This document shows positions 1-64,000 of a stretch of 64,000 bases of DNA, one piece after another. Positions within the stretch are counted from its first letter, which is position 1; each line of letters starts with the position of its first letter. Under the pieces are notes generated by a model that searched no databases, was not told the DNA's origin, and saw only the letters and a program-made list of their open reading frames with translations. This DNA is from Massilia rubra. GTDB lineage: Bacteria > Pseudomonadota > Gammaproteobacteria > Burkholderiales > Burkholderiaceae_D. Location of the stretch: NCBI RefSeq assembly GCF_011682065.1, contig NZ_VUYU01000019.1, positions 62,001 through 126,000 of the forward strand, in the 5' to 3' direction. The translations under genes were made by a program, and so were the position numbers.

Positions 1-3000
1 ATCGCGGCCCGAGCCGGGCTCGCGCGCGACAATGCGTTCATCGACGTACTGGTGGCCGACAAGGGCCTGCTGTACGCCATGGGGATCGTGCTGCGCAGGC
101 AGCGCTTTGTCATCTCGTACGATAGCATTGACGGCAAGGGCTTCTACCAGATTCACGATCCCGACACCTACGACGATGAGTTTTTCGGCGATACCGAACT
201 GGCCCTGCGCACCCACCTCGCGCATGCGTCGCAAGACGTCTGGGAACAATGCGTCGAGATGGCGCGCCACGCCGCGCAAGGCCTGGACAGGCGCCGCCGC
301 CCCTTGCTGGCGGCGCTGCTGCCGGATGTACCCGAGCTGGCCAACGAAATCGCCCTGATGTTGCCGCCGTATCGGGATAACCAGTCCATGTACTGGTCCG
401 CCAACGATGCCTGGCTGATGGTGTACGCCACCGCGCCCGAGGCGCTCGAGGCGCTGCGCGCGTGGCCGTATCGGCCGATGGGACCTTTTCACGAGTCGCT
501 CACCGCCGTGGCCTGCGCGATCCAGGATCGCGGGGACGGCGCCTTGGAGGCGCTCCAGGATGGCGTCGACAAGGAAGCGGCGGCCAACGGGCTGGCGTGC
601 ATCGGCACGGCACAATCGATGACCGTGCTGGCACTGGGCTGCGGCCAGGGCCAGACACCGTTCACGCAACTGTGCGCCGCCGGCCAGCGCTGGCCGGAAG
701 TGGCCATGACGGTGCTGAGCCAACTGATCGCGAAGGACCACTGCGGCCCCGCCCGCGCACGCCAAGTGCTGGCCAGCATCATGCCGGTCCATGCCAGCCG
801 CGTTAGCGGCTTGAAGGCGCTGCTGCCCGCGCCGGCATGGAAAGTGCTGTCGGTGGCCGCCGCGCAGTTCATCACTGCGCGCGACTGCGCCGACGCGAGC
901 GAACTGCCGACGGTCCTGGTCGACCCGCCATGGCACGCGCCCGCACGCAAGGAAGCGCCGCCGTTCGCGCTGGCGCCCTTGCCGCTGGCGCCGGTCGAAA
1001 CCTGGAGCGAGGAAGAACGCCAGCGGTTGCGTGATGAATGGCGCAGTTTTCTCGGTTACACGAGCACTTCGCCGGAGGCACTGGCGCATGCGGTGGACGC
1101 GGTAGCGGCGGCCGATACCGACGGCAGCCTGGCGCGCTGGGTCGACTGCCTGCTGCCGGAGCGCGCGTTCCAGGGACGCACGCTGGAGATCCTCGCACTG
1201 CCCGCACCGGTCAATGCCAGGGTGTGGAACGCGCTGGCCGCCATGGGCATGGACCACCCCGGACAGGCCATCGCCACGCTCGGCCTGGCCGCCCTGCCAG
1301 GACTGGTCGAGACCTGCATCCGCACCCCGGGCCAGCACATAGGCTATGCGCAGTACTTCGGCGCCGTCGAACTGGCGCTGCCGGTGGCGCGCACCTACGC
1401 CACGCTCAAGGGGCGCGCTCTGATCGCTACGGCGCGCGCCTGGCTGCTGCGCTTTCCCGAACACGCCGCCTGCGGCCTGATCGCCGTCGCCCTGGGCCAG
1501 CCCGGCCCGGACCGCGACCACGCGCGGCGCGCCCTGCGCCTGGTGGCCGCCAACGGCCAGCGCGCATTGGTGACGACCGTCGCCAGCCGCTATGGGCAGG
1601 ATGCGGTGGGCGAGGCATTGGGCGCCATGCTCGATGAAAGCGCACTGCGGCTGTATCCCCCAAAAATCGGCAAACTGCCGCCGTTCTGGACACCGCTGGT
1701 CTGGACCCGCCCCCTGTTGGCCGGCAGCGGCAAGGCCTTGCCCGACGCGGCGCTCAATGCGATCGGCATCATGCTGCGTTTTCCGCACAGCGACGGCGTG
1801 TACGCCGGCGTGACCGAGCTCAAACAGGCCTGCACCCCGGCCTCGCTGGCCGACTTTGCGTGGGAGCTTTTCCGCGCCTGGATCGAGGACGGCGCCAAAC
1901 CGAAGGAGGACTGGGCCTTTTATGCGCTTGGCCTGCTCGGCAACGACGATAGCGCGCGCAAGCTCACGCCGTTGCTGCGCGCCTGGCCCGGAGAAAAACT
2001 GCACACGCGCGCCGTCGCCGGGCTGGACATCCTGGCAATGATCGGCACCGATGCGGCCCTGCTGCATCTCAACGGCATCGCGCAAAAGCTCCAGTTCAAG
2101 GCCTTGCAGGACCGCGCGCAGGAAAAGATCGCCGCCATTGCCGAGGTCCGCGGCTTGAGCGCCGAGGAACTGGAAGACCGCCTCGCGCCCGACCTGGGCC
2201 TCGATGACCGCGGTACGCTGCTGCTCGACTTCGGGCCGCGCCAGTTCCGGGTCGGCTTCGATGAAGCACTCAAGCCTTTCGTGCGCGACGAGCGCGGCGC
2301 GCGCCTGGCCGACCTGCCCAAACCGAAGCAGAATGACGATCCCGATCTGTCGGCGGCGGCGGTTGAGCGCTACAAACAGCTCAAGAAAGACGCGCGCACC
2401 CTCGCCGCGCAGCAGGTGCGGCGCTTGGAGAGCGCGATGTGCGCCCAGCGCCGCTGGCCGCGCCGGGTATTCCTCGATTTCCTGGCCGGCCACCCACTGC
2501 TGCGCCATCTGGTGCAGCGCCTGGTGTGGGGCGTGTATGGCGCCGACGGCGCTTTGCTGGCCTGCTTCCGGGTCGACGTGGACGGCGCCTTCAGCGACGC
2601 CAGCGACGACAGTTTTACGCTGCAGGACGGCGACGACACGCTGGTCGGCATCCCGCATCCGGTGGACCTGCCGGCGGCCATGGCCGCCGCCTTCGGCCAG
2701 CTGCTCGCCGACTACCAGCTGCTGCAGCCGTTCGCGCAGCTCGGGCGCGACACATACCGGCTGGACGCCGATGACGAGGGCCTGCACGCCCTGGAGCGCT
2801 GGCGCAAAATCGTACCGACGGGCAGCGTGCTTGGCCTGGTCAACCAGGGCTGGCGGCGCGGGCAAGCATGGGACGGCGGCGCGATCGGTGAATTTACCAA
2901 GATGCTCGGCGGTGCTTACATTGCCGAACTAAGCATTTCGCCGGGTATCATTGCGGGCATGGCTAACGAAAGCGCGGAACAAAGGCTAGAGCAACTGGTG

Positions 3001-3132
3001 GTGCGGCACGGCGACGGGTCGGGCCGCATGGGCGGCAGCGTGGCGCTGTCCTCGCTCGATGCGGTCATGCTCAGTGAGTTGATCAGGGATATGGAATGGT
3101 TATGCGCCGCCGAAGGCGCGCGTGCGATGTGA
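1..3132 (+). CDS. YehI-like DUF4132 protein, copy 1 (5' end outside window)
   Basis: This frame is open from the first base of the window. The residues before the first possible internal start (GTG at 52) match the aligned region of the other copies, where FIDVLVADKGL corresponds to FLDFLVADKGL, so the gene begins upstream. The 1,043 visible codons lack roughly 190-200 residues, including any WGR domain. The middle is an alpha-helical, HEAT-like region. The DUF4132 region starts near visible residue 810 (AMCAQRRW), contains HPLLRHLVQRLVWG and ends with SELIRDMEWLC. It has a slightly longer C terminus than its paralogues. The family is uncharacterised; E. coli YehI is the reference member. It lies 12 nt upstream of copy 2, so cotranscription is likely. 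Family assignment is secure and function is not. Confidence 0.9.
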   Translation: MAARAGLARDNAFIDVLVADKGLLYAMGIVLRRQRFVISYDSIDGKGFYQIHDPDTYDDEFFGDTELALRTHLAHASQDVWEQCVEMARHAAQGLDRRRRPLLAALLPDVPELANEIALMLPPYRDNQSMYWSANDAWLMVYATAPEALEALRAWPYRPMGPFHESLTAVACAIQDRGDGALEALQDGVDKEAAANGLACIGTAQSMTVLALGCGQGQTPFTQLCAAGQRWPEVAMTVLSQLIAKDHCGPARARQVLASIMPVHASRVSGLKALLPAPAWKVLSVAAAQFITARDCADASELPTVLVDPPWHAPARKEAPPFALAPLPLAPVETWSEEERQRLRDEWRSFLGYTSTSPEALAHAVDAVAAADTDGSLARWVDCLLPERAFQGRTLEILALPAPVNARVWNALAAMGMDHPGQAIATLGLAALPGLVETCIRTPGQHIGYAQYFGAVELALPVARTYATLKGRALIATARAWLLRFPEHAACGLIAVALGQPGPDRDHARRALRLVAANGQRALVTTVASRYGQDAVGEALGAMLDESALRLYPPKIGKLPPFWTPLVWTRPLLAGSGKALPDAALNAIGIMLRFPHSDGVYAGVTELKQACTPASLADFAWELFRAWIEDGAKPKEDWAFYALGLLGNDDSARKLTPLLRAWPGEKLHTRAVAGLDILAMIGTDAALLHLNGIAQKLQFKALQDRAQEKIAAIAEVRGLSAEELEDRLAPDLGLDDRGTLLLDFGPRQFRVGFDEALKPFVRDERGARLADLPKPKQNDDPDLSAAAVERYKQLKKDARTLAAQQVRRLESAMCAQRRWPRRVFLDFLAGHPLLRHLVQRLVWGVYGADGALLACFRVDVDGAFSDASDDSFTLQDGDDTLVGIPHPVDLPAAMAAAFGQLLADYQLLQPFAQLGRDTYRLDADDEGLHALERWRKIVPTGSVLGLVNQGWRRGQAWDGGAIGEFTKMLGGAYIAELSISPGIIAGMANESAEQRLEQLVVRHGDGSGRMGGSVALSSLDAVMLSELIRDMEWLCAAEGARAM

Positions 3133-3144
3133 ATTGAAGGACAG

Positions 3145-6100
3145 ATGATGCGGCAATTTGAATTGAGCGATGACGTTTCGAACTCGGGCGACACCGCGCC
3201 CTGGCTTTCCTGCGGGCCGTTGGTCGATGTGCCGGCGGCGATGGCTGCAATCGCCCTTTCCTCGCGCCGTTTCCCCGGTGCGCCGCCGCGCACCGATGCC
3301 GATCAGGCGTGGAAGCTGTTCCTCAGCCATGCGCGCAACGAAAGAGCGCTGGACGCCGTCAGGTCCGACGCGCCGTTCCAGGATGGCGTGATCGAGGCCA
3401 CCGGGCGCATTGCGCAAGGCGTGCGCGCTGGCACACCGATGTCCGACGCGATCCTGCTTGCGGTTTCCACCTTGTTTTACGATAAGCTGGACGCATCGGA
3501 AGGCGCGCCCTTCGTCGATTTTTTGGTGGCGGAAAAAGGACTGCCCTACGCACTCGATGTGCTGCTGACCTGCCTGGAAAAGATGAGGATCAAGCGCACA
3601 TATACGGACGGCGTGCTCACATGGCACATCGCGGCCGACCGCGACTTGCAGTTTTCGCAGCATCCGCTTTTGTTCTCCCCGACTGAACTGGCGCTGCGCG
3701 CTCACCTCAGTCACGCCGCCCCGGCACTCTGGGAGCAATGCGCGCAGACGCTGCGCGAGGCGGTGCCGCGCATGCCCGAACAGCGCCAGGCGCTGCTGGG
3801 CGCCCTGCTGCCGGACCTGCCCGACGTGTCGGATGCAATGGTGCGCGCGCGCGGCTTCGTGCTGCGCTCGAACGACTCGTGGCTCAACACCACCGCCAGT
3901 GCATCCGTGCGCATGCAGGCGCTCGAATCGGGCAATCCGCACGAAGGCACGAATGGATTTTACGAGGTCCCCGCCGCCGTGGCGGCGGTGGTGCTGGAGC
4001 TGGGGGCCGAGGCCGTGGCGCTGCTGCGCAGCGGGGTACAGATCGATCTCGCTGCCGAGGGCCTGACCTGGATCGGCACACCCGACGCGGTGGAGATCCT
4101 GGCGCGCCGGGTGCTTGCGAGCGACAGCGGCAGGGCGCTCGAATTGCTCACCATGGCGGTGCGGCGCTGGCCGTACGCCGCACTGGCCGCATTGGCCGAG
4201 CTGAGCGCACCGGAACGCTACATGCCGCTCACGCTGCGTGATCTCCTTGCCGGTCTGGTGGCGGCCCATCTCGACGCCCTGCCGGCATTCAAGCCATGGC
4301 TATCGGAGTCTGCGGCGGCGCTGTTGGACACGATCATGGCCAGGATCGCCAGCGCCGGCGAGATCGCCGACGTCGCCGATCTGCCGCCGGTGCTGGTCAA
4401 TCCGCCCTGGTTGAAAACACGCAAGAAGGCAAAGGCGCTGTCGCTGGAACCGCTCGCACTGGCGCCGTCCGCACACTGGAGCGACCAGGAACGCGAGCAG
4501 ATGCGCCAGGAAGATCGCGACGGCGTGCCTACTGTTTTCGGCGATGCGTTCACGGTGCCACGCGACGCAGCTCAAGCCGCCGCCGTGGGCGACATGGCAG
4601 GAGTGCTTGCGGTGTGGGAGGCGTATGCGAGGCCGGGCAACAGCGCCGTGGGAAGCTGCGTGCACGCCTTTATCGACCTGCCGGCGCCGTATAACGCGGC
4701 GGTGTGGAACGCGCTGGCCGGGAATAAGATCGAATCGCCCGGCTACGCTGTGGCCACGCTTGGCCTGCACGGCCTGCCCGGTTATGTCACGATGTGCGAA
4801 CGGCGCCCGGGCACCGACCTTGGCTACATGCGGCACATCGCCGCCGTCGAACTGGCCGCGCCCATGGCGCGCGCCTACGTGATCCTGAAAGCGAAAGAAG
4901 TACGCGCCACCGCGCGCCGCTGGTTGCTGGCATATCCCGAACATGCCGCCTGCGGCCTGATCGCGCCCGCCCTCGGCAAGCCGGGCGCCGGCTGCGACCA
5001 GGCGGCCGACGTCTTGCGCATGCTGGCGGCGGCCGGCCACGACGCCCTGCTGATGCAGGTGGCGGGGCGCTACCAGCAGGCGGCGGTAAGCGCCGCCCTG
5101 CGCGCGCTGCTGGACCAGGACCCGCTCGAGATGGTCCCGGCAAAAATCCCCGTCGCTCCCGCGTTCTGGCGAGTCGACACGTTTACCCGTCCGCGCCTTG
5201 CCAGCAACGGCAAGGCGCTGTCCGACCATGCGCTCGACCTGCTCGGCGACATGCTGCGCTTTCCCCAGGGCGTGCGGGTCTACGCCGGCATCACCCAGGT
5301 GCGGCAGGCCTGCACGCCGGCCTCGCTGGCCGCGTTTGCATGGGACCTGTTCGGCGCCTGGGAGCTCGATTTCGGCAACCCAAAGGAAAACTGGGCCTTT
5401 GCCGCCATCGGCGGTGCTCGGCGACGACAACCTGGCGCGCAAGCTGGCGCCGATGATCCGCGACTGGCCCGGCGAAGGCTTGCATGCGCGGGCCGGATAC
5501 GGCCTCGATGTGCTGGCCGCAATCGGCACCGAGACCGCCATGATGCTACTGAGCGCGATCGCGCAACGCGGCGGCACGGCGAGCCTGCGCGAAAAGGCGC
5601 GCGAGGCGATAACGCAGGTCGCGGCGGCGCGCAACATGACCGCCGACGAACTGGAAGACCGCCTGACGCCAGAACTCGGTCTCGACGAGCAAGGCACCCT
5701 GCTGCTCGACTTCGGCCCGCGCCAGTTCCTGGTCGGCTTCGATGAAGCGCTCAAGCCATATGTGCGCGACCAGGACGGCGCGCCGCTGGCCGACCTGCCC
5801 AAACCCCGGCAAGGCGACGACGCCGACCTCGCGCGCGCCGCCACGGAGCGCTACAAGACACTCAAGAAAGACGTGCGCGGCATCGCCTCGCACCAGGTGC
5901 AGCGGCTGGAGATGGCAATGTGCACACAGCGGCGCTGGACGCCCGAGATCTTCCTGGCCTGCCTGGCTGGCCATGCGCTGGTGCGCCATCTGGTACGGCG
6001 CCTTGTCTGGGGCGTGTATCGCGACGGCCGGCTGGAAAGCTGCTTCCGGGTCGGCCAGGATGGCTGTGTCACCGACGGCGCCGACGACGCGTACGTGCTG

Positions 6101-6577
6101 GCGCAAGGCGACGATATCCGCATCGGCATCGCGCATGCGGTGGAGATGTCGGCCAGCGACACGGCGGCCTTCGGCGATCTGTTTGGCGACTATGAGCTGG
6201 TGCAGCCGTTTCAGCAGATGGGCCGCGATACGTACGCGCTGAGCACGGCCGAACTGGCATCGGGCCGTTTGCTGCGCTGGGACGGCGTGGTGGTGCCGAC
6301 CGGGCACCTGATCGGCCTGACCAAGCGAAGCTGGCGGCGCGGCCGCACGCAAGAGCGCAGCTACGTGCGCGACGCCAGCAAGGCCATGGCGGGCGGCTTG
6401 CTGGCCGAACTGACCTTCGAACCGGGCTTCATGGCCGCAATGGTCGACCAGCATCCCGAACAAACCTTGAAGCAGGTGCTGCTCACCGGCCCCGGCACGC
6501 AGGGCGCACCGCTGGCGGCGCCCGATCCGGTCGTCGCCAGTGAACTGATACGCGACCTGCAACAACTGTGCGTCTGA
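3145..6577 (+). pseudogene. YehI-like DUF4132 gene, copy 2: WGR domain deleted, +1 frameshift
   Basis: The start has tandem ATGs at 3145 and 3148. AAGGA at 3137-3141 fits the second one, which is the start conserved in all copies. The first ten or so residues (MRQFELSDDVS) match the paralogues, but the protein then jumps directly to GDTAPWL, a point after the WGR domain and linker elsewhere. About 75-90 codons are therefore missing in frame. Near 5411-5415 an extra G (atcggcggtgctcgg against ggcgtgctgggc in copy 3) shifts the reading frame. The remainder, with a complete DUF4132 region and the ASELIRDLQQLC end, continues intact in frame 2 to the TGA at 6577. If corrected, it encodes about 1,143 aa. 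As read, it gives an 866-residue protein without the C-terminal domain. A sequencing error is possible; the WGR loss is independent of it. It is closest to copy 3. Confidence 0.8.
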
Positions 6578-6613
6578 AACGGCGCCGGCAGAAATCCATT
6601 TTCCAGGACATGC

Positions 6614-9600
6614 ATGATGCGGCGATTTGAATTAGACGATGGCGTTTCCAGTAAATTCTGGGAAGTCGGGCAGGCCGGTTGCGAACTGCATATCCGCTTC
6701 GGCAGGATCGGCACCGCAGGACAAAGCAAACCGAAAACCTTCGCGGACGAAGCCACGGCGGCCGCCGCGCTGGTCAAACTGGTGCGCGAAAAGACCGCCA
6801 AGGGCTATGTGGAGACAAGCGCCGGGGCCTGCATCGCCGTGGTGGGCAATTCCGCTGCCGCCCCAGCAGCGCAACCGCCGGCCGGCGACATCGCCCCATG
6901 GCTCGCCTGCGGACCGGTGCTCGACCTGCCTACCGGCCTGGCCGCGCTGGCCCTGCCCTCGCGCCAGGCACCCGGTCCGGCGCCGATTACCGACGCCGAC
7001 CGCGCCTGGGATATGTACCTGCAGGTCGCGCGCCCGTACGGCGACCCGGCCATGTCCATCTGCGACACGCATCTGCACGCTGGCCTGAACGAGGCCATGC
7101 AGCGCATCCGGCAAGGCACGCGCAGCGGCAGCATGCTGTCGGATACGATCATGTTCGCCATCGCCGCCCAGTTCTGGTCACCAAAAGAATTCAATGGCGC
7201 CTTTCCTTTCCTCGATTTTCTCGCGGCTGAAAAAGGACTGCCTTATGCGGTCGACGTGATGTTAACCGCCATGCAACAACTGAGCGCCAATTCAATACGC
7301 GCGAGCGCCGCCATGCCCAACGAGCGCTGGCAGGTGCGCGCAATCGGGCCCGATGCGACGCTGACCGATACGTACTACCGTATCAGGACAAACCGGGCGC
7401 TTCACCAGCACCTCGTTCACGCTAACGAGGCAACGTGGAATCAGTGCATGCAAACGATTGGTGAGCGTCTGGCGCGTTTGCCAGCAGCCTACCGCGCGAA
7501 TCTGGCGCCCTTCCAACCCGACGCGCCACTTATCGCGCTGCGGCCCTTACCAGAGCAAGGAAACGAGACCTGCCGCCCTCCCGCGTCTCTTTCGCAGATG
7601 TACGCCACCCTTGCCAACGCCAGGGCACTGGTGATGGGCGCCGGTCGCGACACCGAGCTGTATCGTGACAGCGCGCTCACGGTCATGGCCACCTTGATCC
7701 GGGAACACGGCGCCGATGTCGCCACGCTGTTGCATGCCGCACCCACCATTGAGCTGGGCACCGAGGCGCTCACCTGGATCGGCACGCCGCTGGCCATCCA
7801 CACGCTCGGGCGCGAACTGGTGGAGGCCAGCCGTGGATTTTTCCGCCAGCCCGCCGTCGACGCGCGCCAGCGCTTGCGCGACGTCGTGCGGCGCTGGCCG
7901 CTGGCGGCGATCGCGGGCCTGGCACAGCTGATCGCCACCGAGGACCAGGTTCCGCAGGCGGTCCACGAGATGCTGGCCACGCTGGCCTACGAACACCTCG
8001 CAGTTCTTCCCGCTTTCAGGCCGTGGATAACGGCGCCGGCGGCGGCGGTGCTCGATGCGATCAGCGCCAGCTTCACCGACGACACGCTTGCCGCCGATGC
8101 CGACCTGCCGCCGGTGCTGGCCAATCCACCCTGGCTGGCGCCGCGCAAAAAGGCGGTCGCGGCGATGTCGCTGGCGCCGCTGCCGCTGGCGAGCGTCGCG
8201 CACTGGAGCGACGAGGAACGCGAAGAGATGCGCATGGAGGAGCGCGAGACGCTGTTTACTTACGCCACCCAGGCCACGGCGCCAGCGCACAGCGCGGCGG
8301 CCATCGCTGCCGGCGACACCGCCGGCCTGATCGCCATGTGGCAGGAAGCGGCGCAAGACAACAAGTTCTTCGCGGCCTGCGTGCATCTCATCGCCGACCT
8401 GCCGGCTCCCTGCAACGCGGCGGTATGGAACGCCACCGCCGGGCACCCGATCAATTCGCCCGGCTACGCGGTGGCAACCCTGGGCCTGAGCGGCTTGCCG
8501 GCCCTGGTGACGATGTGCGAGCAGCGTCCTGGCGACGACCTGGTGTACGCCCGCCACATCGCCGCGGTCGAACTGGCGGCGCCTATCGCACGCGCCTATG
8601 CGACCCTGAAAACGAGAACTGTGCGCGCCGCAGCCCGGCAATGGCTGCTGGCGTACCCGGAACACACCGCCTGCGCGCTGATCGCGCCGGCCCTGGGCAA
8701 GGCGGGCAACGTGCGCGAGCAAGCGGCCGACGTCTTGCGCATGCTCGCCGCCGCCGGCCACGACACCCTGCTGATGGAGGTGGCCGCGCGCTACCAGCAG
8801 CCTGCGGTCGGCGCCGCCCTGCGCGCGCTGCTCGACCAGGATCCGCTCGACCTGTATCCGGCAAAACTGGCAGCCGTACCGGATTTCTGGGCGCCGCGCA
8901 GCTGGCCCCGTCCGCACCTGGCCAGCAATGGCAAGGCGCTGGGCGACGCCGCCATCGACGCCCTCGGCGCCATGCTGCGCTTTGCGCAAGGGGAGCGCGT
9001 GTACGCCGGCCTGGCCCAGGTTCGCGCGGCATGCACGCCCGATTCGTTGGCCGCCTTTGCCTGGGATCTGTTCATCGCCTGGCAGAACGATGGCGGCAGC
9101 GCCCGCGAGAACTGGGCCTTCACCGCCCTGGGCGTGCTGGGCGACGACGACATCGCCAGGAAGCTCGGGCCGCTGGTACGCGAGTGGCCGGCCGACGCCA
9201 TGCATTCGCGCGCGGCATTCGGGGTCGACGTACTCGGCGCGATCGGCACCGATGTGGCCCTGCTGGAGTTGCGCGCCATTGTCAAGCGCTTCAATTCCGG
9301 AACGCTGAAAGAGAGCGCGCGCGCAAAAATCGCGCAGATTGCCGAGGCGCGCGGCATGAGCGCCGACGAACTGGAAGACCATCTCACGCCCGAACTGGGG
9401 CTGGACGAACAAGGCACGCTGCTGCTCGACTTTGGCGCGCGCCAGTTCCTGGTCGGCTTCGACGAAGCGCTGCGTCCTTATGTGCTCGACCCGCACGGCG
9501 CGCACCTGGCCGACCTGCCCAAGCCACGCAAGGACGACGACACCGAACTGGCGGGTGCAGCCGTGGTGCGCTACAAACAGCTCAAGAAAGATGTGCGCGC

Positions 9601-10315
9601 CATCGCCCTGCAGCAGGTGACGCGGCTGGAAATGGCGATGCGCACGCGGCGCCGCTGGACGCCGGAAAAATTCATGACCTTCATGGCCGGCCATGCGCTG
9701 GTGCGCCACCTTGCGCAACGGGTGGTGTGGGCCGCGTATCGCGACGAATGCCTCGAAGCGTGCTTCCGGCTCACGCCCGACGGCTCCTTTGCCGATAGCG
9801 CCGACGACACATACGCGCTGCCGCAGGACGACGGCATCCGCATCGGCATCCCCCACCCGCTCGACATGACGGCTGCCGACCTGGCGGCGTTCACGCAGCT
9901 GTTGACCGACTATAAGCTGATGCAGCCGTTTTCCCAGCTCGATCGCGACACCTATGCACTTGCCGACGCCGAGATGACGTCGGACCGCTTGCTGCGCTGG
10001 GATGGCGTGCCGGCGGCGAGCGGCGGCATCCTGGGACTGGGCAAGTGGGGCTGGCGGCGCGGCCGCACGCAAGAACGCAGCTACGTGCACGACTTCAGCA
10101 AGGCCATGGCCGACGGGCGGGTGGCGCTATTGAGCTTCGAGCCGGGCATCATGATCGCCGCAACCGAGGAACATCCTGAACAAATCCTCAGGCTGGTGCT
10201 GGTCGGAAGCAGCGACCAGCTCGGATATTATCCACGCGACCCGGTAGCGCTGGCGCAGCTCGACCCGGTCGACGCCAGTGAACTGATACGCGACATCGAA
10301 CACTTGCGCGCCTGA
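6614..10315 (+). CDS. WGR and DUF4132 protein, YehI-like, copy 3
   Basis: The 1,233-residue product has an N-terminal WGR domain (about residues 2-75) with FGRIGTAG in place of the canonical WGR triplet and the closing EKTAKGYVET. A short Ala/Pro linker, a long HEAT-like helical region and a C-terminal DUF4132 region (from about residue 1006, AMRTRRRW) follow. WGR domains bind nucleic acid in PARPs, so a DNA- or RNA-binding role is plausible but not shown. Two ATGs overlap the start (6614 and 6617), and AGGA at 6605-6608 suits either. It resembles copy 2 in lacking the GASHGGRLL insertion and in the WRRGRTQERSYV motif. Its third quarter of the N-terminal half is the most divergent of the set, and the DUF4132 Cys seen as AMC in other copies is Arg here. 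Confidence 0.92.
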   Translation: MMRRFELDDGVSSKFWEVGQAGCELHIRFGRIGTAGQSKPKTFADEATAAAALVKLVREKTAKGYVETSAGACIAVVGNSAAAPAAQPPAGDIAPWLACGPVLDLPTGLAALALPSRQAPGPAPITDADRAWDMYLQVARPYGDPAMSICDTHLHAGLNEAMQRIRQGTRSGSMLSDTIMFAIAAQFWSPKEFNGAFPFLDFLAAEKGLPYAVDVMLTAMQQLSANSIRASAAMPNERWQVRAIGPDATLTDTYYRIRTNRALHQHLVHANEATWNQCMQTIGERLARLPAAYRANLAPFQPDAPLIALRPLPEQGNETCRPPASLSQMYATLANARALVMGAGRDTELYRDSALTVMATLIREHGADVATLLHAAPTIELGTEALTWIGTPLAIHTLGRELVEASRGFFRQPAVDARQRLRDVVRRWPLAAIAGLAQLIATEDQVPQAVHEMLATLAYEHLAVLPAFRPWITAPAAAVLDAISASFTDDTLAADADLPPVLANPPWLAPRKKAVAAMSLAPLPLASVAHWSDEEREEMRMEERETLFTYATQATAPAHSAAAIAAGDTAGLIAMWQEAAQDNKFFAACVHLIADLPAPCNAAVWNATAGHPINSPGYAVATLGLSGLPALVTMCEQRPGDDLVYARHIAAVELAAPIARAYATLKTRTVRAAARQWLLAYPEHTACALIAPALGKAGNVREQAADVLRMLAAAGHDTLLMEVAARYQQPAVGAALRALLDQDPLDLYPAKLAAVPDFWAPRSWPRPHLASNGKALGDAAIDALGAMLRFAQGERVYAGLAQVRAACTPDSLAAFAWDLFIAWQNDGGSARENWAFTALGVLGDDDIARKLGPLVREWPADAMHSRAAFGVDVLGAIGTDVALLELRAIVKRFNSGTLKESARAKIAQIAEARGMSADELEDHLTPELGLDEQGTLLLDFGARQFLVGFDEALRPYVLDPHGAHLADLPKPRKDDDTELAGAAVVRYKQLKKDVRAIALQQVTRLEMAMRTRRRWTPEKFMTFMAGHALVRHLAQRVVWAAYRDECLEACFRLTPDGSFADSADDTYALPQDDGIRIGIPHPLDMTAADLAAFTQLLTDYKLMQPFSQLDRDTYALADAEMTSDRLLRWDGVPAASGGILGLGKWGWRRGRTQERSYVHDFSKAMADGRVALLSFEPGIMIAATEEHPEQILRLVLVGSSDQLGYYPRDPVALAQLDPVDASELIRDIEHLRA

Positions 10316-10352
10316 GACGGCACGCGCGCACACCATCACAACAGGACTGAGA

Positions 10353-13300
10353 ATGCGGCGATTTGAATTGAGCGACGGGACTTCGAATAAGTTTTGGGAG
10401 ATCAGCCAGGACGGCAGCGACCTGACTGTTTGCTACGGCAAAATCGGCACCGGCGGCACCACCCAGTGCAAGAACCACGCCGATGCGACCAAGGCCGGCA
10501 CCGCGATGGACAAGCTGATACGCGAAAAAACGGGCAAGGGCTACGCCGAAGTCAACACCGGTGCGCCCGCCAGCGCTACGGTCGCGGCAACGCCGAAGGC
10601 GGTCAAAGCCACCAAGGCGCCCGCTCCCACACTCACCGCGCCGCCGCTATTGCAAACGCCGCCTGCGCCAACGCCAGCGGGCGACAGCGCACCGTGGCTG
10701 GCAGCCGCCGCGTTGATCGACATGCCGGCCGCATTCGCGGCCCAGGCCCTGCCCTCGCGCCGCTTCCCCGGGCGCCAACCGAACGCCGACGCCAACGCCT
10801 GCTGGACGCTGTTCCTGTCGCTGGCGCGCGCCTACGTTCCGGCCGACCCCAAGCACTCGCATAAACAATACCGCGCCGCCGTAACCGAAGCGATGCAGCG
10901 GATCGAGCAGGACCTGCGCAGCGGCTCGGCGCTGTCGGACGCGGTCCTGCTGGCGCTGTCGACGCGCTTCGAAGGCACGCTGGCGCCGGGGCAAGGCGCG
11001 CCCTTCCTCGACTTCCTGGTCGCCGACAAGGGCCTTGCGCATGCCATCGGAGTGCTGCTGCAAATGGAGAAGATGAGTATTCGCGAAGAGCGCAACCGCT
11101 TTACCAGTCATTGGTTCATCAGCGACGAGATCGACCTGTCGTACGAATCGTCGCGCAGCAGTTTCGGCGCGACCGAACTGGCGTTTCGCTCGCATCTGGC
11201 ATGGGCGCCGGAAGTCCTGTGGCAGGAATGCGCGCAACTGCTGCGCGACGGCCTGCCCACCTTGTCCATCTACCGCCAGCCACTGTGCGCCCTGCTGCTG
11301 CCCGAGGAACCGGCGCTGTCGGACGCGCTGATCCTCAAGCTCGCGCAGCATCCCTACAACCCGAGCGGGTGGCTGCGCCTGACTGCGCGCGATCCGGCCA
11401 GCCTGCAAGTGGTGGAGCCATTCGAACCCACCAGATACGACGAGTACGCGCAAAACCTGTTTTACAACATCCCGTCCGTGGTGGCCGCGCTGGTTCTGGA
11501 GCATGGCGTCGACGCAGTCGCGCAGCTCGAACAGGCCGCCGGCGTCGATGCCGCCGGCGATGCACTGGCCTGCATCGGTACGCCGGACGCACTGCGCGCG
11601 CTGGCGAAAGTCTGCAGCGTCACCAAAAAGTCGTTGGGGCGCCTGACGGCAGCAACGCAGCGCTGGCCGTTGGCCGCCATGGCCGCCATATCGGAACTGG
11701 TTGCCAACGACCCGGTCTCTCCACCAGTCTTGCGCTCCACCCTCGCCAGCTTGGTGCTGGAGCATACCGGCGCAGTGCCATTGATCACGCCGTGGATCTC
11801 CGTCCCGGCCGCCCGGCTGTTGGCCGAGATGGCCGGCAAATTCGCGGCGTCGCTCGACAGCGCCGCTGCGGACGAACTGCCAGCAGTGCTGGTCAACCCG
11901 CCGTGGATGGCGCCACCCAAGCCGGCCCCAAAACCGCTGGCGTTGGCAGCGCTGCCGCTGGCGCCCTGCACGCGCTGGACAGAACAGCAACGTCAGCGCC
12001 TGCTCGCCGACCAGCGCTACAACGCCTGGCCATACGACGCAGAGCGCTTCGACGGCCCGCAAGGCACAGCCGCCGCCATTGCGGCGGGCGATGTGGAGGC
12101 CGTGGTCGCGCTGTGGGAGCAATACGCCGATGAGAATCACGACATCGGTGGCTGCGTACACGCCATCGCCGACCTGCCCGCACCGTTCAACGCGGCTGTG
12201 TGGACCGCCATGTCCGCGCACGAGATCAACTCGCCCGGCTACGCCTTCGCCACGCTGGGCGTAGACAGCCTGCCGGCGCTGCTGCTCATGTGCGAGCGCA
12301 ATCCGGTCGACGAGCTGCCGTATGCAATGTACTTCGGCGCCGTCGAGCTGGCGCAACTCATGGCGCGCATCTGCGCCAGCGGCAAGAACAAAGCCGTGCG
12401 CGCCATCGCGCGCGGCTGGCTGCTGGCCAATCCGGAATACGCGGCCTGCGCCCTGATAGCGCCGGCGCTGGGCAAACCCGGCGCGGCGCACACCGCCGCC
12501 GGCGGCCTCCTGCAACTGCTGGCGGCGCGCGGACACCGCGCGATCGTACTCGAGACGGCAAGCCGCTACCAGCAGGATGCGGTCGACGCCGCCGTGATGG
12601 CCGTGCTTGATGAAGACCCGCTCGAGCGCCATCCGGCCAAGGTCGACCCCCTGCCCGCATTCTGGTTGCCGCGCAACTGGAGCCGTCCGCGCCTGGCGGG
12701 CAGCGGCAAGGTGCTGCCCGACAGCGCACTCGATCCGTTCGGCGCCATGCTGCGCTTTCCGCAGGAAGACGGCATCTACGCCGGACTGCAGCAGGTGCGC
12801 GCGGCCTGTACGCCGGCCTCGCTGGCCGACTTTGCGTGGGACCTGTTCCGCGCCTGGCTCGACGCCGGCGCCGACCCGAAAGAAAACTGGGCCTACGGCG
12901 CGCTGCGCGTGTTCGGCAACGACGACGTGGCGCGCAAGTTAACCCCGATGATCCGCGCCTGGCCTGGCGAAAGCCAGCATGCGCGCGCGGTCGCCGGGCT
13001 CGACGTGCTGGCCGCGATCGGCACCGACACCGCCCTCATGCTCCTCAATGGCATTGCGCAAAAGGTCAAGTTCAAGGGTTTGCAGGACAACGCGCGCGAA
13101 AAGATCGGCCAGATCGCCGAAGCGCGCAAGCTGACCACCGAAGAACTGGAAGACCGGCTCGCGCCCGACCTGGGCCTGGACGAACAAGGCACGCTGCTGC
13201 TCGACTTCGGGCCGCGCCGCTTCGTGGTCGGTTTCGACGAAGCGCTCAAGCCATTCGTGCGCGACGAGGATGGCGCGCGCCTGGCCGACCTGCCCAAGCC

Positions 13301-14108
13301 GAAAAAATCCGACGACGCCGGGCTGGCCGAGGCGGCGGTCGAGCGCTACAAGCTGCTCAAGAAGGATGCGCGCACGATCGCCGCCCAGCAGGTGGTACGG
13401 CTGGAAGTGGCCATGTGCGCCCAGCGCCGCTGGGATCCGCAAGTGTTCCTCGACTTCCTGGCGCGCCATCCGCTGCTGCGTCACCTGGTGCAGCGGCTGG
13501 TGTGGGGCGTGTATGAAGTCGACACCGGCGCCAGTCACGGCGGACGCTTGCTCGCCTGCCTGCGCGTCGGCGCCGACGGCGACATGACCGATGCCGCCGA
13601 CGACGCACTCGCGCTGCCGCAAGGCGAGAACATCCGCATCGGCATCCCGCATGCGATCGACCTGCCGGCCGGCGACGCCGCCGCCTTTGCGCAGCTGTTC
13701 GCCGACTATGAGCTGATGCAGCCATTCGCCCAGATCGGACGCGACACCTACGCGCTGAGCGGCGCGGAACTGGGCGCCACCGCGCTGATGCGCTGGAAAG
13801 ACATGGTAGTGCCGACCGGGCGCATGCTGGGCATGGCCAACAAGGGCTGGCGGCGCGGCCGTCCGCTCGACGGCGGCAGCATCCTGGACTTTACCAAGAC
13901 GCTCGGCGCCGACCGCGTGGTTAACCTGCGCTTCGAACCGGGCATCGTCGCCGGCCTGGTGGACGAATTTCCTGAGCAGACCCTCGAGCAGCTCACGATC
14001 GGCTTGCCCGGCACCTGGGGCGGCGTGGACGAACCGGAATCCTTTTCTACGCTCGATGCGATCGCCGCCAGCGAACTGATTCGCGACATGCAGGCGCTGT
14101 GCGCGTGA
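10353..14108 (+). CDS. WGR and DUF4132 protein, YehI-like, copy 4
   Basis: At 1,251 residues this is the longest copy. The WGR domain (about 1-70) carries YGKIGTGG, with Lys where the family name implies Arg. It is followed by the longest linker of the array, a low-complexity Ala/Pro/Thr/Lys stretch at about residues 70-115. The HEAT-like middle includes the family signature VLVNPPWMAP. DUF4132 begins near residue 1020 (AMCAQRRWDP) and contains the insertion TGASHGGRLL shared with copy 6. The start ATG at 10353 follows an AGGACTGAG stretch. The gap to copy 3 is 37 nt and to copy 5 is 35 nt. Cytoplasmic location is expected, since no signal peptide or membrane segment is visible. The function is unknown; see E. 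coli YehI. Confidence 0.93.
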   Translation: MRRFELSDGTSNKFWEISQDGSDLTVCYGKIGTGGTTQCKNHADATKAGTAMDKLIREKTGKGYAEVNTGAPASATVAATPKAVKATKAPAPTLTAPPLLQTPPAPTPAGDSAPWLAAAALIDMPAAFAAQALPSRRFPGRQPNADANACWTLFLSLARAYVPADPKHSHKQYRAAVTEAMQRIEQDLRSGSALSDAVLLALSTRFEGTLAPGQGAPFLDFLVADKGLAHAIGVLLQMEKMSIREERNRFTSHWFISDEIDLSYESSRSSFGATELAFRSHLAWAPEVLWQECAQLLRDGLPTLSIYRQPLCALLLPEEPALSDALILKLAQHPYNPSGWLRLTARDPASLQVVEPFEPTRYDEYAQNLFYNIPSVVAALVLEHGVDAVAQLEQAAGVDAAGDALACIGTPDALRALAKVCSVTKKSLGRLTAATQRWPLAAMAAISELVANDPVSPPVLRSTLASLVLEHTGAVPLITPWISVPAARLLAEMAGKFAASLDSAAADELPAVLVNPPWMAPPKPAPKPLALAALPLAPCTRWTEQQRQRLLADQRYNAWPYDAERFDGPQGTAAAIAAGDVEAVVALWEQYADENHDIGGCVHAIADLPAPFNAAVWTAMSAHEINSPGYAFATLGVDSLPALLLMCERNPVDELPYAMYFGAVELAQLMARICASGKNKAVRAIARGWLLANPEYAACALIAPALGKPGAAHTAAGGLLQLLAARGHRAIVLETASRYQQDAVDAAVMAVLDEDPLERHPAKVDPLPAFWLPRNWSRPRLAGSGKVLPDSALDPFGAMLRFPQEDGIYAGLQQVRAACTPASLADFAWDLFRAWLDAGADPKENWAYGALRVFGNDDVARKLTPMIRAWPGESQHARAVAGLDVLAAIGTDTALMLLNGIAQKVKFKGLQDNAREKIGQIAEARKLTTEELEDRLAPDLGLDEQGTLLLDFGPRRFVVGFDEALKPFVRDEDGARLADLPKPKKSDDAGLAEAAVERYKLLKKDARTIAAQQVVRLEVAMCAQRRWDPQVFLDFLARHPLLRHLVQRLVWGVYEVDTGASHGGRLLACLRVGADGDMTDAADDALALPQGENIRIGIPHAIDLPAGDAAAFAQLFADYELMQPFAQIGRDTYALSGAELGATALMRWKDMVVPTGRMLGMANKGWRRGRPLDGGSILDFTKTLGADRVVNLRFEPGIVAGLVDEFPEQTLEQLTIGLPGTWGGVDEPESFSTLDAIAASELIRDMQALCA

Positions 14109-14143
14109 ACGGTACGGTGGCGCTTCAACTTTGTGGAGACAGA

Positions 14144-17100
14144 ATGCGGCGATTTGAATTGAGCGATGGGACGTCCGACAAATTCTGGCAGATAGGCCAG
14201 GACGACTGCACCGTCAACGTCTGCTACGGCAGGATCGGCAGCGCCGGCACCAGCCAGACCAAGCAACACGCCGATGCAGGCAAAGCGGCGGCGGCGATGG
14301 AAAAACTGATTCGCGAAAAGACCGCCAAGGGTTACGCCGAAACCACTGCAGGCGAGCGCCAGACGCCGCCGGAGCCAGTCGCCCCGGTGGCCACGCCACC
14401 AACGGGCGAGGTTGCGCCATGGCTGGCCGTTGTCCCACTGATCGACCTGCCGCGCACCCTCGCGACCAGGGCCATGGCCTCGCGCCGCTTTCCCGGTACG
14501 CCGCCGAACGCAGACGCGGCGGCCTGCTGGGCGCTGTTCGCCTCGCGCGTGCAGCGCTATGCCGACGTCGACCCCGACAACTCCCCCACAAGCTTCCAGG
14601 ACGCCGTGCGCGAAGCCATCGCCCGCATCAGCGGCAACGTGCGCAGCGGCTCCGCCGCATCCGACCTGGTGCTGCTGGCTATCTCCACCCTGGTCGAAGA
14701 CAAGCTGGCGGCGTCGGATGGCGCTCCGTTCCTCGACTTCCTGGTAGCCGACAAAGGCTTGCCGTATGCGCTGCAGGTATTGATCGACATGGAACGCGTG
14801 AGTATCGAAGAGCGCAATAACCAGTACGGCATGTGCTGGTACATGGGCGAACAAGGAATTGGCTCATATTCACCCTCGAATGACGATTTCGGGTCGACCG
14901 AGCTGGCAATGCGCGCGCACCTGGCGCACGCGCCGCAAGAGATATGGGAGCAGTGCGTCGGCATGATCCGCGCGGTGCTGCCGACATTGCCAGTGCGCCG
15001 CCAGCCGCTGTTCGGCGTGCTGCTGCCCGACCTTCCCGACCTGTCGGACGCGCTGGCCCTCGCGCTCGCGCAGCAGGAAGTCGACACGGCAGCCTGGCTG
15101 CGCCTGAGCGCGAGCGCGCCGGCCGCCTTGCAGGCGCTCGATCCGTTCGTGCCTTCCACCGGCACCTATGCGGTTCACTTCTTTTACAACCTGCCCGCCG
15201 CCGTGGCCACCTTGGTGCAGGAGCGCGGCGTCACGGCGGTCGACTTGCTGAGGGACGGTGCCGGCATCGATGCGACCGGAGAGGCACTGGCCCATATCGG
15301 CACGCCCGACGCGCTGCGTGCCCTGGCGCTGGCCTGCGAGGCGAGCAAGAAGTCGCTCAAGCGCCTGGCGACGGCGGCCAAGCGCTGGCCTTATGCGGCG
15401 CTGGCCGCCCTGTCCGAGCTGGCCGCCGCGAAGCAGGCGCCGGCCGCCGCCAGCGCGGTGCTGGCCGACCTGGTGCTGGACCATGCGGACGCAGTCGTCG
15501 CCGTCAAGCCCTGGCTTTCGCCGCCGGCGGCCTTGCTGCTCGATCTGGTTGGCGCGCGCGTCGCCGCCCCGGCCGACCTGGCCGACCTGGCCGAGCTGCC
15601 GGCGGTGCTGACAAGTCCACCGTGGCTGGCGCAGCCCAAGCCGCACGCCAACGTATTCACGCTCGCGCCGCTGGAGCTGGCGCCGCTGCTACGCTGGACC
15701 GAGGACCAGCGCGAGGATCTGCTCAAGCAAAAGCGCTACAACGCCTGGCCGTACAACTGGAAACGCTATCCCGGCCCCGCCGACGCGGCTGCGGCCATCG
15801 CGGCGGGAGATGTGGCCCGAGTCGTCGCCCTGTGGGAAGCCTATTCGGTCGGCGGCTACGAAATCGGCGGCTGCGTGCACGCGATTGCCGACATGCCGGC
15901 ACCGTTCAACGCTGCCGTGTGGGCCGCCATGTCCAAATACGAGATCAATTCGCCCGGCTACGCCATTGCCACCTTGGGCCTGGCCGGCCTGCCGGCGCTG
16001 GTCGGCATGTGCGAGCGGCGGCCGGCCGACGAACTGCAGTACGCCCGCTACTTCGGCGCGGTCGCACTGGCGGCGCCAGTCGCGCTCGCGTACGCGACCC
16101 TTAAAAGCAAAACGGCGCGCGAGCTGGCGCGCACATGGCTGCTGGCCAATCCGGAGCATGCCGCCTGCGGCCTGATTGCGCTGGCCCTCGGCAAAGCCGG
16201 CGGCGCACGCGACGCCGCTGCACGCGCCCTGCGCCTGCTGGCCGACGGCGGCCACGAAGCGGTGCTGGCCGATGTGGCCAGCCGCTACCAGCGCGGTGAC
16301 GTCGGCGCGGCCTTGCGCGCCCTGCTCGACGAAGATCCGCTCGACCGCCTGCCCGCCAAAATCGGCCCGCTGCCGGCCTTCTGGATGCCACGCAACTGGA
16401 CCCGTCCGCGCCTGACCTGCAACGGCAAGGCCTTGCCCGACGCCGCGCTTGACCCCATCGGCGTTATGCTGCGCTTTCCGCAGACCGACGGGGTGTACCC
16501 CGGCATCGAGCAGTTGCGGCAAGCCTGCACGAGCGCCTCGCTGGCCGATTTTGCCTGGGACCTGTTCACCGCGTGGACTGACGCCGGCGCCGACGCCAAA
16601 GAGAATTGGGCGTTCAGCGCCCTGCGCCTTTTCGGCAACGACGACATTGCGCGCAAGCTCACGCCGCTGATCCGCGCCTGGCCGGGCCAGAGCCAGCACC
16701 AGCGCGCCATTCTCGGCCTCGATATTCTCTGCGAAATCGGTACCGACACCGCGCTGATGCTGCTCAACGGGATCGCCCAAAAGGTCAAGTTCAAGGCCCT
16801 GCAGGACAACGCGCGCGAGAAGATCGGCCAGATCGCCGAGGCCCGCAAGCTGGGCATCGACGAACTGGAAGACCGCCTCGCGCCCGACCTGGGCCTGGAC
16901 GATGACGGCGCCTTGCTGCTCGACTTCGGCCCGCGCCAGTTCCGCGTCGACTTCGACGAAACGCTTAAGCCGTACGTACGCGACGCCGACGGCGCGCGCC
17001 TGGCCGACCTGCCCAAGCCGAAGAAAACCGACGACGCCGCATTGTCCGGTGCGGCGCAAGAGCGCTTCAAGCTGCTCAAGAAGGATGCGCGCACCATCGC

Positions 17101-17809
17101 CGCGCAGCAGGTGCTGCGCCTGGAGCAGGCGATGTGCACGCAGCGGCGCTGGCAGCCGCAGGTCTTCTTCACCTTCCTCGCGGGCCATTCGCTGGTGCGC
17201 CATCTGGTGCAACGTCTGGTGTGGGGCGTGTACGCGGCTGGACCGGGCGGGCATCTGCTCGGGTGCTTCCGCGTCGGGCCCGATGGCATGCTGACCAGCG
17301 CCGCCGACGAAGCATTCGACCTGCCGCAGGATGCAATGATCGGCATCCCGCATGCGCTCGACCTGCCGGCTGCCGAGGCAGGCGCGTTCAGCCAGCTGTT
17401 TGCCGACTATGAACTGCTGCAACCGTTTGCCCAGATCGGGCGTGACACCTACACGCTCACCGAGGTGGAAGCGGGCGCGCTCGCGTTGACGCGCTGGGAC
17501 GCCATGAAGGCACCAACGGGACGCGTGTTTGGCCTGGCAAGCAAAGGCTGGCGTCGCGGCGACCCGCAGGACGGCGGCTGGATTGGCGAGTTTTACAAAC
17601 CACTCGGCGATGGCCGCCTGCTGGAACTGCACCTCGATCCCGGCCTGATCGTCGGCATGCCGGAGCATGATCCGGAACAGCGCTTGAAGGAAGTGCGTGT
17701 CACGCACGGCCAGGCAGTCAACGGCAAAGCGGCTTGCTACCCCTTGTCGACGCTGGGCTCCATCGTCGCCAGTGAACTGATACGCGACATGCAAGAATTG
17801 TGCGCCTGA
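14144..17809 (+). CDS. WGR and DUF4132 protein, YehI-like, copy 5
   Basis: The product has 1,221 residues from the ATG at 14144. An in-frame upstream ATG at 14099 was rejected because it overlaps the end of copy 4, whereas 14144 is preceded by GGAGA (14135-14139) and starts the conserved MRRFELSDG segment. The WGR domain carries YGRIGSAG. The linker is short and Pro-rich (residues about 70-100). The HEAT-like middle contains LTSPPWLAQP, where other copies have NPPW. DUF4132 starts near residue 996 (AMCTQRRWQP) with a shortened insertion (GPGGHLLG). It ends with ASELIRDMQELCA. One copy-specific difference is FRVDFDE in place of the FRVGFDE or FLVGFDE of the others. It is probably in one transcript with its neighbours. 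Confidence 0.93.
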   Translation: MRRFELSDGTSDKFWQIGQDDCTVNVCYGRIGSAGTSQTKQHADAGKAAAAMEKLIREKTAKGYAETTAGERQTPPEPVAPVATPPTGEVAPWLAVVPLIDLPRTLATRAMASRRFPGTPPNADAAACWALFASRVQRYADVDPDNSPTSFQDAVREAIARISGNVRSGSAASDLVLLAISTLVEDKLAASDGAPFLDFLVADKGLPYALQVLIDMERVSIEERNNQYGMCWYMGEQGIGSYSPSNDDFGSTELAMRAHLAHAPQEIWEQCVGMIRAVLPTLPVRRQPLFGVLLPDLPDLSDALALALAQQEVDTAAWLRLSASAPAALQALDPFVPSTGTYAVHFFYNLPAAVATLVQERGVTAVDLLRDGAGIDATGEALAHIGTPDALRALALACEASKKSLKRLATAAKRWPYAALAALSELAAAKQAPAAASAVLADLVLDHADAVVAVKPWLSPPAALLLDLVGARVAAPADLADLAELPAVLTSPPWLAQPKPHANVFTLAPLELAPLLRWTEDQREDLLKQKRYNAWPYNWKRYPGPADAAAAIAAGDVARVVALWEAYSVGGYEIGGCVHAIADMPAPFNAAVWAAMSKYEINSPGYAIATLGLAGLPALVGMCERRPADELQYARYFGAVALAAPVALAYATLKSKTARELARTWLLANPEHAACGLIALALGKAGGARDAAARALRLLADGGHEAVLADVASRYQRGDVGAALRALLDEDPLDRLPAKIGPLPAFWMPRNWTRPRLTCNGKALPDAALDPIGVMLRFPQTDGVYPGIEQLRQACTSASLADFAWDLFTAWTDAGADAKENWAFSALRLFGNDDIARKLTPLIRAWPGQSQHQRAILGLDILCEIGTDTALMLLNGIAQKVKFKALQDNAREKIGQIAEARKLGIDELEDRLAPDLGLDDDGALLLDFGPRQFRVDFDETLKPYVRDADGARLADLPKPKKTDDAALSGAAQERFKLLKKDARTIAAQQVLRLEQAMCTQRRWQPQVFFTFLAGHSLVRHLVQRLVWGVYAAGPGGHLLGCFRVGPDGMLTSAADEAFDLPQDAMIGIPHALDLPAAEAGAFSQLFADYELLQPFAQIGRDTYTLTEVEAGALALTRWDAMKAPTGRVFGLASKGWRRGDPQDGGWIGEFYKPLGDGRLLELHLDPGLIVGMPEHDPEQRLKEVRVTHGQAVNGKAACYPLSTLGSIVASELIRDMQELCA

Positions 17810-17844
17810 GCGGCGCGACCACACTTTTACATTCAGGAAGAACG

Positions 17845-20800
17845 ATGCGGCGATTTGAATTGAGCGATGGCGTTTCCAGCAAATTCTGGGAAGTGAGCCA
17901 GGAAAACAGCGACGTCACCGTCTGCTTCGGCAAGATCGGCACGGCGGGCAAGGTCCAGACCAAGAACCATCCGGATGCCGCCACGGCCGGCGCGGCGATG
18001 GCTAAATTGATACGCGAAAAAACCGGCAAGGGCTATGCCGAAACCTCAACCGGCGCCCCAGTGGCGGCGGTGCCAGTGCCAGTGGCACTGCCACTGGTGG
18101 CTGCGCCTGCGCCCGCAGCGGCAGCACCGGCGCCCGGGTCGGACATGGCGCCCTGGCTGGCCGTCTCGCCGTTGATCGACATGCCGGCCACGGTGATGGC
18201 GCTGGCCCTGCCCTCACGCCGCTTTCCGGGCGCCGCGCGGGCAATCGACGCTGGCACCAGCTGGAACCTGTTCCTGGCCCACGCGCGAAAAAGCGCTCCG
18301 CTCAGTCCCACGCTCTCCTCATCCGGCTGGCGCCCGGCGATGGAGGAAGCGGCGCGGCGCATCGAACACGGGCAGCGCGATGGTTCCGCCGCCTCGAACA
18401 TCGTCCTGCTGGCGCTATCGAGCACCTTCGACGACCTGCTGGCGCCGTCCGATGGCGTGCCCTTCATCGACTTTTTGGTGGCCAGCGAAGGCGTCGCGCA
18501 CGCCCTCGGCGCCATGCTGCAAATGGAACGCATCAGCGTGCGCCAGCAGGGCCTGCGCAACCCCGGCATCTGCATCGACGACAATGCCGAGCAATGGTTT
18601 GCGCCGACCGAAAACGTGTTCGGCAAAACCGAACTGGCGCTGCGCGCCCACCTGGCCCGTGCGCCACAGGATGTGTGGGACGCCTGCGTGCAGCTTGTCC
18701 ATGATGCCCTACCCTCGCTCGCCGAGCACCGGCGGGCGCTGTTCGGCGTGCTGCTGCCCGATGCCGTGGGCCTGTCGGACGCCATCGTCGCCGCCGCCGG
18801 TCCCGACTACCCGACGTCGATGGCGTGGTTGCGCCTGACGGTGCGCAACGCCGCCAGCATGCGCGCGCTCGATACGATCAAGGCGTGCGACGACTTCTAC
18901 CTGTTCACGTGGTACGACAAGCCGGAGATGATTGCGACCGCGATCCAGGACCGTGGCGCCGACGCGGTCGCCGCGCTGCGCGACGGGGCCGGCGTCGACC
19001 TCGCCGCCGACGCCATCGCCAACATCGGCACGCCGGAAGCGATCCGCGCACTGACGTCGATCACCACAAAAAAGGCAATCAAGCGCCTGACGTCGGCGTC
19101 GGCGCGCTGGCCGCTGGCCGCCATCGCCGGCCTGGCCGAATTGATCGCCACCGACAAGCGCGCCCCCGGCGCCGCGCGCTCGGTGCTGGCCGTACTGGTT
19201 CCGCAACACCTGGCTGCATTGCCCGCATTGACGCCATGGCTGTCGGCAGCGGCGGTCAAGGTGCTGGATGGCCTTGCCGGGCGCCTGGAAGCGCCGGCCG
19301 ACACGGCGGACACCAGCGACTTGCCCTCGGTGCTGGCCAACCCGCCGTGGCTGGCGCGCGCGAAAAGCGCGAGCAAAGCGCTGCTGCTCGCGCCCCTGCC
19401 GCTGGCGCCGGTCGAACGCTGGAGCGACGCCGAACGCCAGCGCGTGCTGCGCGAACGGCGCCTCATTATCTATACATACGGGGGAACAGGATTCAAAACG
19501 CCGAACGACGCCAGCGCGATCGCTGCCGGCGATGTGGCGGGCGTGGTGGCGCGCTGGGAAGCTTACCGGCAAACCGGTCACGATATGGCAAACAGCGTAC
19601 ATGCCATCGTAAAGCTGCCGCCGCCGTTTAATGCGGCCGTGTGGAGCGCCATGGCGAAGTACGATATCAACTCGCCCGGCCACGCCATCGGCAGCATGGG
19701 GATCGACGCCCTTGGCGGCCTGGTGGTGATGTGCGAGCGCCGCCCTGCCGAGGAATTGAAGTATGCGATGTACTTCGGCGCTGTCGAACTGGCGGCGCCG
19801 GTGGCGCGCGCGCTGGCGGTGCTCAAGTCCAAACCGGCGCGCGACATGGCGCGCAAATGGCTGCTGGCCAATCCGGAGCATGCCGCCTGCGGCCTGATCG
19901 CCCCGGCACTCGGCAAGGCCGGCGCCGCGCGCGATGCCGCCGCCAGCGCACTGCGCCTGCTGGCAGCGCACGGCCACGAAGCCATATTGGTCGGGGTGGC
20001 CGGCCGCTACGGCCAGGAGGCCGTCAACGCCGCCATGCGCGCCATGCTGGACGAAGATCCGCTCGACCGCTTCCCGTCCAACATCGCCGCGCTGCCGGCG
20101 TTCTGGATGCCGCGCAGCTGGGCGCGCCCGCACCTGGCCGCCAATGGCAAGCCACTGCCCGACGAGGTGCTCGACCTGATCGGCGTCATGCTGCGATTTC
20201 CCCAGGCCGATGGTGTCTACGCCGGTATCGATCAAGTACGGCAAGCGTGCACGCCGGACTCCCTGAGCCGGTTCGCGTGGGATTTGTTCAGCGCCTGGGC
20301 CGACGCCGGTGGCGACTCCAAGAACAACTGGGCCTTCACGGTCTTGGGCCTGTTCGGCGGCGACGATTGCGCGCGCAAGCTCACGCCGCTGATCCGCGCG
20401 TGGCCGGGCGAAAGCCAGAACGCGCGGGCCATTGCCGGTCTCGATATCCTGGCGGCGATCGGCACCGACCTTGCCTTGATGCTGCTCAATGGGATTGCGC
20501 AGAAGGTCAAGTTCAAGGCGCTTCAGGAAAACGCGCGCGACAAGATCGGCCAGATCGCCGAAGCGCGCAATCTCAGCACCGACGAACTGGAAGACCGGCT
20601 GACGCCCGACCTGGGCCTCGATGACGACGGCGCCCTGCTGCTCGATTTTGGCCCACGCCAGTTCCGCGTCGGCTTCGACGAAGCGCTCAAGCCTTGCGTG
20701 CGTGACGCGAACGGCATGCGCCTGGCGGACCTGCCCAAGCCGAACAAGAGCGACGACGCCGCCCTGTCGGCGGCGGCGACCGAGCGTTTCAAGGGGCTCA

Positions 20801-21549
20801 AGAAGGATGCGCGCAGCATCGCCGAACAGCAGTTGATGCGCCTGGAGGTGGCCATGTGTTCGCAGCGACGCTGGGAGCCGGCCGTCTTCCAGCGCTTCCT
20901 GGCCGGACACCCGCTGCTGCGCCATCTGGTGCAGCGATTGGTATGGGGCGCTTATGACATGGAACCGGGCGCCAGCCACGGTGGCCGTTTGCTGGGCTGC
21001 TTCCGGGTCGGCCCGGACGGCGAATGGAGCGACGCCGCCGACGACACCTGGCAACTGCCGCAGGGCGAGAACATCCGCATCGGCATTCCGCATGCACTGG
21101 ACCTGCCGGCGCCGGATGCAGCCGCCTTCGGCCAGCTGCTGGCCGACTACGAACTGGTGCAACCGTTTGCGCAGCTCGGACGCGACACCTACGCGCTGAC
21201 CACCGACGAATTGGCCGCGAGCGCGCTCACACGCTGGGAAGGCGTCGTGGTGCCTGTCGGGCGCCTTCTGGGCCTGGCGCACAAGGGATGGAATCGTGGC
21301 GATGCGCAGGATGCCGGCTTCGTCTTCGACTTCTGCCGGCCGCTGGGCGACGCTCGCATGGTGGAACTGCATTTTGGCCCGGGCCTGATGCTCGGTTCGA
21401 TCATGGATTCGGATGACCAGGTCATTGAGCAGATCAGCGTTGGCCGTCGCAGCGCCTGGGGCGGCGTCGATAAGGCCCAGCCGCTATCGACGTTAAGCGC
21501 CATCGCCGCCAGTGAACTGATTCGCGACATGGAAGCACTATGCACCTGA
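17845..21549 (+). CDS. WGR and DUF4132 protein, YehI-like, copy 6
   Basis: The product has 1,234 residues from the ATG at 17845, which follows AGGAAG (17835-17840) at good spacing. The upstream in-frame ATG at 17800 lies inside copy 5 and is rejected. The WGR domain (about 1-72) carries FGKIGTAG and is followed by an Ala/Pro/Val linker. The helical middle holds VLANPPWLAR. DUF4132 starts near residue 1002 (AMCSQRRWEP), contains PGASHGGRLLGC and ends with SELIRDMEALCT. It is very close to copies 4, 5 and 7 over its C-terminal half, but diverges from them between about residues 170 and 420. That pattern is as expected if homogenisation acts only on the 3' half or selection diversifies the 5' half. 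Confidence 0.93.
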   Translation: MRRFELSDGVSSKFWEVSQENSDVTVCFGKIGTAGKVQTKNHPDAATAGAAMAKLIREKTGKGYAETSTGAPVAAVPVPVALPLVAAPAPAAAAPAPGSDMAPWLAVSPLIDMPATVMALALPSRRFPGAARAIDAGTSWNLFLAHARKSAPLSPTLSSSGWRPAMEEAARRIEHGQRDGSAASNIVLLALSSTFDDLLAPSDGVPFIDFLVASEGVAHALGAMLQMERISVRQQGLRNPGICIDDNAEQWFAPTENVFGKTELALRAHLARAPQDVWDACVQLVHDALPSLAEHRRALFGVLLPDAVGLSDAIVAAAGPDYPTSMAWLRLTVRNAASMRALDTIKACDDFYLFTWYDKPEMIATAIQDRGADAVAALRDGAGVDLAADAIANIGTPEAIRALTSITTKKAIKRLTSASARWPLAAIAGLAELIATDKRAPGAARSVLAVLVPQHLAALPALTPWLSAAAVKVLDGLAGRLEAPADTADTSDLPSVLANPPWLARAKSASKALLLAPLPLAPVERWSDAERQRVLRERRLIIYTYGGTGFKTPNDASAIAAGDVAGVVARWEAYRQTGHDMANSVHAIVKLPPPFNAAVWSAMAKYDINSPGHAIGSMGIDALGGLVVMCERRPAEELKYAMYFGAVELAAPVARALAVLKSKPARDMARKWLLANPEHAACGLIAPALGKAGAARDAAASALRLLAAHGHEAILVGVAGRYGQEAVNAAMRAMLDEDPLDRFPSNIAALPAFWMPRSWARPHLAANGKPLPDEVLDLIGVMLRFPQADGVYAGIDQVRQACTPDSLSRFAWDLFSAWADAGGDSKNNWAFTVLGLFGGDDCARKLTPLIRAWPGESQNARAIAGLDILAAIGTDLALMLLNGIAQKVKFKALQENARDKIGQIAEARNLSTDELEDRLTPDLGLDDDGALLLDFGPRQFRVGFDEALKPCVRDANGMRLADLPKPNKSDDAALSAAATERFKGLKKDARSIAEQQLMRLEVAMCSQRRWEPAVFQRFLAGHPLLRHLVQRLVWGAYDMEPGASHGGRLLGCFRVGPDGEWSDAADDTWQLPQGENIRIGIPHALDLPAPDAAAFGQLLADYELVQPFAQLGRDTYALTTDELAASALTRWEGVVVPVGRLLGLAHKGWNRGDAQDAGFVFDFCRPLGDARMVELHFGPGLMLGSIMDSDDQVIEQISVGRRSAWGGVDKAQPLSTLSAIAASELIRDMEALCT

Positions 21550-21598
21550 TGTGATGGCACGCCCTGATAACTACGATAACGAGAAAATGCACGAGAAC

Positions 21599-24500
21599 AT
21601 GCGACGATTTGAATTGAACGACAGCGTCTCCAGCAAATTTTGGGAAGTCACGCAAGATGGCAGCGATGTCACGGTTTGCTTCGGCAAGATCGGCAGCGCC
21701 GGCAAGGCGCAAACCAAAAATCATCCCGACGCAGCCGCCGCGCATGCGGCGATGGATAAACTGATACGCGAGAAGACCGCCAAGGGCTACGTCGAAACCG
21801 GCGCCGGGAGCGATGCGCAAGCAGTTCCGCCCGAGCCGGCGCCCGTCGTAGCACCTTCGCCTGAAATACCAGTCGCGCCAGCGGCCGGCATCGCGCCGTG
21901 GCTTGCCGTGTCGCCCTTGATCGACGTGCCGCCCGCGTTGATGGCGCTGGCCCTGCCGACGCGCCAGTTTCCTGGAACGCCACCGGTTGTCGATGCCGAC
22001 AAGAGCTGGACAAGATTCCTGAAACGCGCGCGCGAAGTACAAGGCGTCGAGGCAAAATACTCGGGCGCGTCGTGGAAGACGGCAATCGATGAAGCGACAA
22101 GCCGTATCAAACAGGGTTTGCGCAGCGGTTCAGCGGCCTCCGATATGGTGTTGCTGGCTGTATCGACCGTTTTCGACAAAACCGACGCTGTCGCCGCAGA
22201 CACCAGCTTCCTCGACTTCCTGGTTGCGGAAAAGGGACTTCCGTACGCCGTGGGCATCCTGCTCGATCTGGAAAAAGCCAACGTCGACCGGCGCTATGCA
22301 TACGAGCACCGGGTCTGCATTGACGACATCGACACCGACTGGTTTGATGGATCGCATGGCGCATACACGAACGTCGAACTGGCGCTGCGCACCCATCTCG
22401 TTCACGCACCGCAGGACGTGTGGCTGGCATGCGTACAGATGGTGCGCGATAACCTGGACGCTATTCCGCGCAATCGGCAACCCTTGTTCGGCGTGCTCCT
22501 GCCGGACGCTCCCGAGCTGTCCGACGCCCTGGTCCAGGGCGGCGGCTATCTGCATGACATGACGGGCTGGTTGCGCATGAGCGTGCGCGACCCCGAAAGC
22601 CTGGCCCTGCTCGACAGCGTCAGGGATGCGTATTATCTCTTTTACGACAAGCCAGCGTTCGTCGCCACCGCCATCAGGGACCGTGGCGTCGATGCCGTTG
22701 CAGTGCTCAAGCACGGCGTCACCGAGAAAATCACTGCCGATGCACTTGCCTGCATCGGTACGCCCGACGCAATCGGCGCACTGGCGCTGGCATGCGGCAT
22801 GCGCAACGGCAGCCCCTCGCGCCTGGAAGCGGCAGTCAGGCGCTGGCCATGGGCCGCCATCGCCGGCTTGAGCGAACTGCTCGGGCACGACAAGCAAGTC
22901 CCGGATGTCGCGCGTTCCACCCTGAGCCGGCTGGTACCCGATCACATCGCCGCACTGCCGTCGTTGCGCCCCTGGCTCTCGCCCGCCGCGCTCAAGGTGC
23001 TGGACGATATGGCCGCGCGTTTCTGCGAGCCGGGCGAGATGGCCGCCAGCGCCGACCTGCCTCCGGTGCTGCAAAACCCGCCGTGGACGGCGCCGCGCCA
23101 GGCGCGACCAAAGGCGCTCGATCTGGCGCCCTTGCCGCTGGCGGCCGTCGAACGCTGGAGCGCCGCCGAGCGCCAGTTCGTCCTCAACGAGAAACGCCAC
23201 AAATACAATCCGTACGAGCAGGCCACCTTTGTCACACCCGCCGACCTGATCGCGGCTGGCGATGTCGACGCGGTCGTCGCGCTGTGGAAAACGCGCCAGA
23301 ACCCACGCATGAACCTTCACGCCGAGGTGCGGCTGATCGCCGATCTGCCGCCGCCCTTCAACAAGGCTGTGTGGGCGGCGTTGGCTAATCACGAGTTCAA
23401 TTCCCCCGGATACGCGATCGCCACGCTCGGCCTCGATTGCCTGCCAGGCCTGGTCACCATGTGTGAACTGCGGCCGGAAGAAGACTTGTGCTACGCGCTG
23501 CATTTCGGCGCCGTGGAGCTGGCGTTCCCGGTCGCGCATGCAATGGCGACGCTGAAAAACAAGCCTGCCCGCGCCATCGCGCGCCGCTGGCTGCTGGCCA
23601 ACCCGGAACACAGCGCCTGTGGCCTGCTCGCACCCGCTCTTGGCAAGGCCGGAAAAACACGCGACGCCGCCGCGGCCGCCCTGCGCCTGCTTGCCACACA
23701 TGACCACGGCGACGTATTGAAGGACGTCGCGCGCCGTTACGGCGTGCCCGCTGTCGACAGCGCGGTGCAAGCCATGCTCGATGAAGATCCGCTGGACCTT
23801 CACCCCGCCAGGATCCCCACCCTGCCAAGCCTGTGGACACCGCGCAGCTGGCACCGTCCGCGCCTGCGCGGCAACGGCAAGCCATTGTCCGACGAGGCGC
23901 TCGGCCTGATCGGCGTCATGCTGCAATTCCCGCGCAGCGAGGGCGTGTATGCCGGGCTCGAACAGGTGCGGCAAGCCTGCACGCCGGCGTCGCTGGACGC
24001 CTTTGCATGGGACCTGTTCCGCGCCTGGCACGACCTTGGCGGCGACCCGTCCGAAAAATGGGCGTTCACCGCCCTCGGTGTTTTCGGCAACGACAACAGC
24101 GCGCGCAAGCTCACACCGCTGATTCGCGCATGGCCGGGCGAAAGCCTGCACGCGCGCGCCGTGACCGGACTCGATGTGTTGGCCGGCATCGGGACCGACC
24201 TGGCGCTGATGCTCCTGAACGGCGTCGCGCTCAAGCTCAAGTTCAAGGCCCTGCAGGACAGCGCGCGCGACAAGATCAAGCAGATCGCCGACGCGCGCGG
24301 CCTGACGCCGGAGGAACTGGAAGACCGCCTGGCGCCCACGCTGGGACTGGACGAGCAAGGCTCGCTGCTGCTCGATTTCGGTCCACGCCAGTTCCGCGTC
24401 GGCTTCGACGAAGCGCTGAAACCGTATGTACGCGACGCCGGCGGCGCGCGCCTGGCCGACCTGCCCAAGCCGAACAAGAGCGACGATGCGGGCCTGGCGG

Positions 24501-25267
24501 CGAGCGCTGTCGACACCTACAAACTGCTCAAGAAAGATGCCCGCACCATCGCCACGCAACAGGTAAAACGGCTGGAGGTGGCAATGTGCACGCGCCGCCG
24601 CTGGGATGGCGACGCCTTTCTCGCGCTGCTGGCCAGGCATCCGCTGGTGCGGCACCTGGTGCAGCGCCTGGTATGGGGCGCCTACCAAGCCGATTCGTCG
24701 GGCGGCGCGCGCCTGGCCGGCTGCTTCCGGGTCGGCCCCGACGGCGCGCTGACCGACGCCGCCGACGACGACTACATACTGCCGGCCGGCGCGCGCGTCG
24801 GCATCGTGCATGCGCTCGAACTGCCGGCCAACGATGCGGATGCATTCGGCAAGCTGTTCGCCGACTACGAACTGCTGCAGCCCTTCCCCCAGATCGGCCG
24901 CGAGACGTATGCCTTGACGCAGGACGAACTGGCCGCCGATGAACTGCTGCGCTGGGTGCACCTGGAAATGCCGGCCGACCGCCTGATGGGATTGACGAAC
25001 AAAGGCTGGCACCGGGGAAAAGCGCGCGACGCAGGTGGCATCTGGGCTTACAACAAGGATATCGGCGCGGGACGGACCGTGGAGCTGGGGATCTATCCGG
25101 GCCTGGACGTGAATAACCTCAACGACTACTCGGAACAGACCTTACAGGCGGTCAAGGTCGGCAGCATGAACCCATGGGGCGACATCGGCACGCCGCAGCC
25201 GCTGTCGGTGCTCGATCCGATTGCCGCCAGTGAGCTGATTCGCGATCTCGAATTTTTGCGCGCATGA
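21599..25267 (+). CDS. WGR and DUF4132 protein, YehI-like, copy 7
   Basis: The product has 1,222 residues from the ATG at 21599 (MRRFELNDS). Upstream in-frame ATGs at 21551 and 21587 exist. The site at 21587 would add MHEN and cannot be excluded, because the ribosome-binding site is weak for each. The WGR domain carries FGKIGSAG, followed by a linker rich in Pro, Ala and Val. The HEAT-like middle includes VLQNPPWTAP. DUF4132 starts near residue 994 (AMCTRRRWDG) and has a short insertion (SSGGARLAGC). It is the last copy of the array: its stop lies 52 nt before the AAA ATPase gene, linking the array to the yehL-M-P-Q-like genes. Its last quarter (GLDVNNLNDY) differs from all other copies. Confidence 0.92.
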   Translation: MRRFELNDSVSSKFWEVTQDGSDVTVCFGKIGSAGKAQTKNHPDAAAAHAAMDKLIREKTAKGYVETGAGSDAQAVPPEPAPVVAPSPEIPVAPAAGIAPWLAVSPLIDVPPALMALALPTRQFPGTPPVVDADKSWTRFLKRAREVQGVEAKYSGASWKTAIDEATSRIKQGLRSGSAASDMVLLAVSTVFDKTDAVAADTSFLDFLVAEKGLPYAVGILLDLEKANVDRRYAYEHRVCIDDIDTDWFDGSHGAYTNVELALRTHLVHAPQDVWLACVQMVRDNLDAIPRNRQPLFGVLLPDAPELSDALVQGGGYLHDMTGWLRMSVRDPESLALLDSVRDAYYLFYDKPAFVATAIRDRGVDAVAVLKHGVTEKITADALACIGTPDAIGALALACGMRNGSPSRLEAAVRRWPWAAIAGLSELLGHDKQVPDVARSTLSRLVPDHIAALPSLRPWLSPAALKVLDDMAARFCEPGEMAASADLPPVLQNPPWTAPRQARPKALDLAPLPLAAVERWSAAERQFVLNEKRHKYNPYEQATFVTPADLIAAGDVDAVVALWKTRQNPRMNLHAEVRLIADLPPPFNKAVWAALANHEFNSPGYAIATLGLDCLPGLVTMCELRPEEDLCYALHFGAVELAFPVAHAMATLKNKPARAIARRWLLANPEHSACGLLAPALGKAGKTRDAAAAALRLLATHDHGDVLKDVARRYGVPAVDSAVQAMLDEDPLDLHPARIPTLPSLWTPRSWHRPRLRGNGKPLSDEALGLIGVMLQFPRSEGVYAGLEQVRQACTPASLDAFAWDLFRAWHDLGGDPSEKWAFTALGVFGNDNSARKLTPLIRAWPGESLHARAVTGLDVLAGIGTDLALMLLNGVALKLKFKALQDSARDKIKQIADARGLTPEELEDRLAPTLGLDEQGSLLLDFGPRQFRVGFDEALKPYVRDAGGARLADLPKPNKSDDAGLAASAVDTYKLLKKDARTIATQQVKRLEVAMCTRRRWDGDAFLALLARHPLVRHLVQRLVWGAYQADSSGGARLAGCFRVGPDGALTDAADDDYILPAGARVGIVHALELPANDADAFGKLFADYELLQPFPQIGRETYALTQDELAADELLRWVHLEMPADRLMGLTNKGWHRGKARDAGGIWAYNKDIGAGRTVELGIYPGLDVNNLNDYSEQTLQAVKVGSMNPWGDIGTPQPLSVLDPIAASELIRDLEFLRA

Positions 25268-25319
25268 GAAAAGACGTTATCATCTCGGCAAATCCAAAAA
25301 CGGCGCACGACAACCATCC

Positions 25320-26435
25320 ATGAGTCGGACCACAGCAATGAGCAAAACCAAAACCGCAGCGATGCAGCGCCCACCGGCCGAAATCCAGTACGCGGGCGAG
25401 CTGGCCAAACTGGCCAAGTCCGACAAGGCGCCGCGCCCGCCCGGCTGGGCCCTGAGCCTGAACGCGGCGCGCGCTTTCATCAGCGGCGACGAGGCCCTCG
25501 GCATCGAACGCAAGGTGGTGGCGCCGGTTGCCGCCATCGAGCGCATGCTGGTGACGCTGGCCACCGGGCGTGGATTGATGCTGGTCGGCGAACCGGGCAC
25601 CGCCAAGTCCATGCTGTCGGAGTTGCTGGCCGCCGCGGTATGCGGGCAGTCGACCCTGACCATCCAGGGCGGCGCCTCGATCACCGAAGACCAGATCAAG
25701 TATTCGTGGAACTACGCGCTCCTGATCAACGAAGGACCGAGCCCGCGCGCGCTGGTCCCGGCGCCGCTGTACCACGGCATGCGCGACGGCCTGATCGTGC
25801 GCTTCGAAGAAATCACGCGCGCCCCGCTGGAGGTGCAGGATTGCCTGCTCGGCATGCTGTCGGACCGGGTCATGGCGGTGCCCGAACTGGAAAACGAGCA
25901 CGCCATGCTGTACGCGCGCGAAGGCTTCAACATCATCGCCACGGCCAATACGCGCGACCGCGGCGTCAACGAAATGAGCGCCGCGCTCAAACGGCGCTTC
26001 GACTTCGAGACCGTGTTCCCGATCCTCGACTTCGGGCACGAACTGGCGCTGGTGGAGCAGGCCTCGGCCCGCCTGCTGGAACGCAGCGGCATTCCGCATC
26101 GCGTGCCTGGCCCGATCCTCGACCTGCTGGTGTCGACCTTCCGCGACCTGCGTTCCGGTGGCGGCAAGGGCGCGCCGGACGGCATGGACAAGCTGGCGGC
26201 GGTCATGTCGACCGCCGAAGCGGTCAATGTGGCGCATGCGGTCGGCGTGCGCGCCTGGTTCCTGGAACAGCGCGCCGGCAACGCGGCCGACTTGGTCGAC
26301 TGCATCGCCGGCACCGTGGTCAAGGATAATCCGGACGACCGCGCCAAGCTGCGCCGCTACTTCGAGCAGCGCGTCGCGCGCCGCGAGGGCGATCACTGGC
26401 GCGACTACTTCAACGCGCGCCACCGCCTGCCGTGA
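25320..26435 (+). CDS. MoxR-type AAA+ ATPase, YehL-like
   Basis: The 371-residue AAA+ ATPase is close in length to E. coli YehL. Visible parts are Walker A GEPGTAKS (90-97), a Walker B position reading LIVRFEEI (158-165) with Glu where most MoxR proteins have Asp, sensor 1 ATANTRDRG (207-215) and a candidate arginine finger in KRRFDFE (224-230). MoxR ATPases form hexamers that remodel or load partners and usually work with a VWA protein, here encoded two genes downstream. The start could be 25320 or the ATG at 25338 (MSKTK); neither has a strong ribosome-binding site. Its stop overlaps the next gene by 4 nt (GTGA), so translation is coupled. Identification as the YehL-type ATPase rests on sequence plus gene order. 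Confidence 0.9.
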   Translation: MSRTTAMSKTKTAAMQRPPAEIQYAGELAKLAKSDKAPRPPGWALSLNAARAFISGDEALGIERKVVAPVAAIERMLVTLATGRGLMLVGEPGTAKSMLSELLAAAVCGQSTLTIQGGASITEDQIKYSWNYALLINEGPSPRALVPAPLYHGMRDGLIVRFEEITRAPLEVQDCLLGMLSDRVMAVPELENEHAMLYAREGFNIIATANTRDRGVNEMSAALKRRFDFETVFPILDFGHELALVEQASARLLERSGIPHRVPGPILDLLVSTFRDLRSGGGKGAPDGMDKLAAVMSTAEAVNVAHAVGVRAWFLEQRAGNAADLVDCIAGTVVKDNPDDRAKLRRYFEQRVARREGDHWRDYFNARHRLP

Positions 26436-28765
26436 CACGCGTGCCTCAACGCGCGCCGCTGATCATCGGCGTGCGCCACTTCAGCCCCGCCTGCGCGCGC
26501 CTGGTGGTGCAGCGCATTGCCGAACTGCGTCCGCGCCACGTGCTGATCGAAGGCCCGGCCGACTTCAACACGCGCCTTGGCGAACTGGCGCTGCCGCACA
26601 AGCTGCCGCTGGCGATCTACAGCTATTTTTCGGCCGCCGAAGACGCCGTCGAGCGGCGCGCCTCGTGGTCGCCGTTTGCACTGCATTCGCCCGAATGGCA
26701 AGCCATGCAGGCCGCGCGCGCCTGCGGCGCACAGTTGCGCTTCATCGACCTGCCGGCCTGGCACGACGCCTTTGCGCGCATCATGAACCGCTACGATGAC
26801 GACGCGCCGGACGCTGCCGAGGCCTACGAAGACGCATTGTGCCGCGCAATGGCGATCGACGGCCGCGACGCCCTGTGGGACCATCTGTTCGAAGGCGAGC
26901 TGGCCCCCGATGAACTGTCGGCCCGGCTCGATGCGCACTTCGCCAATCTGCGCGCGGGCGACCCTGGCTCGCCGGGCAACCAGGCGCGCGAGGCGATGAT
27001 GGCGCGCCATGTCGCCTGGGCCATGCACCAGGACGACGGCCCGGTGCTGGTGGTTTGCGGCGGCTACCATGCGCCGGCGCTGGCGGCGCTGTGGCGCACG
27101 ATTCCGGCCGCCGACTGCGCCAGCGAGCCGGCCACGCCGCTGCCCCCCGACGCACCCGGCCTGCGCTACGGTTCCTACCTGGTGCCCTACCACTTCAAGC
27201 GCCTCGATGCCTACGACGGCTATGCCTCGGGCATGTCCTCGCCCGCCTGGTACGAATGGGCGTGGACGCTCGGCCTGGCCGGCGCCGGCAAGGAACTGCT
27301 GCGCACCGTGCTGGCGCGCCTGCGCGCGAAAAAGCTGCCCGCCTCCACCGCCGACGTGATTGCGATCCACAGCCGCGCAATGGGCCTGGCGCGCATGCGC
27401 GCGCACCCGACGCCGCTGCGCAGCGACTGGCTCGATGCGCTGGCCGGCAGCCTGGTCAGCCAGGCGCTGGACGTGCCCCTGCCCTGGACTTACCGGGGCC
27501 GCGTGCGCGCGGGCACCGATGCGGCGCTGGTGGAAGTGATGGCGGTGCTGGCCGGCGACGCCGTCGGCGAACTGGCGCCCGGCACGCCGCAGCCGCCGCT
27601 GGTGGCCGCCGTCGACGTCGAACTGGCGGCGCTCGGCATCGTTATCCCAAGCCAGGTCACGATCGACCTGCTCGACCCGGCCCAGCGTCCGCGCAGCCGC
27701 GCCCTGCACCGCCTCGCCCTGCTCGACATTCCCGGCATCGTGCGCACGGCGGGGCCGAACCTGGCGCTCGGGCGCGGCCAGCAAGAAAGCTGGGACCTGC
27801 GCGCGCCGCTCGAACAGCGCGCCGCGCTGATCGAAGCGGCCACCTACGGCGCCACCCTGCATGACGCGGCGCGCGCGCGCCTCGAAGAAATCCTGCGCCA
27901 GCGTCCCGCCGGCGGCAGCCGCATCGGCGCCATTACCGGCGCCCTGAATCGCGCCGCCTTCGCCGGCCTGGCCGACGTGAGCGAGCGCCTGCTCGATGAA
28001 CTGCACGACGCCATCGGCCAGGAAGCGCACTTCGGCGAGCTCGGTACGCCGATGCAGGTGCTGTTTGCGCTGTTCCGCCACGGCGACGCGCTCGGCGTGA
28101 GCGGCAGCGCGGTGCTGCAAACGGCCATCAGCGCCGCGTTCGACCGCGCCCTGTGGCTGGCGGAAGCGGCCGGTGGCGTGGCGCCGATGGAGCAGGATGC
28201 CCACATCGGCACCTACAGCGCCATCGCCATGCTGGTGCGCGAAGCACGCGCCGCCGTGCTGCCCGGCGTCGAAGGCTTGCGCGCGCTGGCCGTGTGCCGG
28301 CGCGTCGCCGCCAGCATGGATGCGGCGCCGGTCAGCCGTGGCGCGGCGCTCGGCCTGGTGCTGGCCAGCGATGCCGACCCCGACGCCGGCGCCCTGGCCA
28401 GCGACCTGCTCGCGTCCCTGCCCCCGGCCTTGGTGGGCGACGCGCTGGCCGGCCTGCTGGCACTGGCGCGCCAGTCATTGTGCGACGACGTGCGCTTCGT
28501 CAAGGCGCTCGACGCGCTGGTGCGCGCGCTCGACGACGCCGATTTTGTGCTGGCGATGCCGGCGATGCGCGCCGCCTTTACCTGGCTGCCGACCCAGGAA
28601 CGCGGCGCGCTGGCCGTCGATGTGCTCAAGCTGCACAACGCCGGCCATCGCTCGCAGCGTTCGCTGACCGGCCCCCTCGCCGTGGCGCCCGAGCTGCTGG
28701 CGCGGCACGATGCGCTCGAACGCGCCGCCGCCTTGCGCCTGGCCATCTGGGGAATCGCACCATGA
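26432..28765 (+). CDS. DUF5682 family protein, YehM-like
   Basis: The 777-residue protein starts at a GTG inside the GTGA overlap with the ATPase gene and is close in length to E. coli YehM. The N-terminal 220 residues contain GVRHFSPAC (13-21), HVLIEGPAD (36-44) and VCGGYHAPAL with His213. Such a spaced set of Gly-x-x-His, Glu and second Gly-x-x-His motifs recalls the EreA/ChaN/TraB-TIKI hydrolase superfamily; this is an inference. The rest is Ala- and Leu-rich, apparently alpha-helical, with no membrane segment. It is always reported as a neighbour of MoxR ATPase and VWA genes, so it probably belongs to the same complex or pathway. Family membership is fairly secure, while biochemical function is unknown. 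Confidence 0.87.
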   Translation: MTRVPQRAPLIIGVRHFSPACARLVVQRIAELRPRHVLIEGPADFNTRLGELALPHKLPLAIYSYFSAAEDAVERRASWSPFALHSPEWQAMQAARACGAQLRFIDLPAWHDAFARIMNRYDDDAPDAAEAYEDALCRAMAIDGRDALWDHLFEGELAPDELSARLDAHFANLRAGDPGSPGNQAREAMMARHVAWAMHQDDGPVLVVCGGYHAPALAALWRTIPAADCASEPATPLPPDAPGLRYGSYLVPYHFKRLDAYDGYASGMSSPAWYEWAWTLGLAGAGKELLRTVLARLRAKKLPASTADVIAIHSRAMGLARMRAHPTPLRSDWLDALAGSLVSQALDVPLPWTYRGRVRAGTDAALVEVMAVLAGDAVGELAPGTPQPPLVAAVDVELAALGIVIPSQVTIDLLDPAQRPRSRALHRLALLDIPGIVRTAGPNLALGRGQQESWDLRAPLEQRAALIEAATYGATLHDAARARLEEILRQRPAGGSRIGAITGALNRAAFAGLADVSERLLDELHDAIGQEAHFGELGTPMQVLFALFRHGDALGVSGSAVLQTAISAAFDRALWLAEAAGGVAPMEQDAHIGTYSAIAMLVREARAAVLPGVEGLRALAVCRRVAASMDAAPVSRGAALGLVLASDADPDAGALASDLLASLPPALVGDALAGLLALARQSLCDDVRFVKALDALVRALDDADFVLAMPAMRAAFTWLPTQERGALAVDVLKLHNAGHRSQRSLTGPLAVAPELLARHDALERAAALRLAIWGIAP

Positions 28766-29913
28766 GCGGATCATTGACGCTGCCCGATCCGCTGGTGCGC
28801 TGGCGCCTGCTGCTGGGCGAAGCCGCCGAAAGCTGCCTCCCTTGCCCGCCTGGAGCGGCCAGCGCCGCCGATGACGCCCTGGAGTGGCTCTACGGGCGCG
28901 ACCCGGACCGCCTGGCGCGCGGCGAACGCCAGCAATCGCAGGACCGTACCGGCTCGCCGGACGGCGCGTCGGTACTGAGCACGCCCGACTGGATCAACGC
29001 GATCCACGAATTGTTCCCGCAAGAGGTGATCGAGCGTCTCGAACGCGACGCGGTCGAGCGCTTCGGCATCGATGACGTGGTGACCAACCTGGAGGTGCTG
29101 GAACGGATCGAACCATCCGAAGCGCTGCTGCGCGCCGTGCTGCATACCAAGCACCTGATGAACCCCGATGTGCTGTCGGCGGCGCGCCGCCTGGTGGCGG
29201 AAGTGGTGCGCCGCATCATGGAAAAACTGGCGACCGAAGTGCGCCAGGCTTTTGGCGGCAGCCGCGACCGGCGCCGCCCGTCGCGCATCGCGGCGGCCGC
29301 CAATTTCGATTTCAAGCGCACCGTTGTGAGCAACCTGAAACACTGGGACCCGGAGCGGCGCAAACTGTACATCAAGCGGCCGGCCTTTATCAGCCGCGTC
29401 AAGCGCCATGCCGAGCGCTGGGACATCATCCTGCTGATCGACCAGAGCGGCTCGATGGTCGATTCGGTGATCCACTCGGCGGTGATGGCGGCCTGCCTGT
29501 GGCAGCTGCCCGGCATGCGCACTTCGCTGATCGCCTTCGACACCGAGGTGGTGGATCTGACGGCCGATGTATCCGACCCGGTCGAACTGCTGATGAAAGT
29601 GCAGCTTGGCGGCGGCACCAATATCGCCGGCGCGGTGGCGTATGCGCAGTCGCTGGTGGTTAATCCGCAGCGCACGGTGGTGGTGCTGGTCAGCGATTTT
29701 TACGAAGGCGGCCATGACACGGAACTGGTACGGCGCGTGCAGGCGCTGGTGTCGGCCGGGGCCACCGTGCTGGGCCTGGCGGCGCTCGATTCGGCCGCCA
29801 ATCCGAGTTACGACCGCGAGACGGCGGCGCGCCTGGTGCGCGTTGGCGCCCACATCGCCGCCATGACGCCGGGCCAGCTGGCCGCCTGGCTGGCGGAGAA
29901 AATAGCGCAATGA
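28762..29913 (+). CDS. VWA domain protein, YehP-like
   Basis: The protein has 383 residues from the ATG at 28762, which forms an ATGA overlap with the preceding stop. A much longer reading through the upstream region of the same frame is an artefact of high GC. The C-terminal half is a von Willebrand factor A domain with a complete metal-ion-dependent adhesion site: DQSGS (D227, S229, S231), T286 in GGGTN and D312 in SDFYEGG. The N-terminal 200 residues are helical and charged. VWA partners of MoxR ATPases (for example ViaA with RavA, NorD with NorQ) bind a substrate or target and regulate the ATPase. Here it should pair with the product of the gene at 25320. It is coupled to the SWIM gene by another ATGA overlap. 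Confidence 0.92.
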   Translation: MSGSLTLPDPLVRWRLLLGEAAESCLPCPPGAASAADDALEWLYGRDPDRLARGERQQSQDRTGSPDGASVLSTPDWINAIHELFPQEVIERLERDAVERFGIDDVVTNLEVLERIEPSEALLRAVLHTKHLMNPDVLSAARRLVAEVVRRIMEKLATEVRQAFGGSRDRRRPSRIAAAANFDFKRTVVSNLKHWDPERRKLYIKRPAFISRVKRHAERWDIILLIDQSGSMVDSVIHSAVMAACLWQLPGMRTSLIAFDTEVVDLTADVSDPVELLMKVQLGGGTNIAGAVAYAQSLVVNPQRTVVVLVSDFYEGGHDTELVRRVQALVSAGATVLGLAALDSAANPSYDRETAARLVRVGAHIAAMTPGQLAAWLAEKIAQ

Positions 29914-31871
29914 GCACCCGTACCGATTTGCTGGAACTGAGCGTGGACGCGCTGACCGCCCTGTCGAACGCGGGCTTTGTGAAGCGCGCGCAGAAAGATG
30001 TCGTCGAAGGCAAGCTGCCCGAGATCGAGCAGCAGCCCGACGGCGCCGTGCTGGCGCGCTACCCCGACGGCGTCACCACCACCCTGCCCCCGGGCCTGCC
30101 GCTGCGCGAGGCGCGTTGCAGCTGCCCCGCCACGGGCCTGTGCCGGCACCGGGTGACCCTGGTGCTGGCTTATCAGTCGAAATACGCCGGCGGCGCCAGC
30201 GAGGCAGTCGCCGACGCCGCGCCGTGGTGCCCGTCGACCCTGGCCGGCGCGGTGGACCTGCTGCCGCGCGTAACGCTCGAGCAGGCGCGCCGCATGGCGG
30301 GCGCACGCCCGGCGATCAGGCTCACGGCCGGGTCCACGCCGAATGCCCGCCTGCCGATGTGCGACGTGCGTTTTTTGTCGCGTACCAGCCTGGCGCTGGC
30401 GCGCTGCGACTGCAAGCAGGCCGAGAACTGCGCCCACATCGCGCTGGCCGTGTGGGCGTTTGCCCAGGGCGAGCGCCAGCAACCGGGCTTTTCCAGCATG
30501 ACGGTGGAGCTGGACCTGGCTGCCGACGCGGCGCCAACGCCGGTGCAGGACGGCGCCAGCGCGGTCGAGGCGATCGTGGCGCTGGCCTCCCAGCTCTGGC
30601 TCGATGGCACCAGCCAGAATCCCCTGATCCTGGACACGCGCTTCGAAAAGGCGCTGCAGGAAGCCAGCCAGCTCGGATGGCGCTGGGTGGTCGAAGCACT
30701 GACCCAGCTACGCCAGGCCGTCGCCGGCCAGCACGCGCGCGCGAGCAATGCCGATCCGGCCACCCTGCTGCACCTGGTATCGATGCTGATGGCGCGCCTC
30801 GGCGCGGCGCGTGCCCGCACCCCGCTGCCGGCCAGCCAGATCCTCGGCGTGGGTGTTTCCGGCGAAGTGGCGCTCGACCACCTGCGCCTGGTGCCGATGG
30901 GTAGCCAGTGCTGGTCCGACGAGGCGGTCGACGGCGTGCGCATGATCTGGGCCGATCCCGACACCCTGGCCGTCACCGTCATGGAAAAAACCTGGCCGCG
31001 CGCCGACAGTGGCGCCACTGCCATCGCGCTGCGCGACCGGCGCCTGGTCGGCATGCCGTTGCACCGGCTGGCGGCCAGCCAGATCGTCACGCGCGCGGCC
31101 AAGCGGCGCGCCAACGGCTTGCTGACGGTCGGCACCGGCGCGACGCAGACGTCGGCGCTGCCGCTCTCCGGCGGCGCCTGGGACACGCTGGCAAGCCCGC
31201 TGCGCCAGCCGGACGTGGCCAGCCTGCGCGCGCACCTGCGCTCCCTGCCGCCCGATTTCGTGCGTCCGCTGCACGCGATCGAGCATGTGCATGTGGTGCC
31301 GGTGGCGGCGCTGGTCGACTGCCTGTGGGATGCCGCCAGCCAGACCTTGTGCGCACGCGTGCAGCTGGCCGCCGGGGATGACAATCTGTTGCTGTTGCGC
31401 CTGCGGCACGACGCCGCCACGCCCGGCGCCATCGATGCCCTGGCGCGCGCGCTGGAGGACGACCCGCTGGCAGTGGCGGGCAGCGTGTCGAGCGAGGCCG
31501 GGCAATTGAGCATGACGCCGCTGGCGGTGCTCACGGCGCAGGGCTTGCAGGTGCCGCAACTGGCGGCGCAAGGCACGCCCGTGAACCTGGCGCGGGGCCA
31601 GGGCGACGACAAGAGCGCGCTGCACGCCTTATTGGAAGGGACGATGAACCTGCTGGCGCAAAGCCTGCGCCAGGGAGTGCGGCATCAGGGCGACGGCGCC
31701 GTGGCGCGCGCCACGGAACAAGCGGCAGCTTTGCGCGCGGCGGGCCTGGCGCGTTGCGCCGATGCCCTGGCCGCAGCGCTGGAGAGCATGAAAAGCAGCG
31801 ACCCGACGATGCTGCCTGAGCGGCTGGCGGCGCTGTATGCGCTGCTGCACACCCTGGGCAGTGACAGCTAG
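29910..31871 (+). CDS. SWIM zinc-finger protein, YehQ-like, with two SWIM-like motifs
   Basis: The 653-residue protein starts in an ATGA overlap with the VWA gene. A SWIM motif of the form CxC-x5-CxH is seen at residues 70-80 (CSCPATGLCRH). A second, CDCKQAENCAH, lies at 166-176, so two zinc-binding sites of the same kind are likely. The remaining 450 residues are Ala/Leu-rich with no recognisable enzyme motif. SWIM domains bind zinc and have been linked to DNA or protein binding. Gene order places it as the last member of a yehL-M-P-Q-like operon. Its TAG stop overlaps the TAG stop of the convergent gene on the other strand within a single CTAG. Confidence 0.9.
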   Translation: MSTRTDLLELSVDALTALSNAGFVKRAQKDVVEGKLPEIEQQPDGAVLARYPDGVTTTLPPGLPLREARCSCPATGLCRHRVTLVLAYQSKYAGGASEAVADAAPWCPSTLAGAVDLLPRVTLEQARRMAGARPAIRLTAGSTPNARLPMCDVRFLSRTSLALARCDCKQAENCAHIALAVWAFAQGERQQPGFSSMTVELDLAADAAPTPVQDGASAVEAIVALASQLWLDGTSQNPLILDTRFEKALQEASQLGWRWVVEALTQLRQAVAGQHARASNADPATLLHLVSMLMARLGAARARTPLPASQILGVGVSGEVALDHLRLVPMGSQCWSDEAVDGVRMIWADPDTLAVTVMEKTWPRADSGATAIALRDRRLVGMPLHRLAASQIVTRAAKRRANGLLTVGTGATQTSALPLSGGAWDTLASPLRQPDVASLRAHLRSLPPDFVRPLHAIEHVHVVPVAALVDCLWDAASQTLCARVQLAAGDDNLLLLRLRHDAATPGAIDALARALEDDPLAVAGSVSSEAGQLSMTPLAVLTAQGLQVPQLAAQGTPVNLARGQGDDKSALHALLEGTMNLLAQSLRQGVRHQGDGAVARATEQAAALRAAGLARCADALAAALESMKSSDPTMLPERLAALYALLHTLGSDS

Positions 31872-33109
31872 CCGGCCAGCGCCGACTGAAAATCGTCGAG
31901 CAAGTCGGCAGTGTCTTCGATGCCGACCGACACCCGGATCAGCGATTCGGCAATGCCCATGCTGGCGCGCCGCTCGGCGCCCATCTCGTAGAAGATGGTG
32001 TGCGAGACCGGAATGACCAGGGTGCGCGTATCGCCCAGGTTACTGGCCGAGATGCCGAGCTTGAGACGATTGAGGTAGTCGAAACAGTCGATGCCGTCTT
32101 TCAGTTCAAAGCTGAACAGCGAGCCATAGGCCTTGAACAGATCGGTCGCCAGCGCATGCTGCGGGTGCGACGCCAAGCCGGGGTAGTACACCGCCGCCAC
32201 ACGCTCGTCGGCCTCTAACATGCGTGTTACCGCCAGCGCATTGCTTGATGCACGCTCCATGCGCAGCGCCAGCGTTTCTGCCCCCACCGCGATATGGTGC
32301 GCCGCTTCCGGCGCCAGCGAGGCCCCGAAGTCGCGCAGGGCCTTGGCGCGCAACTGCGCCATGCCCCACTGCGCCGGCGGGTTGCGCTTGTAGTTCGCCG
32401 CGATGTTCGGGAAAGCGCTCCAGTCGTACGCGCCGGTGTCGGTCAGGCTGCCGCCGAGCGCATTGCCGTGGCCTCCGATCGACTTGGTCAGCGCATTCAC
32501 CACCAGTCCCGCACCGACCGTTTTAGGCCGGAACAGGTAGGGCGAGGTCATGGTGTTATCGACCACGAACAAAATACCGCGTTCCTTGCAGAGCTGGCCG
32601 ATGCGCGCCAGGTCCGCCACCTGCGTACGCGGGTTGGCGATGGTTTCGACGAACACCAGCCGGGTGGCCGGCGTGAGCGCAGCTTCCACATTGGCCACGT
32701 CGGTCGCGTCGGCAAACGCCACCTCCACGCCCTGCCCCGCAGCGGTTTGCCACAGGCTGTTGGTGTTCCCGAACAAGAACGACGACGACACGATATGGTC
32801 GCCGGCGCGCAGCAGCGCCTGGAACACCGCCCCGATGGCCCCCATGCCGGTCGCAAAACACAAGGTGGACACGCCGTCTTCCATCTTCGTGATCTTGTCT
32901 TCGAGCGCGGAGATGGTCGGATTGCCCTGGCGGCCGTAGCGAAAGCCCGCTTCCTTCCCCTGGAACACCGACGCCAGTTGCCTCGCGTCGTTGTAACCGA
33001 AGGTGACCGAGGTGTGAATCGGCTTGTGCAGCGACCCATGCTCGATCGGCTTTTGCCGGTCGTTGTGCAGGATGGTCGTGGTGAAGCCGTAGCTTTTCTT
33101 CTCGCTCAT
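31868..33109 (-). CDS. PLP-dependent Cys/Met metabolism enzyme (cystathionine gamma-synthase / sulfhydrylase family)
   Basis: The 413-residue protein belongs to the trans-sulfuration PLP family (fold type I). It has YGRQGNPT near residue 58, the cofactor Asp in VVDNT (D184) and the PLP lysine K209 in ALTKSIGGHG. Members make cystathionine or homocysteine from activated homoserine, or cleave such products. In Burkholderiales the gene next to purF is often metZ (O-succinylhomoserine sulfhydrylase). However, this sequence begins and reads differently from typical MetZ, so the exact reaction is left open and no symbol is given. The gene lies 3 nt after purF and is probably cotranscribed with it. 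It converges with the SWIM gene, overlapping it by 4 nt. Confidence 0.88.
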   Translation of the reverse strand: MSEKKSYGFTTTILHNDRQKPIEHGSLHKPIHTSVTFGYNDARQLASVFQGKEAGFRYGRQGNPTISALEDKITKMEDGVSTLCFATGMGAIGAVFQALLRAGDHIVSSSFLFGNTNSLWQTAAGQGVEVAFADATDVANVEAALTPATRLVFVETIANPRTQVADLARIGQLCKERGILFVVDNTMTSPYLFRPKTVGAGLVVNALTKSIGGHGNALGGSLTDTGAYDWSAFPNIAANYKRNPPAQWGMAQLRAKALRDFGASLAPEAAHHIAVGAETLALRMERASSNALAVTRMLEADERVAAVYYPGLASHPQHALATDLFKAYGSLFSFELKDGIDCFDYLNRLKLGISASNLGDTRTLVIPVSHTIFYEMGAERRASMGIAESLIRVSVGIEDTADLLDDFQSALAG

Positions 33110-33112
33110 CAG

Positions 33113-34633
33113 TTACTCGGCGTTCGCCAGGTTCAGGTTCAGCTGGGTGCGCGCCGCGTCTTCGGCCGGTGCGGCTTTCGGATTGTGGCGCGCAAATTCC
33201 AGCCGGTCCAGGTAGGCGGGCGTCACGTCGCCGGTGACGTACACGCCATCGAAGCAGGACGCCTCGAAGCTGGTCAGGGCCGGATTGACGTCCGAGATCG
33301 CGCGCTTGAGCGCATCGACATCCTGGTACACCAGGGCGTCGGCCGTGATCTCGCGGCAGACTTCCTCGGTGCTGCGGCCGTAGGCGATCAGTTCATCGCG
33401 GGTCGGCATGTCGATCCCGTACACGTTCGGGAACAGCACCGGCGGCGCGGCCGATGCGAAGAATACGTTGCGTGCGCCCGCTTCACGCGCCATCTGCACG
33501 ATTTCCTGGCTGGTGGTGCCGCGCACGATGGAATCGTCGACCAGCAGCACGTTCTTGCCCTTGAATTCGGAACCGATGGCGTTGAGCTTCTGGCGTACCG
33601 ACTTGCGGCGGATCGCCTGGCCCGGCATCAGGAAGGTGCGGCCGATGTAGCGGTTCTTGATGAAGCCTTCGCGGTACTCCACGCCCAGTTTGAGCGCCAG
33701 CTGGATCGCGGCCGGACGCGAGGAATCGGGAATCGGCATGACCACGTCGATTTCGCCCGACTTGAACTGCTGGCGCACTTTATCGGCCAGGTACTCGCCC
33801 ATTTTCAGGCGCGTGGCGTAGACCGAGGCGCCGTCGAGGATCGAGTCCGGGCGGGCCAGGTACACGTACTCGAACGCGCATGGATTGAGCGACGGATTGT
33901 CGGCGCACTGGCGCTCGTGCAGCTTCATGTCCATGTCGATGAAGACCGCTTCGCCCGGCGCGATATCGCGCAGGAAGCGGAAGCCCATGCCTTCAAGCGC
34001 CACCGATTCGCTGGCGACCAGGTATTCGGTGCCGTTGTCGGTTTCGTTGGTGCCGATGCACAGCGGACGGATGCCGAACGGATCACGGAAGGCCAGCAAG
34101 CCATGGCCGGCGATCTGGGCGACGACGGCGTAAGCGCCGCGCACGCGCCGGTGCACCGCGGCCACCGCCTTGAAAATCGAGTCGGGATCGAGCGTGAAGC
34201 CGGTGGTCGATTCCTGGATTTCATGCGCCAGCACGTTGAGCAGCACTTCCGAGTCGGAATCGGTGTTGATGTGGCGGCGGTCGTTGCGGAACATCTCGGA
34301 CTTGAGCTGTTCCTGGTTGGTCAGGTTGCCGTTGTGCGCGAGCGTGATGCCGAACGGCGCATTCACGTAGAACGGTTGCGCTTCTTCCTCGCTGGACGAA
34401 CCGGCGGTCGGATAGCGGCAGTGGCCGATGCCCGAATTGCCTTGCAACGAACGCATGTTCCGCGTGCGGAAAACGTCACGCACCAGGCCATTGGCCTTGT
34501 GCATGGAAAACATATTGGAATGACTGGTTGCGATCCCCGCCGCATCCTGACCGCGGTGCTGCAACAGCAGCAAAGCGTCATACAGCACTTGATTGACGGG
34601 GTTATTCGAGACGACGCCGACGATGCCACACAT
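33113..34633 (-). CDS. purF: Amidophosphoribosyltransferase
   Basis: PurF catalyses the first committed step of purine synthesis, forming 5-phosphoribosylamine from PRPP and glutamine in the cytoplasm. The 506-residue protein is of normal length. The N terminus MCGIVGVV leaves Cys2 as the N-terminal nucleophile of the glutaminase domain. The phosphoribosyltransferase domain has the PRPP-binding motif [13 protein letters not shown] near residues 360-372. It sits 35 nt downstream of cvpA, the same pairing as in E. coli (cvpA-purF), and just upstream of a Cys/Met PLP enzyme gene. No PurR-type operator was recognised. Assignment is very secure. Confidence 0.98.
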
Positions 34634-34668
34634 GAAGCGCTCCTAGAGACTACTGATTTTAAAAAATG

Positions 34669-35154
34669 TCAAAACTGTACATGCCGCGCCAACTCGGGCG
34701 GCAAAAATGTCTTTATCAAGCGCGCGCCCTGTTCCGCCATGGGGCTCGATAGCGCGCCGGTCCAGAATGCCTGCTTGGGCAGGTCGGTCATGCCGCACAA
34801 GATCACGGCGGCCAGCACGATCACCATCCCGCGCGCGAGCCCGAACACGGCGCCCAGCAAGCGGTTCACCGGACTTAATCCGGTGGCCTTGACCATCAGG
34901 TCGACCGCCATCATGATCAGTCCCATCACGATGCGGGCGCCGAGGAACAGCGCCACGAAGGCCACCATCAGGCGCACCGTCTCGCCCGGAATCATGGACA
35001 ACATCGGCGCCAACTGGGCGCCGAAGGCGTTGGCGACGACGAAGGCCACCACCCAGCTGATCAACGACAGGATTTCCTTGACCAGGCCGCGCAGGATGCC
35101 GATGACGCAGGATGGCACCAGGATCACCAGCACCACGTAATCGAACTCGGTCAC
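34669..35154 (-). CDS. cvpA: CvpA family inner-membrane protein
   Basis: The 161-residue protein has four hydrophobic segments: about residues 6-24, 28-47, 60-85 and 103-124. This and the position directly upstream of purF match CvpA, which was named for a requirement in colicin V production and is found next to purF across gammaproteobacteria and betaproteobacteria. The start ATG (MTEFDYVVL) agrees with the family. It lies 25 nt downstream of the SPOR-domain gene and 35 nt upstream of purF, so the four genes folC-SPOR-cvpA-purF are probably one transcript. Its molecular function remains poorly defined. Confidence 0.93.
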   Translation of the reverse strand: MTEFDYVVLVILVPSCVIGILRGLVKEILSLISWVVAFVVANAFGAQLAPMLSMIPGETVRLMVAFVALFLGARIVMGLIMMAVDLMVKATGLSPVNRLLGAVFGLARGMVIVLAAVILCGMTDLPKQAFWTGALSSPMAEQGARLIKTFLPPELARHVQF

Positions 35155-35179
35155 CTTGCGTCCGCCCGCATCCGCGCCA

Positions 35180-36259
35180 TCAGCCCGGAACCATGATGCC
35201 CGACAGTCCCATCTTGCTTAACTTGGCGCGCACTTTTTCGGCTTCATCTTTGTTGAACGGTCCCACCTGCACGCGAATCCGGTCGCCCGACTGGGTCGAG
35301 GTCTTGTGCGTGAACGAGCGGATGCCCGCGCCAGCCAGCTTGGCCTGCAATTCGTTGACTTTTTCCTGGGTCGCGAGCGCCGCAACCTGCACCACGAAGC
35401 GCTGGTTGTCGTCGGCCGCTTTCTCGGGCGCCTTGCCTTCGAGGATGGACATGGCGCGCTGGGCGTCCGGCACCGGCGGCTTGACGGCCGGCTTTTCCTT
35501 TTCCTCGACCTTGGGCGGCGCCTTGGCGACCGGCTTTTCAAGCGGCTTCTCGACGGCTTTTTCGACCGGTTTTTCGACGCGCTTGACCTCGGCAACTTTC
35601 GGCTCCGGCTTGGGTTCGGGCTTGGGCTCGACCTTCGGTTCGACTTTGTGTTCTACCTTATGCTCGGGTTTCGGCTTCTCGACCTTGGCGACGACTTTCG
35701 GCTCGGGCTTGATAACCGGCTTCGGTTCAGGCTTCGGTTCAGGCTTCGGTTCAGGCTTCGGTTCCGGCTTCGGTTCCGCCTTGACCACCGGCCTGGCCAC
35801 TTCCTTTGCTTCCTTTGGGACGGGCCGCTCTTTCGGCAGCGTCACCAGCGGCGTCGGCGGCGGCTCGACGATTTCTTCGCGCTTGTCGAGCGCATCGGCG
35901 GCGGCCACGGCGCGCGGCTGGGCCTGCGGTGCGACCTTGTCTTTGGAAGGAATGCGGATATCGATGTCGCCGGCCAGCGGCTTCGGTTCGGAGTCGAGCA
36001 CCATCGGCAAGCCGACCGCCACGCCGAGCGCCAGCGCGACGGCGCCTACCAGGCGGCGGCGCGCGCGCTTCTTCTCGGGCAAAACAGGATCGGCGGCGGC
36101 GCGCGCTTCCTTGCTGCGGCGCGCTGCGGGTTCGTTGGCGCTGGATGCGCGTTTGGAACGGGCACGGGCGGCGACGGTGTCGTCGTCCGACTTGGAATAA
36201 TAGCCACTATCTTCCGTGGATTCTTGCTTGTTTTTATTGAGGAACGAGAACAAGCCCAT
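35180..36259 (-). CDS. SPOR-domain cell-division protein, DedD-like
   Basis: The 359-residue protein has a cytoplasmic basic N terminus, one transmembrane segment (about residues 70-88), a long periplasmic Lys/Pro/Glu-rich spacer (about 105-260) and a C-terminal SPOR domain (about 283-355). SPOR domains bind denuded peptidoglycan glycans at the septum, and DedD has this topology and this position between folC and cvpA in many proteobacteria. It is longer than E. coli DedD because the spacer has expanded by KPEP-type repeats, which also form a 12-bp DNA repeat. It is 10 nt downstream of folC. DedD-type identity is inferred from architecture and context. Confidence 0.9.
   Translation of the reverse strand: MGLFSFLNKNKQESTEDSGYYSKSDDDTVAARARSKRASSANEPAARRSKEARAAADPVLPEKKRARRRLVGAVALALGVAVGLPMVLDSEPKPLAGDIDIRIPSKDKVAPQAQPRAVAAADALDKREEIVEPPPTPLVTLPKERPVPKEAKEVARPVVKAEPKPEPKPEPKPEPKPEPKPVIKPEPKVVAKVEKPKPEHKVEHKVEPKVEPKPEPKPEPKVAEVKRVEKPVEKAVEKPLEKPVAKAPPKVEEKEKPAVKPPVPDAQRAMSILEGKAPEKAADDNQRFVVQVAALATQEKVNELQAKLAGAGIRSFTHKTSTQSGDRIRVQVGPFNKDEAEKVRAKLSKMGLSGIMVPG
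35718..35777 (-). repeat. Five 12-bp tandem repeats inside the SPOR-domain gene
   Basis: Five consecutive copies of ggcttcggttca (the last two end in c) encode the KPEP repeats of the periplasmic spacer. Three copies in a row are identical, so the number of units could change by slippage without breaking the frame. Confidence 0.9.
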
Positions 36260-36269
36260 GCGTTTTTCT

Positions 36270-37568
36270 TCAGTGATGTGAGGATTTTCGGGCAGCCATC
36301 ACACCTGCGACGGTGTAGAAGGAGCCAAAGACCACAATTCTATCATTCTCCCCGGCTCGACTCATTGCATTTGCAAAAGCTGCGGCCGGATCGGCGAAGG
36401 TAGTGACGCTGCGCTCCCCCGGTTTGGCGTCACCAGGCGGCAGCGCCGCCAGGGTAGCGGCCAGTGTTTCCGGGTCGGCCGCGCGCGGCGATGGCAAGTT
36501 GGCAACGCACCAGTGGTCGACGTATTGGGCCATCGGGGCGATCACGCCGTCGATGTCCTTGTCCTGCATGATGCCGAACACGGCGTAGGTGTAGGGATGG
36601 AAGCCCATGTTGCCGAGGTTCTGGGCCAGCGCCGCCGCCGCGTGCGGGTTGTGGGCGACGTCGAGGATGACGGTCGGGCGTCCCGGCAGCACCTGGAAGC
36701 GCCCCGGCAGCTCGACCACCACCAGCCCGGTGCGCACTTCCTGGGCGCCTACCGGCAGCACCAGGCGCAGCACTTCGAGCGCGGCCAGCGCGGCCGCGGC
36801 GTTGAGCAGCTGGTTGGCGCCGCGCAGGCTCGGGTAAGCGAGCGAATTGCGGCGCTGTTCGCGCCCGCCATAGTTCCACTGCTGCTTGTCGCCGGAATAA
36901 TTGAAGTCGCGGCCCAGCAGCCACAGGTCGGCGCCGATCGCTTCGGCGTGCGCCACCAGCGACGCCGGCGGCACCGGGTCGCTGCAGATGGCCGCTTTAC
37001 CGGGGCGGAAAATGCCGGCTTTCTCAAAGCCGATTTCGTCGCGCGTGGTGCCGAGGAAGTCGGTATGGTCGATATCGATCGACGTGACGATGGCCACATC
37101 GGCGTCGATCACGTTGACCGCGTCGAGGCGCCCGCCCAGGCCCACTTCGAGGATGGCCACGTCGAGGTTCGCGCCGGCCAGCAGGTGCATGATGGCCAGG
37201 GTGGTGAATTCGAAGTACGTCAGGTCGGTCTCGCCGCGCTGCGCTTCGACCGCGTTGAAGCTGGCGATGAGGGCCTCGTCGGATGCCAGGTCGCCGTTGA
37301 TGCGGGCACGCTCGTTGAAGTCGAGGAAGTGCGGCTTGATGTACAGGCCCACCTTGTAGCCGGCGCGCAGCAGGATCGCTTCCAGCATCGAGCAGGTCGA
37401 GCCCTTGCCGTTGGTGCCGGCCACCATGATGACCGGGCAGCTGAACGCGAGACCCATGCGCTGCTTGACCTGGCGCACACGGTCCAGGCCCATGTTGATG
37501 TGGATTTCGGCGTGGCGTGATTCGAGCAGGGCCAGCCAGGCGGGCAAGGTGGTGGGGAGTGTGGACAT
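36270..37568 (-). CDS. folC: Bifunctional dihydrofolate synthase / folylpolyglutamate synthase
   Basis: FolC joins dihydropteroate and glutamate to give dihydrofolate and then adds further glutamates to folates. The protein has 432 residues from the ATG at 37568 (MSTLPTTLPAW). A longer TTG-started reading from 37613 was rejected because it adds non-homologous residues. The Mur-ligase-type P-loop GTNGKGST lies at 51-58. Other family motifs are LEVGLGGRLDAVN, ITSIDIDHTDFLG and the C-terminal VLDVAHNPHA. It is followed at 10 nt by the SPOR-domain gene and preceded at 106 nt by accD. The accD-folC-dedD-cvpA-purF order is known from other proteobacteria. Confidence 0.97.
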   Translation of the reverse strand: MSTLPTTLPAWLALLESRHAEIHINMGLDRVRQVKQRMGLAFSCPVIMVAGTNGKGSTCSMLEAILLRAGYKVGLYIKPHFLDFNERARINGDLASDEALIASFNAVEAQRGETDLTYFEFTTLAIMHLLAGANLDVAILEVGLGGRLDAVNVIDADVAIVTSIDIDHTDFLGTTRDEIGFEKAGIFRPGKAAICSDPVPPASLVAHAEAIGADLWLLGRDFNYSGDKQQWNYGGREQRRNSLAYPSLRGANQLLNAAAALAALEVLRLVLPVGAQEVRTGLVVVELPGRFQVLPGRPTVILDVAHNPHAAAALAQNLGNMGFHPYTYAVFGIMQDKDIDGVIAPMAQYVDHWCVANLPSPRAADPETLAATLAALPPGDAKPGERSVTTFADPAAAFANAMSRAGENDRIVVFGSFYTVAGVMAARKSSHH

Positions 37569-37645
37569 GGAGTGAACCTGTAAAAACGGCGGCGGCTCAT
37601 GGGAGCCGGGCAAGCCTGCCCGTCCACCATGAACCGCGATGAAAC

Positions 37646-37663
37646 GACTGGCGTGAGCCAGTC
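37646..37663 (-). terminator. Small hairpin after accD, possible terminator
   Basis: A perfect 7-bp inverted repeat, GACTGGC and GCCAGTC with a 4-nt loop, lies 11 nt past the accD stop in the accD-folC gap. No long T-run follows, so it may be a weak terminator or an mRNA processing or stability element. Confidence 0.35.
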
Positions 37664-37674
37664 AGACTAGTCGA

Positions 37675-38547
37675 TCAAGCCAGGACTTCAACCGCCTGGT
37701 CTTGCAGCAGCGCCAGCAGGCGCGCGATTTCTTCGCGCATCTTGCGGCGGTCGACGATCATGTCGACAGCGCCCTTGGTGACCAGGAATTCGGCGCGCTG
37801 GAAGCCTTCAGGCAGCTTTTCGCGCACGGTGTTCTCGATCACGCGCGGGCCGGCAAAGCCGATCAGCGCTTTCGGTTCGGCGATGACCACGTCGCCCATG
37901 AAGGCGAACGAGGCCGACACGCCGCCCATGGTCGGGTCGGTCAGCACGCTGATGAACGGCAGCTTCTTCTCGGACAGCTTGGTCAGCATGGCGGTGGTTT
38001 TTGCCATTTGCATCAGCGACAGCAAACCCTCTTGCATGCGCGCGCCGCCGGTGGCGGTGATGCAGATGAACGGCACTTTTTGCTCGATCGCGATCTGGGC
38101 GCCGCGCACGAAGCGCTCGCCGACCACGGAGCCCATGGAGCCGCCCATGAATTCGAATTCGAAGGCGGCCACGACCACCGGCAGGCTCATGATGGCGCCG
38201 CCCATGACGATCAGCGCATCGGTCTCGCCGGTCGCTTCCATCGCCGCTTTCAGGCGCTCAGGGTATTTTTTGCTGTCTTTGAACTTGAGCGTGTCGACCG
38301 GCAGGGTTTCCTGGCCGATTTCGTAGCGCCCGCCTTCGTCGAGCAGGCCGTCAAGGCGCTCGCGTGCGCGGATGCGCATGTGGTGGCTGCATTTCGGGCA
38401 GACGTGAAGATTCGATTCGAGGTCGGTACGGTACAAAACGGCTTCGCAGGAAGGGCACTTGACCCACAGGCCTTCGGGCATGGTCTTGCGCGCGGCAGCG
38501 TCGGAACGCTGGATTCGTGGGGGCAGTAGTTTCTCTAACCAACTCAT
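37675..38547 (-). CDS. accD: Acetyl-CoA carboxylase carboxyltransferase subunit beta
   Basis: AccD is the beta subunit of the carboxyltransferase that makes malonyl-CoA for fatty-acid synthesis, in a complex with AccA. The 290-residue protein has the N-terminal four-cysteine zinc ribbon (C31, C34, C50, C53) followed by the crotonase-type carboxyltransferase domain, with TGGARMQEG and [13 protein letters not shown] visible. Length and motifs are normal. In related genomes it usually lies directly downstream of trpA; here about 4 kb of other genes intervene. Assignment is very secure. Confidence 0.98.
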
Positions 38548-38732
38548 ACATTCTCCTTCTGCGGCATCTTAGTGGTCGGTAGTTTAGCCGGTAAGACACT
38601 GCTTGTCGAACACAACGGGATGGAAATTGCTTATCTGGCATTGTTTTCACTACTGGTACTGCTGTTCGATGCGCACGGTGTCGAAGGGTTCCCCGTGCGG
38701 CGCGAACTCATGCGATGCGCTATGCTCCGGGC

Positions 38733-38954
38733 ATGAATCCCTTGCATCCTAAAAAATTACTGCTTTCGAAATGGACGGCGCTGGCGCCTGTGAACAAGGA
38801 GAAGCACTTTCTCGTGACCAAGGTGGTCGAGCCCGAGGCGCCGGGCGGCCCTGTAGAATGGGTCGATATCGATGCCGTGCACAGCCGGCAAACGCGGCGC
38901 ATCGCATGGGAAACCCTGCGCGACGACACGCTGTGGCGCCAGGGCTGGGTATAG
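38733..38954 (+). CDS. Small Trp-rich conserved protein (TIGR02450-like)
   Basis: This 73-residue protein starts at the ATG at 38733 (MNPLHPKKLLLSKWTA). An ATG six codons upstream at 38715 is possible but not needed. The pattern KLLLSKWTA, KEKHFLVTKV, RIAWETLRDD and WRQGW fits the family of small tryptophan-rich proteins known as TIGR02450, found in many proteobacteria and cyanobacteria with no assigned function. It is encoded opposite to accD and converges with the glycoside hydrolase gene. No strong ribosome-binding site is visible. Confidence in it being a real gene is good because of the family match. Confidence 0.8.
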   Translation: MNPLHPKKLLLSKWTALAPVNKEKHFLVTKVVEPEAPGGPVEWVDIDAVHSRQTRRIAWETLRDDTLWRQGWV

Positions 38955-39039
38955 GAAAGAAACAGCCGAATCATCGATCCGGCTGCATTGCGGCGCTAGT
39001 GAGTATTCACATCGCGCAAGAGTGACACGGAGTAACCGC

Positions 39040-41577
39040 TTACTTTTTTGCCTTGGCACAGGCCGAACCGCCCAGCACCGGCACCTGGCTACCGGCGCTG
39101 CCGCTGGTCCCTTGGAAGCCGAACTCGACGGTCTGGCCAGGCTGGATCACCGCGTTCCAGCCGACATTGCTCGCGGTGTACGGATTGCTGCCGCTCAAGA
39201 CCGCGTTCCACATACTCGCCACTTTCGAGCCATCCGAATAAGTCCAGCTCACGCTCCAGCCGTTCATGGCGGCGCTGCCGCGGTTGGTGATCTGCACCGC
39301 CCCGTTGAATCCCCCCGGCCATTGGCTGCGCACCTGGTAGACGCACTGAGCCGTTGGCGTCGGCGTTGGCGGCGGTTCGACCGGTGGCGGTGGATCGATC
39401 GGCGGCGTGGTGGCGCCGCCAGGCACACCCATGGCGATGCCGCGTCCGGCGGTACTCATATACACCACGCCGTAACGGTTCATGTCGCCGACGACGAACT
39501 GGCCATTGGCCGGGCCGCCGTACTGGTGGGCATCATCATTGACCCGCACCCAGGTGGCGCCGGCGTCAACCGAGCGGTGCACGCCCTTCACGCCGCCCAC
39601 CGTACCCCATATATATACCGTCGGGAAGCTTGCGCCCGCAGCGGCCGCGCCGAAGCCGACCGCGCCCGCGTAGCTGACGCTGCCGATGCTGCTGAAGGTT
39701 GCGCCGGAATCGGTCGAGCGCGCGAGACCCGCGCCGTTCAACGGCACCCACAGCTCGCCTTCGCGGTTCGGTACGGCGCGGATGACTTTCGAGCCGCCAG
39801 ATTGCAAGCTCGCTTTTGGTGCGAACGAGACGCCGCCATCGGTACTGACGAACACGCGGCCATTGTCATACGCATAAAACTTGCGCGGATTGACAGCGTC
39901 GGCCACCGGGCGGGCGCTGCTCGCGTTCAAGCCACTAACGCTGGTCCAGCTGGCGCCGAAGTCGGTCGAGCGGTAGCTGGTGGCCGAATTGTCGGGACTG
40001 TGCAGCAGCACGGCGCCATCCGACGAAAGCGCGACCTGGCCGTTCTTGCCGTTCATCACCGCACTCTTCTTCCAGGTGACGCCCGTATCGGTCGAGTAAT
40101 ACATGCCCGGCGCATCGTTGCCGCCGGCACGCGCCAGTACCGAGGTCTTGCGCGCGGCGAAGTCGAGGCCGGTCGTGGTGCCGATCGACGGCATGTGGAT
40201 CGGCGCGTAGCGGCTGGTGTCGGTGTGGCGGAAGCCATCGTAGTCGCCAATGGCCGACACCAGCGGCCCGCCCGGGATGCTGACCAGGTTGAGCGGCACC
40301 GTTTCTTCCAGCCCGGCCACATTGAAGGTCCAGGTGGCCGGGGTGGCGTTGATGTTGGCCGTTTTGAAGATACCGTTACCGGACGACACCCACGCCGCCT
40401 TGGTATCGAATGGATCGAGCTCGACCGTGCCAGCCCAGTGAATCGCCTTGTCGCCGACCCAGGACACGCCCGCGCTATCCTTGGCGAAGCCGCGCGCGAT
40501 CACGTCGGTCCAGCTGGCGCCGCCATTGGTCGAGGTGTAGATGCGGTCGCCCCAGGCGTTGCCCTGCTGTTGGTAGGTGTTGACGGTCGAAGCCACCAGG
40601 TTGTTCGGATTATCGGGCGCCACGCTGATGCCGCTGAACGCCGAGCCCACACCGGCCGGGGTCACATTGGTCCAGGCGCCGGTGCCCACGTTGTATTTCC
40701 AGATCTGGCCGCGGTCCATCGGTTCCGGCTGCGCCCAGTGACCGTGCGGACCGGCGCCGTTGGCGTAGGTGACGTACAGGTTGCCGTCGCTGGCGCGCGC
40801 CGCGCGTTGCGGCATCAGGTCGGTTGGGGCACCGGCGACTGGCGCGAAGGTCTGGCCGCCATCGTTGCTGCGGTACAGGTTGGGGGCCACGTAGCCGAAG
40901 CGCGACACGCCGACCACGATGCGCTGCGCCGCGCCATTGACCACGCTGGACGGATCGAGCGCGACGAAGTTAATGCCGTTTTCGTTGGGCGTGGTGGTCA
41001 CGTTCAGGCTGGACAGGCGGGCCCAGGTGGCGCCGCTGTCGGTGCTCTTGAACAGGCCGTTGGCGCGCGTGCCCACGTACAAGATGTTGCTCGAACCGGG
41101 ATCGACCTGCAGGCGTTCGCCGGTCTGGCGGCCCATGCCGTTGCCGTGCGCCTTGAACAGGGCCGACACATCGGTCTTGATGAAGGTTTTGCCGTAATCC
41201 GAAGAACGCAGGATCATGGTCTTGCCGTTGTTGAAGTAGCTGATGCCGGCCAGCATGTACAGCTTTGCGGGATTTTTAGGGTCGAGCGTGATCGACTCCA
41301 CGCCCAGCAGGCCCGTCTCGTCTTCCGACGCCCAGTCCAGCAGTGGCACCCAGCGCGCGGCCGTATTGTCCCAGCGGTAAGCGCCGCCGACGTCGGTGCG
41401 GGCGTAGGCCAGGCCCTTTTGGGTCTTGCTCGGAATCACCGCCGAGACGAAACCGCCGCCGCCCATGGCGACACTGTTCCATTGGTAAGTTTCGGACGCG
41501 GCGGACGCCGGTGCGGAGGCGGCGGCGCACAGCGCGCAGGCCGCCGCAATGGTCGAGAGTCGATGCATGAATGTCAT
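39040..41577 (-). CDS. Secreted GH74 family glycoside hydrolase with CBM2 (xyloglucanase-like)
   Basis: The 845-residue exoprotein has a Sec signal peptide (about 1-27, ending ASAASE). It continues with a two-propeller GH74 catalytic region (about 30-720) with many sialidase-like SxDxGxTW repeats, a Pro-rich linker (PPIDPPPPVEPPP) and a C-terminal family 2 cellulose-binding module (about 745-840, with GWSVSWTY and GFQGTSGSAG). GH74 enzymes cut xyloglucan or related beta-1,4-glucans. D62 in TDVGGAYRW corresponds to one catalytic Asp of the family, and the second probably lies near residue 444 (GDYDGF). The start is the ATG at 41577 or 41568. A LacI-type palindrome lies 32 nt upstream. The gene interrupts the usual trpA-accD neighbourhood, suggesting acquisition. 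Confidence 0.93.
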   Translation of the reverse strand: MTFMHRLSTIAAACALCAAASAPASAASETYQWNSVAMGGGGFVSAVIPSKTQKGLAYARTDVGGAYRWDNTAARWVPLLDWASEDETGLLGVESITLDPKNPAKLYMLAGISYFNNGKTMILRSSDYGKTFIKTDVSALFKAHGNGMGRQTGERLQVDPGSSNILYVGTRANGLFKSTDSGATWARLSSLNVTTTPNENGINFVALDPSSVVNGAAQRIVVGVSRFGYVAPNLYRSNDGGQTFAPVAGAPTDLMPQRAARASDGNLYVTYANGAGPHGHWAQPEPMDRGQIWKYNVGTGAWTNVTPAGVGSAFSGISVAPDNPNNLVASTVNTYQQQGNAWGDRIYTSTNGGASWTDVIARGFAKDSAGVSWVGDKAIHWAGTVELDPFDTKAAWVSSGNGIFKTANINATPATWTFNVAGLEETVPLNLVSIPGGPLVSAIGDYDGFRHTDTSRYAPIHMPSIGTTTGLDFAARKTSVLARAGGNDAPGMYYSTDTGVTWKKSAVMNGKNGQVALSSDGAVLLHSPDNSATSYRSTDFGASWTSVSGLNASSARPVADAVNPRKFYAYDNGRVFVSTDGGVSFAPKASLQSGGSKVIRAVPNREGELWVPLNGAGLARSTDSGATFSSIGSVSYAGAVGFGAAAAGASFPTVYIWGTVGGVKGVHRSVDAGATWVRVNDDAHQYGGPANGQFVVGDMNRYGVVYMSTAGRGIAMGVPGGATTPPIDPPPPVEPPPTPTPTAQCVYQVRSQWPGGFNGAVQITNRGSAAMNGWSVSWTYSDGSKVASMWNAVLSGSNPYTASNVGWNAVIQPGQTVEFGFQGTSGSAGSQVPVLGGSACAKAKK

Positions 41578-41608
41578 GGGGGTTCGCTTTTCTTGGTGGC
41601 GTTGGAAT

Positions 41609-41622
41609 TGAAAACGTTTTCA
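41609..41622. promoter_or_regulatory. Candidate LacI-family operator upstream of the GH74 gene
   Basis: TGAAAACGTTTTCA is a perfect 14-bp palindrome with a central CG, the form typical of LacI/GalR-family operators. It lies 32-45 nt upstream of the GH74 start, a position where a repressor would block transcription or its start. No lacI-type gene is in the window. Confidence 0.6.
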
Positions 41623-41847
41623 GGCGTGAGCGAAGGTATGCTATGCCCCGTATGTACCTGTGTCTAATCTTTATTTTGCGAGGAAAACGGCGGAAAATGG
41701 ACGAATTAGCATGGTTTACGGGCAAAATGTGCAAGCCGTAAGCAAGAGGTGATGATGGGAGTTGAAGCAGGGTTTTCGGCCGGAATGAAAAGTGCGCAGC
41801 AAGGCGATGCATCGACAGCAAGGCCGATGCAGGTCATGGTCAGGCGG

Positions 41848-42231
41848 TCAAGGAGTTTCTGGCGTTTCGCTGAGCGGCGTGGAGTCACTGGCCGTCCCGA
41901 CAGGCTCGACAACCAGGCGCAGCCCTAGCGACTTCATCACGCGCATGACGGTATCAAGGCGCGGAGAACTCTCCTCGCGGAGCGCAACGAACAACTCTTC
42001 GCGCGTCGATGCGGATAATTCGTCCGTTCCTAGCATTCCCGGAGCCTGCGCTACCGTTTCCAGGGCGTGCACCAGCATCGATGTATCGTCTTCTTCCAAG
42101 AAAACATTCACGAAGCCGACAATGGCTTCCTCGGAATCGAGATAATCCGCAGGCTCGAAGCAAGGAAAAGTACGGATAAGGTCCATGTCGAACTCGTCTT
42201 CCACCGAACTGACAATGTGTGCTGTTTTCAT
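41848..42231 (-). CDS. Putative addiction-module antidote (HigA-like antitoxin)
   Basis: The 127-residue protein starts at the ATG at 42231; a GTG at 42240 is the alternative. The segment PADYLDSEEAIVGFVNVFLE followed by a helix-turn-helix-like region (about 75-115, with STREELFVAL and RLDTVMRVMKSLGLRL) matches the family of HigA-type antidotes. These neutralise a RelE/HigB-type toxin and repress their own operon. The C-terminal tail is Ser/Thr/Pro-rich. It begins about 10 nt after the toxin stop, giving the toxin-first order typical of higBA-like modules. Confidence 0.8.
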   Translation of the reverse strand: MKTAHIVSSVEDEFDMDLIRTFPCFEPADYLDSEEAIVGFVNVFLEEDDTSMLVHALETVAQAPGMLGTDELSASTREELFVALREESSPRLDTVMRVMKSLGLRLVVEPVGTASDSTPLSETPETP

Positions 42232-42241
42232 GCTCGACACC

Positions 42242-42544
42242 CTACGGTTTGTTCTTCAACGCCCTGGCGAGCTTTCTCGCCGCATCGATATCCTTTTGCT
42301 GGCCCTTCTTGGTGCCACCGCCGAGAAGAAAAAGAATTTCGTATCCGGTTTGTATGAAATAGATTCTCCAGCCGGCGCCGAAATCGATCTTTGCCTCCCA
42401 GACGCCGTCCCCAATGGGCTCGACGTCGCCAAGCAGACCTTGTCTCATTTTTACGAGCCTGGCATTGACACGAAGTTGGGTGGTCTTATCCTTGATCCCC
42501 AGAAAGAACTTGGTAAACTCGGGATGGAAGAGCAGAGTGAACAT
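42242..42544 (-). CDS. RelE/HigB-type toxin of addiction module
   Basis: The protein has 100 residues from the ATG at 42544 (MFTLLFHPEF). A longer reading upstream adds unrelated residues and was dropped. The pattern of a strand-rich core with GDVEPIGDGVWEAKIDFG and GWRIYFIQTG, a hydrophobic ILFLLGGGTK strand and the terminal KKGQQKDIDAARKLA helix is that of the putative addiction-module killer family, a branch of the RelE/ParE superfamily. Such toxins usually cut ribosome-bound mRNA. The antitoxin gene follows within 10 nt. No clear ribosome-binding site precedes the start. Confidence 0.83.
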   Translation of the reverse strand: MFTLLFHPEFTKFFLGIKDKTTQLRVNARLVKMRQGLLGDVEPIGDGVWEAKIDFGAGWRIYFIQTGYEILFLLGGGTKKGQQKDIDAARKLARALKNKP

Positions 42545-42668
42545 TTTTAGTGTAGGCGGTCGAATAAACCATGTCAATCGGACCTGATGAACGTCCTTTT
42601 TGACGGGTCCAGGAGGTGATCCAAGACCCATTCTACCGACACCGCCACAACGCACGAGTCGACCTGGA

Positions 42669-43475
42669 TCAAGCTTCCCGGTGATCGAGCGCGCTACGGA
42701 TTCCCGCCACGAAACGCTGGACCGCCTCCACCGCCTGATCCTTCGGCGTCGCTTCGATCTCCTGGATGATGCGGCTGCCGATCACCACCGCGTCGGCCAC
42801 CTGGGCCACCGCCCTGGCGGTCTCGCCATCGCGAATCCCGAAGCCCACGCCGATCGGCAGCTTGACGTGCTCGCGGATCGGCGCCAGGCGGCGCGCCACA
42901 TCGGCCACGTCGATATTGCCGGCGCCCGTGACGCCCTTGAGCGACACATAATAACTAAAACCGCTGCCGAACTTGGCCACCTGCGCGATGCGCTCCGGGG
43001 TCGACGTCGGCGCCAGCAGGAAGATCAGGTCGAGGCCGGAAGCGCGCATCGCCGTGGCGAATTCTTCGCATTCCTCGGGCGGATAATCGACCACGATGGC
43101 GCCATCCGCGCCGGCTTCCTTGGCCTTGGCGATAAACGCATCGGGCCCGATCCGCTCGATCGGATTGGCATACCCCATCAGCACCACCGGCGTGCCCTGG
43201 TTGGTCTTGCGGAACTCGCGCACGTAGCCGAACACGTCGCCGAGGCCGACGTTGAACTTGAGCGCGCGCTCGCAGGCGCGCTGGATCACCGGCCCTTCGG
43301 CCATCGGATCGGAAAACGGCACCCCCAGTTCGAGGATGTCGGCGCCGCCGGCAACCAGAGCGTGCATCAGCGGCACGGTCATCTCGGGGCCTGGATCGCC
43401 GGCCGTGATAAAGGTGACGAGCGCGGTTTTTTTACTGGCCGCCAAAGCGGCAAAGGTTGGTGCGATTCTGGACAT
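42669..43475 (-). CDS. trpA: Tryptophan synthase alpha chain
   Basis: TrpA splits indole-3-glycerol phosphate to indole and glyceraldehyde 3-phosphate and channels indole to TrpB. The protein has 268 residues from the ATG at 43475, which follows AAGAAAG. A longer reading from 43772 runs back into trpB and is rejected. The catalytic Glu49 is present in [10 protein letters not shown]. The position equal to E. coli Asp60 is Glu here (MAEGP), a point worth checking. FITAGDPG near residue 22 and GFGIRDGE near 212 are normal. It is 50 nt downstream of trpB. Downstream, in place of accD, comes a toxin-antitoxin pair. Confidence 0.97.
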
Positions 43476-43525
43476 GGCGATGCTTTCTTGTAGTGTGATC
43501 GAAAAGGTCGGACAGCAGCAAAAAC

Positions 43526-44773
43526 TCAGCTGAAATCGAGCCCCATCCGCTCCGCCACGGTGTGCATGTCCTTGTCGCCGCGGCCCGACAGGTTCACCAG
43601 GATCAGCTGGTCCTTGGGCAAGGTCGCCGCCAGCTTGGCCGCATACGCCAGCGCGTGCGACGATTCGAGCGCCGGGATGATGCCTTCGATATGGCAGCAG
43701 TCGTGGAATGCCTGCAGCGCTTCGTCGTCGGTCACCGACACATACTGCGCGCGCCCCAGGTCCTTCAACCACGCGTGCTCCGGTCCCACGCCCGGATAAT
43801 CGAGGCCGGCCGACACCGAGTGCGTCTCGATGATCTGGCCGTTTTCATCCTGCAGCAGGTAGGTGCGGTTGCCGTGCAAGACGCCCGGAATGCCGGCCGT
43901 GAGCGAAGCCGAATGCTTGCCCGAGTCGAGCCCTTCGCCGGCCGCTTCGACCCCGATCAACTTGACGTTCTTGTCGTCGATGTAAGGATAAAAAATCCCC
44001 ATCGCGTTCGAGCCGCCGCCGATACAGGCCAGCACGTAGTCGGGCTGGCGTCCGGTCAGTTCCGGCATCTGCACCAGGCATTCCTCGCCGATCACCGACT
44101 GGAAGTCGCGCACCATCATCGGATACGGGTGCGGGCCGGCCACCGTGCCAATGATGTAGAAGGTGTTTTCAATGTTGGTGACCCAGTCGCGCATGGCTTC
44201 ATTGAGCGCATCCTTGAGCGTCTTCGAGCCCGACTCCACCGGCACCACGGTCGCGCCGAGCAGCTTCATGCGGTACACGTTCTGGGCCTGGCGCTTGACG
44301 TCTTCGCTGCCCATGTAGACCACGCATTCGAGCCCGAAACGGGCGCAGATGGTGGCCGTGGCCACGCCGTGCTGGCCGGCGCCGGTTTCGGCGATGATGC
44401 GTGGTTTACCCATGCGCTTGGCCAGCAATGCCTGGCCGATGACGTTATTGATCTTGTGCGCGCCGGTGTGGTTCAGGTCTTCGCGCTTGAAGAAGATCTG
44501 CGCCCCGCCCTGCTGCTCGGACCAGCGCTTGGCGTGGTAGATCGGCGACGGACGGCCGACGAAGTGCTTGAGTTCATAGCGAAATTCGTCGAGAAATTCG
44601 GGATCGTGGCTGTATTTGGCGTAGGCTTCTTTCAGCTCGGCCAGTGCGTGGGTCAGCGTTTCGGCGACAAACGAACCGCCGTAGGGGCCGAAGTGGCCGC
44701 GCGCATCGGGCAGCTGGTAGTCGGTGGTCTGGAAAATCGGGGCGGCCGCAGCGCGCGCAGGTGCGTCTTTCAT
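43526..44773 (-). CDS. trpB: Tryptophan synthase beta chain
   Basis: TrpB condenses indole with serine to give tryptophan, using PLP. The protein has 415 residues from the ATG at 44773 (MKDAPAR). A longer reading from 44821 is less likely. The PLP lysine is K107 in GAHKINN. The Gly/Ser-rich phosphate-binding loop [10 protein letters not shown] and the glutamate of VGVEAAGEG are in place. It forms a pair with trpA and is separated from trpF by an unusual 465-nt gap that contains a large hairpin. Assignment is very secure. Confidence 0.98.
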
Positions 44774-45238
44774 GGGGTACTCGCTTTCGAAGGTGATATC
44801 GGCTGACAGACCGCGGCGCAAAGGCGGCGGTCATGGCTGGTGATACAGGGGCGTGACTAAGTAAGTGTGCAGAAATTATTGTGATTTATAGCGAACAGAA
44901 GCGGATGCCTTGCAAGGCGCACGCCGCGACGCAGTGCGAGCACTGCTAGTGGTGGGCAACGCAGCAAGGCGCCGCTTATGGAAGCTAGAAATTACAAGAA
45001 TTTATGCGCACTTACTTAGCCCCGCGTCAATCGCGTTTGGTACGCCCGAGCCACCACACAAAACGACCCGAGGCGCGCGTTCTTTTTGAATGAGAAACCA
45101 TCGCAGCCTTTCCTGCACCACCGTGGAGGTCACGCGCTCCGGGGCAAAAGCCGGAGGAAGGTGACGGGTGATGCGGTATTGTTGAACGTATTCTAGCAAA
45201 TCGGCGCCACGTGTGGTGGCGCCGACGCACCAGGCGTT
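44774..45238. other. Gap between trpF and trpB
   Basis: The 465-nt stretch holds no convincing gene. Its centre is the 163-bp hairpin at 44857-45019. A 65-codon reading on the - strand at 45002-45199 overlaps the hairpin end, resembles nothing known and lacks a good start. The segment next to trpB presumably carries the trpBA translation start and perhaps a promoter. Confidence 0.7.
44857..45019. repeat. 163-bp imperfect inverted repeat (possible MITE or large hairpin)
   Basis: The two ends are near-perfect inverted copies: ctaagtaagtg...gca.aaatt.ttgt.attt.tagc on the left pairs with the right end running back from 45019. The arms extend inwards through aagcgg and gccttgc to a central GCAGTGC-GA-GCACTGC stem, so almost the whole element can fold into one long hairpin. 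The AT-rich ends (agtaagtg and cacttact) contrast with the GC-rich core. No flanking target-site duplication is obvious. It could be a miniature inverted-repeat transposable element, a repetitive extragenic palindrome or a bidirectional terminator. Confidence 0.75.
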
Positions 45239-45901
45239 TCAGCCCTCGCGGTCGGCCATCCGCACGGCGGCCGCAAAGGCGTCGATTTTGGCGCCATCCT
45301 TGATGCCCTTGGCCTGTTCCACGCCGCTGCTGATATCGACCGCGTACGGGCGCACCTGGCGCACCGCGCCGGCCACGCTGTCGACCGTCAGGCCGCCACT
45401 CAAGACCACGCGCGGCGCCAGCCCGGCCGGTATCACGCCCCAGTCGAACACTTTGCCGGCGCCGCCGTAGGCGTCGACGAAGGTATCGAGCAGCAGGCCT
45501 GAAAACAGCGGGCTGGCGGCGCGGCACAGCGCCTCTTCGGCCAGCAGGTCGGCGCCGCTCGTCTCGGGGCGCACGCGCAGCACGCGCATGAACGGCTTGC
45601 CCACGGCGGCGGCAATGGCCGCGCACTGCTCCACCGTTTCATCGCCATGGAACTGCAGCTGTGCGAAAGGCGCCACGGCGGCCACCGCCCTCACCTCGTC
45701 GATGCTGGCGTTGACGAACAGCGCCACGGTGGAGACAAACGGCGGCACGGCCGACATCAAGGCGCCGGCCTGCGCCGCCGTCACGTAGCGCGGGCTTTTT
45801 GCATAGAACACGAAACCGAGTGCGTCCGCGCCAGCGGCCACTGCGGCCTGGACGTCCTGCGGGCGCGTGAGCCCGCAAATCTTGATGCGTGTGCGTTGCA
45901 T
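45239..45901 (-). CDS. trpF: Phosphoribosylanthranilate isomerase
   Basis: TrpF converts phosphoribosylanthranilate to CdRP in tryptophan synthesis. The 220-residue TIM-barrel protein shows KICGLT with the catalytic Cys at position 9, LQFHGDE near 84, LLLDTF near 136 and the phosphate-binding end VDISSGVE near 190. It follows truA by 9 nt, an arrangement frequent in proteobacteria, and precedes trpB across the hairpin-bearing gap. Length and motifs are normal. Confidence 0.97.
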   Translation of the reverse strand: MQRTRIKICGLTRPQDVQAAVAAGADALGFVFYAKSPRYVTAAQAGALMSAVPPFVSTVALFVNASIDEVRAVAAVAPFAQLQFHGDETVEQCAAIAAAVGKPFMRVLRVRPETSGADLLAEEALCRAASPLFSGLLLDTFVDAYGGAGKVFDWGVIPAGLAPRVVLSGGLTVDSVAGAVRQVRPYAVDISSGVEQAKGIKDGAKIDAFAAAVRMADREG

Positions 45902-45910
45902 GAGCGGCCT

Positions 45911-46708
45911 TCAGAACCAGGGCAGTGGACGGGCCGCCTCGTGCGGCAAACCCCATTTGGGATCGTAATCGATCTTGGCCAGATACAGGCCATCGGGCAT
46001 GAAAGTGGGCGCGGCGTCGTTGCGGTCGCGCCCTTCCAGTACATCCTTCATCCATGCCGGCGTGTGGCGGCCCTGGCCGACGTAGATCAGGGAGCCGATC
46101 AGGTTGCGCACCATGTGGTGCAGGAAGGCGCTGGCGCGCAGGGTGAACACGATGACTTCACCATGGCGCTCGATGTTCACCGCGTGCATCTGCTTGACCG
46201 GCGACTTGGCCTGGCACTGCGAGGAACGGAAGGCGGAAAAATCGTGCGTGCCGACCAGGAATTGCGCGGCGGCGCGCATCAGGTCCACGTCGAGCGGGCG
46301 AAACACCCAGCCGGCGCGGCCCACCAGCAGCGGCGAGCGGATCGGATTGTTGTACAGGACGTAGTGATAGGTGCGCGCAAAGGCGGCGAAGCGGGCGTGG
46401 AATTCCTGCCCCGGATGCTCGGGCACTTCGGTGGCCCAACGCACGGCAATCGCGTCGGGCAAAAAGGCGTTCACGCCGCGTACCCAGGACTGCATGCCGC
46501 GCGAGAGGTCGGTGTCGAAGTGGACCACCTGTTCAAGCGCGTGCACGCCGGTATCGGTACGGCCGGCGCAGGTGGTACCGAGCTCGACGCGCGCGAATTT
46601 TTCGAGCGCGATTTCGAGCCGGTCCTGCACCGTGTTGCGGTCTGGCTGCTTCTGGTAGCCGTTGAAGGCGGTACCGTCGTACTGGACTCCGAGTGCTATT
46701 CGCTTCAA
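45911..46708 (-). CDS. truA: tRNA pseudouridine(38-40) synthase
   Basis: TruA converts uridines 38-40 of the tRNA anticodon stem-loop to pseudouridine. The 265-residue protein has the catalytic Asp52 in [11 protein letters not shown] and other family motifs: [13 protein letters not shown] near the N terminus and [11 protein letters not shown] near 213. It lies between fimV (39 nt upstream) and trpF (9 nt downstream), on the same strand, as in related genomes. Assignment is secure. Confidence 0.97.
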
Positions 46709-46747
46709 TCTAAGTCCAGTAACAGCCGTGGTTCATCAAGACAGCGA

Positions 46748-49639
46748 TTATGCCAGTTTGATACGCATGTCGTTCGCCTTCGCCACCTGGGCGGCACTGC
46801 CGCCTTTGATGACTTCGTCGAGCAGTTCGCGCGCACCTTCCTTGTCGCCGATTTCCTGATAGGCGATGGCCAGGTCAAGCTTGGTCTCCATCTCCATCTG
46901 GACCGGCGTCAGTTCGCCCGCTGGTGCATTACCGGCGCTGCCGATATCGTCGAAGTCAGGCAGTGCGGTCGCTTCGGCGCTGGCGTTGGCCGGCAGGTCG
47001 AGGTCGAGCGAATGCATGTCGAAGTCCGGCGCCGCTTCGGCCCTGGCAGCCCGGTCGGCCGCAAAAGGATCGCCGTTGGCCAGGCTTGGCGCAGCGCCAG
47101 GCGTGTCCTGCGGCAGTTCGAAGTTCATGCCATCGAGGTCGAAATCATCGGCCGCCGGCTTGGACAGGCTGACCGTGCTGGCCGCCGGTGCGCTGGTCGA
47201 CGGCGCATTGAAGTCCATGTTGAAGTCCATGTCCGGCGTTTCTTCCTTGACCAGGTCGACGCGGGCCGGGGCTGCCGTCGGCGTGTCGAACGACAGGTGA
47301 TGCTCGTCCAGTACTTCCGCCGCCGGCGTGGCCGCTGGCGCGGTATTGGTCACTGGCTCGAAGCTCAGGCCACCGAGGTCGAAGTCGAGCGTGTGCTCCT
47401 CTTCCATCTTGGCCGGTGGCGCGGCAGCGACGACTGGCGCCGGGGTCACGGTGTCATCCTTGCCCAGGTCGAGGTCGAGGTCCATCAGTGCGCTGTGCGG
47501 ACCGTTGTCGATCGCCGAGGCGTCGAACTGGTCGGCCAGGGCCACTGGCTGGCCCGCATCGCCGGCCGGCGCGTTGCTGCCGGCGCTGGCGTACAGCGGA
47601 TTCATGGCGTCGATCGACAGGCCCAGCGCGGCAGCTTGCGCCCACTCGTCGCCCTGGCCCTTGGTCATGCCATACAGTTCGCTGGCCTGGCTTTCGAATG
47701 CGCGCTGGTCCTTGCGGGCAGCGTAGATTTCGAGCAGTTTCAGACGGACCGGATAACGGTCGGGATGGGTGCGCAGCGCTTCCTTGAGTATCTCTTCAGC
47801 CTGGGCGTCGCGGCCGTAGGCGATATAGACGTCGGCTTCGGCGACCGGATCGACTTCATTGGTGTCGAGCTGGCTGGCCGATGGGGCGAAGCTGGAGTTG
47901 AACACGCTGTTGTTGGTGTCGACGCTCTGGCCGCCGGTTTCGGCGAACAGGGAGTGCGCCTGGTCGGTCGGCGCGCCGAGGATCGACGGCTCCGACGGAT
48001 TGCGCTCGACCTGCTTGCGCTCGCGCCATTTCGACAGGCCGAACAGGCCCGCGAGCAGGGCGACGATGACAGCGCCAACGAGGACGATGTTCTCCATCAG
48101 CATATCGAAGAAGCTTGGATCGGCCGGCGGCGGCGCCGGCTTGACCACCGGCTTGGCGACCGGCGCAACCGGGGCGACTGCCGGCGGCGTGTCGGCCGCC
48201 ACAGGCGGGGTCACCGCGGGCGTGCTGGCTACTGGCGTGCTGGCCACGGGCGGCGTAACCGCAGGCGGCGTGACGACCGCTGGCGGCGTGGCGACCGCTG
48301 GCGCGGTGACCGGCGGCTTGGTGCTGACCGCTTCGGTGATCGACGGTTTTGGCGCAACAGCCGGCGTAGCCGGAACAGCCGGGGTAGTGGCGGCGGCGCC
48401 GTTCTTGCTCTTGACGGTGACGATCTTTTCGAGGTCGCCGACGTTCTTTTCAAGTTCCTTGACGCGCTTGGTCGCTTCGGCCATGGCGCGCTCTTTGGCG
48501 ATCTTGTCTTCCGGCGTGAGCGCGCCGGTTTTGCCGGCGGCGGCGTCGGCCGGGCCGGTCGCTTTCGACAGCTTGAGCTGGTCTTGCGATGCGTTGGCGG
48601 CGGTCGGGCGCTCGGCCACCTTGGCGGTGATCTTGCCGGTCGCGCTCTGGGTCTTTTCAGGCTGCTTGTCGGCGGCGCCGCTGGCGACCTGGCCGGCCAG
48701 CTTGTTGCGGTAGGCGTTGAAGTCGGCGGCATGGGCCACCACGACGCCACGCGCTTCGCCGTCCGAACCCTTGATCGCGGCCGCTTCCGGCACCGACAGG
48801 ATCTGGCCCGATTTCAGGCGGTTCATGTTATTGCCTGCAAACGCGTCCGGATTGGCGCGGTACAGTGCGACCAGCATCATGTCGAGCGAAATATCGGCCG
48901 GCTTGATCTGCGCTGCGATCTTGCCCAGCGTGTCGCCGCGCTTGACCTGGTAGTCGCTCTCGCCCGCATTCTTGCCGGCGCCGCCGCCTGCACGGCGCGG
49001 CTCCTGCGATTTTGGCTCGGCCGGGGCGGCGTCGGCTTTCGCCTCCGCCTTGGCGTCTGCCTTGGCGGCGGCTGCGGCAGCGGCGGCTGCGGCTTTGGCG
49101 GCAGCCTTGTCGGCCTTGGAATTCGGTTTGGTGCCAGTGGCGCCAGTGGCGCGGCTACCCTGCGAGAGCACGTCGACCGGCGCGGATACTTGCGCGGTCT
49201 GGGTCGTACGCATTTCGACAGGATCGAGCAGGAAGGTGTATTCGCGCACCAGGCGGCCCGACGAACCCCAGCTCAATTCGAGCAGCATGTCGACGAACGG
49301 TTCGTTAACCGGCTGCGACGAGGTGACTTTGATGAACTGGCGCCCGCCACGCTGCTCGACGCTGAAACGCAGCGACAGCAGGGCGGGATTGAAATCGATA
49401 TTGGCTTGACGGAAGGCTTCCGCCGGGGCCAGCTTGGCGACCAAACCGCTCGCTTCATCATTGGCAACCGAGGTCAGTTCGATCTCTGCGTTCAGGGGCT
49501 GGCCGAGCGCGGACAGGACGGTCAGTTTACCGAGACCCGCCGCGTATGCTGAGGAAGAAAGAAACACAGCACTGGCGACCGCGCCTGTGAGGGTTTTCAA
49601 CGCGAACGAAGTGAGCTTGGAGCGAGTGTTTAAATGCAT
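46748..49639 (-). CDS. fimV: FimV-like polar hub protein with LysM domain
   Basis: The protein has 963 residues from the ATG at 49639 (MHLNTRSKL); an ATG four codons upstream is possible. Order of parts: signal peptide (about 1-33), FimV N-terminal domain (LGKLTVLSALGQPLNAEIEL), Ala/Lys-rich low-complexity stretch, LysM domain (about 225-283, GDTLGKIAAQI), coiled-coil and Pro/Ala/Val-rich linker, one membrane segment (about 514-534), acidic cytoplasmic region and the conserved FimV C-terminal domain (about 915-963, LDLAIAYQEIGDKEGARELLDEV). FimV binds peptidoglycan and organises the cell pole, type IV pili and secretion in Pseudomonas. Position between asd and truA is conserved in Burkholderiales and Pseudomonas. 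Confidence 0.94.
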   Translation of the reverse strand: MHLNTRSKLTSFALKTLTGAVASAVFLSSSAYAAGLGKLTVLSALGQPLNAEIELTSVANDEASGLVAKLAPAEAFRQANIDFNPALLSLRFSVEQRGGRQFIKVTSSQPVNEPFVDMLLELSWGSSGRLVREYTFLLDPVEMRTTQTAQVSAPVDVLSQGSRATGATGTKPNSKADKAAAKAAAAAAAAAAKADAKAEAKADAAPAEPKSQEPRRAGGGAGKNAGESDYQVKRGDTLGKIAAQIKPADISLDMMLVALYRANPDAFAGNNMNRLKSGQILSVPEAAAIKGSDGEARGVVVAHAADFNAYRNKLAGQVASGAADKQPEKTQSATGKITAKVAERPTAANASQDQLKLSKATGPADAAAGKTGALTPEDKIAKERAMAEATKRVKELEKNVGDLEKIVTVKSKNGAAATTPAVPATPAVAPKPSITEAVSTKPPVTAPAVATPPAVVTPPAVTPPVASTPVASTPAVTPPVAADTPPAVAPVAPVAKPVVKPAPPPADPSFFDMLMENIVLVGAVIVALLAGLFGLSKWRERKQVERNPSEPSILGAPTDQAHSLFAETGGQSVDTNNSVFNSSFAPSASQLDTNEVDPVAEADVYIAYGRDAQAEEILKEALRTHPDRYPVRLKLLEIYAARKDQRAFESQASELYGMTKGQGDEWAQAAALGLSIDAMNPLYASAGSNAPAGDAGQPVALADQFDASAIDNGPHSALMDLDLDLGKDDTVTPAPVVAAAPPAKMEEEHTLDFDLGGLSFEPVTNTAPAATPAAEVLDEHHLSFDTPTAAPARVDLVKEETPDMDFNMDFNAPSTSAPAASTVSLSKPAADDFDLDGMNFELPQDTPGAAPSLANGDPFAADRAARAEAAPDFDMHSLDLDLPANASAEATALPDFDDIGSAGNAPAGELTPVQMEMETKLDLAIAYQEIGDKEGARELLDEVIKGGSAAQVAKANDMRIKLA

Positions 49640-49976
49640 AGTTGGCGGCATCTTGAGTTGACGGGGGAGAAGGCTGGTTTCCCGGAGGTCTCAACATATC
49701 ATCATGCTCTAGAGCATGCAAGTTTTTGGAGCAACTATGTCGGGAAGCTGCTCACTAAATACGCAATTTCGCGCTTTCTGTAACAGCTCACTCAGAACCC
49801 CATTCATGCCGCTATGTCAACTACCTTGCAAGAAATATCAACTGAATTATCAAGAAGGATATGGAAAACCCGGGAAACGGTGGCCAAAAACGCATCGCTG
49901 CGGCGGCCACCGCTGCCGTTGTGGTGCACAGAATGCATGCACAACACGCAATTCTACACGTGTTTACTTATCCGAA
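49640..49976. other. Gap between fimV and asd with a 16-bp palindrome
   Basis: The 337-nt region has lower GC than its surroundings and no convincing gene. It contains a perfect 16-bp palindrome, CATGCTCTAGAGCATG, at 49703-49718, which could be an operator or a small hairpin. It presumably holds the fimV promoter and the asd 3' end. Confidence 0.65.
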
Positions 49977-51104
49977 TTACTTATCGAGGATAATGCGCAG
50001 CATGCGGCGCAACGGTTCGGCCGCGCCCCACAGCAGCTGGTCGCCGACCGTAAAGGCGGACAGGTACTCGCCGCCCATCGACATTTTGCGCAGGCGGCCG
50101 ACCGGGATGGTCAGGCTGCCCGTGACCGCCGCCGGCGACAGGTCGCGCATCGACGCTTCGCGCGTGTTCGGCACCACCTTCACCCACTGGTTGTTGGCGG
50201 CGATGATGTCGTTGATTTCGTCGAGCGGCACATCCTTTTTCAGCTTGATGGTCAGCGCCTGCGAGTGGCAGCGCATCGCGCCCACGCGCACGCACAGGCC
50301 GTCAACCGGGATTTCCTTGCTGCCGAAGGCTTCGCCCAGGCCCAGGATCTTGTTGGTTTCGGCGCCGGCCTTCCACTCTTCCTTCGACTGGCCATTGCCC
50401 AGGTCCTTGTCGATCCATGGAATCAGGTTGCCGGCCAGCGGCACGCCGAATTGGCGGGTTTCGTCAGCCGACATGCCATGCTGGGTGGCCAGCACGGTAC
50501 GGTCGATTTCGAGGATGGCGGCAGCCGGGTTGTCCAGCAGCGCCTTGACCGATTGGTTGATGGTGCCGAACTGGGTCAGCAGCTCGCGCATGTGCTGCGC
50601 GCCGCCGCCGGACGCGGCCTGGTAGGTCATGGAACTCATCCAGTCGACCAGATTGTGCTGGAACAGGCCGCCCAATCCCATCAGCATGCACGACACCGTG
50701 CAATTGCCACCGATGTAGTTCTTTACGCCTTTTGTCATGGCGTTCTTGATCACATCGAGGTTGACCGGGTCGAGCACGATGACGGCGTCGTCGTTCATGC
50801 GCAGGGTCGAGGCGGCGTCGATCCAGTAGCCATTCCAGCCGGCCGCGCGCAGCTTCGGGAACACCTCGCTGGTGTAGTCGCCGCCCTGGCAGGAAATGAT
50901 GATCTCGCATTTCGACAGCTCGGTAATGTCGGTTGCGTCTTTCAGGGTAGTTTCGTTCTTCGCCATCGCAGGCGCTGTGCCGCCCGCGTTCGACGTTGTG
51001 AAGAACACCGGTTCGATGTGGGCGAAATCGCCCTCGTCCCGCATGCGCTGCATCAGGACCGAACCAACCATACCGCGCCAACCTACCAAGCCAACTAATT
51101 TCAT
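49977..51104 (-). CDS. asd: Aspartate-semialdehyde dehydrogenase
   Basis: Asd reduces aspartyl phosphate to aspartate semialdehyde with NADPH, feeding lysine, threonine, methionine and cell-wall diaminopimelate synthesis. The 375-residue protein has the dinucleotide-binding start [12 protein letters not shown] and the catalytic cysteine at C135 in GGNCTVSCM, the position known from E. coli. It lies 44 nt downstream of leuB and upstream of fimV on the same strand. The leuB-asd-fimV order is common in Burkholderiales. Assignment is very secure. Confidence 0.98.
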
Positions 51105-51148
51105 CTTCTTTCCTCAGTGCTTTCTACATGTAACGTTAATTGACCGCT

Positions 51149-52219
51149 TTAACCAAGCGCCTTGACCACTGCATTGCCCATTTCCTCGGTACCGACCCTG
51201 GTGGTACCGGCTTCAAAAATATCCGCCGTGCGCAAGCCTTGCGCCAGCACCTTCTTGACCGCGTTCTCGATGCGGTCGGCCTGCTCCACCTTGTTCAGTG
51301 AAAAGCGCAGCATCATCGCGGCCGACAGGATCGTCGCCAGCGGATTGGCGATGCCCTTGCCGGCGATGTCGGGCGCGGAGCCGTGCGAGGGTTCGTACAG
51401 GCCCTTGTTGGCCGCGTCGAGCGAGGCCGATGGCAGCATGCCGATCGAACCGGTGAGCATGGCCGCGCAGTCGGACAAGATATCGCCGAACATATTCCCG
51501 GTGACCATGACGTCGAATTTTTTCGGCGCGCGCACCAGCTGCATGGCGGCGTTATCGACATACATGTGATCGAGTTCGATGTCCGGATATTCCTTGTGCA
51601 CGTCGGTGACGATGTCGCGCCAGAACTGGAATGTTTCGAGCACGTTGGCCTTGTCCACGCTGGTGACGCGCTTGCTGCGCTTTTGCGCCGCCTGGAAAGC
51701 CACGTGCGCAATGCGGCGAATTTCGGTTTCGGCGTAGCGCATCGTGTCGAAGCCTTCGCGCTCGCCCTTGAACGGGCCGTCCGGGCATTCGCGCACGCCG
51801 CGCGGCTTGCCGAAATAGATGTCGCCGGTCAGTTCGCGGATGATCAGGATGTCCAGGCCGGACACCACTTCGGGCTTGAGCGTGGACGCACCGGCCAGTT
51901 CGGGGTACAGGATCGCCGGGCGCAGGTTGGCGAACAGCGCCAGCTCGCGGCGCAAGCCGAGGATGGCCTGTTCCGGGCGCAGCGAGCGCTCCAGGGTATC
52001 GTACTTAAAGTCGCCGACGGCGCCGAACAGCACCGCGTCGGCGCTCTTGGCCAGCGCCAGCGTGGCCGGCGGCAGCGGGTGGCCGTGGGCCGCATAGCCG
52101 GCGCCGCCGACGTCGGCGCTCTCCATCTCGAACTGTTCGCCAAGGACATTCAATACCTTGACCGCTTGCGCCATGATTTCGGGGCCGATGCCGTCGCCGG
52201 GCAGGATTGCAATCTTCAT
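51149..52219 (-). CDS. leuB: 3-isopropylmalate dehydrogenase
   Basis: LeuB oxidises and decarboxylates 3-isopropylmalate with NAD in leucine synthesis. The 356-residue protein begins [15 protein letters not shown], has the substrate-binding [22 protein letters not shown] region, and the metal-binding [10 protein letters not shown] and [14 protein letters not shown] segments. It is 25 nt downstream of leuD and 44 nt upstream of asd, in the leuCDB group. Length and motifs are normal. Confidence 0.98.
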
Positions 52220-52244
52220 GTGCTCTCTTTTTCTTCTATTGTAT

Positions 52245-52892
52245 TCAGATGACGTTGGCCAGCCAGGGCTGGGCCGCCAGGTGGCGCTCTTCGAAGGCGC
52301 GGATCTCGTCGGCGTGGCGCAAGGTCAGGCCGATGTCGTCCAGGCCATTTAACAGGCAGTACTTGCGGAACGGGTCGATCTGGAATTCGTAGCTCAGCGC
52401 GCCGCCCGCGGTGGAGATGCGCTGCTGCTCCAGGTCCACCACCAGGCGGAAACCCGGGAAGGCCTTGACTTCATTGAACAGGTGCTCGACCTGCGCTTCG
52501 GTCAGGACGATCGGCAGCAGGCCGCTCTTGTAGCAATTATTGAAGAAGATATCGGCGAAACTGGGCGCGATGACGGCGCGAAAACCGTACTGGTCGAGCG
52601 CCCACGGCGCGTGTTCGCGCGAGGAGCCGCAGCCGAAGTTTTTGCGGGTCAGCAGGATCGAGGCGCCCTGGTAACGCGCCTCGTTGAGGACGAAGTCGGG
52701 ATTGAGCGGGCGGCCGCTGTTGTCCTTGCCCGGCTCGCCGTGATCGAGATAGCGCCATTCGTCGAACAGATTGGGACCGAAGCCGGTGCGCAGGATCGAC
52801 TTGAGGAACTGCTTGGGAATGATCGCGTCCGTGTCGACGTTGGCGCGGTCGAGCGGGGCCACCAGGCCTTCGTATATCGTAAATTTATCCAT
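52245..52892 (-). CDS. leuD: 3-isopropylmalate dehydratase small subunit
   Basis: LeuD is the swivelling small subunit of isopropylmalate isomerase and works with LeuC. The 215-residue protein shows [11 protein letters not shown], the [14 protein letters not shown] substrate loop and FANIFFNN-like FADIFFNN. Its gene lies between the small entericidin-like gene and leuB. Length is normal for the bacterial type. Confidence 0.98.
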
Positions 52893-52959
52893 GGTCTCTA
52901 GCAGTGTGGGCGCAGCCCGCGCCGGGGCGTGGGCTGCGCGGCGGTTTGCGGACCGCCTG

Positions 52960-53082
52960 TTATTTTTTGCCGGCGCCGTCTATCTTTTGGCCGACTTTTT
53001 GAATGTCCTTGCCAAAGCCCGAGACGGTGTTGCAACCGGCAAGCAGCAGGGCGATGGCGAACAGGGCAAACAGCTTTTTCAT
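52960..53082 (-). CDS. Entericidin A/B-like small lipoprotein
   Basis: A 40-residue protein starts at the ATG at 53082. It has a basic hydrophobic signal ([16 protein letters not shown]), a lipobox LLAGC with the lipidated Cys17 and a short mature part ([17 protein letters not shown]) typical of entericidin family lipoproteins. In E. coli entericidins form a bacteriolysis toxin/antidote pair, but single copies between leuC and leuD are widespread in Burkholderiales and their role is unclear. The gene is 23 nt after leuC and 67 nt before leuD, so it is likely cotranscribed. Confidence 0.88.
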
Positions 53083-53105
53083 TGCAAACTCACAGACGAT
53101 GGATG

Positions 53106-54509
53106 TTAGCGCAGTGCGCGCACGTCGACGAAATGGCCGGTGATGCCGGCCGCCGCCGCCATGGCGGGCGATACCAGGTGGGTACGCCCGCCCTGCCCCT
53201 GGCGACCTTCGAAATTGCGGTTCGAGGTCGAGGCGCAGCGCTCGCCCGGCTCGAGCCGGTCGGCATTCATGGCAAGGCACATCGAGCATCCCGGCTCGCG
53301 CCATTCGAAGCCCGCGTCCTTGAAAATCTTGTCCAGCCCTTCACGCTCGGCCTGGTCTTTCACCAGTCCCGAACCGGGCACCACCAGCGCCAGGCGCACG
53401 TTCGAGGCGCGGTGCTTGCCGCGCACCACGGCGGCGGCGGCGCGCAAGTCTTCGATGCGCGAATTGGTGCACGAACCGATGAACACCTTGTCGATCCGGA
53501 TGTCGGCGATCGGGGTGTTCGGCTTGAGGTTCATGTAGACCAGCGCCTTTTCCATGGCGTCGCGCCGCACGGCGTCTTTTTCGAGGTCGGGATCGGGCAC
53601 GCGGCCGTCGATCGAGGTGACCATTTCGGGCGAGGTGCCCCAGGTGACCTGCGGGCTGATCCCGGCGGCGTCGAGCAGCACCACCATGTCGAACTGGGCG
53701 CCCTGGTCGGTGTGCAGGGTACGCCAGTAATCGACCGCGCGGTCCCAGTGCGGGCCGGCGGGCGCGTACGGGCGGCCCTTGACGTAATGGATGGTGGTGT
53801 CGTCCACGCCGATCATGCCGGCGCGCGCGCCCGCTTCGATCGCCATGTTACAGACCGTCATGCGCCCTTCCATCGACAGCGCGCGGATCGCCGAGCCACC
53901 GAATTCGATGGCGTAGCCGGTGCCGCCGGCGGTGCCGATCTTGCCGATCACGGCCAGCACGATATCCTTGGCGGTCACGCCCACCGGCAGCGCGCCGTCA
54001 ACCTGCACCAGCATCGATTTCGATTTTTTGGCCAGCAAGGTTTGCGTGGCCAGCACGTGTTCGACTTCGGAGGTGCCGATGCCGTGCGCCAGGCACCCGA
54101 ACGCGCCGTGGGTCGATGTGTGCGAGTCGCCGCACACCACCGTCATGCCGGGCAGGGTCGCGCCCTGCTCCGGGCCGATCACGTGCACGATGCCCTGGCG
54201 CTTGTCGTTCATGTTGAAGTACGTCAGGCCGTAACTCTTCGAGTTGGCGTCGAGCGTTTCGACCTGCAGGCGCGAGGTGGGGTCGGCGATGCCGTCCTTG
54301 CGGTCGGTGGTCGGCACGTTGTGGTCGGCCACCGCCAGGTTGGCCGAATTGCGCCATAGCTTGCGGTTGGCGGCGCGCAGGCCGTCGAAGGCCTGCGGGC
54401 TGGTCACTTCATGCAGCAGGTGGCGGTCGATGTACAGCACCGTCGTTCCGTCGTCGTCGGAGCGCACGATGTGCGACTCCCAGAGTTTGTCGTAGAGCGT
54501 TTTTATCAT
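53106..54509 (-). CDS. leuC: 3-isopropylmalate dehydratase large subunit
   Basis: LeuC carries the [4Fe-4S] cluster of isopropylmalate isomerase, which interconverts 2- and 3-isopropylmalate. The 467-residue aconitase-family protein has [13 protein letters not shown], the cluster cysteines in GSCTNSR (near 346) and [10 protein letters not shown] (near 406-409), and starts [13 protein letters not shown]. It is the first gene of the leuC-entericidin-leuD-leuB-asd run on the - strand. The 164 nt upstream should hold the promoter; no attenuator was recognised there by eye. Confidence 0.98.
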
Positions 54510-54673
54510 GATGGTGGGTAGTGGGCGACTGCATGAATCAAGTACCGCATTTGATTATGCCATATTTGTGCACCGCAGTAAGCCTCGCGCCATCTTGATA
54601 CTTTTGCCGCTTTCGATACACCTTTACTGAAGTTTATTCATCTAACGTATCGTATGAGCGAACGAACCGATTG

Positions 54674-56692
54674 TCACTGGGTCAGCGCCAGCGATTCGAC
54701 GAAGGCGCTGGCGCGCTGCATCGACTCCGCCGTGGCGTTGGCGTCGGCCGTGGCGATATACACCGTGGAGCCCACCACGGCCATCCTGATCAAACGCCGG
54801 CCAGCCTTGATATCGCGTCCCGGATAGCCCTTGAACACCAGCGCCGTCGGCGGCACGGTCAGCACGTCGTTATGGGCCAGCAGCGCCGCCTGCAGATCGA
54901 CCATGGTTTTGTCCGGATCGAGGGGCGGCAAGCCGATGTCGAGCACCTGGATGCGGTAGTTTTCGCTATTTGTGGACCACGCGCTGAACTGGCGCATGGT
55001 GGCCGCGCCCATGCGCTCGCGCACATGGGTGCGCACGATTTCTTCGTCCGGCTTGATGGGAAACTCGATCGTCATGCCGCCATCGGGCGAGGTCCACACC
55101 TTGTTCGCCACCGGCGTGCCGCGCCCGGACGTGGACGTCGACGGCACGTCCGGGCCCTTGCGCGTGTCCATATTGCGCATCTTCGACTGCCCCACCAGCG
55201 AGAAGACCTGGGCGACGATGAACAGGCCGGCGCCGACCTTGACCAGGGTGGAATCCGGGCCGGGGGCCTCGCCGAACTCGTTATCGCCATCGGTGCCGGG
55301 AATGAAGCAGTAGATGATCATCAGGCCAAGCCAGAAAATGATCGAGCCGATGGTGGTGAAATTGGGGCCGCCGGCGGCGCCGCCCGCGCCAACGGCCAGC
55401 ATGAAGCCGAGAATCCACTTGCCGCTCAGGTTCACGTCGTGCATGCGCAGCACCATCAGCCGCAGGCAGAAAAACATCGAGACCAGGACACCCACGCCGA
55501 CCAGCCACATTGCGCCGAACTTACCTTTCGGCGACAAGATGGGCAACACAACGGCGAGCACGATCATCGGCATGAACACCATCAGCGAATACGCCAGCGC
55601 GCGCAGGCGGCCGATGCGGCCTTGCATCGAAAAGCCGAACACGCCCGGTTCGTCGCGCGGCTGGTCCAGGTCGGCGTAGCCACGCCCCGATGCGGGCGCG
55701 CTGTAAGGCTCGGGCGCGGCCATCTCATCGAGTTCGACGCGGGCCAGGAACCACTTGTACATGGCGCGGTTGTGCTCGAAATCGTCGGCCGGTGCGCGGA
55801 TCGTGATCGCCACCACGATACCCTCGGCGCGCACGAAGGCGACCAGGCAGCGGCTCTCGAACGCGTCGCCGGGAACGGTGCCGGTAAATTCGATGGCCCT
55901 GCCGGTGACCCGGTCGCCCCACTCGGCGCCGTCGATGGCGTAGGCTTCGCCGGCTTGCTTGAGGTAGCGCATTTCGTGCTTGACCACGGCCAGGCGCGTT
56001 TCCACCCACTTGTTGAGCGAGACGTCGGGACGCACATAACCGACCGCTTCAAGCACCGTGCCGGTGCTGTCGTCGTGAAAGCGCAAGCCGTTCGACATGG
56101 GCGATTCGCGCCATTCGGCCGGCACGAAAAATTGCAAGCCGATCTTCTCAATGGTGACGTTGCGCGGCTTGAGCGCGGCGACATCGAGCGGACCGCCGGC
56201 GGCACGCCGCACCGGGGCGGGCTTGTCGAGAACGACCGCTGCGCGCGCGGGAGCGGCCGCCGTGGCAGCGGGCGGGGTGGAAGCGGCCGCCGTGGCGGCC
56301 GCCGGGGTGGCGGCAGCGGCGGCGCGCGCCTGCGCCGCTTTGGCCAGCGATGCCTCGATGCTCTTCCTGAGCCAGGCGACGCGCTGGCCGGTGATGTCGA
56401 AGCTGCGATCGCTCAAGACCACTTCGATGTCGGCGTCGCCCTGCACCAGGCGCACCACGTCGGCGCCGGACAGCGCGGCGAGCACGCCGCCGTCGCCGTC
56501 GACCTGCGCGCGCACTTCGGAAATGCGGATCGTTGGCTTGCCGGCGAGCGCGCGCAGGGTGTGGCCTGCGCCGCCGGCGGGTGCCAGCACGGGAACGAAG
56601 AAGGTCGTCTTGACGAACTTGCTCCACGCTGGATTGAGCGATTCCCCCGCTTGCGCGGCGGTGAGCACTTGCTCGAATGTTTCGGACATCAT
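54674..56692 (-). CDS. Multidomain membrane protein with DUF805 core (second paralogue)
   Basis: The protein has 672 residues from the ATG at 56692, which is preceded by AGAAGG at 9 nt. Four parts can be read: an N-terminal soluble domain (about 1-115, faintly like SseB N-terminal domains), an Ala/Pro linker, a second soluble domain (about 175-335, with FVPAEWRE and WGDRVTGRAIEFTG), a DUF805 membrane region with about four helices (about 355-485, ARGRIGRLR-like GRIGRLRALAYS, LMVLRMHDVNLSGKW and IIYCFIPGTDGDNEFG), and a C-terminal soluble domain (about 520-672). It lies 27 nt downstream of a close paralogue of identical layout. DUF805 proteins are uncharacterised inner-membrane proteins. No function is proposed. 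Confidence 0.85.
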   Translation of the reverse strand: MMSETFEQVLTAAQAGESLNPAWSKFVKTTFFVPVLAPAGGAGHTLRALAGKPTIRISEVRAQVDGDGGVLAALSGADVVRLVQGDADIEVVLSDRSFDITGQRVAWLRKSIEASLAKAAQARAAAAATPAAATAAASTPPAATAAAPARAAVVLDKPAPVRRAAGGPLDVAALKPRNVTIEKIGLQFFVPAEWRESPMSNGLRFHDDSTGTVLEAVGYVRPDVSLNKWVETRLAVVKHEMRYLKQAGEAYAIDGAEWGDRVTGRAIEFTGTVPGDAFESRCLVAFVRAEGIVVAITIRAPADDFEHNRAMYKWFLARVELDEMAAPEPYSAPASGRGYADLDQPRDEPGVFGFSMQGRIGRLRALAYSLMVFMPMIVLAVVLPILSPKGKFGAMWLVGVGVLVSMFFCLRLMVLRMHDVNLSGKWILGFMLAVGAGGAAGGPNFTTIGSIIFWLGLMIIYCFIPGTDGDNEFGEAPGPDSTLVKVGAGLFIVAQVFSLVGQSKMRNMDTRKGPDVPSTSTSGRGTPVANKVWTSPDGGMTIEFPIKPDEEIVRTHVRERMGAATMRQFSAWSTNSENYRIQVLDIGLPPLDPDKTMVDLQAALLAHNDVLTVPPTALVFKGYPGRDIKAGRRLIRMAVVGSTVYIATADANATAESMQRASAFVESLALTQ

Positions 56693-56719
56693 GTTCAACA
56701 ACCTTCTACAAATTTCATG

Positions 56720-58717
56720 TTAACGGGTCACCCTGTACGACTCAAGGAAGGCTTCGACCGCCTGTTCGGAGGCCGGGCTGGAATCCGATACCGCCATCGC
56801 CACATACACCTTGGAGCCGGCCACGGCGAACTTGACCGAGCGCGTCATGTTACCCGGTATGCCGATGCGCATATCGCGTCCGCGATGGCCGTCGAACTGC
56901 ATCGCCATCCGGCCCGACAGCAGCTTGCCGTCGCTGCCGATGAGCGCCGCCTGCACGCTGTCGAGGACTGCGGTTTCGTCTTCCGGCATCACGCCCAGGC
57001 TGTACACCTGCACCACGTAGGCCGCCCCCGCCACTTCGGCGCTGAACTGCCGCATGCTGCCCGTGCCGCTCGACATCGTGCCCGGATTCGGATCTTCCAC
57101 CGGCTTGCCGGGAAAGCGGATGAACAGGCCGTCATCGGGCGAATGCCATGCGGTTGGGTCGGCGCGAATGGGCTTGTGGGCGCCCGCGCCGGTGCCCATG
57201 CCAGTGCCCATGCCCTGCATCTGCGACTGCCCGCCGATCGAACCGAGCTGGCCGATGATAACCAGGGTCGCACCGATCTTGACCATGGTGGAATTCGGAC
57301 CGGGCGCGTCGCCATAATCGTTGTCGCCGTCGGTGCCCGGAACCAGGCAATAGACGAGCATCGTTCCGATCCAAAAAATACCCGCCGCGATCATGACGAA
57401 ATTGCTGTTGCGTAGCGCCCCGGCAAGGCCGATCAGCAGCAGGAACCCCAGCAGCCACTTGCCGCTCACATTGATGTCGTGCAGGCGCAAGACCATCAGC
57501 CGCACGCTGGAATAGATGGCGTACAGCCCTCCGACCAGGAACAAGCCACCCCCGAGCACTTTGGCCTTGGGCATGATGACGGCGGCGGCGATGCCGAGCA
57601 AGACCATGGCCAGCAGCAGCGGCAAGGAATAGGCGAGCGCGCGCAGGCGGCCGATGCGCCCTTCCATGGACATGCCGAACACGCCAGGCTCGGACAGCGT
57701 CGCCTTGCCCGAGTCGAAGCCGGCGCTGGCGCCGGGCGCGCGGTACGGCGCGGGTGCGCTCATCGGCCTGAGGTTGACCCGGCTCAGGAACCACTTGTAC
57801 AGCGAACGGTCGCGCTCGAAAACGTCGGCCGGGGCGCGAATCGCGATCACGGCCACCACGTCGTCGGTGCGCACGCAGGCGAGCAGGTAGCGGCTCTCGA
57901 AGTCGTCGCCCGGAATGGTGCCGCTAAATTCGATCGTCTTGCCCTTGACCCGGTCGCGCCAGTCGTCGCCGTGGATGTCGGTCGGCTCGCCGACCTGCGT
58001 CAGGTAGCGCATTTCGTGCTTGACCAGGGCCAGGCGCATCTCGACCCATTTGCCGAGCGGGACGCCGGGACGCAGGTGGCCGCTCGCTTCCAGCACGGTG
58101 CCGCTGTCGTCGTGATAGCGCAAGCCGCGCGGCATGCCCGACTCGCGCCATGCGGACGGCACGAAGAACTCGAGGCAGATGTCGGGGATGACGACGTTGC
58201 GTGGCTTGAGCGCGGCGACGTCGAGCGGGGCGTTGGAGGGACGCCGCACCGGCGCCGCCTTGGCCGTGGCGACCGGCGCCGGCGCCGGTGCGGGCGCGGG
58301 GGGCGGTGCGGGTGCGGGTGCCGGTGCGGCGGCGCGCGCCGTCGCGCTCTTGGCGCGCGCCGCTTCGATGCTTTTCCTGAGCCACGCCACGCGGTCGTGG
58401 GCGATCTCGAACGTGCGCTCGCTCAAGGCCACCACGATGGCGGCGTCGGGCTGCAACAGGCACACCACGTCGGCGCCCAAGAGCGCGACCAGCAAGCTGC
58501 CCTGGCCATCGTTGGCCGCTTCACGCACTTCCGCAATCATGATGGCGCGGCTACCGTCGCCCTGGATGTCGCGCGTGCGCAGCGTGACGCCGCCCGCGCC
58601 GCCAGGCTGGGCGACCGGGACGAAGAACGTCGTATTGACAAATTTTTTCCATGCCGCGTTCATTGATTCGCCTGCCTGCGCGGCGCCGAGCACCTGCTCG
58701 AATGTTTCCAATGCCAT
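56720..58717 (-). CDS. Multidomain membrane protein with DUF805 core (first paralogue)
   Basis: The protein has 665 residues from the ATG at 58717 (MALETFEQVL). It shares the full architecture of the next gene: N-terminal domain with AAQAGESMN and FFVPV, Ala/Pro linker (a long PAPAPPPA run), second soluble domain (FFVPSAWRESG), DUF805 helices (GRIGRLRALAYS, LMVLRLHDINVSGKW, LVYCLVPGTDGDNDYG) and a C-terminal domain preceded by a Gly/Met-rich stretch. Identity is high in the second and DUF805 domains and lower in linkers, so the pair is an old tandem duplication. It lies downstream of cheA and is separated from it by a strong hairpin. Confidence 0.85.
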   Translation of the reverse strand: MALETFEQVLGAAQAGESMNAAWKKFVNTTFFVPVAQPGGAGGVTLRTRDIQGDGSRAIMIAEVREAANDGQGSLLVALLGADVVCLLQPDAAIVVALSERTFEIAHDRVAWLRKSIEAARAKSATARAAAPAPAPAPPPAPAPAPAPVATAKAAPVRRPSNAPLDVAALKPRNVVIPDICLEFFVPSAWRESGMPRGLRYHDDSGTVLEASGHLRPGVPLGKWVEMRLALVKHEMRYLTQVGEPTDIHGDDWRDRVKGKTIEFSGTIPGDDFESRYLLACVRTDDVVAVIAIRAPADVFERDRSLYKWFLSRVNLRPMSAPAPYRAPGASAGFDSGKATLSEPGVFGMSMEGRIGRLRALAYSLPLLLAMVLLGIAAAVIMPKAKVLGGGLFLVGGLYAIYSSVRLMVLRLHDINVSGKWLLGFLLLIGLAGALRNSNFVMIAAGIFWIGTMLVYCLVPGTDGDNDYGDAPGPNSTMVKIGATLVIIGQLGSIGGQSQMQGMGTGMGTGAGAHKPIRADPTAWHSPDDGLFIRFPGKPVEDPNPGTMSSGTGSMRQFSAEVAGAAYVVQVYSLGVMPEDETAVLDSVQAALIGSDGKLLSGRMAMQFDGHRGRDMRIGIPGNMTRSVKFAVAGSKVYVAMAVSDSSPASEQAVEAFLESYRVTR

Positions 58718-58836
58718 TATTAACAATTCTCAATATAAGTTTGCACGTTGCAAGAACAGAGCCCGCCATCGTGCCATGTATTGACTGACAACACAACTTG
58801 TCTGTTGTAAATATGAGAAGAGAAACAAGGCGAGCT

Positions 58837-58867
58837 GCGCCGCCCCGAAGTGGCTCCGGGGCGGCGC
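58837..58867 (-). terminator. Strong GC-rich hairpin after cheA
   Basis: An 11-bp perfect stem, GCGCCGCCCCG with CGGGGCGGCGC, and a 9-nt loop lie 14 nt past the cheA stop. Read on the - strand it is followed by a moderately T-rich stretch (ccttgtttctc). It is a likely terminator of cheZA, separating it from the DUF805 genes. Confidence 0.65.
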
Positions 58868-58880
58868 GTCGTGAGGAAGA

Positions 58881-60782
58881 TCAGGCGGCGACCTTGAGGG
58901 TGCCGCGACAGCCGTCCATGAGGAAGGACAGGCCCACGACCAGCACCAGTTCGCCCTCGGCCGAACGGGCGGTGCCGGTGATGCCGTCCACGCTGATGGC
59001 CGTCATCGGCTTGATCACCAGGTCGGCGGTGCCGTCGACCGCTTCCACCGCGAGGATGTAGGGCTGGGGCGCGGCGACCACGATGCCGACTTTTTCGGAA
59101 CAGGCTTCGTAGCCGAGCGCACTGGCCAGCGAACGCACCGGCAGCGGGCGTCCCTGGTCCTTGAGCACCGGCGCGCCGCCGACGTTCATGAAATTGTCGG
59201 GCAATTCGACCACGCGCTGGACCACCGCCATCGGCAGCGCCAGGGCGGCGCCGGAGGTCGACACCAGCATGGTCGGCACGATCGACAGTTCGATCGGCAG
59301 GCGGATGGCGAACTTGGTGCCGTGGCCGAGCGAGGAATCGATGTGGATCGCGCCACGGTTCTTTTCCACGGCGGTCTTGACCACGTCCATGCCGACTCCG
59401 CGCCCGGACACCGAGGACGCCACTTCCTTGGTCGAGAAGCCCGGCAAAAACACCAGCTGGTAAGCTTCTTCGTCGGTCGGGGCGCCGTTTTCGCCGATCA
59501 GGCCTTTTTGCACGGCCTTGCGGCGCAGCGCGATCGGGTCCATGCCCTTGCCGTCATCCTGCAGCACGATCATGACGCTGTTCGCTTCCTGCCATGCCTT
59601 GAGCGAAATGAAGGCCTTGGACGGCTTGCCGGCGGCGAGGCGGTCTTCGGGCGACTCGACGCCGTGATCGAGCGCGTTGCGCAGCATGTGCACCAGCGGG
59701 TCGTACAGGCTGTCGACCACCACGCGGTCGACTTCCGTCTCGGCGCCTTCGATGGTCAGTTCGACGTCCTTGCCCAGGTCCTTGGCCAGCTCGCGCACCA
59801 GGCGCGGGAATTTCTGGAACAATCGCCCGACCGGCTGCATGCGCGTGGCCAGGGTGGCGCGTTGCAGTTCGGCCGAATAACGCGAGGCGCGTTCCAGCGT
59901 TTCGGTCAGGGTCGCCATCAGGGTGGCGGCCGGGCCTTCGAATTTGAATTGCAGCAGGCGTTCGAGCAGCACGGCGGCCTGGTTGGCGGCCTGCACCGAT
60001 TCGCCGGCCACTTCGAGCAGCGCGTCGAGCTTGACGGCGTCGACCCGGATGCTGTCTTCCTTGGCGGGCGCGGAGGCGGCGCGGAATTCCTGCACCTTTT
60101 CTTCGCGCCGGTCGGCGCCGGCGTCGGCGGCCGGCTTGGCGGCAGGGGCGGCCTGGGCGACGGCTGCGGGCGCGGCTGCATGATCGGCAGCGGCGGCGGC
60201 GGGAGCGGCGGCCGGTTTTTCGGCCGGCGTGTAGGTCCCGGGCGGAATCACCGAGACGTACATCGCTTCCCAGTCGAGTCCATCGGCGCCGGGGGCGCTG
60301 ACGGAAACGGCGGCCGCCGGCGCGGCGACCACTGGCGCCGCCACTACCGGCGCGGGCGCCGCAGCGGCCGCGGGAGCCGCCTTGGCCGGGGCATCGCCCT
60401 TGCCTTCGATGGCGTTGACCAGGATGCGTTCGAGCGAGTCCGGCATCGAGGCCAGTTGTTCGGGCCGGGCGCCGTTCGACAGGTCGGTCAGCTGGTCGGC
60501 CACGAAACCGGACGCTTGCAGCGCCGCTTCGATGGCGATTGGCGTGACCGGGGCGGCGCCGGTGCGCAGCGCGTCAAACAGGTTTTCGGTCAGGTGGCAG
60601 GCGGCCACCAGGGCCGGCAAGCCCATGAAACCGGCCCCGCCCTTGATCGTGTGGAACGAGCGAAACACCGCGTTGAGCGTTTCCTTGTTGTTCGGATCGC
60701 GCTCGAGGGCGAGCAGGTGTTCTTCTACGTTGACTGCAAGATCCATCGCCTCGACGACGAAATCCTTGAGCATATCGTCCAT
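58881..60782 (-). CDS. cheA: Chemotaxis histidine kinase CheA
   Basis: CheA phosphorylates itself and passes phosphate to CheY/CheB under receptor control. The 633-residue protein has a P1/HPt domain (about 1-105) with phosphate-accepting His44 in SFHTIKGGAGF. A long Ala/Pro linker (about 130-230) stands where P2 is normally found, and no P2 could be recognised. P3 dimerisation helices (about 235-300), the kinase domain with N-box RNALDHGVE, G1 DDGKGMD, GFSTK and G2 GRGVGMDVVK, and the CheW-like P5 domain (about 490-633) complete it. Its start ATG overlaps the cheZ stop (TAATG). No cheW, receptor, cheR or cheB gene is adjacent. The kinase motifs are intact. Confidence 0.95.
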   Translation of the reverse strand: MDDMLKDFVVEAMDLAVNVEEHLLALERDPNNKETLNAVFRSFHTIKGGAGFMGLPALVAACHLTENLFDALRTGAAPVTPIAIEAALQASGFVADQLTDLSNGARPEQLASMPDSLERILVNAIEGKGDAPAKAAPAAAAAPAPVVAAPVVAAPAAAVSVSAPGADGLDWEAMYVSVIPPGTYTPAEKPAAAPAAAAADHAAAPAAVAQAAPAAKPAADAGADRREEKVQEFRAASAPAKEDSIRVDAVKLDALLEVAGESVQAANQAAVLLERLLQFKFEGPAATLMATLTETLERASRYSAELQRATLATRMQPVGRLFQKFPRLVRELAKDLGKDVELTIEGAETEVDRVVVDSLYDPLVHMLRNALDHGVESPEDRLAAGKPSKAFISLKAWQEANSVMIVLQDDGKGMDPIALRRKAVQKGLIGENGAPTDEEAYQLVFLPGFSTKEVASSVSGRGVGMDVVKTAVEKNRGAIHIDSSLGHGTKFAIRLPIELSIVPTMLVSTSGAALALPMAVVQRVVELPDNFMNVGGAPVLKDQGRPLPVRSLASALGYEACSEKVGIVVAAPQPYILAVEAVDGTADLVIKPMTAISVDGITGTARSAEGELVLVVGLSFLMDGCRGTLKVAA

Positions 60783-61621
60783 TAGAATCCCAGATCGGCA
60801 AGTAGGTCGTCAACATTGTCTTGATCGAGTGCGACGGAGGGAACCGACGGACCCGACATCAGCGCTGGCTTGTGCAGCAGTTTTTCGCGCACCGCCGGCG
60901 GTGCGTTGTCGCGCAGCAGCTCGGCCAGTTCGTGTTCCACGGTCTTGGTGATGAGCACGACTTTCTTGATCAACTGCCCGGTGATGTCCTGGAAGTCCTG
61001 CGCCATCATGATGTCGAGCAGGCGCGCTTTTTCGGCTTCGGTGGCGTCGGTGACGGTCTGGGCGAAGGCGCGCGAGTCGCCGGCCAGGGTCTTGAATTCG
61101 TCGATGCTGAGCTTGCCCGCGAACAGGTCGGCCCAGCGCGTGTCCATCGCCTTGGCTTTCTTGGACAGCACGTCCTGCGCCGGCATGCCTTCGTCGAGCG
61201 TGTTGAGGACCTTGTTGGCGGCCTGCTCGGTCAGGCTGGCGACATATTCCAGGCGGTCCTGGGCGTCGACGATCTGGGTCGATGCTTCCGACAGGGCCTT
61301 GTCGTAGCCCAGTTCGCGCAGCGAGTCGTGCAGCAGGCGCACGATACCGCCAAGGCGCTCAAACATGGGTTTGCCGTGCTCGTCGGTTTCGACGGCGGCG
61401 CCTTCCGCAGCCGGTGCGGCGGCGGCGACGGCGGCGACAAGCGGCGCGGCGGCGGGCGCTGGCTCGGGCGGACGGGTCGAAGCGACCTGGTCGAACAGTG
61501 CTTCCATGTCGTCTTCGGCAGCGGCGGCGGGCGCCGGCGCAACTGCGGGCGCCGGTTCGCTGCTGCGCTGCGCGGACACTTCATCGAATAGTGCGTCGAA
61601 ATCATCAGCGGCGTCGGTCAT
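60782..61621 (-). CDS. cheZ: CheY-phosphate phosphatase CheZ
   Basis: CheZ dephosphorylates CheY-P. The protein has 279 residues from the ATG at 61621 (MTDAADDFDALF). The long helical hairpin holds AQDFQDITGQLIKKV, where D212 and Q216 match the E. coli pair D143/Q147. The extreme C terminus DNVDDLLADLGF is the CheY-binding helix. It is longer than E. coli CheZ because of an Ala/Pro-rich N-terminal extension with two similar acidic motifs, DDFDALFDEV (6-15) and DDMEALFDQV (37-46). It is the first gene of a cheZ-cheA pair with a 1-nt stop/start overlap. No cheY lies beside it. Confidence 0.95.
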   Translation of the reverse strand: MTDAADDFDALFDEVSAQRSSEPAPAVAPAPAAAAEDDMEALFDQVASTRPPEPAPAAAPLVAAVAAAAPAAEGAAVETDEHGKPMFERLGGIVRLLHDSLRELGYDKALSEASTQIVDAQDRLEYVASLTEQAANKVLNTLDEGMPAQDVLSKKAKAMDTRWADLFAGKLSIDEFKTLAGDSRAFAQTVTDATEAEKARLLDIMMAQDFQDITGQLIKKVVLITKTVEHELAELLRDNAPPAVREKLLHKPALMSGPSVPSVALDQDNVDDLLADLGF

Positions 61622-62041
61622 AGTCCCTGCTTCTCCATGTTTGTAAGGTGTTCGCAATCAAGTTGCTGGTGTCTGGTCCTGCCATGCAAGTTCGGGGCAA
61701 AGCATGATGCGCGGCAACATCGCCGGGTTTACGCGAGTTTAGCAGTGTGAAGTGCCCTTGGTAAATCACTGTGCATGGTGCGCGGCAAAATGGCACGCGA
61801 AACTTGTGCCATCGATAATTAAAACGCGTCTTTGATGTGCAATTGATACTGTGGAGTGTTGTATTTCGTAAGCTGGACGCGGCGCAGGCGGGGCAGGCGA
61901 AAACCAAAAGGTAAAAAACCGCGATCGGACCGGACGCCGGCTCGGCCCGCAGTTTGATCAAGATCAAAGGTTTGCGATCTATCAATCGTGAAATCCCGCA
62001 CTACAATACAGAATACGACCTGCTGCGTGGGAGAACTCATC
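61622..62041. other. Divergent intergenic region between cheZ and the universal stress gene
   Basis: The 420-nt stretch has no convincing gene and is less GC-rich than its flanks. It must carry the promoter of cheZ (leftward) and of the universal stress gene (rightward). An FNR/ANR box lies at 61954-61967, and TACAAT at 62002-62007 could be a -10 element. Confidence 0.7.
61954..61967 (+). promoter_or_regulatory. FNR/ANR-type binding site upstream of the universal stress gene
   Basis: TTGATCAAGATCAA fits the FNR/ANR consensus TTGAT-N4-ATCAA at every defined position. Its centre is about 81 nt upstream of the ATG at 62042 and about 45 nt before a TACAAT -10-like element, suggesting activation under low oxygen. 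A Crp/Fnr-family gene begins 1.7 kb downstream. Confidence 0.75.
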
Positions 62042-62506
62042 ATGTATCGGAAAATTCTGATTACGACGGATGGCTCGGCGATATCGAAGCACACAGCCTG
62101 TGCCGGCGTAAAGTTTGCCCGCCAGATGGGGGCCGACGTGCTGGCCCTGTATGTGGCGCCCGACTATCAATACCCGGTGTACGTGGAAATCATCCCGCCC
62201 TCCTACCCCAGCGAAGAGGACTACGTGGCGCAGATGAAGCGCATCGGCAACGAGCACCTGGCCTCGATCCTGCAGGCGGCGCAGGCGGCGGGGGTGCGTT
62301 GCGAGTGCCTGACCGAGTTTGCCGACGCCGCCGCGCTGAAAATCGTCGCGGTGGCCGAACAGCGCCAGTGCGACCTGATCTTCATGGGCTCGCACGGCCG
62401 CAGCGGCTGGGGCCAGTTGCTGCTGGGCAGTGTGACGAACAAGGTGCTGTCGCACACCAGCAAGCCGGTCCTGGTGCACCGGCTGATCGCGGAGCCCGGA
62501 ACCTAG
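62042..62506 (+). CDS. Universal stress protein (UspA family)
   Basis: The protein has 154 residues from the ATG at 62042, preceded by GGGAGA at good spacing. An ATG at 61988 would add 18 unrelated residues and lies close to the promoter elements, so it is rejected. The start MYRKILITTDGS and the ATP-binding loop GSHGRSGWGQLLLGSVT are the hallmarks of nucleotide-binding Usp proteins. Single-domain Usp proteins help survival under stress such as oxygen limitation, in line with the FNR/ANR box in front of the gene. A 10-bp direct repeat, ggaacctagc, overlaps the stop codon. Confidence 0.93.
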   Translation: MYRKILITTDGSAISKHTACAGVKFARQMGADVLALYVAPDYQYPVYVEIIPPSYPSEEDYVAQMKRIGNEHLASILQAAQAAGVRCECLTEFADAAALKIVAVAEQRQCDLIFMGSHGRSGWGQLLLGSVTNKVLSHTSKPVLVHRLIAEPGT

Positions 62507-62673
62507 CTGGAACCTAGCAGTTCTGAATATGGCGCTACTGACAATTTTGCCGTACCCTTGGATGGACCGCGGGGCGTTCGCGCCGGTGCGGCGCGGCTTG
62601 CTTGCCGCCTGTTTGTTCCAGCGCTGCTTCGGCCGTTCATCGACTTACCGCCTACTTATTTGATTGCAATTTT

Positions 62674-63318
62674 ATGATACGCATTGTTGTAGCCGACGAC
62701 CACACGATCATGCGCGAGGGCCTCAAGCGCATCCTCGACGGCGCCCTCGACATCGATATCGTCGGGGAAGCCATCAACGGCTTTGAAGTACTGTCGCACG
62801 TGCGCCAGGGTGGTTTCGACCTGTTGCTGCTGGACTTGTCGATGCCGGGACGCAGCGGCGTCGACCTGATCCGCCAGATCCGCAGCGAAGCGCCCAAGCT
62901 GGCCATCCTGATCCTCACCATGCACGAGGAAGAGCAGTACGCCGTGCGCGCGATCCGGGCCGGGGCCCAGGGCTACCTGACCAAAGAGAGCGCCGGCACC
63001 CAGCTGGTGGGGGCGATCCGCAAGGTGGCCTCGGGCCGGCCGTACATCAGTACCGAAGTGGCCGAGCAACTGGCGCTGAACATCATGACGCCCAACGAGC
63101 AGTTATTGCACAAGCAATTGTCGGACCGTGAATTCGAAGTGTTTTCGCTGTTGGTGGGCGGCAAGTCTATTACCGAGATCGCCAACAGCCTGCACCTGAG
63201 CGTGAAGACCGTCAGCACCCATAAAACGCGGATCATGCAAAAGATGGGCATGACGTCGCTGTCGGAAATGGTGCAGTATGCCGTGGCCCATCGCCTGCTG
63301 TCGCCATTCAAGACCTGA
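62674..63318 (+). CDS. NarL/FixJ-family response regulator
   Basis: The protein has 214 residues from the ATG at 62674 (MIRIVVADDH). The receiver domain (about 1-120) has the acidic pair D8/D9, phosphorylation site D54 in LLLDLSMPG and the conserved Lys in YLTKES. The LuxR-type helix-turn-helix lies at about 148-205 (LSDREFEVFSLL, TVSTHKTRIMQKMGM). It is a DNA-binding output protein of a two-component system. No histidine kinase gene is adjacent, so its partner is unknown. It resembles regulators of the NarL/UhpA group. The upstream 167-nt gap shows no clear operator. Confidence 0.93.
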   Translation: MIRIVVADDHTIMREGLKRILDGALDIDIVGEAINGFEVLSHVRQGGFDLLLLDLSMPGRSGVDLIRQIRSEAPKLAILILTMHEEEQYAVRAIRAGAQGYLTKESAGTQLVGAIRKVASGRPYISTEVAEQLALNIMTPNEQLLHKQLSDREFEVFSLLVGGKSITEIANSLHLSVKTVSTHKTRIMQKMGMTSLSEMVQYAVAHRLLSPFKT

Positions 63319-63723
63319 GCTCACGCTGGCGAGGGTGAAAAGTTTTAGACACCGGTGCGCCGGTTTCGTGCCGAGAAACCTCAAGTAGATAGATTCTGTA
63401 CCCATCGGTAGCACTTGCCGCACCACCCCGCCACACCTCTGTTTTCACTCTGTAGAACGGCGCCTCGACTAGGAATAGTCCTACAAGAGCGCGCCCAATC
63501 CTACTCCCAGATTCAGCGTTCGCTGATATCAATGCCGGACTCGTGTTGGCATACTTAAATCCAGCGATTCGGCTTTCCTGCGGTTCACAAATTGTTCTTA
63601 CGCAAGCTAGCCAGCCGTGCTGTACATCACTTTTGAAGCTCCGGTCGCAGGTTGATCAGATCGTTGTTCAAGCCTGATACCCGCAGCCTGAAACTTCGAA
63701 TTTTCCTACCCCTGGAGATGAGC
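63319..63723. other. Gap between response regulator and Crp/Fnr gene
   Basis: The 405-nt stretch has markedly lower GC than the rest. No reading frame here shows family features. A 74-codon - strand frame at 63308-63532 overlaps the end of the regulator gene and is not supported. The right end should hold the promoter of the Crp/Fnr gene, with GGAG at 63714-63717 as its ribosome-binding site. Confidence 0.65.
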
Positions 63724-64000
63724 ATGCTGACCACGCCCCCGCAAGACACCCGCAACACCACCACCTCGACCATGCATTCCTCGCCAATGGAAGCTGGCCG
63801 GCAGCGTCAGGGCCGTCTCTGGTCCAACCTCAAGGAAGTCTGCGACCTGCTGCACATCAGCGCGGCGGTCTCGATCAACAGCGAAGAACTGCTGTTCCAG
63901 CATGTGCAATTCAAGACCGGCCAGCGCGTCCACACCATCGGCCAGGCTTTCGACACCCTCTACATCGTCAACTCCGGCTTCCTCAAAACCGTGCTCATCG
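63724..64000 (+). CDS. Crp/Fnr-family transcriptional regulator (3' end outside window)
   Basis: The frame is open from the ATG at 63724 to the window edge (92 codons). GGAG at 63714-63717 gives 6-nt spacing to this ATG; the ATG at 63718 is too close. After a Thr/Ser-rich leader, residues about 30-92 match the start of a Crp/Fnr sensor domain: LKEVCDLLHIS, FQHVQFKTGQRVHTIGQAFD and LYIVNSGFLKT. The N-terminal part shows one Cys (about residue 39) and no CxxC cluster, so an FNR-type iron-sulfur site cannot be affirmed from this fragment. The helix-turn-helix lies beyond the edge. It may act on sites such as the FNR-type box at 61954. Confidence 0.85.
   Translation, partial: MLTTPPQDTRNTTTSTMHSSPMEAGRQRQGRLWSNLKEVCDLLHISAAVSINSEELLFQHVQFKTGQRVHTIGQAFDTLYIVNSGFLKTVLI

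What the first reader, a model, noticed from the sequence alone, without database searches (positions are those of the whole stretch)
1..31871. Seven-fold expanded YehI array feeding one complete yehL-M-P-Q-like module
The sequence shows at least seven WGR/DUF4132 genes in a row and then single genes for a MoxR ATPase, a DUF5682 protein, a VWA protein and a SWIM protein, all on one strand. From memory, E. coli has the same set (yehI, yehL, yehM, yehP, yehQ) with one main yehI gene. Amplifying only the large WGR component suggests it is the recognition or target-specific part, with the ATPase/VWA pair as shared machinery. MoxR-VWA pairs elsewhere remodel or load partner proteins, and such modules have been proposed to act in conflict with invaders. 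Defence or self/non-self recognition is one hypothesis; metal handling or nucleic-acid repair are others.
Basis: partly seen in the sequence, partly recalled or inferred. Interest (0 to 1): 0.88.

Follow-up and report, generated by a model that had tools for sequence, protein, structure and literature searches.

The report
Ten-copy YehI array, one shared machine
A Massilia bacterium carries ten tandem, old and diverged copies of one large protein gene in front of a single four-gene ATPase module, and the same lopsided amplification is seen in distant bacteria, which suggests interchangeable adaptor subunits serving one shared machine of still unknown function.

Summary
In this Massilia genome the array has ten tandem DUF4132 (YehI-type) genes, not seven: eight full-length, one frame-broken, one internally deleted, in a ~40.7 kb same-strand block before single MoxR, DUF5682, VWA and SWIM genes. 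Four other Massilia species have the array (3-11 copies, remnants counted). Copies are old paralogues (74 of 90 within-species pairs 45-60% identical) with orthologues in the same order (77-93%), under purifying selection; only A9 is in all five species. Eight of eight arrayless relatives opened lack the block at that site. In 80 named loci the four machine genes look single while DUF4132 varies (two or more in 30 of 80). Two E. coli strains have three. YehM-class DUF5682 has DUF4132 nearby in 31 of 31 places in the family, the other class in 0 of 42; one of these, read here, carries DUF5691 instead. Best reading: HEAT-like solenoid adaptors sharing one MoxR-VWA remodelling machine; targets unknown. 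Defence is possible but unsupported: ordinary chromosomal neighbours, no convincing defence-model match, no positive selection, and the divergent middle region is no more divergent than in homologues of other lineages at matched distance.

The parts
1..3132 (+). A4: WGR-DUF4132 gene, fourth of ten; begins 519 bp upstream of the window (C29:61482)
3145..6577 (+). A5: DUF4132 copy with a broken frame (open frames 3145-5745 and 5198-6577)
   Evidence: pieces searched apart, not joined
6614..10315 (+). A6: WGR-DUF4132 gene, 1233 aa
   Evidence: orthologues 77-78% identical in G002 and G016; dN/dS 0.35-0.39
10353..14108 (+). A7: WGR-DUF4132 gene, 1251 aa; residues 100-1251 modelled (pLDDT 92.4)
14144..17809 (+). 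A8: WGR-DUF4132 gene (open frame from 14099; start placed at the ATG of MRRFEL)
17845..21549 (+). A9: WGR-DUF4132 gene, the only copy with an orthologue in all five Massilia arrays; lowest dN/dS (0.17-0.21, overlapping A8 at 0.19-0.24)
21599..25267 (+). A10: WGR-DUF4132 gene, nearest to the machine genes (open frame from 21551)
25320..26435 (+). MoxR-type AAA+ ATPase (YehL-like), Walker-A-like GEPGTAKS
   Evidence: (sequence printed; my stricter pattern missed it); dN/dS 0.02-0.05
26432..28765 (+). DUF5682 protein (YehM-like, 47% identical to YehM): N-terminal alpha/beta domain with weak ChaN/TraB similarity, C-terminal helical repeat
28762..29913 (+). VWA_CoxE protein (YehP-like) with MIDAS-type motif DQSGS
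29910..31871 (+). SWIM zinc-finger protein (YehQ-like) with two CxC...CxH motifs

Best explanation
An adaptor repertoire on one machine. The MoxR ATPase and VWA protein form a shared ATP-driven remodelling engine that works with the DUF5682 protein (possibly an enzyme) and the SWIM protein. Each WGR-DUF4132 protein is an interchangeable subunit: a long HEAT-like alpha-solenoid that contacts the engine through its conserved C-terminal DUF4132 domain and a particular target through its divergent N-terminal half, WGR adding nucleic-acid or partner contact in most copies. One copy (A9) serves a core role and the others add target specificities. Shown: genes, order, copy numbers, orthology, selection, recurrence, a partner swap, predicted folds. 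Inferred: docking, target binding, the engine's action on any substrate, and that the 40.7 kb block is one transcript.
For: Machine genes single while DUF4132 varies: 65 of 80 loci show exactly one hit of each machine gene, the other 15 having cut, split or frame-broken hits and no second gene in the ORF listing; 30 of 80 carry two or more DUF4132 hits within a 10 kb flank. In 392 genomes of the family, YehM-class DUF5682 has DUF4132 within 15 kb in 31 of 31 places (14 with two or more), the other class in 0 of 42; the one member of the other class that was read has DUF5691. Old, individually kept copies: within-species pairs 43-67% identical, 74 of 90 between 45 and 60%; orthologues 77-93% in the same order; dN/dS 0.17-0.40. 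Copy sets differ by species and only A9 is in all five, so a fixed hetero-complex of all copies is unlikely. Conserved C-terminus (0.57-0.73 in each window from 601 to 1050) against 0.29-0.34 over 201-400. Predicted solenoid: most of the 50 PDB hits listed are HEAT/ARM-type solenoid proteins, and the profile finds one HEAT-type entry at E 0.0004 and two weaker ones. Several separate expansions on the tree.
Confidence: 0.5

Rival explanations
1. Client model: the DUF4132 proteins are the substrates, not the guides. MoxR-VWA matures or inserts a metal or cofactor into several related DUF4132 enzymes, as NorQD does for nitric oxide reductase.
For: MoxR-VWA pairs are known for metal insertion (PMC13036017, abstract seen). 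The C-terminal DUF4132 region has residues invariant in 76 sequences, among them H940, R972, H1001, D1019, Y1020 and Q1028 of the modelled fragment. DUF5682 has weak similarity to ChaN, a haem-binding family. yehM is among genes mutated in copper-evolved E. coli (PMC12409786, passages seen).
Against: No metalloenzyme gene lies directly beside the array; an aconitase-family pair is about 20 kb downstream. No solved structure matched the DUF4132 region by sequence and fold hits were solenoids. The sister chassis class has no DUF4132 nearby.
Confidence: 0.2
2. Defence or self/non-self system: each copy senses a different invader or genotoxic signal and triggers DUF5682 as effector.
For: Presence/absence of the block at one site and copy turnover with broken copies. 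MoxR-vWA systems have been proposed as conflict systems (PMC7159879, passages and section 7 seen). DUF4132 and WGR genes rise on DdrO depletion in Deinococcus (PMC8533742, passage seen). A LexA-like box with one mismatch lies before E. coli yehF.
Against: Ordinary chromosomal neighbours and no defence match in the neighbours scanned. A7 has no match in 50,697 phage records; DUF5682 has one distant match. No positive selection. No LexA-like box before the Massilia array in four of five species; in the fifth the one match lies inside the coding region.
Confidence: 0.2
3. Mostly passive expansion: tandem duplication by recombination, one copy needed, the rest slowly decaying.
For: 11 of 41 array copies broken or remnants against 0 of 20 machine genes, nominal Fisher p 0.011, the copies being related by descent. 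Copies A1, A3, A4 and A6 have higher dN/dS (0.27-0.40) than A7-A10 (0.17-0.24).
Against: Intact copies are old and still under purifying selection in all eight orthologue groups tested. Amplification in distant lineages is hard to explain as accident.
Confidence: 0.15

Closest known systems
Escherichia coli yehF-yehH-yehI-yehK-yehL-yehM-yehP-yehQ locus
   Same: The five gene types in the same order and strand; DUF5682 47% identical to YehM; E. coli strains also vary in DUF4132 number, three annotated full-length in two strains opened.
   Different: Ten copies here, no gene called in the 52 bp between the last copy and MoxR (yehK position), another genomic site, and no LexA-like box before the array of this genome.
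MoxR-vWA ternary conflict systems (Kaur et al. 2020, PMC7159879; passages and section 7 seen)
   Same: A MoxR ATPase with a vWA partner plus a further component.
   Different: The paper names four types (VMAP, inactive STAND, FtsH, beta-propeller); DUF5682, SWIM and YehL do not occur in its main text.
NorQ-NorD, RavA-ViaA and CbbQ-CbbO chaperone pairs (NorQD abstract seen; RavA-ViaA from search listing abstracts; CbbQ-CbbO recalled)
   Same: MoxR with a VWA partner; Walker-A-like and MIDAS-type motifs present here.
   Different: No known client enzyme gene directly beside it; extra DUF5682, SWIM and amplified DUF4132 genes.
SWIM-DUF5691-MoxR-DUF5682-VWA operon in the same genome (C45)
   Same: Same chassis gene types.
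   Different: DUF5691 and no DUF4132; 0 of 42 DUF5682 places of this score class in the family have DUF4132 within 15 kb. Only this one locus of the class was read.

Membership tests
YehI-L-M-P-Q module | DUF4132, MoxR, DUF5682, VWA_CoxE, SWIM in this order on one strand | tested here: met
YehI-L-M-P-Q module | DUF5682 of YehM class rather than the sister class | tested here: met
   47% identical to YehM, 28% to the sister protein at C45; Pfam score 305 bits, in the DUF4132-linked class
MoxR-vWA ternary conflict systems (Kaur 2020) | MoxR plus vWA core | tested here: met
MoxR-vWA ternary conflict systems (Kaur 2020) | Third core component VMAP, inactive STAND, FtsH or beta-propeller | tested here: not met
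   Pfam scan at E 0.001 found none on the module proteins; beyond these only the neighbours were scanned, and whether Pfam holds a model for each component was not checked
Anti-phage defence system | Match to a known or candidate defence model | tested here: not met
   PADLOC, 16 protein scans: one weak partial WGR match on A6 (E 0.0014, 58 of 973 model positions), no other match
Anti-phage defence system | Protects against phage or plasmid | not testable with these tools
   needs experiment
Tiki/ChaN/TraB superfamily (DUF5682 N-terminal domain) | Profile similarity to ChaN or TraB models | tested here: inconclusive
   18 of 44 members match ChaN (best E 0.0032), 3 of 44 TraB (best E 0.0013) at the loose limit of E 5; the window protein scores 12.5 bits against a ChaN cut-off of 27.7; hhalign against 24 TraB-family sequences E 0.014, hardly better than the MoxR control at 0.026
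NorQD-like metal-insertion chaperone | Dedicated metalloenzyme client gene beside it | tested here: not met
   direct neighbours are Sel1 and metZ-like genes; a client encoded elsewhere is not excluded

The most novel reading that the evidence does not exclude
A bacterial receptor-repertoire system: one ATP-driven execution module served by a tandem library of large alpha-solenoid sensors, each tuned to a different target, expanded separately in several bacterial lineages and updated by duplication, deletion and decay, with the partner exchangeable between DUF4132 and DUF5691 chassis.
Probability: 0.22. Interest if true: 0.85.

Novelty: new variant of a known kind. Interest (0 to 1): 0.6.

Why it matters
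No function for the yeh genes of E. coli was found in anything read here. This comparison separates a fixed four-gene chassis from a variable partner, names the partner as the part to study, points to A9 as the likely core copy, and shows that natural E. coli strains already differ in partner number. It turns a set of uncharacterised genes into a concrete, testable design: shared engine, interchangeable solenoid subunits.

Tried and rejected
Dosage as the reason for the array: rejected, since within-species copies are 43-67% identical. A hetero-complex that needs every copy: rejected, since Massilia atriviolacea keeps two full-length copies and the copy sets differ. SOS control of the Massilia array: no LexA-like box before the array of this genome; the two perfect boxes in L001 lie at the lexA gene. 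It may apply in E. coli and Intestinirhabdus. Over all loci, 12 of 53 had some box at one mismatch or less with three patterns; no chance expectation was computed for that scan. Hypervariable sensor face: the middle region is the least conserved, but a matched control shows no array-specific excess, so it is not used as proof. DUF5682 as a Tiki-type hydrolase: suggestive Pfam matches, profile comparison inconclusive, no meaningful PDB sequence relative, and full-length Foldseek returned mainly helical repeats. The viral structure library gave nothing below E 0.001 for DUF4132. Viral contigs: no match to the patterns of one copy, a search that finds close relatives only. Plasmids: 20 records match A7, several of chromosome size. 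Gain or loss of the block within Massilia could not be decided: the deciding branch has support 0.158. Rows dropped: four of 77 DUF5682 places listed (two partial, two below the cut-off). The literature searches named in the report found no account of the array; most subscription journals are not held.
Full report
What is there. The window is G000:C29:62001-126000. From C29:53203 to C29:93871 (window 31871) the block lies on one strand: ten DUF4132 genes, then MoxR, DUF5682, VWA_CoxE and SWIM. Window copies are A4 (cut by the window edge), A5 (broken frame) and A6-A10; A1-A3 lie upstream. A2 is a 369 aa copy whose middle is missing. A3 has no WGR, nor have its orthologues in G002, G004 and G016 (alignment). 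Machine genes overlap by 4 bp; other gaps in the window are 12-52 bp. That the block is one transcript is inference. GC is 0.65-0.72 over window 1-32000 and 0.59-0.67 after it. The genome also has three lone DUF4132 genes (C46, C63, C74), a second module at C41 (three shorter DUF4132 genes, MoxR, DUF5682), and a third DUF5682 operon at C45 without DUF4132.

Which organism. Same-genus genome G014 has a contig of the same length as a Massilia atriviolacea record, with its module at the same place, so the window comes from a Massilia.

Not a one-strain oddity. Of 16 other same-genus genomes searched, four (G002, G004, G014, G016) have the array. Counting broken copies, the five species hold 10 (G000), 11 (G002), 9 (G004), 3 (G014, one a short remnant) and 8 (G016); 30 of 41 are full-length and 11 broken or remnants, while 20 of 20 machine genes are whole (Fisher p 0.011, nominal). 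Within-species pairs of full-length copies are 43-67% identical, 74 of 90 between 45 and 60%; orthologues between species are 77-93% identical and in the same order. Only A9 has an orthologue in all five. In eight of the twelve arrayless genomes opened, no module gene lies between metZ and the nearby Sel1 gene; in seven of these lexA and dnaB are also in view, the eighth contig ends too early, and G011 has a further small open frame there. G009 and G012 lack the block yet are as close to the window genome by metZ (97-98%) as G004, G014 and G016 (97-98%), so the whole block was gained or lost within this group; which of the two is undecided.

Selection. Nei-Gojobori dN/dS for 18 array orthologue pairs is 0.17-0.40: A9 0.17-0.21, A8 0.19-0.24, A7 0.22-0.24, A10 0.24, A3 0.27-0.30, A4 0.34, A6 0.35-0.39, A1 0.39-0.40. 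MoxR is 0.02-0.05, DUF5682 0.17-0.20, SWIM 0.13. No 50-residue window pooled over eight pairs exceeds pN/pS 0.54; a few single-pair windows with few changes reach or exceed 1.

Anatomy. Paralogue identity in this genome is about 0.6 over the first 100 residues (WGR), 0.29-0.34 over 201-400, and 0.57-0.73 over 601-1050. A matched control weakens the reading of the middle as a diversified sensor face: at equal C-terminal identity, array paralogues and 11 homologues of other lineages compared between species have similar middle identity (0.383, n=29 pairs, against 0.404, n=7, in the 0.65-0.70 bin). AlphaFold2 gives a confident model of A7 residues 100-1251 (pLDDT 92.4): a long helical repeat and a C-terminal region with beta strands. 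Most of the 50 PDB matches listed are HEAT/ARM-type solenoid proteins, at low TM and none below E 0.001; the sequence profile finds WGR entries and HEAT-type entries. DUF5682 is modelled at pLDDT 91: an N-terminal alpha/beta domain, with residues such as H16, E40, R186, E187 and H213 invariant in 44 sequences, and a helical repeat. In Pfam scans of those 44, ChaN (18 members) and TraB (3) are the most recurrent further families (next HAD and GATase_3 with 2 each); that TraB belongs with ChaN in the Tiki superfamily is recalled. Profile comparison with TraB is inconclusive. MoxR has a Walker-A-like GEPGTAKS (sequence), VWA a MIDAS-type motif, SWIM two CxC-CxH motifs.

Recurrence. 65 of 80 show exactly one hit each of MoxR, DUF5682, VWA and SWIM; the other 15 have hits that are cut by contig ends, split or frame-broken, and the ORF listing shows no second machine gene. 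DUF4132 counts within the 10 kb flank are 0 in 8, 1 in 42, 2 in 18 and 3 in 12, partial hits included; larger arrays are undercounted. Actinomadura kijaniata has six matches at 3.3-3.5 kb spacing beside its DUF5682, and another genome of the window's family (G306) five, four before MoxR and one after SWIM. On a tree of 150 copies the 33 Massilia module-1 and lone copies form one clade (support 0.991); of 29 loci with two or more copies on the tree, 5 are strictly monophyletic, many others group with near relatives, and some, as in Glycomyces, are old splits. So several expansions are separate, not all. In 392 genomes of the window's family (by GTDB; Burkholderiaceae, recalled), DUF5682 places fall into two score classes: 31 of 31 of the lower class, to which YehM-type proteins belong, have DUF4132 within 15 kb (14 with two or more), and 0 of 42 of the higher class do. 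One search scored at most eight candidates per genome, so eleven places were added for the own genus, without which three of the 31 would be missed; one search scored two per genome and so left out module 1 of four Massilia; four of its 77 places were dropped. The one member of the higher class that was read, C45, has SWIM-DUF5691-MoxR-DUF5682-VWA.

Context and literature. Upstream lie Sel1, lexA, DUF29 and dnaB genes, downstream metZ-like, purF-like and other ordinary genes. PADLOC gave one weak partial WGR match. A7 has no match in the phage collection; DUF5682 has one distant match (25% identity) in an unannotated phage record. Kaur 2020 names four MoxR-vWA system types (section 7) and does not contain the terms DUF5682, SWIM or YehL. 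The Deinococcus paper reports DUF4132 and WGR genes upregulated on DdrO depletion, though not in an irradiated irrE mutant set-up as a control of induction, and says MolR was described as a LexA regulon member (one passage seen). A copper-evolution paper lists yehM among mutated genes (passages). Searches for DUF4132 (3 papers), for DUF5682/DUF5691/YehM/YehP (30 of 48 shown, no DUF5682 or DUF5691 in those), for yehI (30 of 45 shown) and for combinations showed no description of the array in the titles and abstracts listed.

Judgement. The lopsided amplification is real, old, shared between species and recurrent. The best reading is an adaptor set on one remodelling machine; client and defence readings remain open; passive expansion explains part of the decay but not the maintained copies.

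Noticed in passing
L018:4306-11862 (G000:C45): A sister operon SWIM-DUF5691-MoxR-DUF5682-VWA without DUF4132; 0 of 42 places of this DUF5682 score class in the family have DUF4132 within 15 kb. The chassis carries a different partner.
   Followed up: partly
L005:5109-17122 (G000:C41) and L015, L016, L017: A second module with shorter DUF4132 genes, itself with two to four DUF4132 matches in four Massilia species.
   Followed up: partly
L003, L004, L002 (G000:C46, C74, C63): Three lone DUF4132 genes without a machine beside them, near YfdX, SUFU/GGDEF and histidine-kinase genes. On the tree C63 falls inside the Massilia array clade, as if it had left the array; C46 and C74 branch next to it.
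   Followed up: partly
L001:10880-11989, L011:14240-16945, L012:1453-3015, L007:9515-12607: Several array copies have lost inner parts yet keep an open frame (369, 901, 520 and 1030 aa): mini-copies or decay.
   Followed up: no
L105:8183-19429 and L106:7086-18302: E. coli strains with three annotated full-length DUF4132 genes before yehK-L-M-P-Q; 21AH057 has annotated breaks in yehL and yehM while its DUF4132 genes are whole.
   Followed up: partly
L024:4450-4465: LexA-like box with one mismatch just before E. coli yehF; a similar one before the first DUF4132 gene of Intestinirhabdus (L033:4035).
   Followed up: no
phage record MT835988.1:11274-12767 (hit H51): An unannotated 14 kb phage record from a faecal sample encodes a stretch 25% identical to DUF5682 (66% of the query, E 2e-17).
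   Followed up: no
L135:2794-6291: In arrayless genome G011 a 1165 aa open frame sits between Sel1 and lexA; the region may take up other genes.
   Followed up: no
window 54677-58726: Two adjacent DUF805-containing proteins of similar length (675 and 668 aa) in tandem on the minus strand.
   Followed up: no
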